NCBI GenBank assembly: GCA_026874595.1
Contig: CM049309.1
Span: 47,972,079-48,036,078, forward strand
Source: Sipunculus nudus
Lineage: Eukaryota > Annelida > Sipuncula > Golfingiida > Sipunculidae
Reading direction: 5' to 3'
Length of the DNA: 64,000 nt
Position 1 is the stretch's first letter; every line of letters starts with the position of its first letter. Under the pieces are notes generated by a model, which worked only from the letters and a program-made list of their open reading frames with translations, was not told where the DNA came from and made no database searches. The translations under genes and the position numbers were made by a program. This document shows positions 1 through 64,000 of the stretch, piece by piece.

Positions 1-3000
1 TATATATATATATAATTCTTGGAATCGTTTTTCCCACATTGGAAAACACCCCTAGGCTCTGTGATATTGCTGCCCTGAACTATATACATAGCATGCTGTA
101 CATGGATTTCCAGAAACAGCACTTGGCACTGTCCTCTTGGACATCACGGTTTGTGCTCCATAGATGACCATATGGTCACATGTACGTAAGTCCTAGTGGT
201 AAACAAGGCTGTCAAAGCAAATAAAACATTCATCCTGGGGTAATTTAGTCAGGGATAAACACCAAAATTTAATCAGTGTGATATTTTGCCATATCCAACC
301 TATAAGTCAAATTTCAATGATATCCATAAAACTGTTCTTCATATTTGCAGACACACACACACACACAATCAGTTGAAAACAATAACCCTCACTTCACACA
401 GGGTTAATATTAACAAGTTTCCTGGAACTAAAGCACAGTGTAACAGAAACAAACATATTCATTCATACATACATATAAACACATTCACTTACACAGGTAC
501 ATAAAGAGGGAGCTGAGATACAAAACCAATCAACTTGCACATACAATACTAAAATATTTCAAAATATTTAACTTACATTTTTAGTCTGAATTCAAATTAT
601 GTCAGAACTTATTCAGGTGTAGTCAAATTCAAGTACTTGGGTGGATCTTAGTAAACATTTTCTTTTAGCCTGATCATGTATCAATTAATCAAAAGATGGC
701 TAATGAGCAAACAGGTACTACTACTAGTTACTCATCAGATCAAAACATGGTGTTTATGTGTAAAGTTCCTTATATGCTAATATTGTTCCTTATTAAGAAA
801 ATTTTAACCAATATTATATTCTAAATATATTAGGTTGTGGCCCAAAATTTGTTCCAACTGTCAAAAGACAATACTGTTGTTAATCAAATAGATAAATCTG
901 ATCTGAATATCAAATATAAGAAACCAGATATCATTTCTCACTGAAAACAAGTTCATTAGCCCTGATGTTACATAAACAGCTGCATATGTATATCATAATT
1001 ATGTGTGCAGCATGGCCTATTCTGTATGAACCTGTGGTGTAAATATATCAAAATAAATGCATTCCCTCCAGTGTGAACTGTCTCAGTTTATCCAACTGTT
1101 TATTTTAACAATGACATAACAGTTCTAAAAAGTGACGCAAACAGCATACTTTCAAACCACAAATATGCAGAATAATTGCTCGCCAAGGCCATCCCAGACT
1201 TTTAGAGCATATATCTTTGAAACAGGAGGACTAACCCCCACAGCCTGGTGTGACATTTCAAGAAAGATCGTCATGCTAATGACCAAAGTTCAGCAGAAAC
1301 ACCTCAGCTGGTGTATTACATTTCACATCCACTGGGGACTGGTTTTGTATACCATTTATTTCCCAACATATTATGTGTTCCCAGCTGTGGATTTCATTCC
1401 TTTTCAATAATCAATACTCTCAATCTGTCACAATCTGAAGAAGACCACACCAGTGACTTACTTAAATATACAGGGGGGGTGGGGATAAAGCAACCTTTAA
1501 ATACTCTGAATTTGGAGCATTTACGAGTGTCTGAAACAAAACTCCAATAAATAAACAAAAAAAAATCCTGCAGAAGGACAAGGAAGAGACAGACAGCTAT
1601 CTTAAAGCTCTGTGACTTGTTCATATAACTTTTTTTTTCAAACATGAACAGACAACAGGTGTAAATGTAACAAACTATTATGACATAACAATGGTTACCA
1701 TGGTGACTGCTGCAGTTTTCCCTAAAGTTCAGCTCTTATTAATTATAAATTCAGCAATTTTATAGAAAGAGATACCAAATTAACCATTTGTCAGCAATTG
1801 TAAAATCTGTAAGCATATCTACATATTTTTTTCTATATATATACTGATATGAAGTCTCCATTTAGCTTGCTTTAACTAAGCATTTACAGTTCCACTTTCA
1901 TGTGTTGCATACCCTTATTAATCTGTCTTTGTTGTGACATGTACTAGCCCAGCAAAGGGGAAAGCTGATTATCAAAACCAACCCCAGAGCTTGTTGACAG
2001 ATCATTAAATCAATGCAGGTCTGTAACAGATGATGATAAAATTACCCTGATACCTGCTTTGAACTGCGTGTTGATGTCACTCATAATTACATGTATATGC
2101 AAGTGGTATTAAACTTTGATCAGATGACAAAGATGACATTAAGGCCATGCCAAATAAACCTTTTAGACTCTGGGACCAACAAATATAGTTTTTATTTAAC
2201 ATTTTTTAAATAAAATGGATCAGTTGAGACAAAATATGTGAAACTTTGCACACTTTCAGTTAGGATAGAAAAATGTGCTCCAATGTGTGTAAAAATGCAC
2301 AAGTGTACAACACAAAATTCAATACATATTCAGTTATTCACTGATGTCCTTCGTATACATCATGATTTAAAGGGATCAGGGAAAGAATACAAGTTAGCAT
2401 AATTACCGAACACTTGGTGCTCATCCACTGAAAATAATTCTGATCTTTGGAAAAACAGGAGCAGGGATTCCATAGAACAATTTTTAGTGTGGCCTAACTG
2501 TACAAGATAACATGTGATACAGTCTGATAACATGACAGTCCATGTGCTCAGAGACACCATCCTCTGACCTTACACCTTAAACATGATCATCAACAGCACA
2601 AACACACACAGACACAAATTTGATCCTACATGTCCCTGCATACCTGCATAATAAGCTACTAGGTATAGTACAAGTTTAACTAGCTTAATAATATGTCACG
2701 CAGGGTTTCTATGAAATTTTATCATGATTTAACTAAAACTTACCAGAAGTACATTTTTTTAAATAAATAATATACACGGTTTGTTTTGGATCAGACAACT
2801 TACCAGAGAATAGTTCTTGAAATCCTGGTTAATCAATTATTTAGCCAACTAAAAGTAAGACCAGTCAGTCAATATTAATTAAAATATAACAGGGCTAAGG
2901 CCATTTAAATTGTTCATTATAATTCTTGTTTAACAAACCAATAATTATCATGTTATCTAAATGTAATAAAAGATGTGTGGTGCAACAGATAATTTCCATA

Positions 3001-6000
3001 TTGTCTTGAAACAGGGGGGGGGGGGGACACTCAAATAGATTGCCTGCAGACAGAGATGACCTGAACAGGTGAGATAAAAAAGGAATCAACTCACACCATG
3101 GCCATTTTCTTTGAATATTTAGCTGACAAATCTGCTGGAAGGAGCCGCAAAAACTGGCCATCCTAGCCATGTCTGACTGATAACAGTAAAACAGCATCAA
3201 GGCTCTTACTGGTCTGCTCAGTGGTATTCATGATACACAAACACTTAGAAATTCTGTGTTTACACCAAATGTTTAACCAAGAGATGTATTTTTAGAATTT
3301 CTGGCATGGTATTTTTACACAGACAAGCCTGGTTGTCAAATATGAAATTTTTATTCCATGATGCTTAATACAGAGTATGCCCTTATAACATATGGAGGAC
3401 CATACAACCTGACCAAGAGTGAAGGCAGGGGGGCCCATCCTGTCACCGATATCAGGCACAGATCCAGAGGGCCCCCCCCCCACTCTCAACCAATAACCTT
3501 TTTCTAGACAAATCTTATGCATGGGGGGGGGGGGGGGGTTGGGTATGAAACTGTGGTTGCATTTTTGTTCCAGAGGGTTTTATTTTTGCTATATTCATGA
3601 ATAGGATATAATCGCGAATATGAAACCCTCAGGAATAAGCTGCCCTTTTATCGAGGATGAACAATAAGGTATGATGCATTTGCACAAATGGAAAAGTTAT
3701 CACACCTCTGAAAACATCGTTTGTTAATCAACAACATAATCCGTGGATGGTATAGTAACTTTCTCATGCAAAAACATAATGATAATTGTCAAAACATCGA
3801 CTATGATACTGGTCATAATACAATTACTATAACGGTAATGTACTTCAATTTCATAGATTCTGGTGCAATCGCAAAAATGAAATCCTTGCAAAATTTAAAA
3901 ATGAAGAAATCACAAAATTTCAGCCTCCGAAAATTAAGCCAACCACAGTAAATGGATATGACTCTGCCAGTGCTGATAATGCAATAACTGGGGAGGTGGG
4001 TTACCTGTAAACCCTATGAATAGCAGTATTTTCGCAGAAACCTCAAGAAATGAAAAAAAAAATAGCCTGTCAAGTAACCTCAAGTCCACAGCACTACCAC
4101 ATCAAGTGCTGAGTTTCAAATCAGATAAATCTCTAATATAAATGGCTGGACACCCAGTGGTACCTGTCTATACCTCAGTGCTGTATAAGATATCAATTTC
4201 TGCCTCATTACTGTCCACACTGTGGACTCAGGAAATCTATATCAGCTGAACATGCTGCATTAATTGCATCCCACCAGCAAACTGATACCGGATCCACACT
4301 TCACAAATACTGTCTCAAATCCCATACTGGGCTAATCTTGAATAAGTGGGTTTGCTATATCATGTTGTGTATTAATCACCTTATTTTTCATGATTCTGAG
4401 GGTTGATATAAGCTCATGCATGTCAACAGGTGTGAAAGTCATCAGTCTGTCTATAATTCATCAATCCAATTATGATGAAGACTTTGAGATCTGGTGTGTG
4501 TTTTCACTATACACTCATTACAGCAGAATAGGCCACCATTGGTATTGTATAATGTAGTACCGGTAGTGAACCTTTCAGGTAGGGAATCACATAGGTCTAG
4601 GGAATCTTGTTTTTATATAGGGGTTGGCTTCAAAAGTGGAGTGACAGTAAGCTGGAGTTCAACTGTATACATATATATGTCAATTTAGCAATAACTCTGT
4701 GGTATCATGCAGCTTCCTGTGAACTTTCACTTGCAGTGGTGCTGGCTATATAATTAATGCATCTCACATGACTGACCCAGTTATTAAAATCCATATGAAA
4801 TGTTCACTGGATCACCATTATAAATGACAAAACATATGACAGATATATAAGCCTGACCAGGAATCAGGGTGACTAACCTAGATTAAGGTTTAGAGAGTGA
4901 CCCAAATTTAAGGTATAATAGGTGAACTTATTTTTTTTTAACGCCTTATTAGAAGTTCCTACTCCAATATTTACAAATTACAGCCACTGTTATGCCCATG
5001 CAGAATAAAGTGAAAATAATGTCTCTGACTTACTAACTCCTCACAAAACATGGGGTCATGGAAATCTAAATCTCAAGGCTTGGAAAAACCTGATGGAACT
5101 GTGAAATCGAATTGTTTAGTTAAATGGAAACAATAAAGGCTGTTAAATAAATGTTTGAAAATCTTCGGCTTGAAAATTTGAAATGTTTGATAACATTAAC
5201 CTAGACTCCACGCTTGGCATTCGCTTTTACAACTGCTCGAGTCACTGACAGGCAGATCAAACCAGCTTACAATAACTAATATCTCTGTAGGTATGTTCCA
5301 TAAGTTTTGATAGATTAGGTATTTAAATCTTTAACTTAGACAAATAATGCAAAAAATGAACCAGTTTTAAGTGCCTTTATAGTATATGTACCATGGGTGC
5401 GTAAATAATAAAGAGGAGTTCAGCTTGAATAATCATGCTATTTGTTATGGGCAATTTTTAATGGTATGTATTGTAAGACTGTTTCTAATACCTAAATGAC
5501 AAATAATATCACTATGCTGTTAGACTTCAGATAAAGGTGCCTACAGCACCTTGCATATTAGATGGCCTTGATACAGTGATCAATAGTTATAGACTGGTTA
5601 CATTTGAACAAAGACCACTAGTTTTAATGGTGAAACTCAAGATGGCAAGAGGAAAGACAAGGAGGCAACCATGTACATCAGAGAAGTTTCAGTTATGGGA
5701 GTAAGTGAGTTATTGCTCTGGGATATGGTATACAATATGTAATCAATTTTCATTAACTTTAACAGTACACATAATGCAGTTATTCATGACTGCAATTACT
5801 TCATGTCTGAATGTGCTAATAATTTCTGTAGTTGTCTTTTTGTTGGCAAGGGTTTCAAATTCTAGATATTTGCAACAGGGGAATTATCGCAAAAATAAAG
5901 CCTTGAATTAGAGGTTGCATCATCAAAGGCAGAAGAATGCTATAATAAATAATATTAATCTTGTATATAACCAGTATTATGAAAGATTACTGTTATAAAT

Positions 6001-8649
6001 GATATCCTATCTTATCTGTCAGTAATTAACATTATTTTCTACTCATTAATTTGATGTTCTATTGAGAACAGGTCCAGTTGATGTGATTTTATGCATTTAT
6101 TATTAACCACAATTAATTCATATGACAATGGATAAACTATGTGTTGATAAGGTGAGATTGCAATAAAAGACCTCTCGCGAAACAATACGAAGCGAAAATT
6201 GCAAAATTTAAACCTAGCATAGATGAAGGCAACCTCAGTACGACATAACATGGATTAACACTAAGTACATAATCTCTTAATGACACACCACTTAAGTACA
6301 GGAGTACTCCAGTTTAATAAATAACACAGCAGTTGACTTGTGTGTACTTCACACTTTTATGCAGGTCAAAGTTAATAAATCATAAAATGGCAAGTTTCTT
6401 TTTACTGCTGGTCTTGCACACCAAGAGATCAATAAATGCCAAAGGTTTGCAGTATGTTCAGTCACAAATAACACTGTATAGTTTTTTAGAAGAGATTTAA
6501 AAACATACAGTCAAACATTTCTGTGTGATGTGACTACCAAAAGATCATGCCAAGGCGGTTGTACGAGACAGGAGGTTGTATTAGTCAAGTTCAAAGAGAA
6601 CCTTGATCATATACAGCTATATATTTAATTGTTTTCAGCATGTGTGATTCTGAATAAAGTGCAAATAAACCTGCATTACAGGGGTATGCTGTTAAACTGT
6701 TTCTAAGTCACAACATACTGAAACATGTCAAACCTGACCATCAGTTGATTCTGAATAAAGTGCAAATAAACCTGCATTACAAGGATATGCTGTTAAACTG
6801 TTTCTAAGTCACAACATACTGATACATGTCAACCTGACCATCTGCGGGGGAAAATCCCATTTAAACATGCTCTTATGATAATAATGCACTATACAATTTA
6901 TTTCAGCTCTGCAAACTACACATCCATGATTAAGAAAGAATTAATTAGTTAATGAACATATATGATTTGTGGATCAATAAATATCAGAAATTGCTCAACA
7001 ATTTAAACAAAGGGCAGAGTGGCAATCCTGTCGACAGGCTGGTACACATTTAAACTAAATTTTATAAGGAGTATTTTTTGGCAGGGATGTCATTGGCTTC
7101 ACAAACTAGGCGCATTTAAACTTATTTACATAATCCTAGACTTTCAAATAAACAATACTTCTCCAAATATGACTGATAACTGCCATGCATAAAAGTAAGC
7201 CTTTAATACAGTATCACAGGAAAAACAAATTCTTGGTTAATAAGTTAAAAAACAAATTGTTAATCTAAATATAAGTTTTGCTGCAAACTTCAATTTTGCT
7301 TAACATACATGCCAATCAAATTCCCGAAGTATTTTTATTCATTTGAAGGTAGCTACATTAATGGTATTTTTTTTCTGTACGCAAATGAAATCACTACTTT
7401 AATTGATAATTAACACATACAGAAATATCATAATATACAAATACACACCAAAATCATTCAACAAAAGTTCACATGGGTGTATTGAGTATTATTTGTAGGT
7501 TCCTACTGCCTGTAAGAAGCTCAGGGTCTTGTGTTTCATGTGGCAGGACCAAACCCACAGAATAATCAATAACTGAGTATGTTGGCCTGGACCTTCTGGT
7601 GGCTGGCTTTATCTACTACAATCCATCCCTACAGCTATATATCATAAACTACAGATAGGCCACATCATGTGCACTATTAATTGTAATCACATGAACATGG
7701 GCCCAGGCGGCTCTGTTGAAGTTTCTGTGCCTGTCCAATACAAGTGTAGTAAAATATGAACCCGGCTCTTAATAACTGTGCCCCCTCATCAGCAGGCTAG
7801 TCAATCAATATTTGATATTCGACCATTTTTGATCTACAGGAATATGTCCCAGGTTGTAATGTTAGAAACAATACCTGAGGATGGGCCAGTAGGACTTATA
7901 AAAGAGATATAACTGGTAAATCAAACACTTGAAGATAATATTTTTTCATCAAATTAATAAATGCATTTATAAATCATGGAACTGAAACAGAGTAAAGTAC
8001 TCACTGAAAATTAGAATTAAAAGTATAAAACTTGAAAAGAATGTTGAAAAAATATAATCTACTGAACCTGACAAAACATTTAAATATCTGTATTTACTTA
8101 TTTCCAAAGGAGCATATTCTACAGATTGAGACCTATCACCCTGGATTTAAACTAAGTTGTGATCTAACCATGGGTCAATTTTAAGAGAAGAATATTAGGC
8201 CTACATCTCAATATACAAGCACTGGGCAACTAGACCCATTATTAGATCAATCCCTGGAGGGTATTTTCATGGCCTTTTCCATTTACAGATTTAAACATGA
8301 CCTGAATTTAGTCCTGGTTAGTAGAGATATGTTCTGTAGCACAGTTCAATAAACCAGCCTTGTTTTAAGCAATAAGGTGCTGATTGGCTTCGCTATATAC
8401 CCAGTACAACAGAAAAATACACTTGGTGGCAAAATTTGCGGGTGTTGAATACACTTTGAAGTCACTTGCAAAAAAGCAGTGAAGACCTTCAAATGAACTA
8501 AATCACAGATGCATGAGTCTCTCATGCTCAAATATTTCTAGAAGTATTATTATTTCAACTATGTGACACTAACCAAGGGAATATATGAACACCTGCCAAT
8601 TATGGAACAAGGAAAAAAAGTGGAGATCAGCTGAAATATAATAATACAA
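1..8649 (-). other. AT-rich sequence, probably FCHO intron
   Basis: No coding exon recognised on either strand. Visible content: a (TA)n remnant at 1-14, G/C homopolymer runs near 3015, 3473 and 3523, and a 101-bp tandem duplication at 6645-6843. The expected fourth FCHO exon was looked for here and not found. Confidence 0.4.
6645..6843. repeat. 101-bp tandem duplication
   Basis: Two adjacent copies (6645-6745 and about 6746-6843), each starting TGATTCTGAATAAAGTGC and ending near AACCTGACCATC, differing by a few substitutions and small indels. It is unrelated to the other repeats seen here. Confidence 0.85.
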
Positions 8650-9224
8650 CTAGACATTTCTTGGCACGGCAGGTGCCAGAGTATCCCCAGACATAGTAGG
8701 CCCCCCTCCTACAAGAACAGACCCCCATTTTTAGCAGCATATACTGACATTTGGCATATTTATTGTTTATTCCATATAACGATCCACAATCTTGTTGAAG
8801 ATGTTGGTCCTGTGACCTTGATCTTTTTAAAGATGTGTCCTGTGACCTTGACCTTTGATCTCATAACCCCAAAATCAATTTGGGTCTTGCTTTTCCAATG
8901 GGACATATGCTAGTCAAGTTTGAAATCTATACATCAATAAAGCAGGAATTATCATCCAGAAACTTATTTTTGGACAGATGGCTCCTGTGACCTTCACCTT
9001 TGACCTTGTGACCTCAAAACTGATAGTGTTGTTCCTCTCTTGGCAGGAGAACTATATGTGCAAGATGAAAGATATGAGATGAAATGTTTGGCTGAAAATG
9101 CATCCACATCTTTTTAAAGATGTGTCCTGTGACCTTGACCTTTGACCTCATGACCCCAAAATCAATTTTGGTCTTACTTTTCCAATGGGACATATACAAG
9201 TCAAGTTTGAAATCCATACATCAA

Positions 9225-10559
9225 CTAGAATATCAGCAAAAGCTGACAAAAGCCCTCAGCCAAAAGAACAGTGTTTAGAGGTGGTAACAGTAACAAGTAC
9301 TAAATATCTGTTCTCACATGGTTGATATCTGTACATATCTCAGTTATAAATTTAAAATGGAGAGGTATGTACCATGATTCATAACAATCCACCAAATGCT
9401 TCCTGAAAAATAAGCTTCTAAGTTTTATTCTATTATAAGCTCTGTGACCTTGAGAGTAGGTCAAGGTCACCCATGTTCGAACATGAACGAGACTTTTGTC
9501 GATATACATCTTCACGAAAGAAATAAAATTCCTATTGTGATTCCTTTAAGAGATATCCCGCTCACAAGGCCAAAGTTGAAAAATCCAAGAAAAATTCAAT
9601 AAAAAATCAGAAATTGCAGGTGGCGCCCCCAAACTTGTGCAGCAGTTACAGACCATCAGTCCCTATGATCATAGTAAGTATTGTGAAAATCCATCCAATG
9701 GTTCCTGAGAAATAAGCTTCTAAATGTTTTTTCTATAATCAGCTCTAAAACGTAGAAAAATAGGTCAAGGTCACCCATCTTCGAACTTGACCGAGATTTT
9801 GTCAATATACATCTTCTCCGAAAAATAAAATTCTTATGGTGAATCCTTTTCGAGATATCCTGCTCACAAGCCCAAAGTTGAAAAATCCGATAAAAATTCA
9901 TTAAAAATCAGAAATTGTAGGTGGCGCCACCAAACTTGTATAGCAGGTACAGACTATCAGTCCCAATAACCATAGTAAGTTTTGTGAAAATCCACCAAAT
10001 GGTTCCTGAGTAATAAGCATCTAAGTGTTTTTTCTATAATCAGCTCTAAAACGTAGAAAAATAGGTCAAGGTCACCCATCTTCAAACTTGACCGAGATTT
10101 TGTCAATATACATCTTCTCCGAAAAAATATAATTCTTACGGTGAATCCTTTTCGAGATATCCCGCTCACAAGCCCAAAGTTGAAAAATCCGATAAAAATT
10201 CATTAAAAATCAGAAATTGTAGGTGGCGCCACCAAACTTGTATAGCAGGTACAGACTATCAGTCCCAATAACCATAGTAAGTTTTGTGAAAATCCACCAA
10301 ATGGTTCCTGATTAATAAGCATCTAAGTGTTTTTCTATAATCAGCTCTAAAATGTAGAAAAATAGGTCAAGGTCACCCATCTTCGAACTTGACCGAGATT
10401 TTGTCGATATACATCTTTACCGAGGAAATAAAATTCTGACGGTGAATCCTTTTCAAGATATCCCGCTCACAAGGTAAAAGTTAACGGACGCCAGACGGAC
10501 GGACGGACGGACAGCTTGGGTGATGACAATAGCCCATCAGCCTAAGGGCTGAGGGCTAA
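9225..10559 (-). mobile_element. Family 3 helentron-like element, nested in family 2
   Basis: In reverse, the 5' end (about 10559) reads TTAGCCCTCAGCC and folds onto GGCTGATGGGCTA. It is followed by a (GTCC)n run. The 3' end carries GGCTGAGGGCT (complement of the 5' end), the hairpin TCAGC-TTTT-GCTGA and CTAG at 9225-9228. The interior has about three 302-bp tandem units, each with GGTGGCGCCACC or a variant (near 9615, 9920, 10223). The flanks join into an uninterrupted family 2 repeat unit (CATCAATAAAAGCAGG occurs intact elsewhere in the array). That fixes the boundaries to within a base or two. Confidence 0.72.
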
Positions 10560-12000
10560 TAAAAGCAGGAATTATCATCCAGAAACTAATTTTTGGACAT
10601 ATGGCTCCTGTGACCTTCATCTTTGACCTTGTGACCTCAAAATTGATAGGGGTCTTCCACTCTTGGCAGGTAAACTATATGTGCAAGAGGAAAGATCTGA
10701 GATGAATTGTTTGGCTGAAAATGCATCCACAATCTTTTTAAAGAGGTTTCCTGTGACCTTGACCTTTGACCCCATGACCCCAAAATCAATTTGGGTCTTG
10801 CTTTTCTAATGGGTCAATAACAAAGCCACGTTTGAAATCCATACATCAGTAAAAGAAGGAATTATCATCCAGAAACTAATTTTTGGACAGATGGCTCCTG
10901 TGAACTTCACCTTTGACCTTGTGACCTCAAAATTGATAGGGTTCTTCCTCTCTTGGCAGGTGAACTATATGTGCAAGATGAAAGATCTGAGATGAAATGT
11001 TTGGCTGAAAATGCATCCACATCTTTTTAAAGATGTGACCTTGACCTTTGACCTCATGACCCCAAAATCAATTTGGGTCTTGCTTTTCCAATGGGACATA
11101 TATAAGTCAAGTTTGAAATCCATACATCAATAAAAGCAGGAATTATCATCCAGAAACTAATTTTTGGACATATGGCTCCTGTGACCTTCACCTTTGACCT
11201 TGTGACCTCAAAATTGATAGGGATCTTCCACTCTTGGCAGGATAACTATATGTGCAAGATGAAAGATCTGAGATGAATTGTTTGGCTGAAAATGCATCCA
11301 CAATCTTTTTATAGAGGTTTCCTGTGACTTTGACCTTTGCCCTCATGACCCCAAATTCAATTCCGGTCTTGCTTTTCAAATGGGTCAAATACAAGTCAAG
11401 TTTGAAATCCAAACATCAATAAAAGAAGGAATTATCATCCAGAAACTAATTTTTGGACAGATGGCTCCTGCGACCTTCACCTTTGACTTTGTGACCTCAA
11501 AATTGATTGGGTTCTTCCTCTCTTGGCAGGTGAACTATATGTGCAAGATGAAAGATCTGAGATGAAATGTTTGGCTGAAAATGCATCCACATCTTTTTAA
11601 AGATGTGTCCTGTGACCTTGACCTTTGACCTCATGACCCCAAAATCAATTTGGGTCTTGCTTTTCCAATGGGACATATATAAGTCAAGTTTGAAATCCAT
11701 ACATCAATAAAAGCAGGAATTATCATCCAGAAACTAATTTTTGGACAGATAGCTCCTGTGGCCTTGACCTTTAACCTTGTGACCCCAAAATTTATATGGA
11801 TCATCCACTATTGGCAAGTGAGCTATATATTCAAGATGGAAGACCTGGGATGAAAGTTTGGCTTAAAATGCATCCACAGTATCTTTTAAAATGCCAGTCC
11901 AGTGACCTTGACCTTTGACCTCATGACCCTAGAACCTATAGGGTTCTTACTTTAGTGGTGGGCCATACATAAGTCATGTTTGAAATCCATATGGCTATCA
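10560..12000 (-). repeat. Tandem array of about 290-bp units (family 2 interior)
   Basis: At least four units run from 10560 to about 11960, each beginning AAAGCAGGAATTATCATCC and carrying alternating blocks of TGACCTT-CACCTTTGACC and TGACCTTGACCTTTGACC type. One more unit precedes the nested element (8800-9224). Short ORFs here come from the repeat and are not genes. Confidence 0.8.
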
Positions 12001-12599
12001 ACACTGGAGATATCATAGAGGTGTGTGATTTTCACCATATATGGCAATATTCAAGGTCAAGGCCACTATCATAGGAAAGGTCATGACCCCAATTTAAATA
12101 AGCATCATCCCATAACCCATACCTATGTATATGCATAATATAAAAGAAATCTGTCCATTAGTTTTTGACTTATAATGCTCACAATGCTGTAAGGTGGCAA
12201 TTTTGGGGGTATTAAACGGCACGAAAACAAGTAAAGAATAATAGGTGGCGCCACCAGTTTCTGGAACATGACAACCCTATCCATGATCTTCCATCAACTT
12301 GATTTTGGGATAAATCCATGCAAGATATCTTGAGATATTAAAGAATTTGTGGGATTTTCCCCAAAATTGGACCTATTCAAGGTCAAGGACACTCTCCTAG
12401 TAAAGGTCATGACCTCATTTTAGATAGGCGTCGTCCTCTTACCCATATCTATACATATACCAAGTTTGGTAAAGTTCGGTGAAATATTTTTTGGGTTATC
12501 GCGCCAACAAGATTCATATGTGGCGGCGGAGGCGGCGGGACCGGTATGAAAACATAGTATCCCCCGACTTTGTCTGGGGATACAATTAATTTATTAAAG

Positions 12600-14265
12600 G
12601 GATGAAATCAAGAGCAATATTATGCCTATTCTTCACACTATCAGTTCAGTTTTGCTTTATACAAAAATTTCCCAGCAAAATCATCCAAGCACACAGTCTC
12701 AGTACCTTGCATTCGGCTGTTAAACACCTTGTTATGGCTCTGGGTGTTTGTAAACACAGTCCACTTGAGTCTGTTTATCATAACCAATTTTGAGCCACAA
12801 CACCGATGTTTCAGCCAGCTGGAATATGCATAACATTTCAGGGGTCAAGTCAGTTAGGGCATCTCATGATTGGCAGGTGTTGTGGCCCTGCGATGCACAG
12901 AGTCCCATGTCTGCAAAATTTCAGGTGGAAAAGTCAAACCACTGCTGAGATACGAGTGATTTTATCCTAAGGCAGATGAATAGATGGATGATGTGCATAA
13001 ATGGTTGCAGGTGGCGCCACCAGTTTCACCTATGATGAAGAGCTATGTGAGATCTATACACATGCAAAATTTTGGCCTAATCGGTCAAACAGTTCCCCAG
13101 ATATCAGCTTGGATGTCTGCAGAGTAAACATGAATGTAGGTGGTGCCACCTGTCATAAAATCGAGAAAGCTGTCCAGGATGTATAAACCTGCAAAATTTC
13201 AGGTGGAAAAGTCAAACCACTGCTGAGATATGAGTGATTTTATCCCAAGGCAGATGAACAAATGGACGCTGTGCAAAAATGGTTGCAGGTGGCACCACCA
13301 TTTTTAGTGTATGTTATAAAGTTATCAAAGGGCTACATTTGTACAAAATTTTTAGCCTGATCAGTCAAACGGTTCCCGAGATATGTGGGTTTATATGTGG
13401 ACACAGACGCACAAATGGATGCTGGGCAGCGAGGAAAGGTCAGAGGTCAACCAAAAATGAGGGCGCAGCAGTTTACATGTGACCTGATGATAAACCTGAT
13501 TCGCTAAAAATGCAAACCAAGTTTTTTCAAACAGTTGAAAGATAAAGTTCCAATAATCTGGGAATTCTGAATCTAAACATTGTGTCTAGACGTCTAGACG
13601 CTGTGTCTAGATGTCTAGACACATTGTCTAGACATCCGCCAGAGCCAGTTCAGTTGCCATGGTGATGTCTGGACCCCACCTGTTTGTACTGAGTGACCTC
13701 TTGACTTGGCTGCTGAAACTCAGCATCTTGTAAAATCTGTTTTCAAATACAAAAAGCCTTTTTCAATTGGCTACAATGCTTTTTTAAAGCTGTATTTACC
13801 CAATCTATTCTTATAAAACTGGCAGAACCCTACCATAGAATAATTCTTGTAAAGTTTAAACCAATCAGCTTAACATTTTCATCATAAATCAGTGTATAAG
13901 CTAGAAGAGTTTAAAATTACATTTTCTCTTGTAAAAAACACATCAATGTACGTGGCGCCACCAATACCTCAATTTCAGATATGACATATGTGACAAACAT
14001 TGGTATAAAATTTGGTGATTATAGCTCTAGCAGTTTCTGAGATTTTAATTTTAGTGTGTTTTTTTGGACAGATGACTAAGTTCAACCTCCTGTAACTCAG
14101 CCAAAAATCTCCGAAATGGAACCATTCGAACAAACTTAAGAGAGATTGTTCCAGGGATCATTTCTGTGAAATATTGGACAATTTGCCTGGACATTTTCGG
14201 AGAAGAAGATTTTTAAAGTTTTTTTTAGCTTTTTCCCTATAAAATCTAAGAAAATGCAGTTAGAA
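12600..14265 (-). mobile_element. Degenerate family 1-like repeat with GTCTAGAC cluster
   Basis: From about 12830 it contains family 1-type units in reverse with GGTGGCGCCACC (13010) and variants (13140, 13289, 13951). At 13584-13633 there is a cluster of four GTCTAGAC palindromes, followed by sequence shared with 27600-28345. Clear termini are missing, so limits are approximate. The segment 12600-12830 shows nothing recognisable. Confidence 0.5.
13584..13633. repeat. Cluster of GTCTAGAC palindromes
   Basis: Exact copies at 13584-13591, 13592-13599, 13613-13620 and 13626-13633, plus one near copy. A homologous cluster lies at 27684-27733, so it belongs to a repeat. Confidence 0.85.
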
Positions 14266-14925
14266 AAAAAAACAAGGGACCCATGGGTCACGGCGCTCAG
14301 CTGATTGTGATTGGACCATAAATGATTCTCCATTTTGATACTATATCGAGTCGATAAAGCTTAAGAATATTATGGACATGTTGGGCTATTATAAAGGAAT
14401 GTAATGTAATATGTGAGTAAATAATAAATGAAATAACCTGACTGATGGATTAATAGAGTAAAATATAGTAGTTTATTTTTTATTTATTTAGGAGGGGTTG
14501 AAAATTGCGATATATCTGAGCAAATATGAATGCAATGACAGCAGTAATAAGCAGTAGCAGAATGATGAATAGGCTATTTGTTGAAGGATCTATAGTGTAT
14601 GGAAGTCTGCAAGATTTAAATTTGACAGATATGATGTTATGATTTACTATGCTGATGAGGGGATTTATGAATTTGTTACTGTATGACACAATATCTCTTC
14701 AGTCTTGACAATGTACATTATTTTGATGCCAACCATGTCTACATATTACACAATATTGACATAATTTAGAGCAAGTACATAGGTACCTATGGACGAATAG
14801 TTATACAAAATATTTAAGTATGAATATATCTGATTCATCTTGTTCTTGTTTACTGAGGCTGACATTGGGATGGGGCTCAGAGAAGGGTACAGTGAGGGCA
14901 GCTATGAGGTGGATGTAGAGAGAAA

Positions 14926-14930
<5 letters not shown>

Positions 14931-14960
<30 letters not shown>
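14931..14960. repeat. (GA)n microsatellite
   Basis: An uninterrupted AG run of about 28 bp within a purine-rich stretch (14920-14990). Confidence 0.9.
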
Positions 14961-14968
<8 letters not shown>

Positions 14969-15673
14969 GGAGAGAGAGGGGATGGAGCATTCAACAGTAC
15001 TTAAACACCTGGAAGGTTAAAATCTAAATATTATGAAAAGCAGATAAAGTCTGATCAGAAAAGGTAATCTTGGCCATGGTTGGTTGATATGATTGAAGAA
15101 ATTGTTGCAAATAATATTTTGAGATCTGACCATGTGTTTCCATTGGTTACCTTTTTGATAAGCTGTTGACAGTTCAACAGTTTACAGATTTGTTTAATGA
15201 GATCCAATTATTTTAATAAACCTATTTTTTATTTTATCATATGTATACATAAGCCATAAAGTTCCCACCTAACAGGTGGATGGATTGACGGGGGAGGGGG
15301 TTATGATGGGAGTTAAAACGCCTCAGTCTTTCTGTATATATTATCTTTAATTATTAAATTTTATGGAAAAGCAATAGAACTATTGTTCACAGTGCCAAAG
15401 AGCAAGGACTCTATAGGGTTGGGGAAGGGGATGGTGGGAGTTACAGCACCCTTGCATATTCATACAGGATATTAAATTGAATTCAAGTGCTTACAGAGAA
15501 AAATGTTTATTCATAATTATTAAATATTTAAGCAGGCAGGTGGAGAAACAAAGCAAATCATTTTTATTCCCATTCTACTGAGCCAGGAAAAATTAACAAT
15601 ATTTGCCTATATTCCTTTTTTCAATACATCATTTTTTCCAGGTTTAAAAATGTAACTACACATTTACAGTATA

Positions 15674-15804
<131 letters not shown>

Positions 15805-15899
15805 TATTTCAGTTGATTCACATTTCTAAATTGCTTCAACATTCATAGCTAATTCATCTGGTTTATAGTACCTGTCAACAGAATGGGGTGCAGGGAGAA

Positions 15900-16012
15900 T
15901 GGGAGGCTTAGGGGGGAGAGAGAATGGGAGAGGGAGGGAGAGAAAGAGAGAGAGAAAGAGAGAGAGCAAGAAAGAGTGAGCTAGACTGTCATGGAGAGAG
16001 AGAGAGAGCGAG

Positions 16013-16073
<61 letters not shown>
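15900..16073. repeat. (GA)n microsatellite region
   Basis: A purine-rich region ending in a nearly perfect 55-bp GA run (16018-16073). Earlier parts are interrupted GA repeats. Confidence 0.9.
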
Positions 16074-16074
<1 letters not shown>

Positions 16075-18534
16075 CTCTCTGGTAATTACTGCCTGACCCA
16101 GCCTGACCCAGACATCACAGAGGCAATGGCTAGGTCAGAAGTTGAACTGGTTATGTAATACTGCCCAAGCACACATTTCACTGACTTGATGATAACAATC
16201 AAGGCATGGTGCTTGAAAACTTGAATGACATCTACAGTTTTTGATCAATTGGTTTCAAATTTCAGATTTTAACAGATGAAATGCTTTGTGTACATGCTGT
16301 GAAAATTAAATCCACAGCACTAACACTAGTAACAGGAAATAAATGTCCACTGTAAGTCATGTTAATTATCATGCATGCTCTTTACAAATGAGTTAACTGT
16401 TATTCACGTTGCCCATAGCCAAAAGTACCACTACCACAAATGATATGAGAGTTAAACTATTCATCAAAATTAATTGGAATTATTGGGCAAAACATAATTT
16501 TAATTGAAAAATATTAACAGTAACATTTGAAAAGATTTCTTTTAATAATATAATTGAAATAAATGATTAAAATAAATTATAAAATATATTCATGAATGCA
16601 TTAATGAATAAACTTAGAAAGTATTTGCACTCAAATTCTTTCTTTTTACCTGTATTAGTATTTGTATTAATTTTCATTATTGAACTATTGAATTTTTTTT
16701 AATCATATTTGAATAAAATTATTAATATTTCACTCAAGGTCTCATATTTATTCAGTTTCAGTCGAACTAAACTGTTGAGAATCCAGAATATACAAATATC
16801 ACAAATTTAAATAATGATTGTAACTACCTGGTTTTATGGCTTTAATTTATAAAAAAATATATTCACTTTTGAATACTTCACATCACTGTCAAGACACTTA
16901 TGACAATTATTAACATTACAGACATCATAATGAGAACTTGTCTTTAAGACCTGATTTTTTATCACATTTTAAAATTTTTATTTTTTTTTTTAATTTGTAT
17001 CAGAAAAAAAGAAAATAATCTCTACAATGAAACTAATACATGTGTTAAAAGAAACCCAAGGATAAAAACAAACAAATATATTATACAAGATGCAAACTGG
17101 AGTTGGGAATGTTTAATTTTATTAACTGAAATAAAGTTATCAGAAATATAAATTTTGATTATTTACCCAGTATCATGTAACAGCTGTTAAGGCCATGAGT
17201 CTGAATGTTATTATTCAAACATATTGACATCTTTAATGAGTACTTGTCTGAGTAATTTTTTTTTTTAATTTTTGACATATTTCATTTTTTTTTAATTTTG
17301 TAATAAAAAAAACTACAAATTAAACACCTGGAAAAGACCTGGAAATTTAGAATATTTAATATGATCAAATGCATCCTTGTCTATCATTAACTTGCTTCAC
17401 ATAATCCCTTATAGTAAACAACAATTTTATTTAATTATTTATTTTTCATTTTTATGATTGAAATTAAAAAATACCCAATGATGACTGCATGGTGTCATTT
17501 GAAATATATTTTCAGCAATCCATGAAAGATCCATAAAACATCAGTAATTGCAAGGTCCCTGTTACTCATTAACCATAAAATTACTTTTCCATTTAATTTT
17601 CTTAAAGTTGTTATTGTAAACCAATAATTTTTTAAAATTATTGTTTATTGTTATGTTTTTGGCCAAACAATTACAAGAAGGGGGGGTGAATAGCTATATC
17701 CAGCTGAGGCCACCCAAGAGCTGGCTGGCTGCAGTATATGCCTCGCTTCAAGCATGAAAGGTCAATATGGGGACATATAGAGGGGCTTCAGTACAGCCTT
17801 GGTGTGACATGGTCTCATAAAAAATGTAATAAAAGCTACAGTTTTTGGTCAATTCCTTTCAAATTTCAGAATTTAGAAGCTGAAATCCTTACATGTGCAT
17901 GATATGAAAAATTAAACCAAGTACTTACAGGGAAAAAAAGTGCCATGCCCAAATTTGGGCAAAATTTTAGGTACTGATTTTATATTTATGCGAATAACTT
18001 ATAAAATTTGAAAAATTCAGATCTAATTTTCGGTATACAATTGAATCTTGATTAAATGGAGTTATATCCCTGAAAAGAAGTCTCTAGCTTCAGCCATTCT
18101 TATGTTAAGTGAGTTAATATATTTCCTTTTTTTTTATGAGGTGCATTATGTTCCCACCCATAACTTCATCATATAACACAATACTGACCTAATTTTTGGT
18201 ATGTACATAGAAAATGTATGGAAGAATATGCGTATTAACTATGAACAAAATCAGATCAGTGGTTTTGACATTAGGCAGTCTTATAGTGTAACAATGGTTT
18301 TTTTTATGGAAAATGGAGGTTTTTCCTTAATATCTCAAAGGAACGAAGTCCTAATGACCCAATTTTCGGTATGGTAGGAGATTTTGGGGACATCTTAACT
18401 GTATGCCAAATTTCGGATTCGTAGGTCTAACGGTTTCAAAACGTGCAAGTTTAACGGACGGACAGCGGACAGACAAAGGACCACGACTATAGCTCATATG
18501 ACTAATAGTCAGCTGAGCTAAAAAATCCGATAGA

Positions 18535-18680
18535 GTTTTTCAGAAGACTGATTATTTGCAAAAAATTTGGTGATGCTAGCTTATGCCGTTTTTGAGATAG
18601 CTATGGTTAACGTACAAACGATGCATGACAGAAGACGCACGACGCCGCACCATCGCATAAGCTCACTGGTTCGATAAAAA
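18535..18680 (-). repeat. Fragment of a fifth element family (terminal part)
   Basis: Ends CGCATAAGCTCACTGGTTCG followed by an A-rich run. The same terminus occurs at 28500-28545, with a GACGCACGACGC/GGACAGCGGAC-type run just before it. By analogy this is another 5' terminus read in reverse; the 3' end was not found. Confidence 0.4.
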
Positions 18681-18950
18681 AAACAGATAAGTGGATTTGA
18701 TATTAGGCAGTCATAAAGTGTTATAATAGGTTTTATATATAAATTTGAAGTTTTCCCTTAATTTCTCAAAGGAACAAAGTTGCAGTGACCCATTTTTTGG
18801 TTTGGTCTTGGGGACATCTAACAGCATGCCAAATTTATTATTTGTAGGTCTAACAGTTTCAAAACGTGCCAGTCTAACAGAAGGACAGAAGGACAGGCGA
18901 CGGACAATGGACCATGACTATAGCTCAGATGACTTATAGTCGGCTGAGCT
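18681..18950 (-). mobile_element. Family 4 terminal fragment
   Basis: Homologous to the last 270 bp of the other family 4 copies (ATTAGGCAGTC, TTAATTTCTCAAAGGAAC). It ends in the same hairpin terminus at about 18950 (TATAGTCGGCTGAGCT). Confidence 0.6.
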
Positions 18951-20399
18951 AACAATAATGTATAGCTCCACTGAAGTGAATTTAAAGATAACAAAAGTAC
19001 TTGCACCATTATCCTGTTTTACTGTATGAGCTGAATTCATTTTATATACCTTTAATATATAAAACATAGTACATAATGTAACATTAATTTTGATTATATT
19101 AATGGTATCTTGACCGAAATTAATCTTACCCTGTAACCTGATTTTGCAGAAATACTACTGCAGCCCAAATCGTAATAATGCATGCATGCACGCACTTGGC
19201 TAATGACATATTAAAAACTCATCAAGGCAGCTACAACACTCATGGCACACTCTAAATTGGATAATACTGACCAAGCTCAGGTCGTAAATTTGGATTATAT
19301 TCAGCCTTTGTAAATATAAATGTGCAATTCTGCTGTAGCGTTTGTTGGCCACCATATTCATTCAAATTGTGAGTGAACACCAGAAATAGGTAAAATCTGA
19401 AGTATAGCCTGTTAGTTTGTTTCGCACGGTTAAATAAACTGGAGTGAACTAGGTTTGAAGCTTAATACATAACATGCGATTAAGCGTGAATTGGGCTTTA
19501 GAAATATCTGCTTTATTTAGTGATATCATATTTTACTGCATCAATTTATCAAACTGATGATCATAAAAAAGACTAAGGACAAGGTTTTATAACAGTCAAT
19601 AAAAAAAAAATAATAAAACAAAAAATAACATTTAATATTCTTGTATCATGGGCAGTCACACAAGTAAACACGTCATATTCAATATCACATGAACTGCATT
19701 ATGTTCATTCATGAAACACTGACACAAATAACTGGAAAACCACTTATTGTGTAATAACCCTCACTACTAGTGATGTGTTTATTTGATCTCAAGTGGTGTG
19801 ACAGAGAGAGGAGGAACCAGCATCAGGAAAGACAGTCAGCAGCCCTGACTGTGTCAGCACATGACAGCACAGCAGCCTTATCTTTAAAGCACAGTCCTCC
19901 GGTAAACACAAGCATGACATCCTCAGATTTCCTATCCCTGTGAACAACACACATCTAAAGAACACTCCATTATAATTTGAAGGCAACACACTTAAAAATA
20001 AGCTTATGGAAGGCCACACAGAAAAAATACCTGTTCTACAATTCACCACTCCTGTTTAAATGTTTTACATGGATTATTTGGATTTGTTTTTGCAAATAAG
20101 GACAAGGTCTTTGGTGGTGCTGTTAGTTTGTGCTCTTGTCTCGATTCCTTAAAAGAATTCTTAAAGGTATGAAAATTTTCCTACGTTTTGTGTTGATTAT
20201 ATGGCATCATTTCAAGACTTGAAACAAAGGAAATTTGTTTATTTCATGTCATAACCAGTAAATTTAAAAAAAAAAGAAAATAAAAATTGCAATCTCATAC
20301 TATATTTTGTTCATCACAGTCTGTAGAACAATTAATTTTTTGGTGTGGCCGAAAACTTTCCTGAATCATCACCTGGGAGGAGGTCACAAAAAACATAGA
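18951..20399. other. AT-rich sequence, no feature recognised
   Basis: No exon, RNA gene or repeat recognised apart from short homopolymer runs. The reverse ORF at 19789-20049 resembles nothing I know. Confidence 0.4.
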
Positions 20400-22456
20400 T
20401 AAGGCCAAAATAAAAAAAATGTATGGTTCTCAGGCACTTTTTTTCAGAAATCAATGCGGGCGGGCGCTTTTTTTATTTTAAATTTTTGGTATGTTTCGAT
20501 AAAAATGTCAAATGATAAGGGAAAAGCATGAAAATAACAGTTTTATTTTGATAAATAAGTAAAAGCACTACAAAACAAAGGAAATTGTATGGTTTTATCT
20601 TCTTGAAAGAAAAATGTTGGGGCGGCAGCAGCTCAAAATTGGAAAGTTTTTATCGAAAATCAAAATAAAAATGTTTGATGCGGGGGTTTAAAATTGATGC
20701 GGGCGGTGCCTGAGAACCATACCTTTAATTGTATCCGCCAAAACAGAGTTTTGCGGATACTATGTTTTCAGCTGGTCGCCGCCGCCGCCGCCGCCGCCGC
20801 GTAGGTGTCCGGAGAACTCCTCCGTAACCGCTGGGCGGAATTTTCCGAAACCCGGGATTATGTTCGGGTCACATGTGAACTGCTGCGCCCCGATTTTGTT
20901 TTGACCTCTGACCTTTCCTCTGCGCTCTGCGTCCGTTTGTGCGTCTGTTTCCACACATAAACCCACATATCTCGGGAACCGTTTGACCGATCAGGAAAAT
21001 TTTTTTGCACAAATGTAGCCCTCGGAGAGCTTTATAACATACACCAAAAATGGTGGCGCCACCTGCAACCATGTTTGCACAGTGTCCATCTGTTCGTCTG
21101 CCTTGGGTTAAAATCACTCATATCTCTGCAGTGACTTGACTAATTCACCTGAAATTCGGCATGCGCAAACATCCTGGATAGCTTTTCTGATTTTATGACA
21201 GGTGGCGCCACCTACATTCACGTTGACGCTGCAGACATCCAAGCTCATATCTCGGGAACCGTTTGACCGATCAGGAAAATTCTTTTGCACAAATGTAGCC
21301 CTTGGAGAGCTTTATAACATACACCAAAAATGGTGGCGCCACCTGCAACCATGTTTGCACAGTGTCCATCTGTTCGTCTGCCTTGGGTTAAAATCACTCA
21401 TATCTCTGCAGTGACTTGACTAATTCACCTGAAATTTGGCATGCGTATACATCCTGGATAGCTTATCTGATTTTATGACAGGTGGCGCCACCTACATTCA
21501 CGTTTACGCTGCAGACATCCAAGCTCATATCTTGGGAACCGTTTGACCGATCAGGAAAATTCTTTTGCACAAATGTAGCCCTTGGAGAGCTTTATAACAT
21601 ACACCAAAAATGGTGCCACTACCTGCAACCATGTTTGTACAGTGTCCATCTGTTTGTCTGCCTTGGGTTAAAATCACTCATATCTCTGCAGTGACTTGAC
21701 TAATTCACCTGAAATTTGGCATGCGTATACATCCTGGATAGCTTTTCTGATTTTATGACAGGTGGCGCCACCTACATTCATGTTTACGCTGCAGACATCC
21801 AAGCTCATATCTCAGGAACCGTTTGATTGATCAGGAAAATTTTTTTGCACAAATGTAGCCCTTGGAGAGCTTTATAACATACACCAAAAATGGTGGCGCC
21901 ACCTGCAACCATGTTTGCACAGTGTCCATCTGTTCGTCTGCCTTGGGTTAAAATCACTCATATCTCTGCAGTGACTTGACTAATTCACCTGAAATTTGGC
22001 ATGCGTATACATCCTGGATAGCTTATCTGATTTTATGACAGGTGGCGCCACCTACAATCAAGTTTACGCTGCAGACATCCAAGCTCATATCTAGGGAACA
22101 GTTTGACCAATTGGACCAAAATTTTGCATGTGTATAGTTCTCACAAAGCTCTTTATCATACGCTAAACTGGTGGCGCCACCTGCAACCCTTTTTTGCACA
22201 GCGTCCATCTGTTTGTCTGCCAAGGGCAAAAATCACTCATATACAATATAGTGGTTTGACTTATCTGCCTTAAATTTTGCATATGTATACAACTTGGACG
22301 GCTTTCTGGGTTTTTTGGTAGGTAGCGCAACCTACATACACAATTTGGCTGCAGACATCCATGCTGATATGCAACACTTCACCCGTTCCACTCTGATTTA
22401 GGCGGATACAAGTAGTCGCTTGTCGACTACCCGTATTCTAGTTTTTTTTGGCCTAA
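20400..22456. mobile_element. MITE with long TIRs, split by a family 1 element
   Basis: Left part 20400-20730, right part 22442-22456. Left end AAGGCCAAAATAAAAAAAAT then GTATGGTTCTCAGGCAC; the inverse (GTGCCTGAGAACCATAC, then TTTTTTGGCC) is at the right. This gives terminal inverted repeats of about 38 bp on an element of about 340 bp. The uninterrupted copy at 60450-60788 confirms the structure. No coding capacity. Confidence 0.8.
20731..22441 (+). mobile_element. Family 1 helentron-like element, copy a
   Basis: The 5' end GTATCCGCCAAAAC folds onto GTTTTGCGGATAC (loop AGA), followed by a (GCC)n run. The interior has about four 280-bp tandem units from about 21000 to 22200, each with two GGTGGCGCCACC palindromes alternately about 150 and 130 bp apart. 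The 3' end has GGCGGATACAA (complement of TTGTATCCGCC at the start), the hairpin GTAGTCG-CTTGT-CGACTAC and CTAG at 22438-22441, against a T run. 1711 bp; non-autonomous. It sits inside the TTTT of a MITE, so its limits are exact apart from shared T bases. Confidence 0.8.
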
Positions 22457-22891
22457 CTCAATATGCTGTCAGGCCCGATGTGTAAGATACGGGTAAAATG
22501 ATGGCATTAACATTCCTAAACAACATGACATGCCATTAGCCATACTTTTGTAACAACCTATCCTGCTGTAAGAAAACACAGGAGGAGTCTATTGACAATC
22601 ACTCTCTCATGGCTGAAGCCCCTACAGAAGCTTAACATATTCATGTGTGTACCCGAAACATGATAGTCTTCAATATATAGTCTAAAACAGGAATATCTTA
22701 AGTTAATATTATTTTTGCAACTTATCAGGGAAATTATAGTTAAGTAATTTCTTTATAAACATAACAGAAATCTTGAAACCTAGCCATATGTGAGTAAAAT
22801 GTGACACTGTTAATGCTCTAACCACTCCAGTGGCTTCGGTTAATCTTCCATCTCTAATACATGATTAGTAATAAAGTTAAATATTTCATTT

Positions 22892-22985
22892 AATTTTCAA
22901 CTAAATAAGATGCCTTGTCCCTATAGATCATTTCTTAATTGTATCCGCCAAAACAGAGTTTTGCGGATACTATGTTTTCAGCTGG

Positions 22986-23016
<31 letters not shown>

Positions 23017-25247
23017 GTAGGTGTCCGGAGAACTCCTCCGTAACCACTGGGCGGAATTTTCCGAAACCCGGGATTATGTTCGGGTCACATGTGAACTGCT
23101 GCGCCCCGATTTTGTTTTGACCTCTGACCTTTCCTCTGCGCTCTGCGTCCGTTTGTGCGTCTGTTTCCACACATAAACCCACATATCTCGGGAACCGTTT
23201 GACCGATCAGGAAAATTTTTTTGCACAAATGTAGCCCTCGGAGAGCTTTATAACATACACCAAAATGGTGGCGCCACCTGCAACCATGTTTGCACAGTGT
23301 CCATCTGTTCGTCTGCCTTGGGTTAAAATCACTCATATCTCTGCAGTGACTTGACTAATTCACCTGAAATTCGGCATGCGCAAACATCCTGGATAGCTTA
23401 TCTGATTTTATGACAGGTGGCGCCACCTACATTCACGTTGACGCTGCAGACATCCAAGCTCATATCTCGGGAACCGTTTGACCGATCAGGAAAATTCTTT
23501 TGCACAAATGTAGCCCTTGGAGAGCTTTATAACATACACCAAAAATGGTGGCGCCACCTGCAACCATGTTTGCACAGTGTCCATCTGTTCGTCTGCCTTG
23601 GGTTAAAATCACTCATATCTCTGCAGTGACTTGACTAATTCACCTGAAATTTGGCATGCGTATACATCCTGGATAGCTTATCTGATTTTATGACAGGTGG
23701 CGCCACCTACATTCACGTTTACGCTGCAGACATCCAAGCTCATATCTCAGGAACCGTTTGACCGATCAGGAAAATTCTTTTGCACAAATGTAGCCCTTGG
23801 AGAGCTTTATAACATACACCAAAAATGGTGCCACTACCTGCAACCATGTTTGTACAGTGTCCATCTGTTTGTCTGCCTTGGGTTAAAATCACTCATATCT
23901 CTGCAGTGACTTGACTAATTCACCTGAAATTTGGCATGCGTATACATCCTGGATAGCTTTTCTGATTTTATGACAGGTGGCGCCACCTACATTCATGTTA
24001 ACGCTGCAGACATCCAAGCTCATATCTCAGGAACCGTTTGATTGATCAGGAAAATTTTTTTGCACAAATGTAGCCCTTGGAGAGCTTTATAACATACACC
24101 AAAAATGGTGGCGCCACCTGCAACCATGTTTGCACAGTGTCCATCTGTTCGTCTGCCTTGGGTTAAAATCACTCATATCTCTGCAGTGACTTGACTAATT
24201 CACCTGAAATTTGGCATGCGTATACATCCTGGATAGCTTATCTGATTTTATGACAGGTGGCGCCACCTACAATCAAGTTTACGCTGCAGACATCCAAGCT
24301 CATATCTAGGGAACAGTTTGACCAATTGGGCCAAAATTTTGCATGTGTATAGTTCTCACAAAGCTCTTTATCATACGCTAAACTGGTGGCGCCACCTGCA
24401 ACCCTTTTTTGCACAGCGTCCATCTGTTTGTCTGCCAAGGGCAAAAATCACTCATATACAATATAGTGGTTTGACTTATCTGCCTTAAATTTTGCATATG
24501 TATACAACTTGGACGGCTTTCTGGGTTTTTTGGTAGGTAGCGCAACCTACATACACAATTTGGCTGCAGACATCCATGCTGATATGCAACACTTCACCCG
24601 TTCCACTCTGATTTAGGCGGATACAAGTAGTCGCTTGTCGACTACCCGTATTCTAGTTTTGATTCTAAACAAAAGGCTTGACCCCGTCAATTAGCAAACT
24701 GAATAGAATTTTCTAAATTCAGAGTATAAAGGTAACAACAAAAACACTACTATTCACAGACAATATTACTGTTGCCTTATTTTAAAAAATATTAATTATT
24801 TTCAAGTTATATGTACACAAACCATGGTTATTGTATCTATATATAAAACAACTACCTGTTTACAATGGCACAGAAACACAGCAAATATTATGTCACTAAT
24901 GAAAAGCTATTTTGTAAATATTATGTCAATTTTCAACTAAATAAGATGCCTTGTCCCTATAGATCATTTCTTAATTTTGATTCTAAACAAAAGGCTTGAC
25001 CCCGTCAATTAGCAAACTGCATAGAATTTTCTAAATTCAGAGTATAAAGGTAACAACAAAAACACTACTATTCACTGACAATATAACTGTTGCCTTATTA
25101 TAAAAAATATTTAATTATTTTCAAGTTATATGTACACAAACCATGGTTATTGTATCTATATATAAAACAACTACCTGTTTACAATGGCACAGAAACACAG
25201 CAAATATTATGTCACTAATGAAAAGCTATTTTGTAAATATTATGTCA
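22892..25247 (+). repeat. About 320-bp tandem duplication, first unit interrupted by family 1 copy b
   Basis: Unit 1 is 22892-22940 plus 24657-24927. Unit 2 is 24928-25247. Both start AATTTTCAACTAAATAAG and end near ATTATGTCA. Substitutions between them are few. Unit 2 keeps the uninterrupted target of the element. Confidence 0.88.
22941..24656 (+). mobile_element. Family 1 helentron-like element, copy b
   Basis: Near-identical to copy a (1716 bp against 1711). The length difference is two extra GCC triplets minus one A. Termini, internal units and even the odd variant palindrome in the third unit are the same. The target is TTAA-TTTT-GATTC; the empty version of this site is at about 24974-24983 in the second copy of a tandem duplication. 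Confidence 0.82.
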
Positions 25248-25694
25248 AAAAACATTCAACATTATTACCACTAGCTTATCTTCATTTAATAATTGGAAAT
25301 AGTTTTGATACAACATAAAAAATCTAGGAATCCTCCGCCCTGAGAATTTATATTTGACATTTTAATATTTTATATAAATCTTAGGCAAGGAAATCTTTAA
25401 CTACTACTTAGTCTCTAAGATCCATTTAAATAGACTACACACTTCATGATGATGATTATTATTTTAATCAAGTGATGATAAACTTTCATGAAATTAAACC
25501 AAAATAATGCTGCAGATTAAGCAAGGCCTACAGGCCTTATGCGAACCTGTGCAAAGTTTGGGAGTATGAATGGAGGTTTATTTTTAAAATTTAATATTGA
25601 TCCTTTTAAGTCCTGCATCACTACCTTAGTCATTATGATTTCAGCAAAATGGACATTTCGGAACCTGCAAGTTTCAGATTAGGACATTTTAAAA

Positions 25695-27600
25695 CTAGAA
25701 TATGGGTAGTCGACAAGGGACTATGTGTATCTGCAGAAATCAGAGTGATATAGTTAAAGTGAGGCATGGATTAAGTGGCAAGCGTAATAAAATGAGGTGT
25801 GTTTCATATTAGCATGGATGTCTGCAGCGTAAACGTGAATGTAGGTGGTGCCACCTGTCATAAAATCGAGAAAATTGTCCAAGATGTATAAACCTGCAAA
25901 ATTTCAGGTGAATTAGTCAAACCACTGCTGAGACATGAGCAATTTTATCCAAAGGCAGATGAACAGATGGACGCTGTGCATAAATGGTTGCAGGTGGCGC
26001 CACCAGTTTTGCCCATGATGAAGAGCTATGTGAGATCCATACACATGCAAAATTTTGGCCAAATCGTTCAAACGGTTCCCGAGATATGAGCTTGGATGTA
26101 TGCACAGTAAATGTGAATGTAGGTGGCGCCACCTGTCATAAAATCGAGAGAACTGTCCAGGATGTATAAACTTGCAAAATATCAGGTCGATAAGTTAAAC
26201 AACCACTGCTGAGATATGAGTGATTTTATCAAAAGGCAGATGAACAGATGGATGCTGTGCATAAATGGTTCCAGGTGGCGCCACCAGTTTTGCCTATGAC
26301 GAAGGGCTATCTGAGATCTATACACATGCAAAATTTTGGCCAAATTGTTCAAACAATTCCCGAGATATGAGCTTGGATGTATGCAAAGTAAATGTGAATG
26401 TAGGTGGCGCCACCTGTCATAAAATCGAGAAAGCTGTCCAGGATGTATAAACCTGCAAAATATCAGGTGGATAAGTCAAACAACCACTGCTGAGATAGTG
26501 GTGTTTTTATCCCAAGGCAGATGAACAGATGGATACTGTGCATAAATGTTTGCAGGTGGCGCCACCAGTTTTACCTATGATGAAGAGCTATGTGAGATCT
26601 TATACACATGCAAAATTTTGCCCCAATCGGTCAAACGGTTCCAGAGATATGAGCTTGGAAGTCTGCAGAGTAAATGTGAATGTAAGTGGCGCCACCTTTC
26701 AGATAATCGAGAAAACTGCCCAGGATGTAAAAACCTGCAAAATTTCAGGTGGATAAGTTAAACAACAGCTGAGATATGAGTGATTTTATCCAAAGGCAGA
26801 TGAACAGATGGGTGCTGGGCATAAATGGTTCCAGGTGGCGCCACCAGTTTTGCCTCTGATGAAGGGCTATCTGAGATCCATACACATGCAAATTTTGGCC
26901 CAATCGGTCAAACGGTTCCCGAGATATGAGCTAAGATGTCTGGAGAGTTAATGTGAAAGAAGGTGGCGCCATCTTTCATAAAATCGAGAAACCTGTCCAT
27001 GATGTATAAACCTGCAAAATTTTAGGTGGATAAGTCAAATCACTGCTGAGATATGAGTGATTTTAACCCAAGGCATATGAACAGATGGGTGCTGTGCATA
27101 AATGTTCCAGGTGGCGCCACCAATTTTGCCTATGATGAAGGGCTATCCGAGATCTATACACATGCAAAATTTTGGCCCAATCCGTCAAACGGTTTCAGAG
27201 ATATGAGCTTGGATGTCTGCAGAGTAAACGTGAATGTAGTAGCGCCACCTGTCATAAAAATCAAGAAAGCTGTCGAGGATGTATAAACCTGCAAAATTTC
27301 AGGTGGATAAGTCAAACCACTGCTGAGATATAAGTGATATTATCCCAAGGCAGATGAACAGATGGACACTGTGCAAAAATGGTTGCGGGTGGCGCCACCA
27401 TTTTTAGTGTATGTTATAAAGCTATCAAAGGGCTACATTTGTGCAAAATTTTTAGCCTGACTGGTCAAATGGTTCCCAAGATATGCGGGTTTATGTGTGG
27501 AAACAGACGCACAAATGGACGCTGGGCAGCAAGGAAAGGTCAGAGGTCAACCAAAAATGAGGGCACAGCAGTTCATATGTGACTTGATGATAAACCTGAT
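25695..27600 (-). mobile_element. Family 1-related element, older copy in reverse
   Basis: The left end has CTAG at 25695-25698, then GGTAGTCGACAAGGGACTA, a degraded version of the 3' hairpin. Six or more diverged 280-bp units follow, with GGTGGCGCCACC at about 25992, 26122, 26274, 26402, 26553, 26833, 27109 and 27388. The right part matches the 5' region of copies a and b (GGGCACAGCAGTTCATATG-type stretch), but the 5' hairpin itself is absent. The repeat-derived ORFs here (MVAGGATSF-type) are not genes. Confidence 0.65.
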
Positions 27601-28345
27601 TCGCTTAAAATGCAAACCAAGTTTTTTCAAACAGTTGAAAGATAAAGTTCCAATAATCTTGGAATTCTGCATCTAAACATTGTGTCTAGACGTCTAGACA
27701 CAGCCTCTAGACGTCTAGACACATTGTCTAGACACCCCCCCCCCCCAGCCAAGTCAGTTGCCATGGTGATGTCTGGACCCCACCTGTTTGTACTGAGTGA
27801 CCTCTTGACTTGGCTGCTGAAACTCGGCAAGTTGTCAAATCTGTTTTCAAATATAGAAAGCCTTTTTCAATTGGCTACAATGCTATTTTAAAGCTGTTTT
27901 TACCCAATATATTCTTATAAAACTGGCGGAACCCTACAATAGAATAATTCTTGTAAAGTTTAAACCAATCAGCTTAACAGTTTCATCATAAATCAGTGTA
28001 TAAGCTTGAAGAGTTAAAAACTACATTTTCGCTTGCAAAAAACCCATCAATGTAGGTGGCGCCACCAATACCTCAAATCAGATATGACATATGTGACAAA
28101 CATTGACATAAAATTTGGTGATTATACCTCAAGCCGTTTCTGAGATTTTAATTTTAGTGTGCTTTTTTGGACAGATGACTAAGTTCAACCTCCTGTAACT
28201 CGGCCAAAAATCTCCGAACTGGAACCATTCGTACAAACTTGAGAAAGATTGTTCCAGGGATCATTTCTGTGAAATATTGGACAATTTGGCTGGACAGTTT
28301 CAGAGAAGAAGATTTTTAAAGGTTTTTAAGCTTTTTCTCTCTAAA
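27601..28345 (-). repeat. Repeat segment shared with 13490-14265
   Basis: Starts with AAAATGCAAACCAAG and carries the second GTCTAGAC cluster (27684-27733), a C run (27735-27747), one GGTGGCGCCACC (28056) and AGTTTC/CTCCTGTAACTC stretches. It is about 90% alike to the segment at 13490-14265 by eye. Confidence 0.65.
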
Positions 28346-28550
28346 ATCTAAATTAATGCAGATACCCAATAATAAGCTCCAGGGCACCAAGTTTCACATG
28401 TGACTAATTCTTACATGTAATTTGGAGCTGCTAGCTCCCACGGTTTCTGACTTACAGCCATGGACAGCGGAAAGCCAGCCCTGGACAGCGGACAGCTGAT
28501 GACGGATGGACAACGCTGCGCCATCGCATAAGCTCACAGGTTCGCTAATA
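28346..28550 (-). repeat. Fragment of the fifth element family
   Basis: Contains GGACAGCGGA-type repeats and ends CGCATAAGCTCACAGGTTCG, like 18535-18680. Confidence 0.4.
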
Positions 28551-28655
28551 AATTATTACATTATGCTTTGTTTTCAATACAATTAATGACCAGGGTTAAC
28601 TGTGTCACTCTTAAGCAAGAATACAGACTCTACTCCATCAGGAAATGGTATCATA

Positions 28656-28829
28656 ACTTTTTTTAAAATATTTGTGCCGTTGGGCACAGCCTTCCCATTA
28701 AACCTGCAGAGCGCTCACCCTGGGAGGGGGCTGACCGTGAAAAATCCTCACCGCCTCAGCTGAGATTCGAACTCACCATCTCTGGGCCCTCAGTCCTGTG
28801 CTCTATCCCTGAGCTACAGAAGCCAGTTT
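28656..28829 (-). mobile_element. tRNA-derived SINE, flanked by a 10-bp direct repeat
   Basis: Read in reverse, the head is tRNA-like: TAGCTCAGGGATAGAGCA fits the A box and AGTTCGAATCT the B box of an RNA polymerase III promoter. A non-tRNA body follows, then an A-rich tail (in the plus strand, 28656-28675). Direct repeats TGGTATCATA at 28646-28655 and 28830-28839 are the target duplication. Together these are diagnostic of a SINE mobilised by a LINE. Confidence 0.85.
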
Positions 28830-28839
28830 TGGTATCATA

Positions 28840-29788
28840 CTTCCCCCACTTCACGAACATTCATAAGTATTATATTATTTGATGTGATTGTGACCTTCCT
28901 TACACCTTACAGTCGTGTAAACTTTATTTCCTGCACATATTATGTTCAAATATGGTTTCATTTAATATCATTACACATGCTACTTATGTGTCTTTTAATT
29001 CCTTAGCACCAGATACATTTTTTTAGACAGGGACCAGTTAAAAGTTGTGAGTTTCATATAGTAATGTTTACTGCAGTGAACCAATCACCGACTGGCTGTG
29101 TTCGAGCATGAAAAGATTAAAGTATATGTTGAAATGTGTGGAAATGGAATTTATATTGTAAATCATGAAAACTGCATCAGATACAGAAAAATTTATGTCC
29201 ATAGGTGTCCATAATGTCATATATCATTTCATGTTTTCATCGCAGTAAGTCACTGATACCATGGGTTACTATCAATCAGTGGTTGCTGGAAGAGGAATCC
29301 CCTCTGGTGGCAGGTCCAAATTGGGGGGCTGTTCCAATTTTTTAACTGTATCAGGTAAACACAAAAGATGAGAGTCACAGCACAGTCAGTACTGACCTAT
29401 GTTAGTCCACGTAATGAAACAAGCCAAAACAGTTCTTTTTTCTTATATAAAAGGAAGATTCATTTGTACATGGAGCCTATATATAGTGAACTATTGGATA
29501 GTCATTCATTCTATGCTTCATGATCACATCAACAAGAGCTCAAGATTCTCATTCACATTCTTCATTTTTTTACAATATATATATATAAACTTTTGTTATA
29601 CGCAACACTGTTCAGGATGGCACTTAGGTGATTTGCCTTAGGTGATATCTATCTTGGTACAGGACAATTGTAAAAATGCACTCTATTGCCACCCAGTTAG
29701 TTAGAGCAGTATCCTGGTAAAAGCTCACCTTCAGGGAACCATCTAGTGCTCCTGATATTATTTTTGTAAACATCAAACATCTACTCAC
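28840..29788. other. No feature recognised (FCHO intron)
   Basis: AT-rich; the short ORF at 29399-29641 has no recognisable similarity. Confidence 0.4.
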
Positions 29789-29863
29789 CCATGAGCGCCA
29801 CAGTTTCCAGCATATTTGGCCAGTCTGCCCAGGGCTTTTGCATAGCTTTCTTCAACACTACAG
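29789..29863 (-). CDS. FCHO2: FCHO exon 3 (F-BAR helix)
   Basis: A 75-nt exon between an acceptor ending TTCCAG and a GTGAGT donor. With the two bases from exon 2 it encodes residues 41-65, SCSVEESYAKALGRLAKYAG then NCGAH, plus two bases (GG) of residue 66. This is the E-E-x-Y-x-K/R-x-L/M-x-(R/K)-L-A-K heptad-like stretch typical of FCH/F-BAR domains. FCHO relatives have IEEAY and KLAKSASN at the same place, followed by a glycine and FAP. It leaves in phase 2. The next exon, expected to begin with a TFAPVW-like stretch, was not seen down to base 1. Confidence 0.93.
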
Positions 29864-31577
29864 CTGGAAGAAGATAAATATGCTTGAGAAGCCATTCGCA
29901 TGAGATGCCCATAATTTATATCAATTATGAAACAAATAAACAAAAAATTAGGTTTATGAGTGTTTCAATTGTGAAGAATAATATGAAATAAAGAATACTA
30001 TGAAATATACAATCATATGTCAAAACTTACAACAGCAAACTAATCAGTTCAGAAGGGAGAGACATATCACCGATTTCTATTTTTTTATTTATTTTTATTT
30101 AATCATTGTTTTCAGTTTTGCTGAAATGAGCAGACTTGTCCTTTGGCCATGATTTGGAACTGAAAGACATTTTGTACATGATATATATACCCATGACTGT
30201 ATATTGGGAAAAAATATAACCTTACTGACAAAAAGGGAAAATAAACCAGCCAAACAACAAACACTTATATATGTCACAAGATGAACTATGAAAACTTAGC
30301 TGTCTTTAGAGCAGTATACAGGGAAGGATACATGAACAGATCATCAATTTTCCAAAAGTATGAATTACGGTAAAGTGACCTAACTGAAGTGAGTTAGAGA
30401 CAACACAAGGATCAGAGACATCACAAAAACAGCCTGAAACTTTTCATCTTCCAAAAACAATCCCTCCATCCCCATAAGATTTTTTTAACTGACACTACTC
30501 AATCATTAAACCTCATTTTGCTCTTGATGAAAAGGTTTTGGCCAAGGCTATGGTAATTGGAACAGTCTGCTGCATGAACAACAGCCACAGGTAATTAAAC
30601 CTTAGGACCATGACCTGTCAGCACCTGCACACATATTCTAATTAATGAGTTTGTAGCTATACAAGGATATCAATAATATATTATCATGAAGCTTTCTGAT
30701 GATATTCTATATATAAAGCAACAAATTATCCACAAACGTAGCTGTGTTTTAGGCATTATTCAAGTGATCCACTGAAAATTCTTATTGTTTGAATTGTCTG
30801 AAGGTCATTCTAATAACCCATATCAGTGCAGAAACAGTGTCTTTCAATTGTTTCTTATGAAAACTGGACCATCAAATACTCAACATTCAATGAATTTCTG
30901 ACAGTGTGTCTGATATAAATATAAGTTTTTTTTTAATAATATACTGAAAAAAAAACATGACATTTTCATGAAAAAAAAAACTGCGAGGCCACCCAGCTGA
31001 ACTAATGATAAATACCATGACAGGTTTAAAAGGTTAATGCTAGTCCTGCCACTAGTCCTACCAGTACTCAATAAGGTCTATGGTTCGATATCCCCAAGGG
31101 CAAAAGGGATTAAGGTTACTGAACAGTACAACAAATGACTGGTGTTGAAGGTGTGAAAACCATGTATAGTGAAATATGATCTGGATTTATAATTCATGTC
31201 AGTCTACATGGCCTTAGTCCCTTGTGTGGCTTAGCCTTTATTCTAGGTACTGGAATATGTCATTCAATGGGCAGGGAACTGATGACCTCCATCATAATAG
31301 CATTCTATGAGTCAATTTATTAAAATTATTATGAAGTTCTGTTTACTTATAAGTGATTGAACTGAACTTGAACAATGCTTGTACCTGAAATATATACTGA
31401 ATCACACCCTGTTTATTTTTTTTTTTATGGATGATACTGGTATCTACCTGATATAATGGAAGATTCAACCAAGGTTTTCATGATATCACAGAAAAGAAAG
31501 ATAATTGGGTAGGGGGTTGTACTTGTTGGATTCTGAAACAGAATGTCCCCTGGTTGATTTGTGCCACCACCTCAAAC
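29864..31577. other. No feature recognised (FCHO intron 2)
   Basis: AT-rich. A GGTTCGATATCC string at 31083 recalls a tRNA B box, but no A box or cloverleaf goes with it. Confidence 0.4.
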
Positions 31578-32029
31578 CAGGATTGGGTCAAATATGTATA
31601 TATTTGTATTTAAATAAGGTAACACAGAGTATTTGTATGTCTGTGAGTTGATCATTACTTGTATTTGAAGCACATATTTGATAAAATACTATTCAAATAT
31701 GGTTCAAATACAAGAATGTATACATGTATATCATGTGACAAAGTACCCTATACATATACAATAAGGTCATTCAGCTGCCAGCTTAATCATCAAACCATGA
31801 CCTGATACTGAATGATTCTGTGTCAAGGTCAGTGTTCCATCACTCTTGGCAACATGTCTTCATGTTTTAATGTCTTCAGACAGTTTGAGGAGTCAATTTG
31901 AATTAAAATTTTATCTGATTTCCATATTTGCATTTGTATTTAACCATGCAGATATGTATTTGTATTTAAACAGAATGAGCTTTCATATTTGTATTTGTAT
32001 TTGAATTTGTGCATTTGACCCAAACCCTG
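31578..32029. mobile_element. MITE-like element with CAGG...CCTG inverted ends
   Basis: Left end CAGGATTGGGTCAAATA; right end TTTGACCCAAACCCTG, its imperfect reverse complement. The subterminal parts are rich in TATTTGTATTTAAA on one side and its like on the other. The CAG...CTG ends resemble hAT-derived MITEs, but no clear 8-bp target duplication was seen. Confidence 0.55.
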
Positions 32030-32165
32030 CCAGAAATATGCATACCATCAGAAATAATACTGTTCCAGAATTAATATAATGTATATTTTATGGGGTCTAT
32101 TATGAATTTAAAACTACCCTTGGACTGAATTTAGTTATAGGGTTTTTGCCAATTATGCTACCTTA

Positions 32166-32365
32166 TGGTTCTATCAAGATTTCACTGTTTTGCCTTTAAG
32201 GTTCTATCAAGATTTCACTGCTTTGCCTTTAAGGTTCTATCAAGATTTCACTGTTTTTCCTTTCAGGTTCTATCAAGAATTCTCTATATTGCCTTTAAAG
32301 TACTATCAAGACTTCACTATTTTGCCTTTAAGGTGTGATCAAGATTTCACTATTTTGCCTTTAAG
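32166..32365. repeat. 33-bp minisatellite
   Basis: About six diverged 33-bp units of the type GGTTCTATCAAGATTTCACT plus TTTGCCTTTAA. Because 33 is a multiple of three, it gives a spurious ORF with an 11-residue repeat (PLRFYQDFTIL). Confidence 0.85.
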
Positions 32366-32437
32366 ACATCAGCAGGAACTGAACAAGGGACCTTCAACTT
32401 CAAAGTCCATCATCTAAACCACTAGGCTATGTCTTTC
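32366..32437 (-). repeat. tRNA-like SINE relic
   Basis: In reverse it reads TAGCCTAGTGGTTTAGATGA (A-box-like), then TGTTCAGTTCC (B-box-like) at a tRNA-like spacing. It abuts the minisatellite. Likely the head of a degraded SINE rather than a functional tRNA. Confidence 0.45.
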
Positions 32438-33504
32438 CTCCATCACTTTATTTTTTTTTTCAGTATTTTAGTGGTTTTTGTGTCACTTGATACAAGGCTG
32501 ACTTGATTAAAATGGTTTCAAACCTGAGCTAGTGATGAAAGGTCCAGTACTACTTAACTTACATTTTCAACGGTGATATGTTTTTAATGATACAACAGCC
32601 ATGACTCATTATAACTCTCCATAACAATATGAAAATTACTTAAGGAACACCACCTTGGATAACCAAATGTATCAACAATGATATGTCCTTGAGCATAAAG
32701 CATCAGACACACTGAGAATGCCACGGGATGTACAAGTGTGAAACTAGGTTATCAAGTGTGGGTGAGCAGTTCCAGTCTAGATGGATCCAAACACTGACCT
32801 TCCATTAATGCATACCAAGGTCATGGGTACCATTAAAACAGTCTTAACACATGTGAGGATGCAAAATGTAGGGGGTGCAATGATAAATATTAATCCCCCA
32901 TTTTATTCAATTGTTGAATTATAAATCATGTGACAGGGACAATATAAATAAATTTACTGATACTGTTCAATCACACTTTGACATGGGCTATAACTGCATG
33001 CTACAATATTTACAGACTAGGAGAGGAATGTTTATCCCCAATTAACATATGCATATGAGATCTAGCAATAGCATACAAAATGAACATTTAATGCTACCGG
33101 TACATCTGAATAAAGTCTTACTCATGCTGGGGTTGCTCAAGGTTAACACTAGTTCTGATTTGTTTTAAATAGCATCTTATTACAAAAGTATCCAATGTGA
33201 TGTTAAAACTTCATTAGAATTCAGCCTTGAACAACCCTTATTCACATAATGCCCCCAGATATCACACACATTCACACTTGGTGTTCATTCTTACACCATG
33301 CTTAAACCACTCAAAAAGTCTTTCACCCAATTTTTGTTTAAGACATTTTCTCAAATAATGTTTTTTTGCCCTATATGACAGATGGTTTAATGCTCATTTC
33401 CTTATTTATTTATTTAGAATAGGCCAATGGCCTGTATGTCACAGAATATGAGGATGAAAAAGACCATACATCTGTTTAAATGATTTTAGGCTTCCATATT
33501 GAAA
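32438..33504. other. No feature recognised (FCHO intron 2)
   Basis: AT-rich sequence without recognisable exon, RNA or repeat. Confidence 0.4.
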
Positions 33505-33530
33505 CTAGTGGCCCATGGGCCATGACGCTC
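33505..33530 (-). repeat. Family 4-type 3' terminus with CTAG
   Basis: CTAG (33505-33508), the perfect 14-bp palindrome TGGCCCATGGGCCA and then CGCTCAGCTGA. This is the 3' terminus of a family 4 relative read in reverse; unlike the other copies it has CTAG rather than CTTG. Confidence 0.55.
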
Positions 33531-33694
33531 AGCTGAATTCAAGGAATATTGAACAATGAGCAAAATGACAGTGAGAGTGTAAAAAAATCATAGATTTTGT
33601 GAAGAATCCTAAGAAATGGGTTTTCGTGGGCTTTTGGACAGATAACCACTTCATTTGAAGCTCTCATAAATAGAAAAAATGTGTAAAAATTTAA

Positions 33695-35815
33695 CAAGGG
33701 ACCTATGGGTCAAGGCGCTCAGCTGTTATATAAGATAAAAAAATATGATTTTGAAATGAGGCACATGCTGGTTTTGTGTGGAAATAAATATAAGCTGTAT
33801 TATGAGTTGTTAGTGTTAAGCTTATGTATGATTTTGAGATTGATTTCATTTATTTTATTAACAAATGGAGTGCCACTGTCATACAGATTTTGACTTGGCC
33901 ATATAACTGATAAGCAGCACATATAAGATAAAGAGTTTAACTATTTATTAAAATTTAATAACAAATATTGTGCCAAATATAATTTTTATTAAAATAATAA
34001 GAGAATCATATGATTTTTTTAATAAAATATAACTGAAATGATAATTAAAATAATATTATAGAATATATTCATGAATGCATTCATGAATACATTTTGAAAG
34101 TATTTGCACTGGTATTCAAATACTTTCATTTTTACCTGAATTCCCATTCTTATGCAAGAAATTTTATAATGGAGTACATATTCATATTCATATTCATATA
34201 CATTTGCCAAGTATTCGCACCATGTCTGGTATTTATTCAGTTTTAGCCAAACAATGATTTAGAGAATCCAGAATATAAACAAAGGACCCATGGGTCACGA
34301 CAACCAGCTTAAGTTTGAAATTTGTGCAAATGCAAAATATGAAAAATATTCTATTGTAATGTTTTTTATTTATATAAGCACATGCGAAGCTAAGAGGAAA
34401 GGGCCCTCCTACTTGGTTATAGTAAAGTTCTCAATATATGATTGCAAACTAATACTCTGACAAGACTGTCAAAAAAAAACAGTAAAAGTTTTGAGATACT
34501 GTGATGCATATGAAAAATTTGCAGATGGACAGGCAAGTGGACAGAATGGACTAATACCTACCTTTCACTTTCAAGGGAATAATGCATTTAAGTTTATATA
34601 TAACAACATGGCATCTACAAAATTATTCCTTGAATCCCTATTAAAAAGTTTTGCACATAGGAGTTTTTAGTACATGCTTAATTTTATTCACCGAAATAAA
34701 ATAAAAGATTCAGTACATTTGATAAAATGCTAATTACAATCTCAGCTATAATTAATTACTGGAATTAATTGTCAATTTCACACCTGGTGAAGTTTTACTC
34801 TTCTGAAGTAAAGCATTACTTATCTGATGAACACATCACTTTGTGGACACAATTAAATGTGCACTTTAATCATTTTAACCCTGGTGGTACAATACAAAAT
34901 CTAAAATGTAGCATGTCCAAGAATAAAATAAAATACAGAAAATTATAACATTCATCTAGTTTATGCACCAGCTGGGGGGGGGGGGTGAGTGCAGGGCAGA
35001 GGGGAAGCCTGCTAGTAGTGGCCAAGCTGGGCCAAGGCAAGCTGCCTGGGGTGGGTTACATAATGCAAGTGAAGGCTGCACTACAAGGTGGGCCAGATGT
35101 AAACAACACTTGACATGGTGTATGAAAACTTGAATAAAAGCTACTCTTTTCAAACAATTTCTTTGAAATTTCAGATTTTAAAAGATTAAATTCTTATGTA
35201 TATATGCTGTGAAAATAACAGTACTTACAGGGAAAAAACATGCCACTGCCAAATTTGGACAAAATTTAAGGTATTGATTTTTTATTTATGCTAATAACTT
35301 GAACAATTTGCAAAATTCAGATTTAATTTTGGGTAAACAATTGAATCTTGATTAAATATTAAGTTATATTCCTGAAAAAAAGTCTCCAGCTTCAGCAATT
35401 CTCATGTTAAGTGAGCAAATATATTTCCTGATTTTTAAAAAATTGCATTATATTTGGGCCTATAACTTCAAAATAATACCCAATACTGACCTAATTTTTG
35501 GTATGTGCACTGAAAATGCATGGAAGAATAAGAATACAAAATCAGATCAAAAACAGATCAGTGGTTTTGATATTAGGCAGCCTTGAAGTGTAACAATGGC
35601 TTTTTTATGGAAAACGGAGGTTTTTCCTTAATATCTCGAAGGAACGAAGTTCTAATGACCCAATTTTTGGTATGGTAGGAGATTTTGGGGACATTTAATG
35701 GTATGCAGAATTTTGGATTAGTAGGTCCAACAGTTTTAAAACGTGCCCTGTTAACGGCCGGACGACGGACAAAGGACCACGACTATAGCTCAGATGACTT
35801 ATAGTCAGCTGAGCT
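33695..35815 (-). mobile_element. Family 4 helentron-like element
   Basis: The left (3') end has CAAG at 33695, then GACCTATGGGTC and GCTCAGCTG. The right (5') end is at about 35815 with the hairpin TATAGCTCAG...CTGAGCT and a GGACGACGGAC run just inside. Long internal stretches match 39533-41719. Another family 4-like 3' terminus (CAAAGGACCCATGGGTC, 34280) lies inside, so the copy is nested or composite. No coding capacity. Confidence 0.65.
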
Positions 35816-35948
35816 AAAAAAATATACAGGTAGTGCCACCAGTCTGCAGGAACTGATTAAACACTCCATGATCAATATGCATGCAAACAATCATGGCAGT
35901 CAATGCATAAGTTATTTATATACTGGATCTTTTGTATCACATTTTAAA

Positions 35949-37112
35949 CTATAATATGGGTAGTCGACAAGTGACTATGTGTATCTGCCGAAATCAGAGT
36001 GGGAAAGGTGAAGTGAGGCATGGATTGAGTGGCAAAGGGAAATAGAGTGAGGTGTGTTGCATATTAGCATGGATGTCTGCAACCAAAATGTGAATGTAGG
36101 TGGCGCCACCTACCACAAAATCAAGAAGGCTATCCAAGTTGTATACATATGCAAATTTTAGCCAGATAAGTCAAACCACTATTTGAATATGAGTGATTTT
36201 ATCCCACAGCAGACAAACAGAAGGTGGCTGTGCAAAAATGGTGGCAGGTGGCACCACCAGTTTGTGTACGATTAAGAGCTATGTGAGATCTATACACAAG
36301 CAAAATTTCAGGGGGATATGTCAAACCAGTCTTGAGATATAAGCCTGAATGTTTGCAGCGTTAACATAAATGTAGGTGGAGCCACCTGCCACAAAATCAA
36401 GAAAGCTATCAAAGATGTATAAACCTGCAAAATTTTATGGCAGATAAGTCAAAGTCACTCAAACCACTGCCGAGATATGAGTGATTTTATCCCACGGCAG
36501 ACAAACAGATGGACGCTGTGCCAAAATGGTTGCAGGTGGCGCCACCAGTTTTGTGTATGATAAAAAGCTATGTTAGATCTACACACATGAAAAATTTCAA
36601 AAGGATATGTGAAACCAGTCTTAATAATAAGCCTGTATGTCTGCAGCTTGAATGTGAACGTAGGTGGCACCACCTGTCATAAAATCAAGATAGCTTTCCA
36701 GGATGTATACACATGCAAAATTTCAGGTGGATAAGTCCAACCAATGCAGAGATATGAGTGATATTATCCTAAGGCAGATGAACAGATGGACGCTGAGCAA
36801 ATTGTTGCATGTGGTGCCACCATTTTTAATGTATCTTATACAGCTACTCAAGGGCTACATTTGTGCAAAATTTTTAGCCTGAATGGTCAAAAGGTTCCTG
36901 AGATATATGTGGATTTGTGTGTGGAAACAAATGCACTAAAGGACACTGGGCAGAGGAAAGGTAAGATGTCAACCAAAAATGAGGGCGCAGCAGTTCACAT
37001 GTGACCCGATCATAATTCTGAATTTTAAAAAATTCCGCCCTCTGGTTACGGAGGAGTTCTCGGGTACCTATGCTGACGCATAGGTGTCCAACTGAAAACA
37101 TAGTATCCCCAA
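35949..37112 (-). mobile_element. Family 1 element, old reverse copy
   Basis: Starts with a decayed 3' end (CTATAATATGGGTAGTCGAC). It contains diverged 280-bp units with palindromes near 36100 and 36535. It ends with the 5' region (GCAGTTCACATGTGACC, CGGAGGAGTTCTC, GAAAACATAGTATCC), but the outermost 5' hairpin is lost or changed. Confidence 0.65.
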
Positions 37113-37319
37113 ATTTGTATTTTTATAAAATTATTCAGGACATATGAGCCCAATAGCTTGGAGGATATGGGTAACAGAGACCTAATTTCAATTTTCCATG
37201 AAGACTATTCATGGACCACCCTGAAGTCAAGTATGAAGATCCCAGGTCAAGGGGCTACTATCTGTGCCCTCTAACAATATAAGGCTTTATTTGAATGTCT
37301 CAAAAATTAGGAAATGTGT

Positions 37320-37647
37320 AAAAATTTGAAAAAATACATGTGGTGCCACCAGTATGCAGGAACTGATGGAACACTCCATGATCAATATGCATACAAAGAA
37401 TCATGGATATCAATGCAGTAGTTATTCAGATACTTGAGGTTTTGTATCAAATTGTTGATTATTCTAGGGGGTACTTACAAGACCCATAGCTTGGAGACCT
37501 TATTTCAGGTTTCCAAGGAGATTTTTCATGGACCACCCTGGATGTCAAGTTATATTTGTGCCCTGTTAATGGATGGCCGGACGGCCGAACAGACGGATGG
37601 ACAAAGGGTGACTGCTACGGCTCAGATGACTTTCAGTCAGCTGAGAT
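37320..37647 (-). mobile_element. Family 4 terminal fragment
   Basis: Contains GTGGTGCCACCAGTATGCAGG and AACTGATGGAACACTCC stretches also found at 35830 and 39225. It ends with GACGGATGGACAAAGG and GACTTTCAGTCAGCTGAG, the family 4 terminus. Confidence 0.5.
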
Positions 37648-38748
37648 AAAAAAAGTCTAAATACCACTGGTACAACTGATCATCAAAATGGCTACCAAAG
37701 AGACCCGCGCATTTCTCTTGATAGGACACCAACTATGGATTAAGTAAAAACTTGACTGAAACAATTTCCAGAGAATACAAATGATATGAAGTTAGAAGGC
37801 CTTATGGATTTTAGGTTATATTTTGTGGGTTGGCTGAATAGTTTTAAGGGTTCTAGATTTGTGATATTTGTTATTGTAAATGGGTTAGAAAGAAATCTCA
37901 TCAGCTACAGGGTGAGCAGTTATTAATCCATCAAACACACTTACCTGTGTTCAAAGTGAGTTGTTAATCATCTACTAATCACCAACCTGCTGTGTGTGTG
38001 AAAATGCAGTCTGGGAGAGGGCCAAGTGATTACTATCCAAACATGTATTAATTGGCAAGGTGGATAGTCTCTTAACTAGGTAATTAAATAAAGAAACATC
38101 TCAGATTTCATTCATATCTATGATCAAATTTCACCTACCAATTGTCCATTTAAAGAGGTTTCTTGGCAAATAGTATCATACATTTAATGAAAATGAATCC
38201 ACCCAGAAACACTGAAAATGGCTATTACATGAATTGAAAACCTTGTATTTTGATTTTTTACATTTTGAATGAAACCTTACAGAACATGACCTAAAAATTA
38301 TAACCTATTTTTCTTTTATTTATTATTACCCCCTCTGATTGTAAAGATTACTTATCTGACAATGAGTAAAAAGATTGGGATACTTACAAATACAGTCCAA
38401 AAGAAAATCAACGGGTATCATAACTGATGATCAAATAATGTGATAAAAATGATCACACTGGTGTACCTCCTGTATAAAAACAAGTAGTTATTATTCTAAT
38501 TCTCCCTAAAGGATGCATCAGTGTGTTACTGAGTATGTATGTGTTTGTGTGTGTAGGGGGGGGGAGGAAGGGTCCTGTTAATGAGTCACAACACAGAGAC
38601 ACAATCACCAGATGTCAGAATTCAAATAAGTTTGTGTTAGCACCTGCAAATTACTGATACCAAGGTGATGTTCTTACGGGCCCAGAGTGTTGTAACCTCT
38701 TACAAGGGTACATTTTATTACATATTATCTTTAATTCACTTTACTTAC
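37648..38748. other. No feature recognised (FCHO intron 2)
   Basis: AT-rich; a short GT/G run at about 38540-38570. Confidence 0.4.
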
Positions 38749-38840
38749 CTCTCCTTGAGAAATTCTGCAAATTCCTTACTGGAGAGCTGGCCATGTTTCA
38801 TGTTATGGTACAGTACATCAAACCCGTTATTCTTCTCCCC
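38749..38840 (-). CDS. FCHO2: FCHO exon 2 (F-BAR N-terminus)
   Basis: A 92-nt exon read in reverse, after a pyrimidine-rich acceptor ending TTAG and before a GTAAGT donor. It encodes residues 11-40 and begins [18 protein letters not shown], which is almost invariant in FCHO proteins. The rest reads [12 protein letters not shown], where vertebrates have a similar stretch leading into the first F-BAR helix. It enters in phase 0 and leaves with two extra bases (AG) that join exon 3. The sequence match, both splice sites and the phase agree, so this is the strongest single piece of evidence for the gene. Confidence 0.96.
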
Positions 38841-39047
38841 CTAAGGAAAAAGGTAGAAATATTTCACATTTTGTTTCCTCAATTAAATAATCTTAAAACA
38901 TATAGGTATGTTTTCCTGCAATTGAACTAGATTTGAATCTATATTAAACTGTATATCCCTCAGGGCATATTTTGGCAGAGCAGATACCTTGTAGTAAAAA
39001 CATCAAAATGATTTCTTGCTATGCTGAACCTGTTCACATGGAAAAAA

Positions 39048-39532
39048 CAAGTGACCCATGGGTCATGACGCTCAGCTGACTGGGAAGAGATTTGCAAAAG
39101 GAAATTTTATCATCTGAATGGTAGTATATACCCATTCAACTGAAGCATCAAACAGATTAACCAACAGGCTGAGATTGTGTCTGTATTAATATATCTAAAA
39201 AATAGAAAAAAAAAAAATACAGGTGGCTCCACCAGTCTGCAGAAACAAATAAAAACACTTAATGTTCAATATCCATGCAAAGAAGCATGGTGGTCTCTGG
39301 ATTAGTTGTTCAGATACTTCAGCTTTTGTATCAAATTTTCCATTATTCTGAGGGATACTTTGCAGTCCTATAGCTTGGAGGATATGGGTAACAGAGACCT
39401 AATTTCAGGTTTCCACAGACACTTTTCATGGGCCTCCTTGCATGACAAGAATGAAGATTCTAGGTCCAGTTGTTACAATTTGTACCTTGTTGACAGATAA
39501 CCACATCTTTAAAGGTCTCAAAAATAAAGAAA
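39048..39532 (-). mobile_element. Family 4-like 3' portion, interrupted
   Basis: CAAG at 39048, then TGACCCATGGGTCA and GCTCAGCTGA. The body has a GGTGGCTCCACC variant (39223) and resembles 37320-37600. The next element starts inside it at 39533. Confidence 0.5.
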
Positions 39533-41719
39533 CAAGGGACCTATGGGTCACGACGCTCAGCTGTTATATATGATAAAAAAATATTATTTAGAAATGAGGC
39601 ACATGCTGGTTTTGTGTGGTTATAAATATAAGCTGTATTATGAGTTGTTGTTGTTTAGCTTATGTATGATTTTGATAGTACCTTTGGAGACAGGGAAGAG
39701 GATTGATTTCATTTATTTTATTAACAAATGGTGTGCTATTGTCACACAGATTTTGACTTGGCCATTAACTTATAAGCAGAATATATAATATAAGGGTTTA
39801 ACTTTTAATTTAAAAAAATTACAAATATTGTCCCAAATATTATTTTTTTTAAAAATAATAAGAGAATCATATGATTTTTTAAAATGAAATATAACTGAAA
39901 TGATTATTAAAATAATATTAAAGAATATATTCATGAATGCATTCATGAATACATTTTGAAAGTATTTGCACTGGTATTCCTATACTTTCATTTTTACCTG
40001 AATTCCCATTCTTTATGCAAGAAATTTTATAATGGAGTACATAATCATATTCGTATTTAAATACAATTACAAAGTATTCGCACCATGACTGTTATTTATT
40101 CAGTTTTCACCAAACAATGATGTTGAGAATCCAGAATATACAAAATTCACACATTTAAATAATGATCATAAGTACCTGGTTTTATGGCTTTTATTTATAT
40201 TAAAAAAAAAATGTAATAAATTCATTTTGGACTAATTTCACATCAATGTACACACTAGACACAGTAGGAATCTAGATTAATATTATCAACTGCATCTTTG
40301 TCTATCATTAATTTCCATCATATGATCCCTAATGACTTCTTTATCATTAAAATTGAACTGAAAAATACCATAGGTGACTGCATGGTGTTATTTGGAATAC
40401 GTGACATTCTATCCATCGATACAAGATTCTTATATCATCAGTAACTGCAAGTTAATTTCCTGTTATTATAAACTAACAAATTTCTTTTCTATTTTTCTTT
40501 AATTTTTTATTAAAAACCAATAAAAATTTATTAATTTATTGTTTATTGTTATGTAGTTGGTTAAAACTACTAGATGAGTTGGGTTGGACACCTGTATCAA
40601 CTGTGGCTGGCCATAAGCTGCCTGGATTCCCCTGTAAGCCTCGCCTCAAGCATGCATAATTTGCTGAAAGCCCATAACTTAAAACAATTACGCAATACTG
40701 ACATCATTCTGGCATGTGCATAGAGAATGAAAAATATGTATATTATTTATGATTAAAGTCAGATCAGTGGTTTTGATATTAGGCAGTCTTGAAGTATAAC
40801 AATGGGTTTTTAATGGAAAAATGAAGTTTTTCATTAATATCTTGAAGGTATTAAGTCCTAGTGACCAAATTCTTGGCATGGTAGGGGATTTTGGAGACAT
40901 CTAGCTGTATGCGGAATTTAAGGAACTAAGAGCTGAAGCTGGGGAGCTGAGCTCTTGCAAACTGCATAACACTAGCTTGATGTAAACAATATGTTACATG
41001 GTGCTTGAAAACTTGAATAAAATCTACAGTTTTTGATCAACTGGTTTCAAATTTTTGGTGTTAACAGTTGAAAAGGTAACAAAAACATGCTGTGAAAACT
41101 AAATCCACAGTACTCACAGGAAAAAAACGTGCCATGGTCAAAGTTGGGCAAAATTTAAGGTACCAATTTTTTATTTTTATTAATATTTTAAAAAATTTCA
41201 AAGATTTTCATCTAATTTTGGGTATACAATTTAATTTTGATTAAATAAAGTTATATTACTGGAAAAAAGGTCCATAGCTTTAACATGTTTTGTGTGAAGT
41301 GATCAAATATCTTTCCTGATTTTTTACAAAATGCATTATGTTTGGGTCCATAACTTTTTTAAATTATATAATACAGACATAATTTCTTGAACGTACATAG
41401 GAACTATATAGAGGAATATTTATGGTAAATATGAGGAAAAACAGATGAGTGGTTTTGATATTAGGCAGTCCTGAAGTGTGAAAAAAGGTTTTTAATAAAA
41501 AATTGAGGTTTTTTCTTAATTTCTCAAAGGAACGAAGTCGAAAAGACCCAGTTTTTGGCTTGGTAGGAGATCTTGGGGACATCTAACATTATGCCGAATT
41601 TTGGATACCTAGGTCTTACGGTTTCAAAACGTGCCACATCTACGGACGGACGGACAGACGGACGGACGACGGACAATGGACCACGACTATAGCTCAGATG
41701 ACTTATAGTCAGCTGAGCT
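39533..41719 (-). mobile_element. Family 4 helentron-like element
   Basis: Left (3') end CAAG, GACCTATGGGTC, GCTCAGCTG. Right (5') end at about 41719: a long (GGAC)n run (41643-41675) and then the hairpin TATAGCTCAG...CAGCTGAGCT. About 2.2 kb, homologous along most of its length to 33695-35815. Non-autonomous. Confidence 0.7.
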
Positions 41720-43529
41720 AAAAAACAATTGCCAGGCATATGAGGTTGGAAATGTGAACAAATTTATATATGGATTACTATCTTATTGAAATAGAGCGAA
41801 CTGTTCCGTTGAGCATAAAAACTCTTCAAGTTGGACATGATTTGTATTATTATTGAAGTTACCAAATGCCCTGTAAAATAGTGAATGATTATTTATTACT
41901 AATAAAATTGCAATAACCATTTTATCACCATGCTGAGCACTTCTAATTTATTTACAAACACATTTGGGCTAACAAAAACTGTATTTTCCTGTCTGGTTTG
42001 GAAGAGGAACAACTGATTTTTTTTACAGCCAGGCAAATATCATTACATGTAGTAACTCACAGGTCATGAAACACTCACAGATAAAATATGCAAGTCAAAG
42101 ACTCCTTTTTAGAAATTGTTTGCATGCATACACTGTACAGTTCACAACACAGTTCCCACATGCTGAATGCTTGAAAGCTGAAATTTGTACAAAAAAAGGG
42201 GGAAATATATTTTAAGAGAGATACAGTACAGAACCAGGCAGTACTAATCCTTGGTTGATACAAAGCTGCAAACATAATGTGAGAGGTTATAATATTTTAT
42301 TTAGGTAAAGAGAGCCTGATGCAATCTTGAGAACTTTACATGTAAGAACATATTTTTCATTTTAAGCACTGTCAAGTATATAAAATCTGATCTACATCTC
42401 AACAAAACAAACAGGTGTTGCATAAATTCTTTCCTCATAAAATTACACAGCCATAGATTGGTGATTGTTCAGTAAAAATGCACTGAAAGTTTATAACTTT
42501 ATTCATGAATTAAGGGTGCACAAAGGGGACTGCGTCCTTTTGATCTGAGACCAAAAATACGAAAAAATTGATTCTGATTATTTGAAATCGACTGATGTTG
42601 CCAGCATTTAAACAGCAATGATGTTGGTGACTTTCGTCAAATTGTAGGACCACTAATATACATTCCATGAAATATGATGTTTATGTCTAATTTGAGTAAT
42701 TTCAGCTTTCAGGTACCCAAGTAGCTCATAAGAAGTCAATACAAGAAAATATACACAGGTAATTCTTTAAATCCTTTATTTAAGTAAAAACTAACCAAAA
42801 TATTGACCAGTTTCCATAGCTATTCTATTGGAATTTAGTAGACAGTATGTGGTGTTTTTTATTCTCAGTACTGACAATAAAAATTCAAGGAAAAATTACC
42901 ACGGAGCGACTTTAGACTCCAGACTGTATATTGGCTAAAGGAACAAAGTAAAGGATAGGGAACAACATTCAATAAGGTGCAAGTACATGAAGTATACTTC
43001 ATGTAATAACAAATAGGCATGACAATACTTCAGGTATTGAAAATCATGGTATGGCAGGAATAAAATAAACATATAGTTTGACCCCGATTAGGCCTGTGTT
43101 GAAAGTAGCCTAGATTCCAAAGAAGAGCCAATACGACAACATATTCAATCATAGGTGACTAAGTCTCGCACTGTTGTCAGTGATGAAACCAACAGTGGCA
43201 ACAGCAACAATCAACACTGACCCACTGTACCTTCCAAATTTTATCAATTGACAGATTATGTAAATCAGCAAAATGGAAATTCGATTTTCATAAAGTAATG
43301 CTGTGAAACTTTCTCCGAAATATACCCAGACCGTGCATTCTAACTTAATTTACAATCAGAATCGTTAAACTGTCAGTCACCCGGGGTAAGCTGGTCAGAT
43401 CACTTGTTAAAGCGCCGTACAAACCACGCCCACCAAATCATTCACTTAAACATTCCCTCCGCTATCATTGCATTATGATTTATGCATATTTGGGGTCTAT
43501 ATTTCATGCATGCGTGTTAGCAGACCTAC
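41720..43529. other. No feature recognised (FCHO intron 1)
   Basis: AT-rich, becoming GC-richer after 43380. No repeat recognised. Confidence 0.4.
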
Positions 43530-43559
43530 CCAAAAATATTCTGTGAATGACAAAACCAT
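43530..43559 (-). CDS. FCHO2: FCHO exon 1 (start codon, MVLSFTEYFW)
   Basis: Ten codons from ATG at 43559-43557, ending in TGG and followed at once by a GTAGGT donor (43529-43524); phase 0. The peptide MVLSFTEYFW matches the length and pattern of the FCHO N-terminus, where vertebrates have MV, a short hydrophobic stretch and FW just before GEKN. The start context is strong (A at -3, G at +4). This exon is far too short to stand out on its own. It is supported by joining in frame to exon 2, whose first residues GEK continue the family motif exactly. The 5' UTR probably continues to higher coordinates (about 43560-43700), but its end cannot be set. Confidence 0.9.
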
Positions 43560-45366
43560 TTTCGCCGAGGAAGAGGACGATCCTGGCTTGAAAATGGAGA
43601 TGTAGATCTATTTGTGTCAAGTGCGCATGTCAACAACCTGCTTCCGTGAGCCGTTTGAGATATCAACAGGCAGGTTCAATGCTTGTTTAAGATCATTCTA
43701 GCTGCTGAAACCGAAATTTATATTCTAAATTGATTACGTTCCCTATATCATGGAGACGAATTAAACTTTTACAAAATAAATATGCTGATTTTTTGGTTGA
43801 AAAGACGAATAGATTCTGGGGCAGTAGCCCATTTTCTATTAAAGTTTTAAATGGACATTGACGGTTTATATATTTTGACAAAACATACCTGTAAAATATT
43901 TACTTTTTTAACCACTAGATGGCACTATGTATATGATAATGAACAGTTCGAGGGACGTATTTCAAGGCATAATATATATTATCACGTGAGACGCACAGAT
44001 TGACAGCTCTCAGGAAATATTTTCTATAGGGTGTTTGTTTTATGTATACATTAAATTCAATCTCAACACCTGAATTTTATTTTAGTTAAGAAAAACGGGT
44101 TTAGTATCGCCAATATATTCCAGTTTCTAAAGTGGACCACAGATGTCGCCACCTGCCAAGCGTTTCCACATCATCAACTCCGCCTAAAACAGCACAAAAA
44201 GACTGGAGGTGGTGGTGGTGTCGGGGGCGGGCAGGGACTCTCTCCAATTATCTTAAAAATATATACTTATCCTCATACAATTTAAGCCCAATATTCTCTA
44301 CTGTCCTGTACACCCGCCTTTACAAACAAAACAAGAAATTCAAGGTTAAACGCAAAATAATTACTATGGCCCCACTCGAGAGTGTGAAACTGGTTTCTGT
44401 TCATCGAAACCATTCACTTACTAATAGTGAAACCGAATCTGGTTTTGGCGAAACTGCCCACTCGAAAATTATACTGGAAAGATGGCGGAGGTGGGCAAAA
44501 GTAGTGCTATTTTGTTAATTATTTTATGAATGGATACTGTTAATGCCTGTTAGAGTTTAATAAGCAACGATTGAGATATAAACATTATTTCGGAAATGTT
44601 TTGAATTCAATGTTCCCTACTATAACCATGTATATCTAAAGATGAGCCGCACGTATCCTGTGCATCCATGCCGTCTGACACATATACATGTTATAAGATG
44701 GAGAGAAACAGTCTATTTTCATCATAATTTAATATATATTTGCCAGTCACAATTAATCATGCTCTCATTGAGTCTCAAAGTGCCAAGGCAAGCGTTTGAG
44801 AAAATTTCATCATTAATTTATTTAATTAATAATACATAATTTACGATGTTATCAATATTTTCTATGAAAACCGAAACCGTCCACTTATAAATACAAAGTG
44901 AAACCATACAGAACCGGTTTTCCCGGAACCGAAACCAGTTTCGAATTTTCTAGTGCGCCCTTTGTGGAAATTCACCAGGAAAACAAAATCCTTACGACCT
45001 GCTGGTCTGCCATGAAAGAGGTAGACTGGCAAGATACTAGTCGCCGACGTCGACGCAACAGGTTTCAGGTTTCTGTTGCGTCGCCGGCCCACCAAAGGGC
45101 TAACTGGGGTTAAAGCACGATACGATCTGTTACTCTTAGAAAGGAAATTAAATAAAAATATTTCCTATGGTTTTTACAAACCAATGTTCACATAATGTTG
45201 TATGTCGAAAGGCCTGTAATAAAAAATAACCATTCTGGAAAACATGAAGCACCTGTAACATCAACAACTGACAGTATTTGTCCAGAGGGAATTGAAGCAT
45301 TAACAGCCCGGTAGACATCTTGCATTTGGTGGCAGTCCTGTATAAGGCTTTAGGCCTGTGTACTAT
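43560..45366. other. FCHO upstream region; no further gene recognised
   Basis: Probably FCHO 5' UTR and promoter at the left. The 128-residue ORF at 44132-44518 is W/R-rich over a GGTGGTGGTGG run and does not look like a protein. Two GAAACTGGTTTC-rich blocks at about 44380-44480 and 44865-44960 are in inverted orientation and may be remnants of one repeat. Confidence 0.35.
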
Positions 45367-45572
45367 CAGAAGCGGATCCGGGGGGGGGGGGGGGGGGGGT
45401 CCAGAGGGTCCGGACCCCCCTTTTTCACCCGAAGCAACCTTTTTTAAGGGGTTTTGGACGTAATTTTGCGGCCTGGACCCCCCTTTTCCAGACCTGATGA
45501 CCTTTTTTTAGGAGTTTCATTAGTCCTCCTGGGTTGGACCCCCCCTTTTCCTAAATCCTGGATCCGCCCCTG
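45367..45572. mobile_element. MITE-like element ending in GGATCCGCCCCTG
   Basis: Left end CAGAAGCGGATCC, right end GGATCCGCCCCTG, near-complementary. The 5-bp repeat ACTAT flanks it on both sides (45362-45366 and 45573-45577). The interior has a G run and repeated GGACCCCCCTTTT blocks. Elements ending this way are common in invertebrate genomes. Superfamily uncertain. Confidence 0.6.
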
Positions 45573-45577
45573 ACTAT

Positions 45578-47900
45578 TATGTTCATATTTTAAATTCCTT
45601 GGTGCAAAATAGGGCCGAGAAGAGAACAGTAATGTTTTCTAGTGGTCAAATATACAATACACATAGATGTACTGAACATTAATCAATGGATATATGTTAA
45701 ATCTCACAGTTGTGTATGGAGTGTTCTAATCACAGTTAACAGCAGGTGCAATCTATGGACTCCACAATGCGTCAGTCACTGAAAAAAAGCAATTGAGGAG
45801 TTCATTCTTATGGGCTAGCAAGATACATGAACTTGAAACCTGACAACTCGGATACAATTGTGCATGTTCTTCCTCTGGTTACAGTAAGCATCCAGGATTA
45901 CCGGCAGATATTACCATTTGCACCTCCAAGTTTTAACAGGGGTTATTTGATTAACATAGTCTGATACGTTAAGATAGCATATCAGCACGTAACCCTGGGG
46001 TGGGTTATGTCATTGTACTAAACACTTCTAATCATATATCGTTCCTAATATTTTTAAAGAAGGTACAATTAACGGGAGGGTGAATAGCCTGACCTTTCAT
46101 GTTTTTTAACCGACGTAAATATGAAATGTCAACATTTAGTCGTTATACATCCAACAATTTTCTTGAAAACCATCCGCAATGACCATTAGGATGGCAATAA
46201 TATTTTATACATTTTATAATTAAAAATTACAATTATAAATTCAAATTTTGTTCGACTTATCTGCTTCTATTGGGCGGTGTAGTGGACCATCACCCCCTGG
46301 CATTGTCAGAGATGCTTTGAAAAAGATCAGTTCAAAGGGCTTACCTTAGCAGTCGTAATCGGCGTTTTTGTGTTGCAGGGAATAAATTCTCTTCGTCCAA
46401 GTTCTCCCATGGGATTCAGTAAGCCCTGTGTTCTGCGTATGTGTTTCGCTCACTGATGAGTCAGTTCGACAGGATGGATTGAATAACTATGTTACAAGGT
46501 TTACAGTCAAATCTATGTGTTTTAACCAGAATCAAACTTTCCTATTTCTCCATTTGAAACCTGTCTGCTGCAAAACATAGGTGTGTGGATATGTCAGAAA
46601 CTGCTTAACCTGGATACCAATAAAACTGAGGTAATGGTAATAGGTACAAACCAGCAACGGTCAAAAGTTCAGTCGCAGACTCTGAGAATGTGTGACCCTG
46701 TAGTTTGTGCCAACTTCTAGTCGAAGGAATCTGGGGTCGTTTGACTAAAGGGCCATGCCGTCGGCAAACAGGTAAATAATCTCTAAGGCTTAATACCACT
46801 TGCGTAATATAGCAATGATCCAGAGTTTTCTTACTTATCAAATTGCTTATGCCAAGGATTGATCGTTTCAACTCTTTGTAATGTGGTGTACCTTCTTAGT
46901 TAAGCCCAGGTCACACCAAAGCGCACGACAATTTGCTCGCGCGATTGACCCAGGATCTGGTAGTACATGACACGACCAATTTCGGAAATTTTATATAAAG
47001 TCACCCTCACACATCGTAGGTTTGTTCGAGTTGTGTAATCGTCTAAAACCGTCTGACCAAATCACAAGATAACACATCAAACGCACACAAACCCTTGAGA
47101 ACGCAGACAACGCGCGTAAGAACGTGAACAGAGACGCTCACAGGCGATGTATCTGAATATTTTGGACGTGCTCGAATTCTTTTGTAATCGCAGGTAAACG
47201 TGACAAAACGCGATATAAAAGAAACGGTATGGCTGGAAAATTTAAAAGGAAAGAAACGCACACAAGAAAAACACGTCACAATGACGCTTCTGCGCCGTTT
47301 TCACAACTTCACGCCACAAAAACACGAAAGAGCGGACGTGAAATTGCGGACGCTGGATTGCCTGATCATCCATACAGGAATATCGACTGATCGCAAGACC
47401 ACTCCGAGAAAAAAACTCATGAAACAGATAGAGTGCAATACATTTTCACTGTCATATAATTTACGTGACTATATTTTATTCTTTACTTCTTTATAATATT
47501 TAGAGCCGTCATACTGGAATCAAGACTATTGTTATTTTTCTACATTGACAAAGGAGCAGGCCGGGCATGGGATTATATTCATATCTAAGGTCCTGTCTGA
47601 CCCCCTTGTTGATTTCTAGGGCACTTTTTAGTACTATGGAGAAGATTGATGTTTTTGTTATCATTTTATGATAATATTTCTTATGAATGGAGACTAACTG
47701 AATTGTTTTGCAAAACTTGTAAGGGGGGGGGGGGGGGATTTCAACATTGACGCATTCCGTGCCTGAGAAACCAACCAACCTGAAGTGGCTATTAGATATC
47801 AGAGCCCATAAACTATATATCATTCTTAATTTTACACAGTTTTCTATCTTATGAGGCATATTAAAGCAGAGTTACTCTTTCATTTGTCAAGATGTTCATA
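45578..47900. other. Intergenic sequence, no gene recognised
   Basis: Between the two gene starts. 46900-47400 is GC- and CpG-richer with short ORFs on both strands but no recognisable domain. G run at 47727-47740. Confidence 0.35.
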
Positions 47901-47904
47901 TTTT

Positions 47905-49060
47905 GTATCCTTCAAAACAAGAGTTTTGCGGATACTAATGTTTTCACACGGGTTTCGCCGTCCCCGCCGCCGCATTCGTTTCCGGTGAACTCCTCTGAGA
48001 CCCTTGGACCGATCATTCCGAAAAGAAGCATAATTATTCGGTTACATGTGAACTGGTGCCTTACAAAGAATGGTGGCACCACCTGCAATCTCTTTTGTGC
48101 AGTATGAATCTGGGTGTATTACTGCTAACAGCCAATATCTCGGGAGTGGTTGTATGTATTGGGTGGAAATAGTACATGTCCATAGATCTTTGGATACCCC
48201 CAACTCATATTCGAGACTGGTGGCGCCACCTACAATCATTTTTGCGTGGCGACCATCCATACCTTTGCTTTGGGTAAATAATCACCCATATCTCAGGAGT
48301 GTTCAATATTGCTCTGAAATTTAGCATGTCCACCTATCTTGAAGAGTTTTGTCGTAGACCAGACAGAGGGCGCCACCTACCTTCCCGTTTTAGTAGAATA
48401 CATTGGTCCCCTTTCTTAGGAGCGGTTTGCCGTATTGGCCTGAAATTGTGCAGGTTTATAGATCTTAGATACCTCCATTTCATACTCAAGATTGGTTGTG
48501 CCATTTCGATTGTTTCCGCGTGGCGTCCATCCGTCCGTTTGCTTTGGGTGAAAATCGGTCATATCTCAGGAGTGGGTGGATATATCAGCCTGAAATTTTG
48601 CTTGATTATCCGTCTTGGATAGTTCGTTTTAGATCAGACAGGTAGCGCCACCTGCTGTTTCTATTTGTTAAATACATTTATGCACTTTTTCACGGTTGTG
48701 GTTTGGTGTCTCGTCCTGATATTTTGCATGTTCTCTTGGGTAGATTTCTCATTCACGAGACTAGTTGCACCACCTGCAATCACGCATTTGCAGAATACGT
48801 TCATGCATTTATCTCAGGACTGTTTGAATGTTTCATCCTGAAATTTCACATGCCCATAGATTTTAGATACTTCCATCCCACACTGAAGACTCGTGGCGCC
48901 ATCTGCAATCGTTTTTGCATGGCGTTCATCCATGCGTTTGCTTTAGGTAAAAATCACTTTTATCACAGGAGTGGTTCAATGAAGGGATCTGAAAATCGGC
49001 ATGTCCATCCATCTTAGATAGTTTACTCGTACACTAGACAGGGGGCGCCACCAAGATTGT
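47905..49060 (+). mobile_element. Family 1 element, highly diverged copy
   Basis: The 5' hairpin is still visible (GTATCCTTCAAAAC...GTTTTGCGGATAC), then TCCCCGCCGCCGC and GGTTACATGTGAACTG as in copies a and b. Diverged units carry one intact GGTGGCGCCACC (48217) and several variants (48370, 48645, 48893, 49043). The 3' end is not recognisable. The long-looking ORFs here (for example 48299-48622) arise from the repeat. Confidence 0.65.
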
Positions 49061-50174
49061 GATTTGACTCTGTTAAATGTACACAGATATCTGGTCTGCA
49101 CTGTTTAGCACAGTTTAAACTTTGCGTGTTTTTTTTTTTACACAGACTAATAATTTCATTTAGCAATGGCTTGGTGAGATTGCATGTGTTTTTCAAAATG
49201 ACGAGAAATATGAAATACTGAGGGCTCCTATAACTCGTTATTAAACTGAAAATGATTCATGCATCTTGGTAAATACAATATTTTATTGCAGAGTTAGTAA
49301 TGAGAATATTAATTCTTCGCCTGGAACTACACATAAGTACAAATTCAACAAAATAAATACATGTGCTGTCAACAATAAGTATATGTTTCAAACATTATTT
49401 AGCATGTACATTATAAGGGGAGAAACCTACAGGACTGACAAATAACTATGTGATCGTTTTCTTACTTAAATACATTTGTGATTATGGCCGAACATCTCAC
49501 AGTTTTCGTCATATGTTAAGTCGTCACTCCCTATAAAAAGAACACTGATGTTTTGATAAACAAAAGGAATGTTTGAGAATAAATCCTCCCTGTGTTTGGC
49601 ATACAATAAACAAATTAAAAATAGTGTTTGCGGGGGGGGGGGGGTCTCCTCTTGCTGCTCACATGACAAAATAGATTATCAATACCATGGTTTGCATACA
49701 GGTGAGCTTCAGCAATCTACATCCCAGTCTCATTCTTGTATGGAATATCTGTACAGCTCGGCTTCCACTAAAATAACTAAAATATTCGAGTGGGCTGGGT
49801 AGATTTCGTTCTATATTTTTCTTTTCAAACTATTAACTGATGGACTCTCCCTCGTTACCGGATCTAAAGAATTCCACAATTTTCCACATTATAAATGTAT
49901 TTAGTCTGGCCCAGGTGCGAGCTGCAGGTGCGCGCAAGTCGACTTTATTGTGCAATTCGTAATTGGAGGTGTTTCCGACAGTATCCGGTATATTAGCTGG
50001 CATAGGTATGCATTAGGTCATCATGAAGCTTGATTAGAAGCGTCACTTTGTAACACTATGTGAAACGGTACAGGAGCATTGATTTAGACTTTTTGTTATA
50101 CTTTTCCCGACAACTTTATTTTTTTTGGTTAGATTTTAAACTTTTTCATAAATTTCAAAATGACAGCCCCGCCC

Positions 50175-50178
<4 letters not shown>
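49061..50178. other. No feature recognised
   Basis: AT-rich intergenic sequence with a G run at about 49632-49644. Confidence 0.35.
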
Positions 50179-50245
<67 letters not shown>

Positions 50246-50272
50246 GATATATATATATATACCGATATATAT
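50178..50272. repeat. (AT)n microsatellite
   Basis: TA/AT run of about 90 bp with a few interruptions. Confidence 0.93.
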
Positions 50273-50514
50273 AATTTTTTTTGGTAGAGGTAACCGCCTA
50301 CACTTTTTTTTTAAATGCTAATTTTACAACATATATGTACATCTGCAGAATTCCATTCCGGTTTACATAGGAATATACGTGACAGGGTAGTATCAAACAC
50401 TCTCATTTTATGTCCTGCATGGTGTCAACCAGGCCCGAAGACTACTGCCCATGTGGGCCCTGGGTGCTCATTGCTGCATTGCAAGCCCCGAAAGGCGAAC
50501 TCGTTGTGAGTGAA

Positions 50515-50612
50515 ACACGGCCGTTGGGCAAGGCCTTCCCATCAAGCCTGCAGAGCGCTCACTCTGGGTAGGGGCCGACCGAGTAAAATCTCACCGCCTC
50601 GGCTTAGATTCT
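50515..50612 (-). mobile_element. Truncated copy of the tRNA-derived SINE
   Basis: Matches the body of the SINE at 28656-28829 (CGTTGGGCA, GCCTTCCCAT, CTGCAGAGCGCTCAC, TCACCGCCTC). It stops at the point where the tRNA-like head should begin, so it is 5'-truncated. Confidence 0.75.
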
Positions 50613-53600
50613 TCAGATTATTACGTCTCATACCATTTGTATCTGGAAACTATAACACACATCAGAGTCTTTACAGAGAGGCTAAAATATGTATTTTGTA
50701 ATGTTTGCGGAAATGTTAGTGTTACAGTCGAATTTTGATGTTTTCAAGGAATATACGATCATTAAAATTTAAATAGCCGTGCATAAAAGTGGAATACCTC
50801 TTGAAAAATCAAAGACCTGAATTAACTTAAATGTTAAAAGAGATTAGTCTATCTTTTTTTTAAAATAAATAATGAGTTAATAGATAGGCCTACTTTTTTT
50901 CAATATCCATCTGTAGTACACTGGTTTTATGATGGATTGTGTAATCAAATATTGACATATAGATAATTATATAAAATGGGCACTGTTTGTTTATTCATTA
51001 TTTAACGGCGCGGGGTAAGTTTCGTTTGCACACAAAATTTCTGCGCTAAATTTGAACTGGCTGTCATGTATTTGATTACGTCAAACAATAACTGTCATAT
51101 CTCAACAGATTTATCTTTTTATATTCAAATTTACCAACGAATCAGACAGACCTTTGTGTCAGATTTAAGTATAAATATATCAGTCTCTTCACCGGTTTAT
51201 AAAATCATTGGTATGTGCATGCGTGTTCAAAAATGTTGAAGGAATTAAGAATGATGGTTTTAGACGCCTTGAAATAATATATATATATAACTCACACATT
51301 TTATTAAAGTTAGTTTTCAGGTTTCAGGTTTTTCAGATTTCAGAAATATCTTTTTATTTACGTAGTTTAAACCCGCTGTTAATCCTGTTATACTCTTCAA
51401 TGTATTCCGGTCAAACAAAAAAAGTTCTACTGCGTGGCCCATAACACTGGAGTTAGTGGCAACATCTACCAGGATAATACTGACTAGTTCATAAAATGAA
51501 GTCCAGATGGCGCAAGTCAACATTTTTGGACTACAAGTCTTCATTCAACAGCCAGGGCTCATGGCATTAAAAACATCTTCATATTCGAAAAATAAAAGCA
51601 AGCAGTTGAAAAATGTACGTCTTCTTCACAATCTATATAAATTTAAATATAAATGCATTGAGCAATAAAGGAAATACCACTGTGAAAGCAAAATAAGTCA
51701 AAGTATTAAAAAATATCTTTTTTTTATACAATTAAATCTTGTCTTAAAATACCAGCTGATGTATGTTATATTTCAAAATATAAAAAAATGATAATATCTC
51801 GTCAATGGTAAACAAGAAAGAAAATATTCACGTTTTGTGTTCTCACGTGAATCTGCTGAGGGATATCAGTCAGTGCTGCCCTCTATAAGTATATAAAATC
51901 ACTACTGGTCAATCTCAGTGTCTTTCTTGGAACATAAAATTAATGATTCAAGCGGTGTGCCTGGACAACACAAGTCCGTCTCGAATATTTATTTCTGATT
52001 ATACATTTCGCACTTAAAACGACCGGGCGTAATTAAATTCTAGACATATCAACGATGTAGAAGTCAGATCCGAGCGAATGAAAAGTGGCTGAACAAGGTG
52101 GTGATGACGGCAATGGCCATTTGTGTGTCTGGCTGTCTGCTTGCTGCTCGTGGTCTGTCTGAACTGAAGAAACAACCTGTGATTGTAGTGTCATATAAAC
52201 TTTCGAAAATAATGCTCTACGAAGTAAATACCTACAGTTCATGAAAAATTTTCGTGCAAATAGTGCATCTGCAAAAAAAATTCCTGAGTTTAGACACCTT
52301 GAATATTATTTTTATTTATTTTTTAATTTGTTACACCAGAAAATCGATATTCTGTTTCATTGCACATTGCACATTTCAGTAAGATTATTTGAAATATGGT
52401 TTATTCGAATAGTCAAAACATACCAAATGATTTATATATATGATTATTATATATTATGATTGATAATTATCATTTTTAAAAGTGGCGTCTACCATTATCG
52501 TTTTACTGTTATTGATGATGTTGCTTGTCTGTAGTTAAAATACCATTATAATCCTTATTATCCGTTTTATGAATGAATCAGAACAATATGTCTTAATCCC
52601 CCTCCCACCTACACACGCGCACACACTTATTTTTTATAAACTCATGAAGGACATAAAACAGTTCTCTCGGGTGCAATAACAATAATCTAATATACGATAT
52701 TATTTTAGTGATTTCATTTAGCTGACTCAATAATTAAACATTTAAATAATAATATTTATATACGCAGATTCATGATATAATATCAGTATATGCATTTTTT
52801 CGTACATATTTGCACCCTTGGTCAAATATCTGATAATATTCTAGTATATAACCGAGCTGATGTCTCCTAGGCTAATACTAAATGATCGCTGTTCATTATG
52901 ACGAATCTAATCCGACTGCATGACAGATCAATGACGATGATCTCTTGGGTATGGATTATCTCTGCATGATGACCATTTTAACAATATACTTCCTGTAAAG
53001 CTTCTCTTTTCACATTCCCAAGTAGTCGCACCTGGTTTCCCACGAACCTAACCCCAGACGAATTTGTAACAGAAACTACTTGTATACAATACCGCATGTA
53101 TCTCATCTGATAAAAAATGTTCATTACTGCCCAAAATGAGTTCAACGCCTGATTACACAGTCTAGTAATGCATGTCTTCATTTTCTTCGCTTCCAGTATC
53201 AAATTAGGTATTCAAATAAATGCCCGCATACGGGCGACATGTCGTTTTCAGGAGGATTGGCGTGTTTCGCTATCACAGGCTGTTCGTTTGGCGTGGCAGA
53301 CACCCAGGCGCCTCAACCAGCACTTCACGCCCGAGTGCTGACTAGTGAGCCATGCCTGTCTAATTTGCGTCTGAAACTTCCAGGTATATATATAGTAATA
53401 CCAAATCATCCGTAGAGAGTTCAGTCAGGGAAGCTTCTTGGGAACGCGCAGGCGACCAAAAATGTTACAGGTAATATTTCATGCAGTTGTCATGTTGAAG
53501 ACAATCTTTCATATATCAGATTTCTTATTTATAAGTCTGAAATGCCATTTTATCTTTTTATAAATCAAAATGTATATTTATACCAAAGTGGATAATGACA

Positions 53601-54249
53601 TTATACCTATTTTAAATGTCATGGTATGGTAAATAATTAAATTAAACAACATTTTTTTGTTTAATGGCAACTTTCATTCGTAATTCTTTCCATGTGATCT
53701 TTTGTGTGATTTTCATATTATTGCGAATAAATAAGTGTAATTGTCAGTTTGAAATACATACTTTTCGGTAATGCGATATCACATAACGTTAGGTTACTTT
53801 GCATGTGCACTTTATTGAAGAGTGCGCATGCAGCATCTTTCAAAACTGCGCTATTTAAACTTCTTCTGTGAAAGTTTAACTATCATAAGTCCAGTATCAA
53901 TTGACACTTGATATCAATGAAGTGCGTAACCTGTGAAAGAGTTTATAAAGTTAGCGAACATTCAGGGGTGAAGCTCCCAACTGCGTTATTAAGAAAACGC
54001 TTCCTCGGCTATAAACATATTTTAAGTTTGAGATACTCAGGACATGTGGTTCATTAACGGCGACAGCGTGACATGTGGGGCGACCCTTGTTTAATAACAC
54101 CTTTGAACGAATTACTGGGTAGGCCTGGTCGAGTGAGCCATTATAGTCTATTTAGTGCGGTCTGCAAACTATCTTAACATAATCGTTTTCACCAAACGTA
54201 CAATTAGCACTTGCTTAGCCCCTGGCAAAACTGTGCGCCAGTGTCCCCT
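50613..54249. other. Intergenic, no gene recognised
   Basis: Mostly AT-rich with a few GC-richer patches (53220-53460). No ORF with recognisable similarity and no repeat family seen elsewhere in the window. Confidence 0.35.
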
Positions 54250-54620
54250 TTACGACACTCGGCAGGATATATAGAAAACCCTGTTATTTGACAAACCGGT
54301 ACAAAATCGGTCAAGAGTGACCGTTAGGGGATGTATTGGCTGACCACGCGCCGCAGGGCATCTGCCAATTGCATAATTAGCCCGTGGCGCGGTAATTAAC
54401 AAGACGCCTCGATGTCCAGACGGCCACTTGCGGGTGTTGTGGGCAGATATAGGTGTGAAGAGCGCGTGGTCGACCAAGCAGATTACACCCCTCACCAAGG
54501 CGCCGGGCGACAAGGGGCTTTGGCGCCAGCTGTCCGAAGCTAATGCGGTTAAAACGGTCCATTAACTAATTGCCATTAATCCCTATGCCGCTACTGGACA
54601 GCCTCTCCATTAACGTCCCT
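54250..54620. promoter_or_regulatory. GC-rich intergenic block, candidate enhancer
   Basis: A block clearly GC-richer than its AT-rich surroundings, with no long ORF of known type and no recognised repeat. It contains GACGCC (54403-54408), five bases, then GTCC (54414-54417), close to the GC-box plus N5 plus GNC layout of BMP/Smad composite elements. It also contains GGCGCC near 54525 and several homeodomain-like TAATTA/ATTAA cores. It could be a conserved noncoding element between FCHO and the inhibitory Smad, or an unannotated upstream exon. Confidence 0.3.
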
Positions 54621-54946
54621 CGCCTGGCATAAGAACCGTTTGTATTACAGTTATCTCGGTTTAAGATAATTTAGATGGTTATGAACTCAGTTAAATCTCA
54701 AATTGTGCTTAACTGTAAAGCAAGCAATTCTGGCTGTTCCTGTTAAACTGGCATTTGTTAATGAGTCCATATGTATATATTACATTGAAAACAATTTAAC
54801 GAAAACCCTTTAATGTAATTAACATTTCTATGTGTAAATAATTAATATACCTAATTTTCTTTAATCCCTTTCCTTATCCGCTAGATGGCTTCTGCATGCA
54901 TAGCGTTCACTTGCGGAATTCTGTAAAAGCGCAACATAAATCCGAT

Positions 54947-54947
<1 letters not shown>

Positions 54948-54978
<31 letters not shown>
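54948..54978. repeat. (GA)n microsatellite
   Basis: AG run of about 30 bp. Confidence 0.9.
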
Positions 54979-54981
<3 letters not shown>

Positions 54982-55992
54982 CGTATCACATTGCAATTAA
55001 ATACAGTTCTACCTTGCTGCAACTCACACTCAATCTGAATCAAACTTCCACTCACCAATGTAAGTGTAGTTTAATTTTACAATTAAATCAGTACTTCAAT
55101 TGTGTATTTTTTTTCCATTCCTAAAAAATGAAAAACATATCGATTTAATTAGAAGAATAATGACATTTAATTGAAATTTTGGTTATTGAAATTATGCAGT
55201 TATATATAAAATATAAATAAAATGTAAAATATAAAAACCTTTCCTATGTCCTCAAACAAGAATTATATCAAATTCATAAAAAAACTGTTCGAAATTTGCT
55301 GATCCCCTTTCTTTATTCCAGTATAATAGAATAATCATAGCATTTATATAAACCTTCTTTTTAATCAACGTTTCACTTTTATCAATTGATCACCTCTGAA
55401 AATGTAAAATGAAATAAGGAAGAAAAAATATCACATTGAATGATGAACAATATTTTATTTTCCATTTAAAAGAGAAAAAGGTATTATTATCCGTTCTTTC
55501 CATAGCGGTAATAATTGATGTTCCGACGTTTATGGAAATAAAAGTAGCTGTTAGACTGTAACGTTACATGGTATTTTACAGTCAAGGTTCTCCGGAAGTT
55601 CTGGCATAGTTCCTTTTTCTTTATTTCTAACAATAAACCTAAACCTGCCACCTATGGTGATATGACCCACCGACAGCGAAATATGGCAATAAAAATGTAG
55701 GGTACGATCTCACAGCTATAAGATACCGCTCAAGTGAGAACATCCCCGTAACACCGCGTGCTGCTCCACTGGTGGCTGGGCGGAAACTACGAAAGTGAGT
55801 AAATGTACTAGAGGAAAAGTTACGCAAATTTCCCCTTTTAATAGTTAATATGTAACGTAATAAATGCAGGTAAGACAGAAAGACGCTTGAGAGAGTGGTA
55901 TTTATGATTTTACGCAGGTTGACTCGAGTACTTGCAGAAACTTGATATGTTATTTGTGCAACAATCACTGTAGACAGTGGCCGCGCCATGGA
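54979..55992. other. Inhibitory Smad upstream region
   Basis: AT-rich to 55560, GC-richer after. The reverse ORF at 55639-56025 (128 residues) has no recognisable domain. No repeat seen. Confidence 0.35.
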
Positions 55993-56000
55993 GTCTAGAC
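55993..56000. promoter_or_regulatory. Perfect Smad-binding palindrome GTCTAGAC
   Basis: An 8-bp palindrome about 0.7 kb upstream of the inhibitory-Smad start codon, in a GC-richer stretch without recognised repeats. GTCTAGAC is the optimal Smad3/Smad4 MH1 site and is known from vertebrate Smad7 promoters, where it mediates feedback induction. A GCGCC lies exactly 5 bp before the GTCT half, the spacing used by BMP-responsive GC-SBE/SBE pairs. The match and position are seen; function is inferred. Confidence 0.5.
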
Positions 56001-56689
56001 GAGCCATGTGACCATTTCCGACCAATCATGACACTCCTACTCGGGAGCTCATAGCCGCTTGCCGGTATGAAAACTTCGCTGCCATGGGTGAAAGACATTT
56101 TTGCTGGACAGAAAAGTCCATTTAGACGTGCCTTTCTCGTTCTTTTGCTCCTACATTAGTTGATAGTGCTCTAGTGGTGCGCCTGTCAATACAAGTATTC
56201 ACGGGCCAGAGCAAACTAGCATTGTGCAGGCGCCATTGACGGTGAACTCTGACCCGCCACCCCTCTATAATACAATAGGCTCGCCTGTGGAGCCGCCGTG
56301 CTGCCAATATCGGTGATGTTTTGAAGTGCTTTGCCTTGGAGTATACTGAGAGAACGAGGGATCTGCAGTTTTAACATTGTAATGCTCGCAGGAGTTTATG
56401 TGTAGACAGCCAGCCAAATCCACAGTCTTTGCTGCAGTGAGCAGTGCTGATAAAACCCCCCTTCAATACAGGCGTGCTTTCGTGCTGTGGCGACGATTCG
56501 GGGGCCTTCGCCAATAGTCCTGGCTCCGAAGGGACTGGGCCCGAAATAGCAAGGGCTCCGTGTATCTGGCTGCATAGCCTGGCCTTCGGGGGCATACTAG
56601 CACTATAATCACATCTATCATTGCTTTTGTAGAGTTCACAAGTCAACTTCGTTGATGAAAATTTCACCAGAAAAGATCCCCGATGGTTC
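56001..56689 (+). promoter_or_regulatory. Inhibitory Smad promoter / 5' UTR region
   Basis: Moderately GC-rich sequence directly before the start codon. A TATAATA-like string lies near 56267, but no transcription start can be fixed. A long reverse-strand ORF overlaps the coding exon and this region (56371-56808); it is best explained as a shadow of the GC-richer exon. Confidence 0.35.
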
Positions 56690-57089
56690 ATGTTTCGCTC
56701 TAAGCGAAACGGCCTCGTGAAACGCCTGTGGAAGTTGAGGGTTTTGACTGAAGATGAAACGTGGGGTACGGATGAAAGCCCAGAAGTTTTAGAAGTGAAA
56801 TCTGTCATTCACTCGGTGCTTAAAAGGCTTAAAGAAAAGCAGTTGGAGTGTTTAATAAGTTCATTGGAGAGCAAAGGTGGTGAAACCACGGGTTGTGTAT
56901 TGTTACCAAAGGGAGAAATACGAATAGGGCGGAGGACCGTTCAACCACAAATGATGTGTTGTCAAATCTGGAGATGGCCCAATGTGGACCATAATCACAA
57001 ATTAAAAAGATTACCGTGTTGTACATCTGCGGATGACCCCGGGTTTACCTGCTGCAACCCGTACCATTGGAGTATATTACTCGAACCTG
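56690..57089 (+). CDS. SMAD6/7: Inhibitory Smad exon 1 (MH1-like domain)
   Basis: 400 nt, ending CTCGAACCTG before a GTGAGT donor. It encodes residues 1-133 and one base of codon 134. It starts MFRSKRNGLVKRLW, the characteristic inhibitory-Smad opening (MFR-K-R, LV-RLW). An acidic stretch follows, then an MH1 helix (about 36-63, with the LECLISSLESKG pattern), GCVLLPKG (68-75), CCQIWRWP (90-97), LKRLPCC (105-111) and CCNPYHWS (121-128). The cysteines and histidine in those last blocks match the zinc-coordinating positions of MH1 domains. The DNA-binding hairpin looks degenerate, as usual in inhibitory Smads. The glycine-rich N-terminal extension of vertebrate Smad6/7 is much shorter here. Upstream ATGs at 56655 and 56683 are out of frame. 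The chosen start has a weak context (T at -3) but is fixed by homology. Confidence 0.95.
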
Positions 57090-57800
57090 GTGAGTATATA
57101 CGTTGTTTACATGTGTATATTAGTGTAGCTGTCAACACGTGTTTACCTGAACAGTAGGCTATGTGAGGTCACGTTTTGTGGCACTGCAAAGCACAAGATG
57201 TTTGCTGTTTACAGTTATGTTCATTGAGTATTAAGTTGGTTAGCTCGTTTTATATGTGGAATTGACAAGAATAACATATTCAGTAATCTCCTGTGTGTAT
57301 TTAAAGTTCGTATTTTGTTGATACACCGCATGTAATTGGGGAGGGACATCTAGCTTGAAAGATGCGGGCCAGCTAGCGGGCGATGATAGGTGCAGCTCAG
57401 CCGGCTTGTCAATTTCACCTGTGACATTTCAGTGGCAAGTGCGCCCTGGAGAAATTGACCCAGCTTAGGGATTGTCGCAACATTGCTCTCTCTTATTGAT
57501 CAAGACCTGCATACAAGTGTGATTTTTGCACCAAGAATTTATGCCAATGCACCAGCGTGACTTTTTCACGGGCCACGCAAGAGCTTTAATGCATCTGTAG
57601 TCGAGGCCACGGCAGGGTTGCAAGTGTCGCCTTGCCAGGCCCCCCTTTATTGAAACACCGCAATTAGGGGATGGCGCCAGTCGCCGGTCTGAGTATGTTT
57701 ATCAGTCGGCAGTGGTGGCAATTATCTGACAGACTGCACGCTTAGCTCTACCCAATAAAACAACTCAACTTGAACTGTATCTCCTGTCTTTATTTTGCAG
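57090..57800 (+). other. Inhibitory Smad intron 1, with a GC-richer block
   Basis: A 711-bp phase-1 intron (GTGAGT...TTGCAG). Unlike most introns here, about 57340-57740 is GC-richer and free of recognisable repeats. It contains GGCGCC at 57673-57678 with GTCT at 57687-57690, both Smad-type half sites, but 8 bp apart rather than the 5 bp of classical BMP composite sites. A regulatory role is inference only. Confidence 0.5.
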
Positions 57801-57854
57801 ATTCGCCTCCACCGCCCTACACAAAAGCTCAGTCCACACCGCGTTTGCCTCCAG
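57801..57854 (+). CDS. SMAD6/7: Inhibitory Smad exon 2 (PPPPY motif)
   Basis: A 54-nt exon after an acceptor ending TTTTGCAG and before GTAAAT. Joined in phase 1 it reads D-SPPPPYTKAQSTPRLPP (residues 134-151). SPPPPY directly follows the MH1 CCNPYH block, exactly as in vertebrate Smad7 (ESPPPPY). PPxY is the ligand of WW domains in Smurf/NEDD4-type E3 ligases, so this exon supplies the receptor-ubiquitination arm of the protein. Phase 1 at both ends and length a multiple of three mean it can be skipped without shifting the frame. Confidence 0.93.
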
Positions 57855-58261
57855 GTAAATCACGCACTGCTGGTGTCATATGCATGTTTGTTTGTGACAG
57901 TTCATGTGTCAGTTTGTCAGGGATGAACCAGATTTTAACGTATTTGTTGCATCATTGATGAAGATGACTAAAATAAGAAAAGAATGGGAGCAACATAGGT
58001 GAAGATTTGTTAAAATAAAATAAAAAATAATGACAGGAGGTTTTATAACGTCCAAGTTCACTTTAGTGCCATCAAATGTCAGGTTAAAAGGTGCTTAAAC
58101 CAATGTCATGTTACAGTCATATCTGAACTGAACATATAATTATGTGTCATCAGTTTACAGTTAAATCTTGAAGTTAAATGGAACATGAAGTTTAATGGAA
58201 CATCAAATATATAGTTAAAATATACCAATTAAAATAGTTATTTGATTATTACATACATAAC

Positions 58262-58263
<2 letters not shown>

Positions 58264-58313
<50 letters not shown>
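58264..58313. repeat. (AT)n microsatellite
   Basis: Nearly perfect AT run of about 50 bp within Smad intron 2. Confidence 0.93.
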
Positions 58314-58314
<1 letters not shown>

Positions 58315-59954
58315 TGAAAAAAAATGCATGAAAATGTTATATTCCTGCTCATTGTTTTGTTATTATTTAGTATTTTTTAAATGTTGTAACTGTATTGTTT
58401 ATAAATATATTGAGTTTTGTATCCTTTCCCATGCAGTTATGTTATTTTCTCTGCTGTTGATGTAATGTTGTCTTACCAACATTCAGATGTGTCAGCAAAT
58501 TTGTTTCTTTCATCATCAACACTGCCACACAGCTTCTGTAAGATGCTGTTATAAGTGTTGTTTGTTATTACCTCTCAATTGACTAAAAATATGGTGTCTT
58601 TGGTCTTTTACAAACAAATAATACAAACCCATGTTTACAAGTACTGACATGAAATCAAATAAATATTTTTAATTTTAAGTCATTTGGAAAAAACAGCTAG
58701 GTTCAAATGACCAATTTTGCATGTATCTTCATTTCACAGTACCTGATGAGCAGGTCTTCAAATGACTGAATATTTACTTGCCAACAGGGACAGGGTAAAA
58801 TATTACTTTATAAAAAAAACAATTCTTACTGGAAATATTTACTTTATTAGTTCTTTAACAATATATACCATTGCAGTGATACATCACTGTATAAAGTAAA
58901 ACATTGTATCACTATCCAAAGACATTGTAAGCACTGTATTTGATATATATATGGACAATATTTCATTGACATTCAACATTTTATAATAAGTCTCCCAGTG
59001 CCAATACTTGGTAATAATGACTTAATAAGTTAGACATCAAACTAGGGCAAAAACAAGGCATCTTATCAGCTAATCTTTGAATAGTTAATCCAATGAAAGA
59101 GACCGTTTGAAATGCATAATAAATCATTTGTGAAGAATATAAGAACCTGCATAGTAATCTTGAAATTTCTTTATAGTGAATTGTTTTAAAATATTATATG
59201 GTATATCTTATTTTAAGGAAGAATAATTGTTGGGAATCTGAGCCAGAATAGTTCTAAATTTAACAATAATAGTAGGTGAAAGACAATATATTGTTTATAT
59301 TTTCAGTACCATTAATTGTTCCAGCTCTATATATAGTATAAATATAATACATCGTTCATGATATTCTCAGTGAGGTATCATGATAAATATTGCATTGAGA
59401 AGGAATGCATCATTACAGCTCTACTATTTATTACTAAATTCATTAAGATTTTTCACTAAATTCATTAAGATTTTGTGTACTGGGGACTAAACTTGAGATG
59501 GATAAGTTTTCTACAGGGCAAGTTTGGTTTGTGACTAATACTATCAAAATTGTAACAGGCCTGCCTTTTATAATTGTTATGTCTGACACACAGTGTCTGG
59601 CATTCAGTCGCATTAAGGTTACTGTACAAACAATATTACATAATGTACAGATAGCCAGTGCTGATTACCTGGTCCACTCAGCAGTTCTTCAGTAGCATTA
59701 TTGAAAGCACACAGCAGACAAGGAATATATGAAACAGGAATAACTGAGGATACAAGTTCAAGTAACATATTCATGAATGATATAAATCAGGGACATTTAA
59801 GGGAACTGGGTTTTAAGGAACTGCGCCAATTAAAAAGTTCTGAATCCTTTTATATTCATTTCAGTTCTGTTTAGAAAACATTGTTAAAGTGAATAGTGTT
59901 GCCATGCAAAAATTATGCAGGTTTGAGGGTTTTGGGAAAATATGTGAGGCTTGG

Positions 59955-60012
59955 GTATCTTGTATGCAGCTCAGTTGGTAGTGTATCACATAACGGTATA
60001 TTTGATTCCTTT
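59955..60012 (+). repeat. tRNA-like relic
   Basis: GCAGCTCAGTTGGTAGTG resembles an A box and TATTTGATTCC a decayed B box at about the right distance. No cloverleaf can be completed, so it is probably a SINE head remnant. Confidence 0.4.
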
Positions 60013-60449
60013 TAATTAATGTTTTTAATCTACCTGTCCAAAGGCTTGCTCTGAACACATCTAGTCAGTATTTTCAAAGGGTTGTTATTTCTTTGGGCCA
60101 CCAGACCTAAATCTTATGGTACAATTTGTAGAAAGCTCTACCACAGTATTATTTTTACAAAAAAATTCACATTGAAAAACTCGACCATTTAAAAATAATA
60201 GTTCCATTAGGTACAGCAGTTATTATGGAGAAAGGCAACCCATACCTGTTGTAGAATATGAGCAAAACAGTTGATTTGAATAATAAAAATAATGTTGTTG
60301 TAGCATTTTAAACCTTAATGAAGTGATGGGGCCAAGAAATAAATATTGATTTGATATGTGCAAAATTGAGCACTATAAAATAAATTGTTAAAAGATGTCT
60401 TCCAGGTCAATAACTTGAGGAAGAGACATCCAGAAAAACATTAAGTATT

Positions 60450-60788
60450 AAGGCCAAAATAAAAAAAAGGTATGGTTCTCAGGCACTTTTATTCAGAAAT
60501 CAATGCGGGCGGGCGCTTTTTTTATTTTAAATTTTTTGGTATGTTTCGATTAAAGTGTCAAATGATAAGGGAAAAGCATGAAAATAACAGTTTTATTTTG
60601 CTAAATAAGTAAAAGCACTACAAAACAAAGGAAATTGTATGGTTACACTTCTCGAAAGAAATGTCGGGGCGGCAGCAGCTCAAAATTGGAAAGTTTTTAT
60701 TGAAAATCAAAATAAAAATGTTTGATGCGGGGGTTTAAAATTGATGCGGGCGGTGCCTGAGAACCATATCTTTAATTTTTTTGGCCTA
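60450..60788. mobile_element. MITE with long TIRs, intact copy
   Basis: Left end AAGGCCAAAATAAAAAAAAG then GTATGGTTCTCAGGCAC. Right end GTGCCTGAGAACCATATC then TTTAATTTTTTTGGCC. The interior carries GATGCGGGCGG-type blocks in inverted positions. Uninterrupted homologue of the split copy at 20400-22456; about 339 bp, non-coding. Confidence 0.83.
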
Positions 60789-61457
60789 AATAATATAAAC
60801 TATCAAATTTGATAGAAAAAAAAAACAAAACAATACTCTCAAACCTATTGCAAGGAAAGATTTAACACCAAGCAAATTCATTCCATAGTAAAAGATGGAC
60901 AGCTAAACAATTACAGAGGTAAAACACTAACCTTTTTCATAATGTATATAATAACAGTTGGGGATATGGCACATATCAAAAAAGGTGCTTGAAACAAACT
61001 GTTTGAATGAACCTTTGCTTAGTAAAGTCACATCACATTCAAAACTTCTTGATTGCCAGTATCAGATCTTTCAGGATGTTATATTTTGATTAATTTATCC
61101 CGTTGTGCACATGGTAAACGTGGCAGTCCTGGTTTTGAGGTAGTAGCTAGTTATATTAGCAACACTATTGTAACAAATTTTGATCCACTTGGTGAAGATG
61201 TGTCATTTATTTTCTCACTTTTTTCCATTAATGTGTTTTTGAGGAAATATGCTCAGACAATAATCACAGTTCCTAGTTGTGCTGATTATGTTATAATGGT
61301 CATCCCATAATGATTCAGTCATCATGATAAATATATCTCTGGAGGATCAAAATGGATCAAAATTGGTTGTCCTACTGTTATTGAGGATTCTCAGTAAATC
61401 TTATAAAATTTGTTCATGATAGTTAACTATCTTTAAGTATTTTATTCTATTTTTCAG

Positions 61458-61520
61458 ACCCCTTGCCATACACACCTGTATCAACAGAAACTGGTGGAAC
61501 GCCTTCACACTTTCACAATG
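61458..61520 (+). CDS. SMAD6/7: Inhibitory Smad exon 3 (linker)
   Basis: A 63-nt exon after a pyrimidine tract and TTTTTCAG, followed by a GTAAGT donor. In phase 1 it reads D-PLPYTPVSTETGGTPSHFHN (residues 152-172) and one base of the next codon. The TETGGT core recalls the AETGGTN stretch that follows the PY motif in vertebrate Smad7. Phase 1 at both ends, so it is also symmetric. Splice sites, phase continuity and the ETGGT match support it. The partner exon downstream lies outside the window. Confidence 0.88.
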
Positions 61521-64000
61521 GTAAGTTCTTTTGAATATTCAGACACAAGCAAGTTAACAAATGAATATGTATAAGTGGTTGTAGCCATATACCCAGGTAA
61601 AATATTTAACTTTTTTGCAAAGATAACCCTGTATGTCATTACAAGAACTGTGTTCTTTGATGTTCTGTCACCAGTGATTTTCCGAATATTTGGTACCTGG
61701 ATGAGTGTGATATAATTTAACGATTATCAAAAACTGGCGTCAGGACTGGTTAGTGCGTCATATGATCATTAGGCAAAAAGACAATACACAGACAAAAACA
61801 TCTGCTTTGAACTTTTTTTTATTCTGTCTAGTTATACTTGAGTCTTTGATCAAGGTGTATAATGTCAAGAATTGACAGGTGATAAGATACCAGCTGATAA
61901 AATCATCAGATGCCTGGAATCAAAGACCAATGCTGTATTTGATGGGCCAGGATGTGTTGATAAGAGAGCAGACAGAAATAGATAGCCCTGCAAAAACAAT
62001 ACTTATCATATACTTCTTTGTTTGAAATCACTTCAGATGAGGAATGATAGATACTATTAGCAGGTTAATTTTATAATCATAATTGATTAATTTTGATTAT
62101 ACGTTATATTCAGGGTAGTTGGTCCAATCTTCCTGGTATCATACTGAAGGAGGGAATGCATACTTCAATAGATTAATAATTTGTTGAACTTTTTGATCAT
62201 TTTATATTTGGATACTTGCGAAAGCTTCATAATACATGAGGAAAGGTGTGTAACTTTATTATTTGAATCCAGTGACCACAGAATGTTTTTAACTGGTTTA
62301 AGCCATAGAACAAACTAAAATAATATTGGAGATTTTAAATGCTTATCATGCAAGATATTTATATATTGCAATTTTCAGTTCAAATTCTTCTAGAAAATGG
62401 CGATAAATTTATGTTCTGTTGAATGTTTGAAGTGGGTACATAGACTTGCTCATGGTGATTATATTTTACCTGCTCAACATACTGCTGTGAATCTAGTGCA
62501 ACTGCTTTGTTCTTTTTATGTACAGAGTTTTCAAAATAGAGTTTAGACTGGTTCACTGATGGATTAAATCCCATATGAGGTCGCCCTTGATGAATGCATC
62601 CGTGAATCACACTTATAAATTAACGGTAATTTATAGTTGCGGTATATTGGCGCCGGCCGCATTATAACACATCAAAGGTTCCTTCAATGGATGCGGATTC
62701 CGAGCCAGTGACAAACGAGAAAAGCATAAGGTGGGAGTGACCCAGTTACAAGGAGCACACCAACACCCAGCGTGATTGGCAGGTAGTGTGCTTCACTGGA
62801 CTCCTTCTCCAAGTGCTATTGCAGCCCGATATTTGTGTCACCTGGATGTTTTGGTTTGATTTATACAATATATTTGCAGACTGTTCAAGCAATTAGGAAA
62901 AGTAAACATGGCATGGCCCTGTAATAGGTCTTCCCTTCAGTCAGGCTGTATGTACATGTATGGTACAGTATAATTATATACAGTGCATACTTGGAAACCA
63001 CATTTTTTAGGGCATCAGATAATCTTGATAAATAAATTGGTATAAATATTCATCTATTTTGCCAATATAATAATCAGATACAAAGTGTAATCTTGTACAG
63101 ATATTTGCCTTGTGGTTTTTCTCCATTTAATCCTTTAGCACCTGATAAGGTTTGATATTGAAATTTATATATACCCAGTTGAAAATTCTTAGGATAATAA
63201 ACATTATTTTGTCCAGTACATAAAAAGTTTTAACTTCATCATCATTACTTGATAGGAAGAAACATTTATTACAGGAGTCCCATGGCTAGCAATATTATTA
63301 TCTCATTCTGCTACCTAGGAAGATATTTATAGCTTTTATATTTAGATCTGTGCTCCGACATATATATTCTTATATAGTGTACAAGTGTACATATCAGCAT
63401 CATTCCATGCACAGATGTAAAGTAGTTAGAATACCTTGAACAGGAGGTTCAGCAATTTTTTTAACATTATAAAAAAAATAACATTAGGGAAATATAAAAT
63501 ACTTTTTTTGTTCAGTAGTTTATAATTTCTTTACAAAATTAAAGAAATATAAAACTAAAAATAATGTTACACACATGTATCAACTGTTGTTTCATTTTGG
63601 TGTAGCAGCCATATTGCAAAAACCAAAAATTTACAGGCTAATGTTAGCACAGTAGAAGGTGTAAGGCTCTAAAGTCTTAACAAACTTGGCTGTCAGATAA
63701 AAATTCAGAAGACAGAATATGTTTGATAGGTTACTGGGCACCCAGTGCTGCCACAAGCCTGTTTACCTAACTGTTTGTAGGGGCCACAATCGCTCCCTGT
63801 GTGACCAGATATCCCCAGGACTGTCAGCCAGCCACTGCATCCGCTGTCATGTAGTGAGACCGCTGGGAATCGTGAACCCTTCATCTTCATAAGCATGTCT
63901 CCGTTCTTACGCCTGGGGCACACAAGATGAGCATCAATGCTCCACTTGTCATTTATTATTTATTCAGAACAAGCAAGTCAGGCCAGACCCTGGAAGATTA
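61521..64000 (+). other. Inhibitory Smad intron 3 (partial)
   Basis: Starts with a GTAAGT donor and stays open at the window edge. Mostly AT-rich. GC-richer islands lie at about 62630-62860 (including GGCGCCGGCCGC) and 63700-63930; the short reverse ORF in the latter matches nothing I know. No MH2-encoding exon was seen. Confidence 0.55.

Follow-up and report, generated by a model that had tools for sequence, protein, structure and literature searches.

Several repeat families that differ in sequence lie close together on contig CM049309.1 of Sipunculus nudus, and each seems to follow the same plan, which raises the question of whether they represent an undescribed kind of mobile element, and of what they share beyond that plan. 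We analyzed a stretch of 64,000 nucleotides (positions 47,972,079 to 48,036,078), hereafter termed the window. A preliminary description had placed four such families between positions 8650 and 41719. All four exist where it placed them, as revealed by the location of their hairpins, by a structural finder and by folding, and we identify them with high confidence as several HINE families, i.e., non-autonomous Helentrons of the Helitron2 type. The elements of the window are as follows.

20731–22441, plus strand: family 1 HINE, copy a, with the subterminal inverted repeat (subTIR) GTATCCGCC, a (CCG)n run, 280-bp units, a 3′ hairpin and CTAG.
22941–24656, plus strand: family 1, copy b, a separate insertion of 99.2% identity to copy a.
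8650–12583, minus strand: family 2 HINE, split by family 3, with subTIR GTATCCCCAGA, a GCC-rich run and 289-bp units.
9225–10557, minus strand: family 3 HINE, nested in a family 2 unit, with subTIR AGCCCTCAGCC, a (GTCC)n run and 301-bp units.
33695–35815, minus strand: family 4 element 4a, within 4d, with subTIR AGCTCAGCTGAC, an irregular GTCC-rich run and a CTTG end.
33505–37647, minus strand: family 4 element 4d, host of 4a and A4, with a CTAG end and ~320-bp units, its extent taken from the nesting.
39048–41719, minus strand: family 4 composite of a 4a copy (39533–41719) and a 3′ portion of 4d type that ends at 39048.
35949–37122, minus strand: A4, an old family-1-type element within 4d, with a decayed 5′ arm; right boundary approximate.
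25695–28545, minus strand: A3, whose units and 3′ end are those of family 1, whereas its 5′ end differs (AGCGAACCTGTGAGC); approximate right boundary.
12911–14262, minus strand (by homology to A3): partial A3-type copy, 91% identical to 27012–28364.
47903–49120, plus strand: a diverged family-1-like element (the 48-kb element), outside the range of the preliminary description, with a 5′ hairpin, a GCC run and eight monomers.

The unit lengths of families 1–3 agree with those estimated before (280, 289 and 301 bp, respectively). No 3′ end was seen for the 48-kb element, and the 5′ end of A3 does not match its 3′ subTIR. A truncation of A4 at the apex of its 5′ hairpin was considered and dropped, as a decayed arm is another possible reading.

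Families 1–4 indeed share a common plan. At the 5′ end, the subTIR and an adjacent inverted repeat form a hairpin, which thus overlaps the subterminal repeat and is accompanied by a triplet or tetramer run. At the 3′ end, a complementary subTIR (9–11 bp, perfect in families 1–4) lies upstream of a small palindrome or hairpin, present near the terminus in all four families, and of CTAG or CTTG adjoining T. The 3′ hairpins GTAGTCG/CGACTAC (22412–22430, with a second occurrence at 24627–24645) and TGGCAC/GTGCCA (8662–8678) lie where they had been reported, whereas TCAGC/GCTGA is found at 9233–9246 rather than 9231–9244 and GACCCATGGGTC at 14278–14289 rather than 14279–14290, a shift of 1–2 bases; GACCCATGGGTC recurs at 34285 and 39053, with variants at 33510, 33700 and 39538. 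The microsatellite inside the 5′ end is of CCG type in families 1 and 2 and the 48-kb element, and of GTCC type in family 3 and, irregularly, in family 4; none was seen at the 5′ end of A4. The families had been taken as unrelated, which is wrong in part: over the 42 bases leading from the 5′ inverted repeat into the GCC run, families 1 and 2 agree at 37. These two families differ at position 7 of the subTIR (G or C), a difference mirrored both in the 5′ inverted repeat and in the 3′ subTIR, and at position 9, where the 3′ subTIR alone has changed to match.

A structural finder requiring a subTIR pair, a 5′ hairpin, a 3′ hairpin and CT(A/T)G plus T recovered six element-like end pairs and one cross-pairing of the two family 1 copies, compared to 0, 1, 0, 1, 0, 0, 0, 0, 0 and 0 pairs in ten Markov-shuffled windows; its criteria were set after the elements had been seen, so that these counts serve as a chance control and not as a blind test. 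The finder misses the 3′ ends near 14273, 33695, 34281 and 39533 as well as the older elements A3, A4 and that at 47903. Of the two pairs it recovers for family 4, one is mixed, with its 5′ end from 4a and its 3′ end from 4d. Folding of six 5′ hairpins (families 1–4 and the 48-kb element) gave z scores of −4.65 to −8.20, and for none of them did any of 200 shuffles fold as well. The six 3′ ends are modest: z is −2.94, −1.80 and −2.19 for families 1, 2 and 3 (0, 15 and 7 of 200 shuffles fold as well), and −0.77, 0.02 and −0.37 for family 4 (46, 100 and 64 of 200), whose 3′ palindrome is thus not an energy outlier. A chance origin of the structures was rejected on the basis of the shuffled windows, the 5′ hairpin folding and the palindrome shuffles given below.

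Five empty sites within the window point to insertion into T-runs with a gain of 2–3 extra T; three of them are clean, a fourth matches only briefly on the right and the fifth is ragged. For family 1b, the clean site is a tandem-duplicate copy of its flank (24925–25010), and for family 3 it is provided by five other family 2 units that are uninterrupted at the same point; both show a gain of 2 T. The third clean site, an uninterrupted 4d unit at 37285–37360, is that of 4a, with ~2–3 T gained within a longer T-run. The same gain within a longer T-run is seen at a paralogous site of family 1a near 60735–60790, which matches over ~340 bp on the left (94%) and, on the right, over only the T-run and about seven more mismatch-free bases. 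The site of A4 is the ragged one. Target duplications longer than 2 bp, named beforehand as evidence against a helentron-like reading, were not found at these sites, which gain 2 T or ~2–3 T in longer T-runs.

These sites and ends bear on two other assignments. DDE-type MITEs carry inverted repeats at their very termini, and their target duplication is of fixed length. The present families do carry inverted repeats close to both ends, and DINE-1 was once termed a MITE family (PMC2374699). Nevertheless, their repeats are subterminal and asymmetric, one end consists of a hairpin with CTAG, and the empty sites reveal no duplication beyond the length of the T-run, and we therefore consider a DDE origin highly improbable. 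Canonical Helitron1 elements insert between A and T, whereas insertion here occurs in T-runs. A CTAG end with a 3′ hairpin nearby would suit non-autonomous Helitron1 elements; yet Helitron1, as characterized in PMC3627910, has a 5′ TC, a 3′ CTRR and no 5′ hairpin, whereas the present elements begin with GTATCC or AGC and possess a 5′ hairpin, which leaves this assignment with very little probability as well. The HINE identification accords with the T-run insertion without longer duplication, the nested insertions, the subTIR pair, the 5′ hairpin and the 3′ hairpin with CTAG or CTTG: all anatomical features testable in the window support the helentron/Helitron2-like, non-autonomous reading proposed earlier.

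The plan had further been suggested to be an undescribed common terminal code. We rejected this idea, as its parts, including the subTIR-based 5′ hairpin and the microsatellite, are described in three publications. Bao & Jurka 2013 (PMC3627910) described a 5′ terminal repeat that forms a 5′ hairpin and a subterminal 3′ repeat just before the 3′ hairpin, together with compensatory changes and a model of the replication endpoint. A like plan was given for DINE-1/HINE elements by Thomas et al. 2014 (PMC4067079), which resemble the present families in the subTIRs, the inverted repeat nested in the 5′ subTIR, the 3′ palindrome, the microsatellite, the TT insertion with an unchanged target and the non-coding sequence; compared to the 38–60 bp in the mite elements described there, the 3′ subTIR lies nearer to the 3′ end here (~22–32 bp). 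For oyster, Vojvoda Zeljko et al. 2020 (PMC7492417) reported the order subTIR, inverted repeat, 3- to 8-nt microsatellite, tandem repeats, subTIR and palindrome, which Cg_HINE of Crassostrea gigas and the Pearl elements share with the present families, together with T-rich sites and, in several cases, GTCY, GTCC or GTCK microsatellites; their consensus unit is 138–181 bp, compared to 280–301 bp here. The plan repeated here is thus the one already published for Helentrons/HINEs, so that it can be explained without invoking new transposon machinery.

The Helitron2 group is defined by protein phylogeny as well (PMC3627910), whereas the present assignment is based on anatomy and insertion sites. 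No genes were detected in the interiors of families 1–4, in agreement with the preliminary description. A Pfam scan of all 28 stop-to-stop ORFs of at least 90 aa listed for the window, a list made up of ORFs that do not run off its ends, gave one domain above the cut-off, an MH1 domain at 56633–57157; no Rep or helicase domain was found among the 28. The HINEs would be moved in trans by the Rep-helicase that a Helentron at another genomic site encodes. Rep might nick at the T/element junction, and a single strand would then be displaced or copied in the 5′-to-3′ direction. The 3′ hairpin and CTAG would signal where to stop, and the end point may be set by the two subTIRs pairing with each other, in competition with the 5′ hairpin, as Bao & Jurka proposed.

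The interiors revealed a relationship that the ends do not. The 280-bp unit of family 1 consists of two ~140-bp halves, and comparison of profiles suggests a single ~140-bp monomer as the likely ancestor of the interiors of the 48-kb element and of families 1, 3 and 4d, and probably of a part of family 2. This monomer would have kept the same orientation to the differing ends, and it has the 12-base palindrome GGTGGCGCCACC at its center, among its best-kept blocks. Two examples are as follows.

12231–12352, minus strand: the shared ~140-bp monomer in family 2, by profile comparison.
9920–9931, no strand assigned: the palindromic core GGTGGCGCCACC in family 3, by motif count.

With one family left out of the profile at a time, the best E values were 5.9e-8 for F1x (4e-5 for its other copy), 1.8e-9 for family 2, 3.1e-11, 2e-9 and 1.8e-8 for three family 3 units, 8.5e-10 and 9.1e-6 for two 4d units, 5.1e-20 for the 48-kb element and 3.7e-20 for the family 1 group. 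The third 4d unit, at 35829, had no same-strand match among those listed with 4d left out, possibly because the region filter, which began at 35816, had removed it. For the 289-bp units of family 2, no profile match was obtained at E up to 1. After masking of the palindrome in both profile and target, with the family 1 group thinned to every fourth unit, the best E values were 0.027 (F1x), 0.061 (family 2), 1.5e-5 (family 3), 0.0024 (4d) and 1.3e-12 (48-kb element), compared to 0.83, 0.35, 0.7, 1.2 and 8.9, respectively, in the reversed window. Beyond the palindrome, the homology of F1x and family 2 is thus weak on its own, and further masked matches in the five families have E values as weak as 0.12–2.9. 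The masked profile of family 1 alone gave 0.016 for family 3, 0.048 for 4d, 0.071 for F1x and 1 for family 2. The main matches fall on the strand of the element itself, with the same orientation to the ends in every family; short opposite-strand matches are found at every location of the palindrome (lowest E, 6e-4). The earlier view of the families as unrelated thus does not seem to hold for the interiors of families 1, 3 and 4d and, more weakly, for part of family 2. This probable shared core beneath different ends is the only new result here, and no earlier report of such a core under different HINE ends was found in the literature searched.

GGTGGCGCCACC occurs at 55 places in the window with at most two mismatches, 32 of them perfect, compared to 0.46 expected by chance, and none of 100 shuffles reached 55; all but one of the places (54/55) lie inside elements. 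Among 19 family 1 units, cut by the array register and not by the motif, the two windows of GGTGGCGCCACC come 2nd and 10th in conservation among 263. In a column count over six families, 11 of the 12 palindrome columns are identical compared to 12 of the 127 others, a count that is biased because the units were picked by the palindrome. The palindrome might be kept for a function, namely recognition by a protein of the host or of the transposon, and not only through common descent of the arrays, a reading we hold to be tentative and rather unlikely. It would fit the low divergence of GGTGGCGCCACC in the family 1 arrays; in addition, the 30 mismatches in the 54 element copies include nine CpG transitions and five G>A changes at position 4 and no double change that restores pairing, a pattern that leans toward a duplex binding site over a hairpin. 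Conversely, the family 1 unit windows AAAATCACTCAT and TGCAGACATCCA are conserved as well as GGTGGCGCCACC. A CTCF-like nature, presumed from the CTCF core motif, is a guess; no support for it was found in the literature, and the matching strings in one paper are genome-editing target sequences. A literature search for the GGTGGCGCCACC string, covering the text of papers, returned no title on molluscan repeats among the matches listed.

The palindrome-bearing interiors might instead have been captured separately, each HINE family having taken units of one widespread satellite of the BIV160/Cg170 kind, with independent ends and the interior as common property. We consider this possible, yet the less probable course. 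BIV160/Cg170 are members of a large satellite family characterized by two conserved motifs and are related to repeats inside the Pearl element CvA (PMC5139131); the same arrays occur in different Helitron elements according to a 2025 review (PMC12628747), and related ends occur together with unrelated repeats in oyster elements (PMC7492417). Separate capture, however, would not require the same orientation of the main matches to the ends, which was found in every family, and 5′ end sequence is also common to families 1 and 2. For descent from one monomer, the bivalve satellites, with diverged monomers and two common conserved motifs (PMC5139131), may serve as a precedent, likened here by description and not by sequence. 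Outside the window, short window patterns gave one stretch in a viral contig collection (L001, an 18-bp match in a GC-rich contig, discarded as a relative and taken as chance for having no further similarity to the window) and, in one scan of a genome contig collection, none; as both collections are viral and prokaryotic, these results have no bearing on other animals.

In Cg_HINE and Pearl elements, as described in PMC7492417, related ends accompany unrelated repeats, or all parts are related, or all are unrelated, whereas here different ends accompany related repeats. In oyster, HINEs whose modules differ were interpreted as having been acquired independently (PMC7492417), hence the interest of a shared monomer: as profiles in this window link interiors with little in common apart from one short block, such counts may overestimate the number of independent origins. 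It is conceivable, though we think it improbable, that HINE families with different termini share an ancient monomer whose GGTGGCGCCACC is under selection as a putative binding site of a protein from the host or the transposon; in that case, the interior would represent a conserved functional module combined with exchangeable terminal modules rather than filler taken up by chance. If GGTGGCGCCACC were such a protein site, the elements would have spread many copies of it, with 54 places at up to two mismatches inside the elements of this window.

Analysis of the element ends revealed that all four hairpins named in the preliminary description are present, two of them displaced by 1-2 bases, and that the tandem units measure 280 bp in family 1, 289 bp in family 2 and 301 bp in family 3. 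The ends and the elements that carry them are as follows.

Ends of the HINE-like families, on the element strand
Family 1 (copy 1a, 20731..22441; copy 1b, 22941..24656): 5' GTATCCGCCAAAAC-AGA-GTTTTGCGGATAC; 3' GGCGGATAC, hairpin, CTAG
Family 2 (8650..12583, minus strand): 5' GTATCCCCAGACAAAGTCGGGGGATAC; 3' TCTGGGGATAC, hairpin, CTAG
Family 3 (nested inside family 2): 5' AGCCCTCAGCCCTTAGGCTGATGGGCT; 3' GGCTGAGGGCT, hairpin, CTAG
Family 4 (element 4a, inserted in element 4d): 5' AGCTCAGCTGACTATAAGTCATCTGAGCT; 3' CAGCTGAGC, palindrome, CTTG or CTAG

The 5' ends fold with z-scores of -4.65 to -8.20 (n=6), and the 3' ends with -2.94 to 0.02 (n=6). A structural finder, designed post hoc with the elements already seen, returned six end pairs and one cross-pair and missed several older or shorter-stemmed ends; ten Markov controls gave two single matches. 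Over the 42 bases that run from the inverted repeat into the GCC run, families 1 and 2 agree at 37, and the differences between their subterminal inverted repeats are mirrored in the partner arms. The four families, described earlier as unrelated, therefore represent three terminal lineages rather than four unrelated ends. The 5' end of A3, a minus-strand element (25695-28545), is of a further type that differs from those of families 1-4.

The terminal code had been proposed as undescribed. However, its parts are jointly covered in sections of PMC3627910, PMC4067079, PMC7492417, PMC11136912, PMC8268682, PMC12628747, PMC7883824 and PMC5139131, where the plan includes a microsatellite of 3-8 nt and a 5' hairpin using the subterminal inverted repeat, and the idea of a switch between this hairpin and end-to-end pairing is found in PMC3627910; the code is therefore already known. 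The elements are of a known kind, and we take the families to be new members of it.

Comparison with empty sites defines the insertion boundaries. The family 1b site reads AATT|element|TTTTGATT, compared to the empty AATTTTGATT in the tandem-duplicate flank; this 319-bp duplication (24657-25248, 98%) keeps the empty target site beside the element. Family 3 lies in TTTTATT|element|TTGATG, compared to the empty TTTTATTGATG in family 2 units, and its insertion point is uninterrupted in all five other family 2 units displayed. Element 4a entered a T-run of a 4d unit with a gain of about 2-3 T. For family 1a the occupied site is AATT|element|TTTTTTTTGG and the empty one AATTTTTTTGG, the latter from a paralog near 60.75 kb whose match is long on the left and short on the right. 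The fifth case, the old family-1-type element A4 in 4d, is compatible yet ragged. As 1a and 1b are 99.2% identical across 1727 aligned bases yet occupy separate target sites, we read them as two young insertions.

Two elements look composite. A3 has a family 1 3' end but a different 5' end like AGCGAACCTGTGAGCTTATGCGATGG, which recurs near 18670 (18525-18680); the subterminal repeats at the 5' and 3' ends of A3 showed no pairing with each other, a pattern that resembles a chimeric or half-exchanged element. At 39048-41719, a 4a element is fused to a 4d-type 3' portion, the remainder of 4d being absent; this join could reflect 3' read-through into another element's end during rolling-circle copying, or plain deletion.

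Pfam was run on each of the 28 stop-to-stop ORFs listed for the window with a length of 90 aa or more, and one passed the cut-off: ORF 56633-57157, with a Smad-type MH1 domain. On account of this domain we regard the window as animal DNA; the repeat type would point to a mollusc, probably a bivalve, as its source. Sub-threshold matches were to DUF1467, DUF1538, KCTD1-15_CTD and HPS3_N; ORF 45148-45507 (minus strand), with the KCTD1/15 C-terminal domain match (E 0.0014), is possibly an exon or pseudogene. A 33-bp tandem repeat of 6.2 copies (32163-32365) lies within a 101-aa ORF for which the scan gave no family above the cut-off. An autonomous partner, if one exists, would lie outside the window, whose ORFs of this length were scanned.

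The window also holds other repeats. Direct repeats of AGGTCA with one-base spacing (DR1), which we take to be nuclear-receptor-like, occur at 31 places in the window with up to two mismatches (4.36 expected), including at 8806-11921 and in family 1 5' regions (13437, 20902, 23118, 27537). AGGTCA hexamers number 85 in the window, whereas 50 Markov controls average 30.6; elements hold 61 of the 85, and family 2 holds 36 of those 61. A SINE-like repeat with a tRNA-like part is found at 28676-28823 and 50520-50611 (86% match between 28676-28768 and 50520-50611), and ARAGORN placed a tRNA-Leu at 28752-28823 on the minus strand.

Several of the interiors appear to share a monomer of ~140 bp with the 12-bp palindrome GGTGGCGCCACC, which occurs 55 times in the window with up to two mismatches (32 perfect; 0.46 expected). 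All but one of the 55 copies lie within elements, namely families 1, 2 and 3, 4d and the diverged family-1-like element 47903-49120. Aligned in element orientation, the units also share a block like ATATCTCAGGAAC and one like AATTTTGCATG upstream of the palindrome. Leave-one-family-out profiles recovered every family. With the palindrome masked, whole-window searches gave best E-values of 1.5e-5 (F3), 0.0024 (4d), 1.3e-12 (48 kb, the element 47903-49120), 0.027 (F1x) and 0.061 (F2) for the left-out groups, compared to 0.35-8.9 in the reversed window; these values are conservative, because we already knew where, and on which strand, to expect the matches. Additional masked matches in the same families were as weak as E 0.12-2.9. 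A masked profile from family 1 alone gave 0.016 for F3, 0.048 for 4d, 0.071 for F1x and 1 for F2, the best control being 1.7 among 20 shuffles per target. The 289-bp units of family 2 gave no match to the monomer profiles, and the 4a type gave three weak matches near 5' ends (E 0.0062, 0.019 and 0.58).

When 19 family 1 units are cut by register, palindrome columns diverge by 0.044 on average and the remaining columns by 0.135, and the two palindrome copies per unit rank 2 and 10 in conservation among 263 windows. Other windows of the unit are equally conserved, so selection on the palindrome is a candidate reading only. The 54 element copies carry 30 mismatches, including nine CpG transitions and five G>A changes at position 4; the single symmetric double change, at the matching unit of both young family 1 copies, leaves pairing unrestored. 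This mismatch pattern leans towards a putative duplex site over a hairpin.

Overall, the sequence comparison points to one fresh result: different ends with related interiors. In the part of PMC7492417 on oyster group 2, related ends flank unrelated repeats, the reverse of the pattern in these elements. The likeliest candidate home of the monomer would be the bivalve satellite family for which PMC5139131 describes two conserved motifs.
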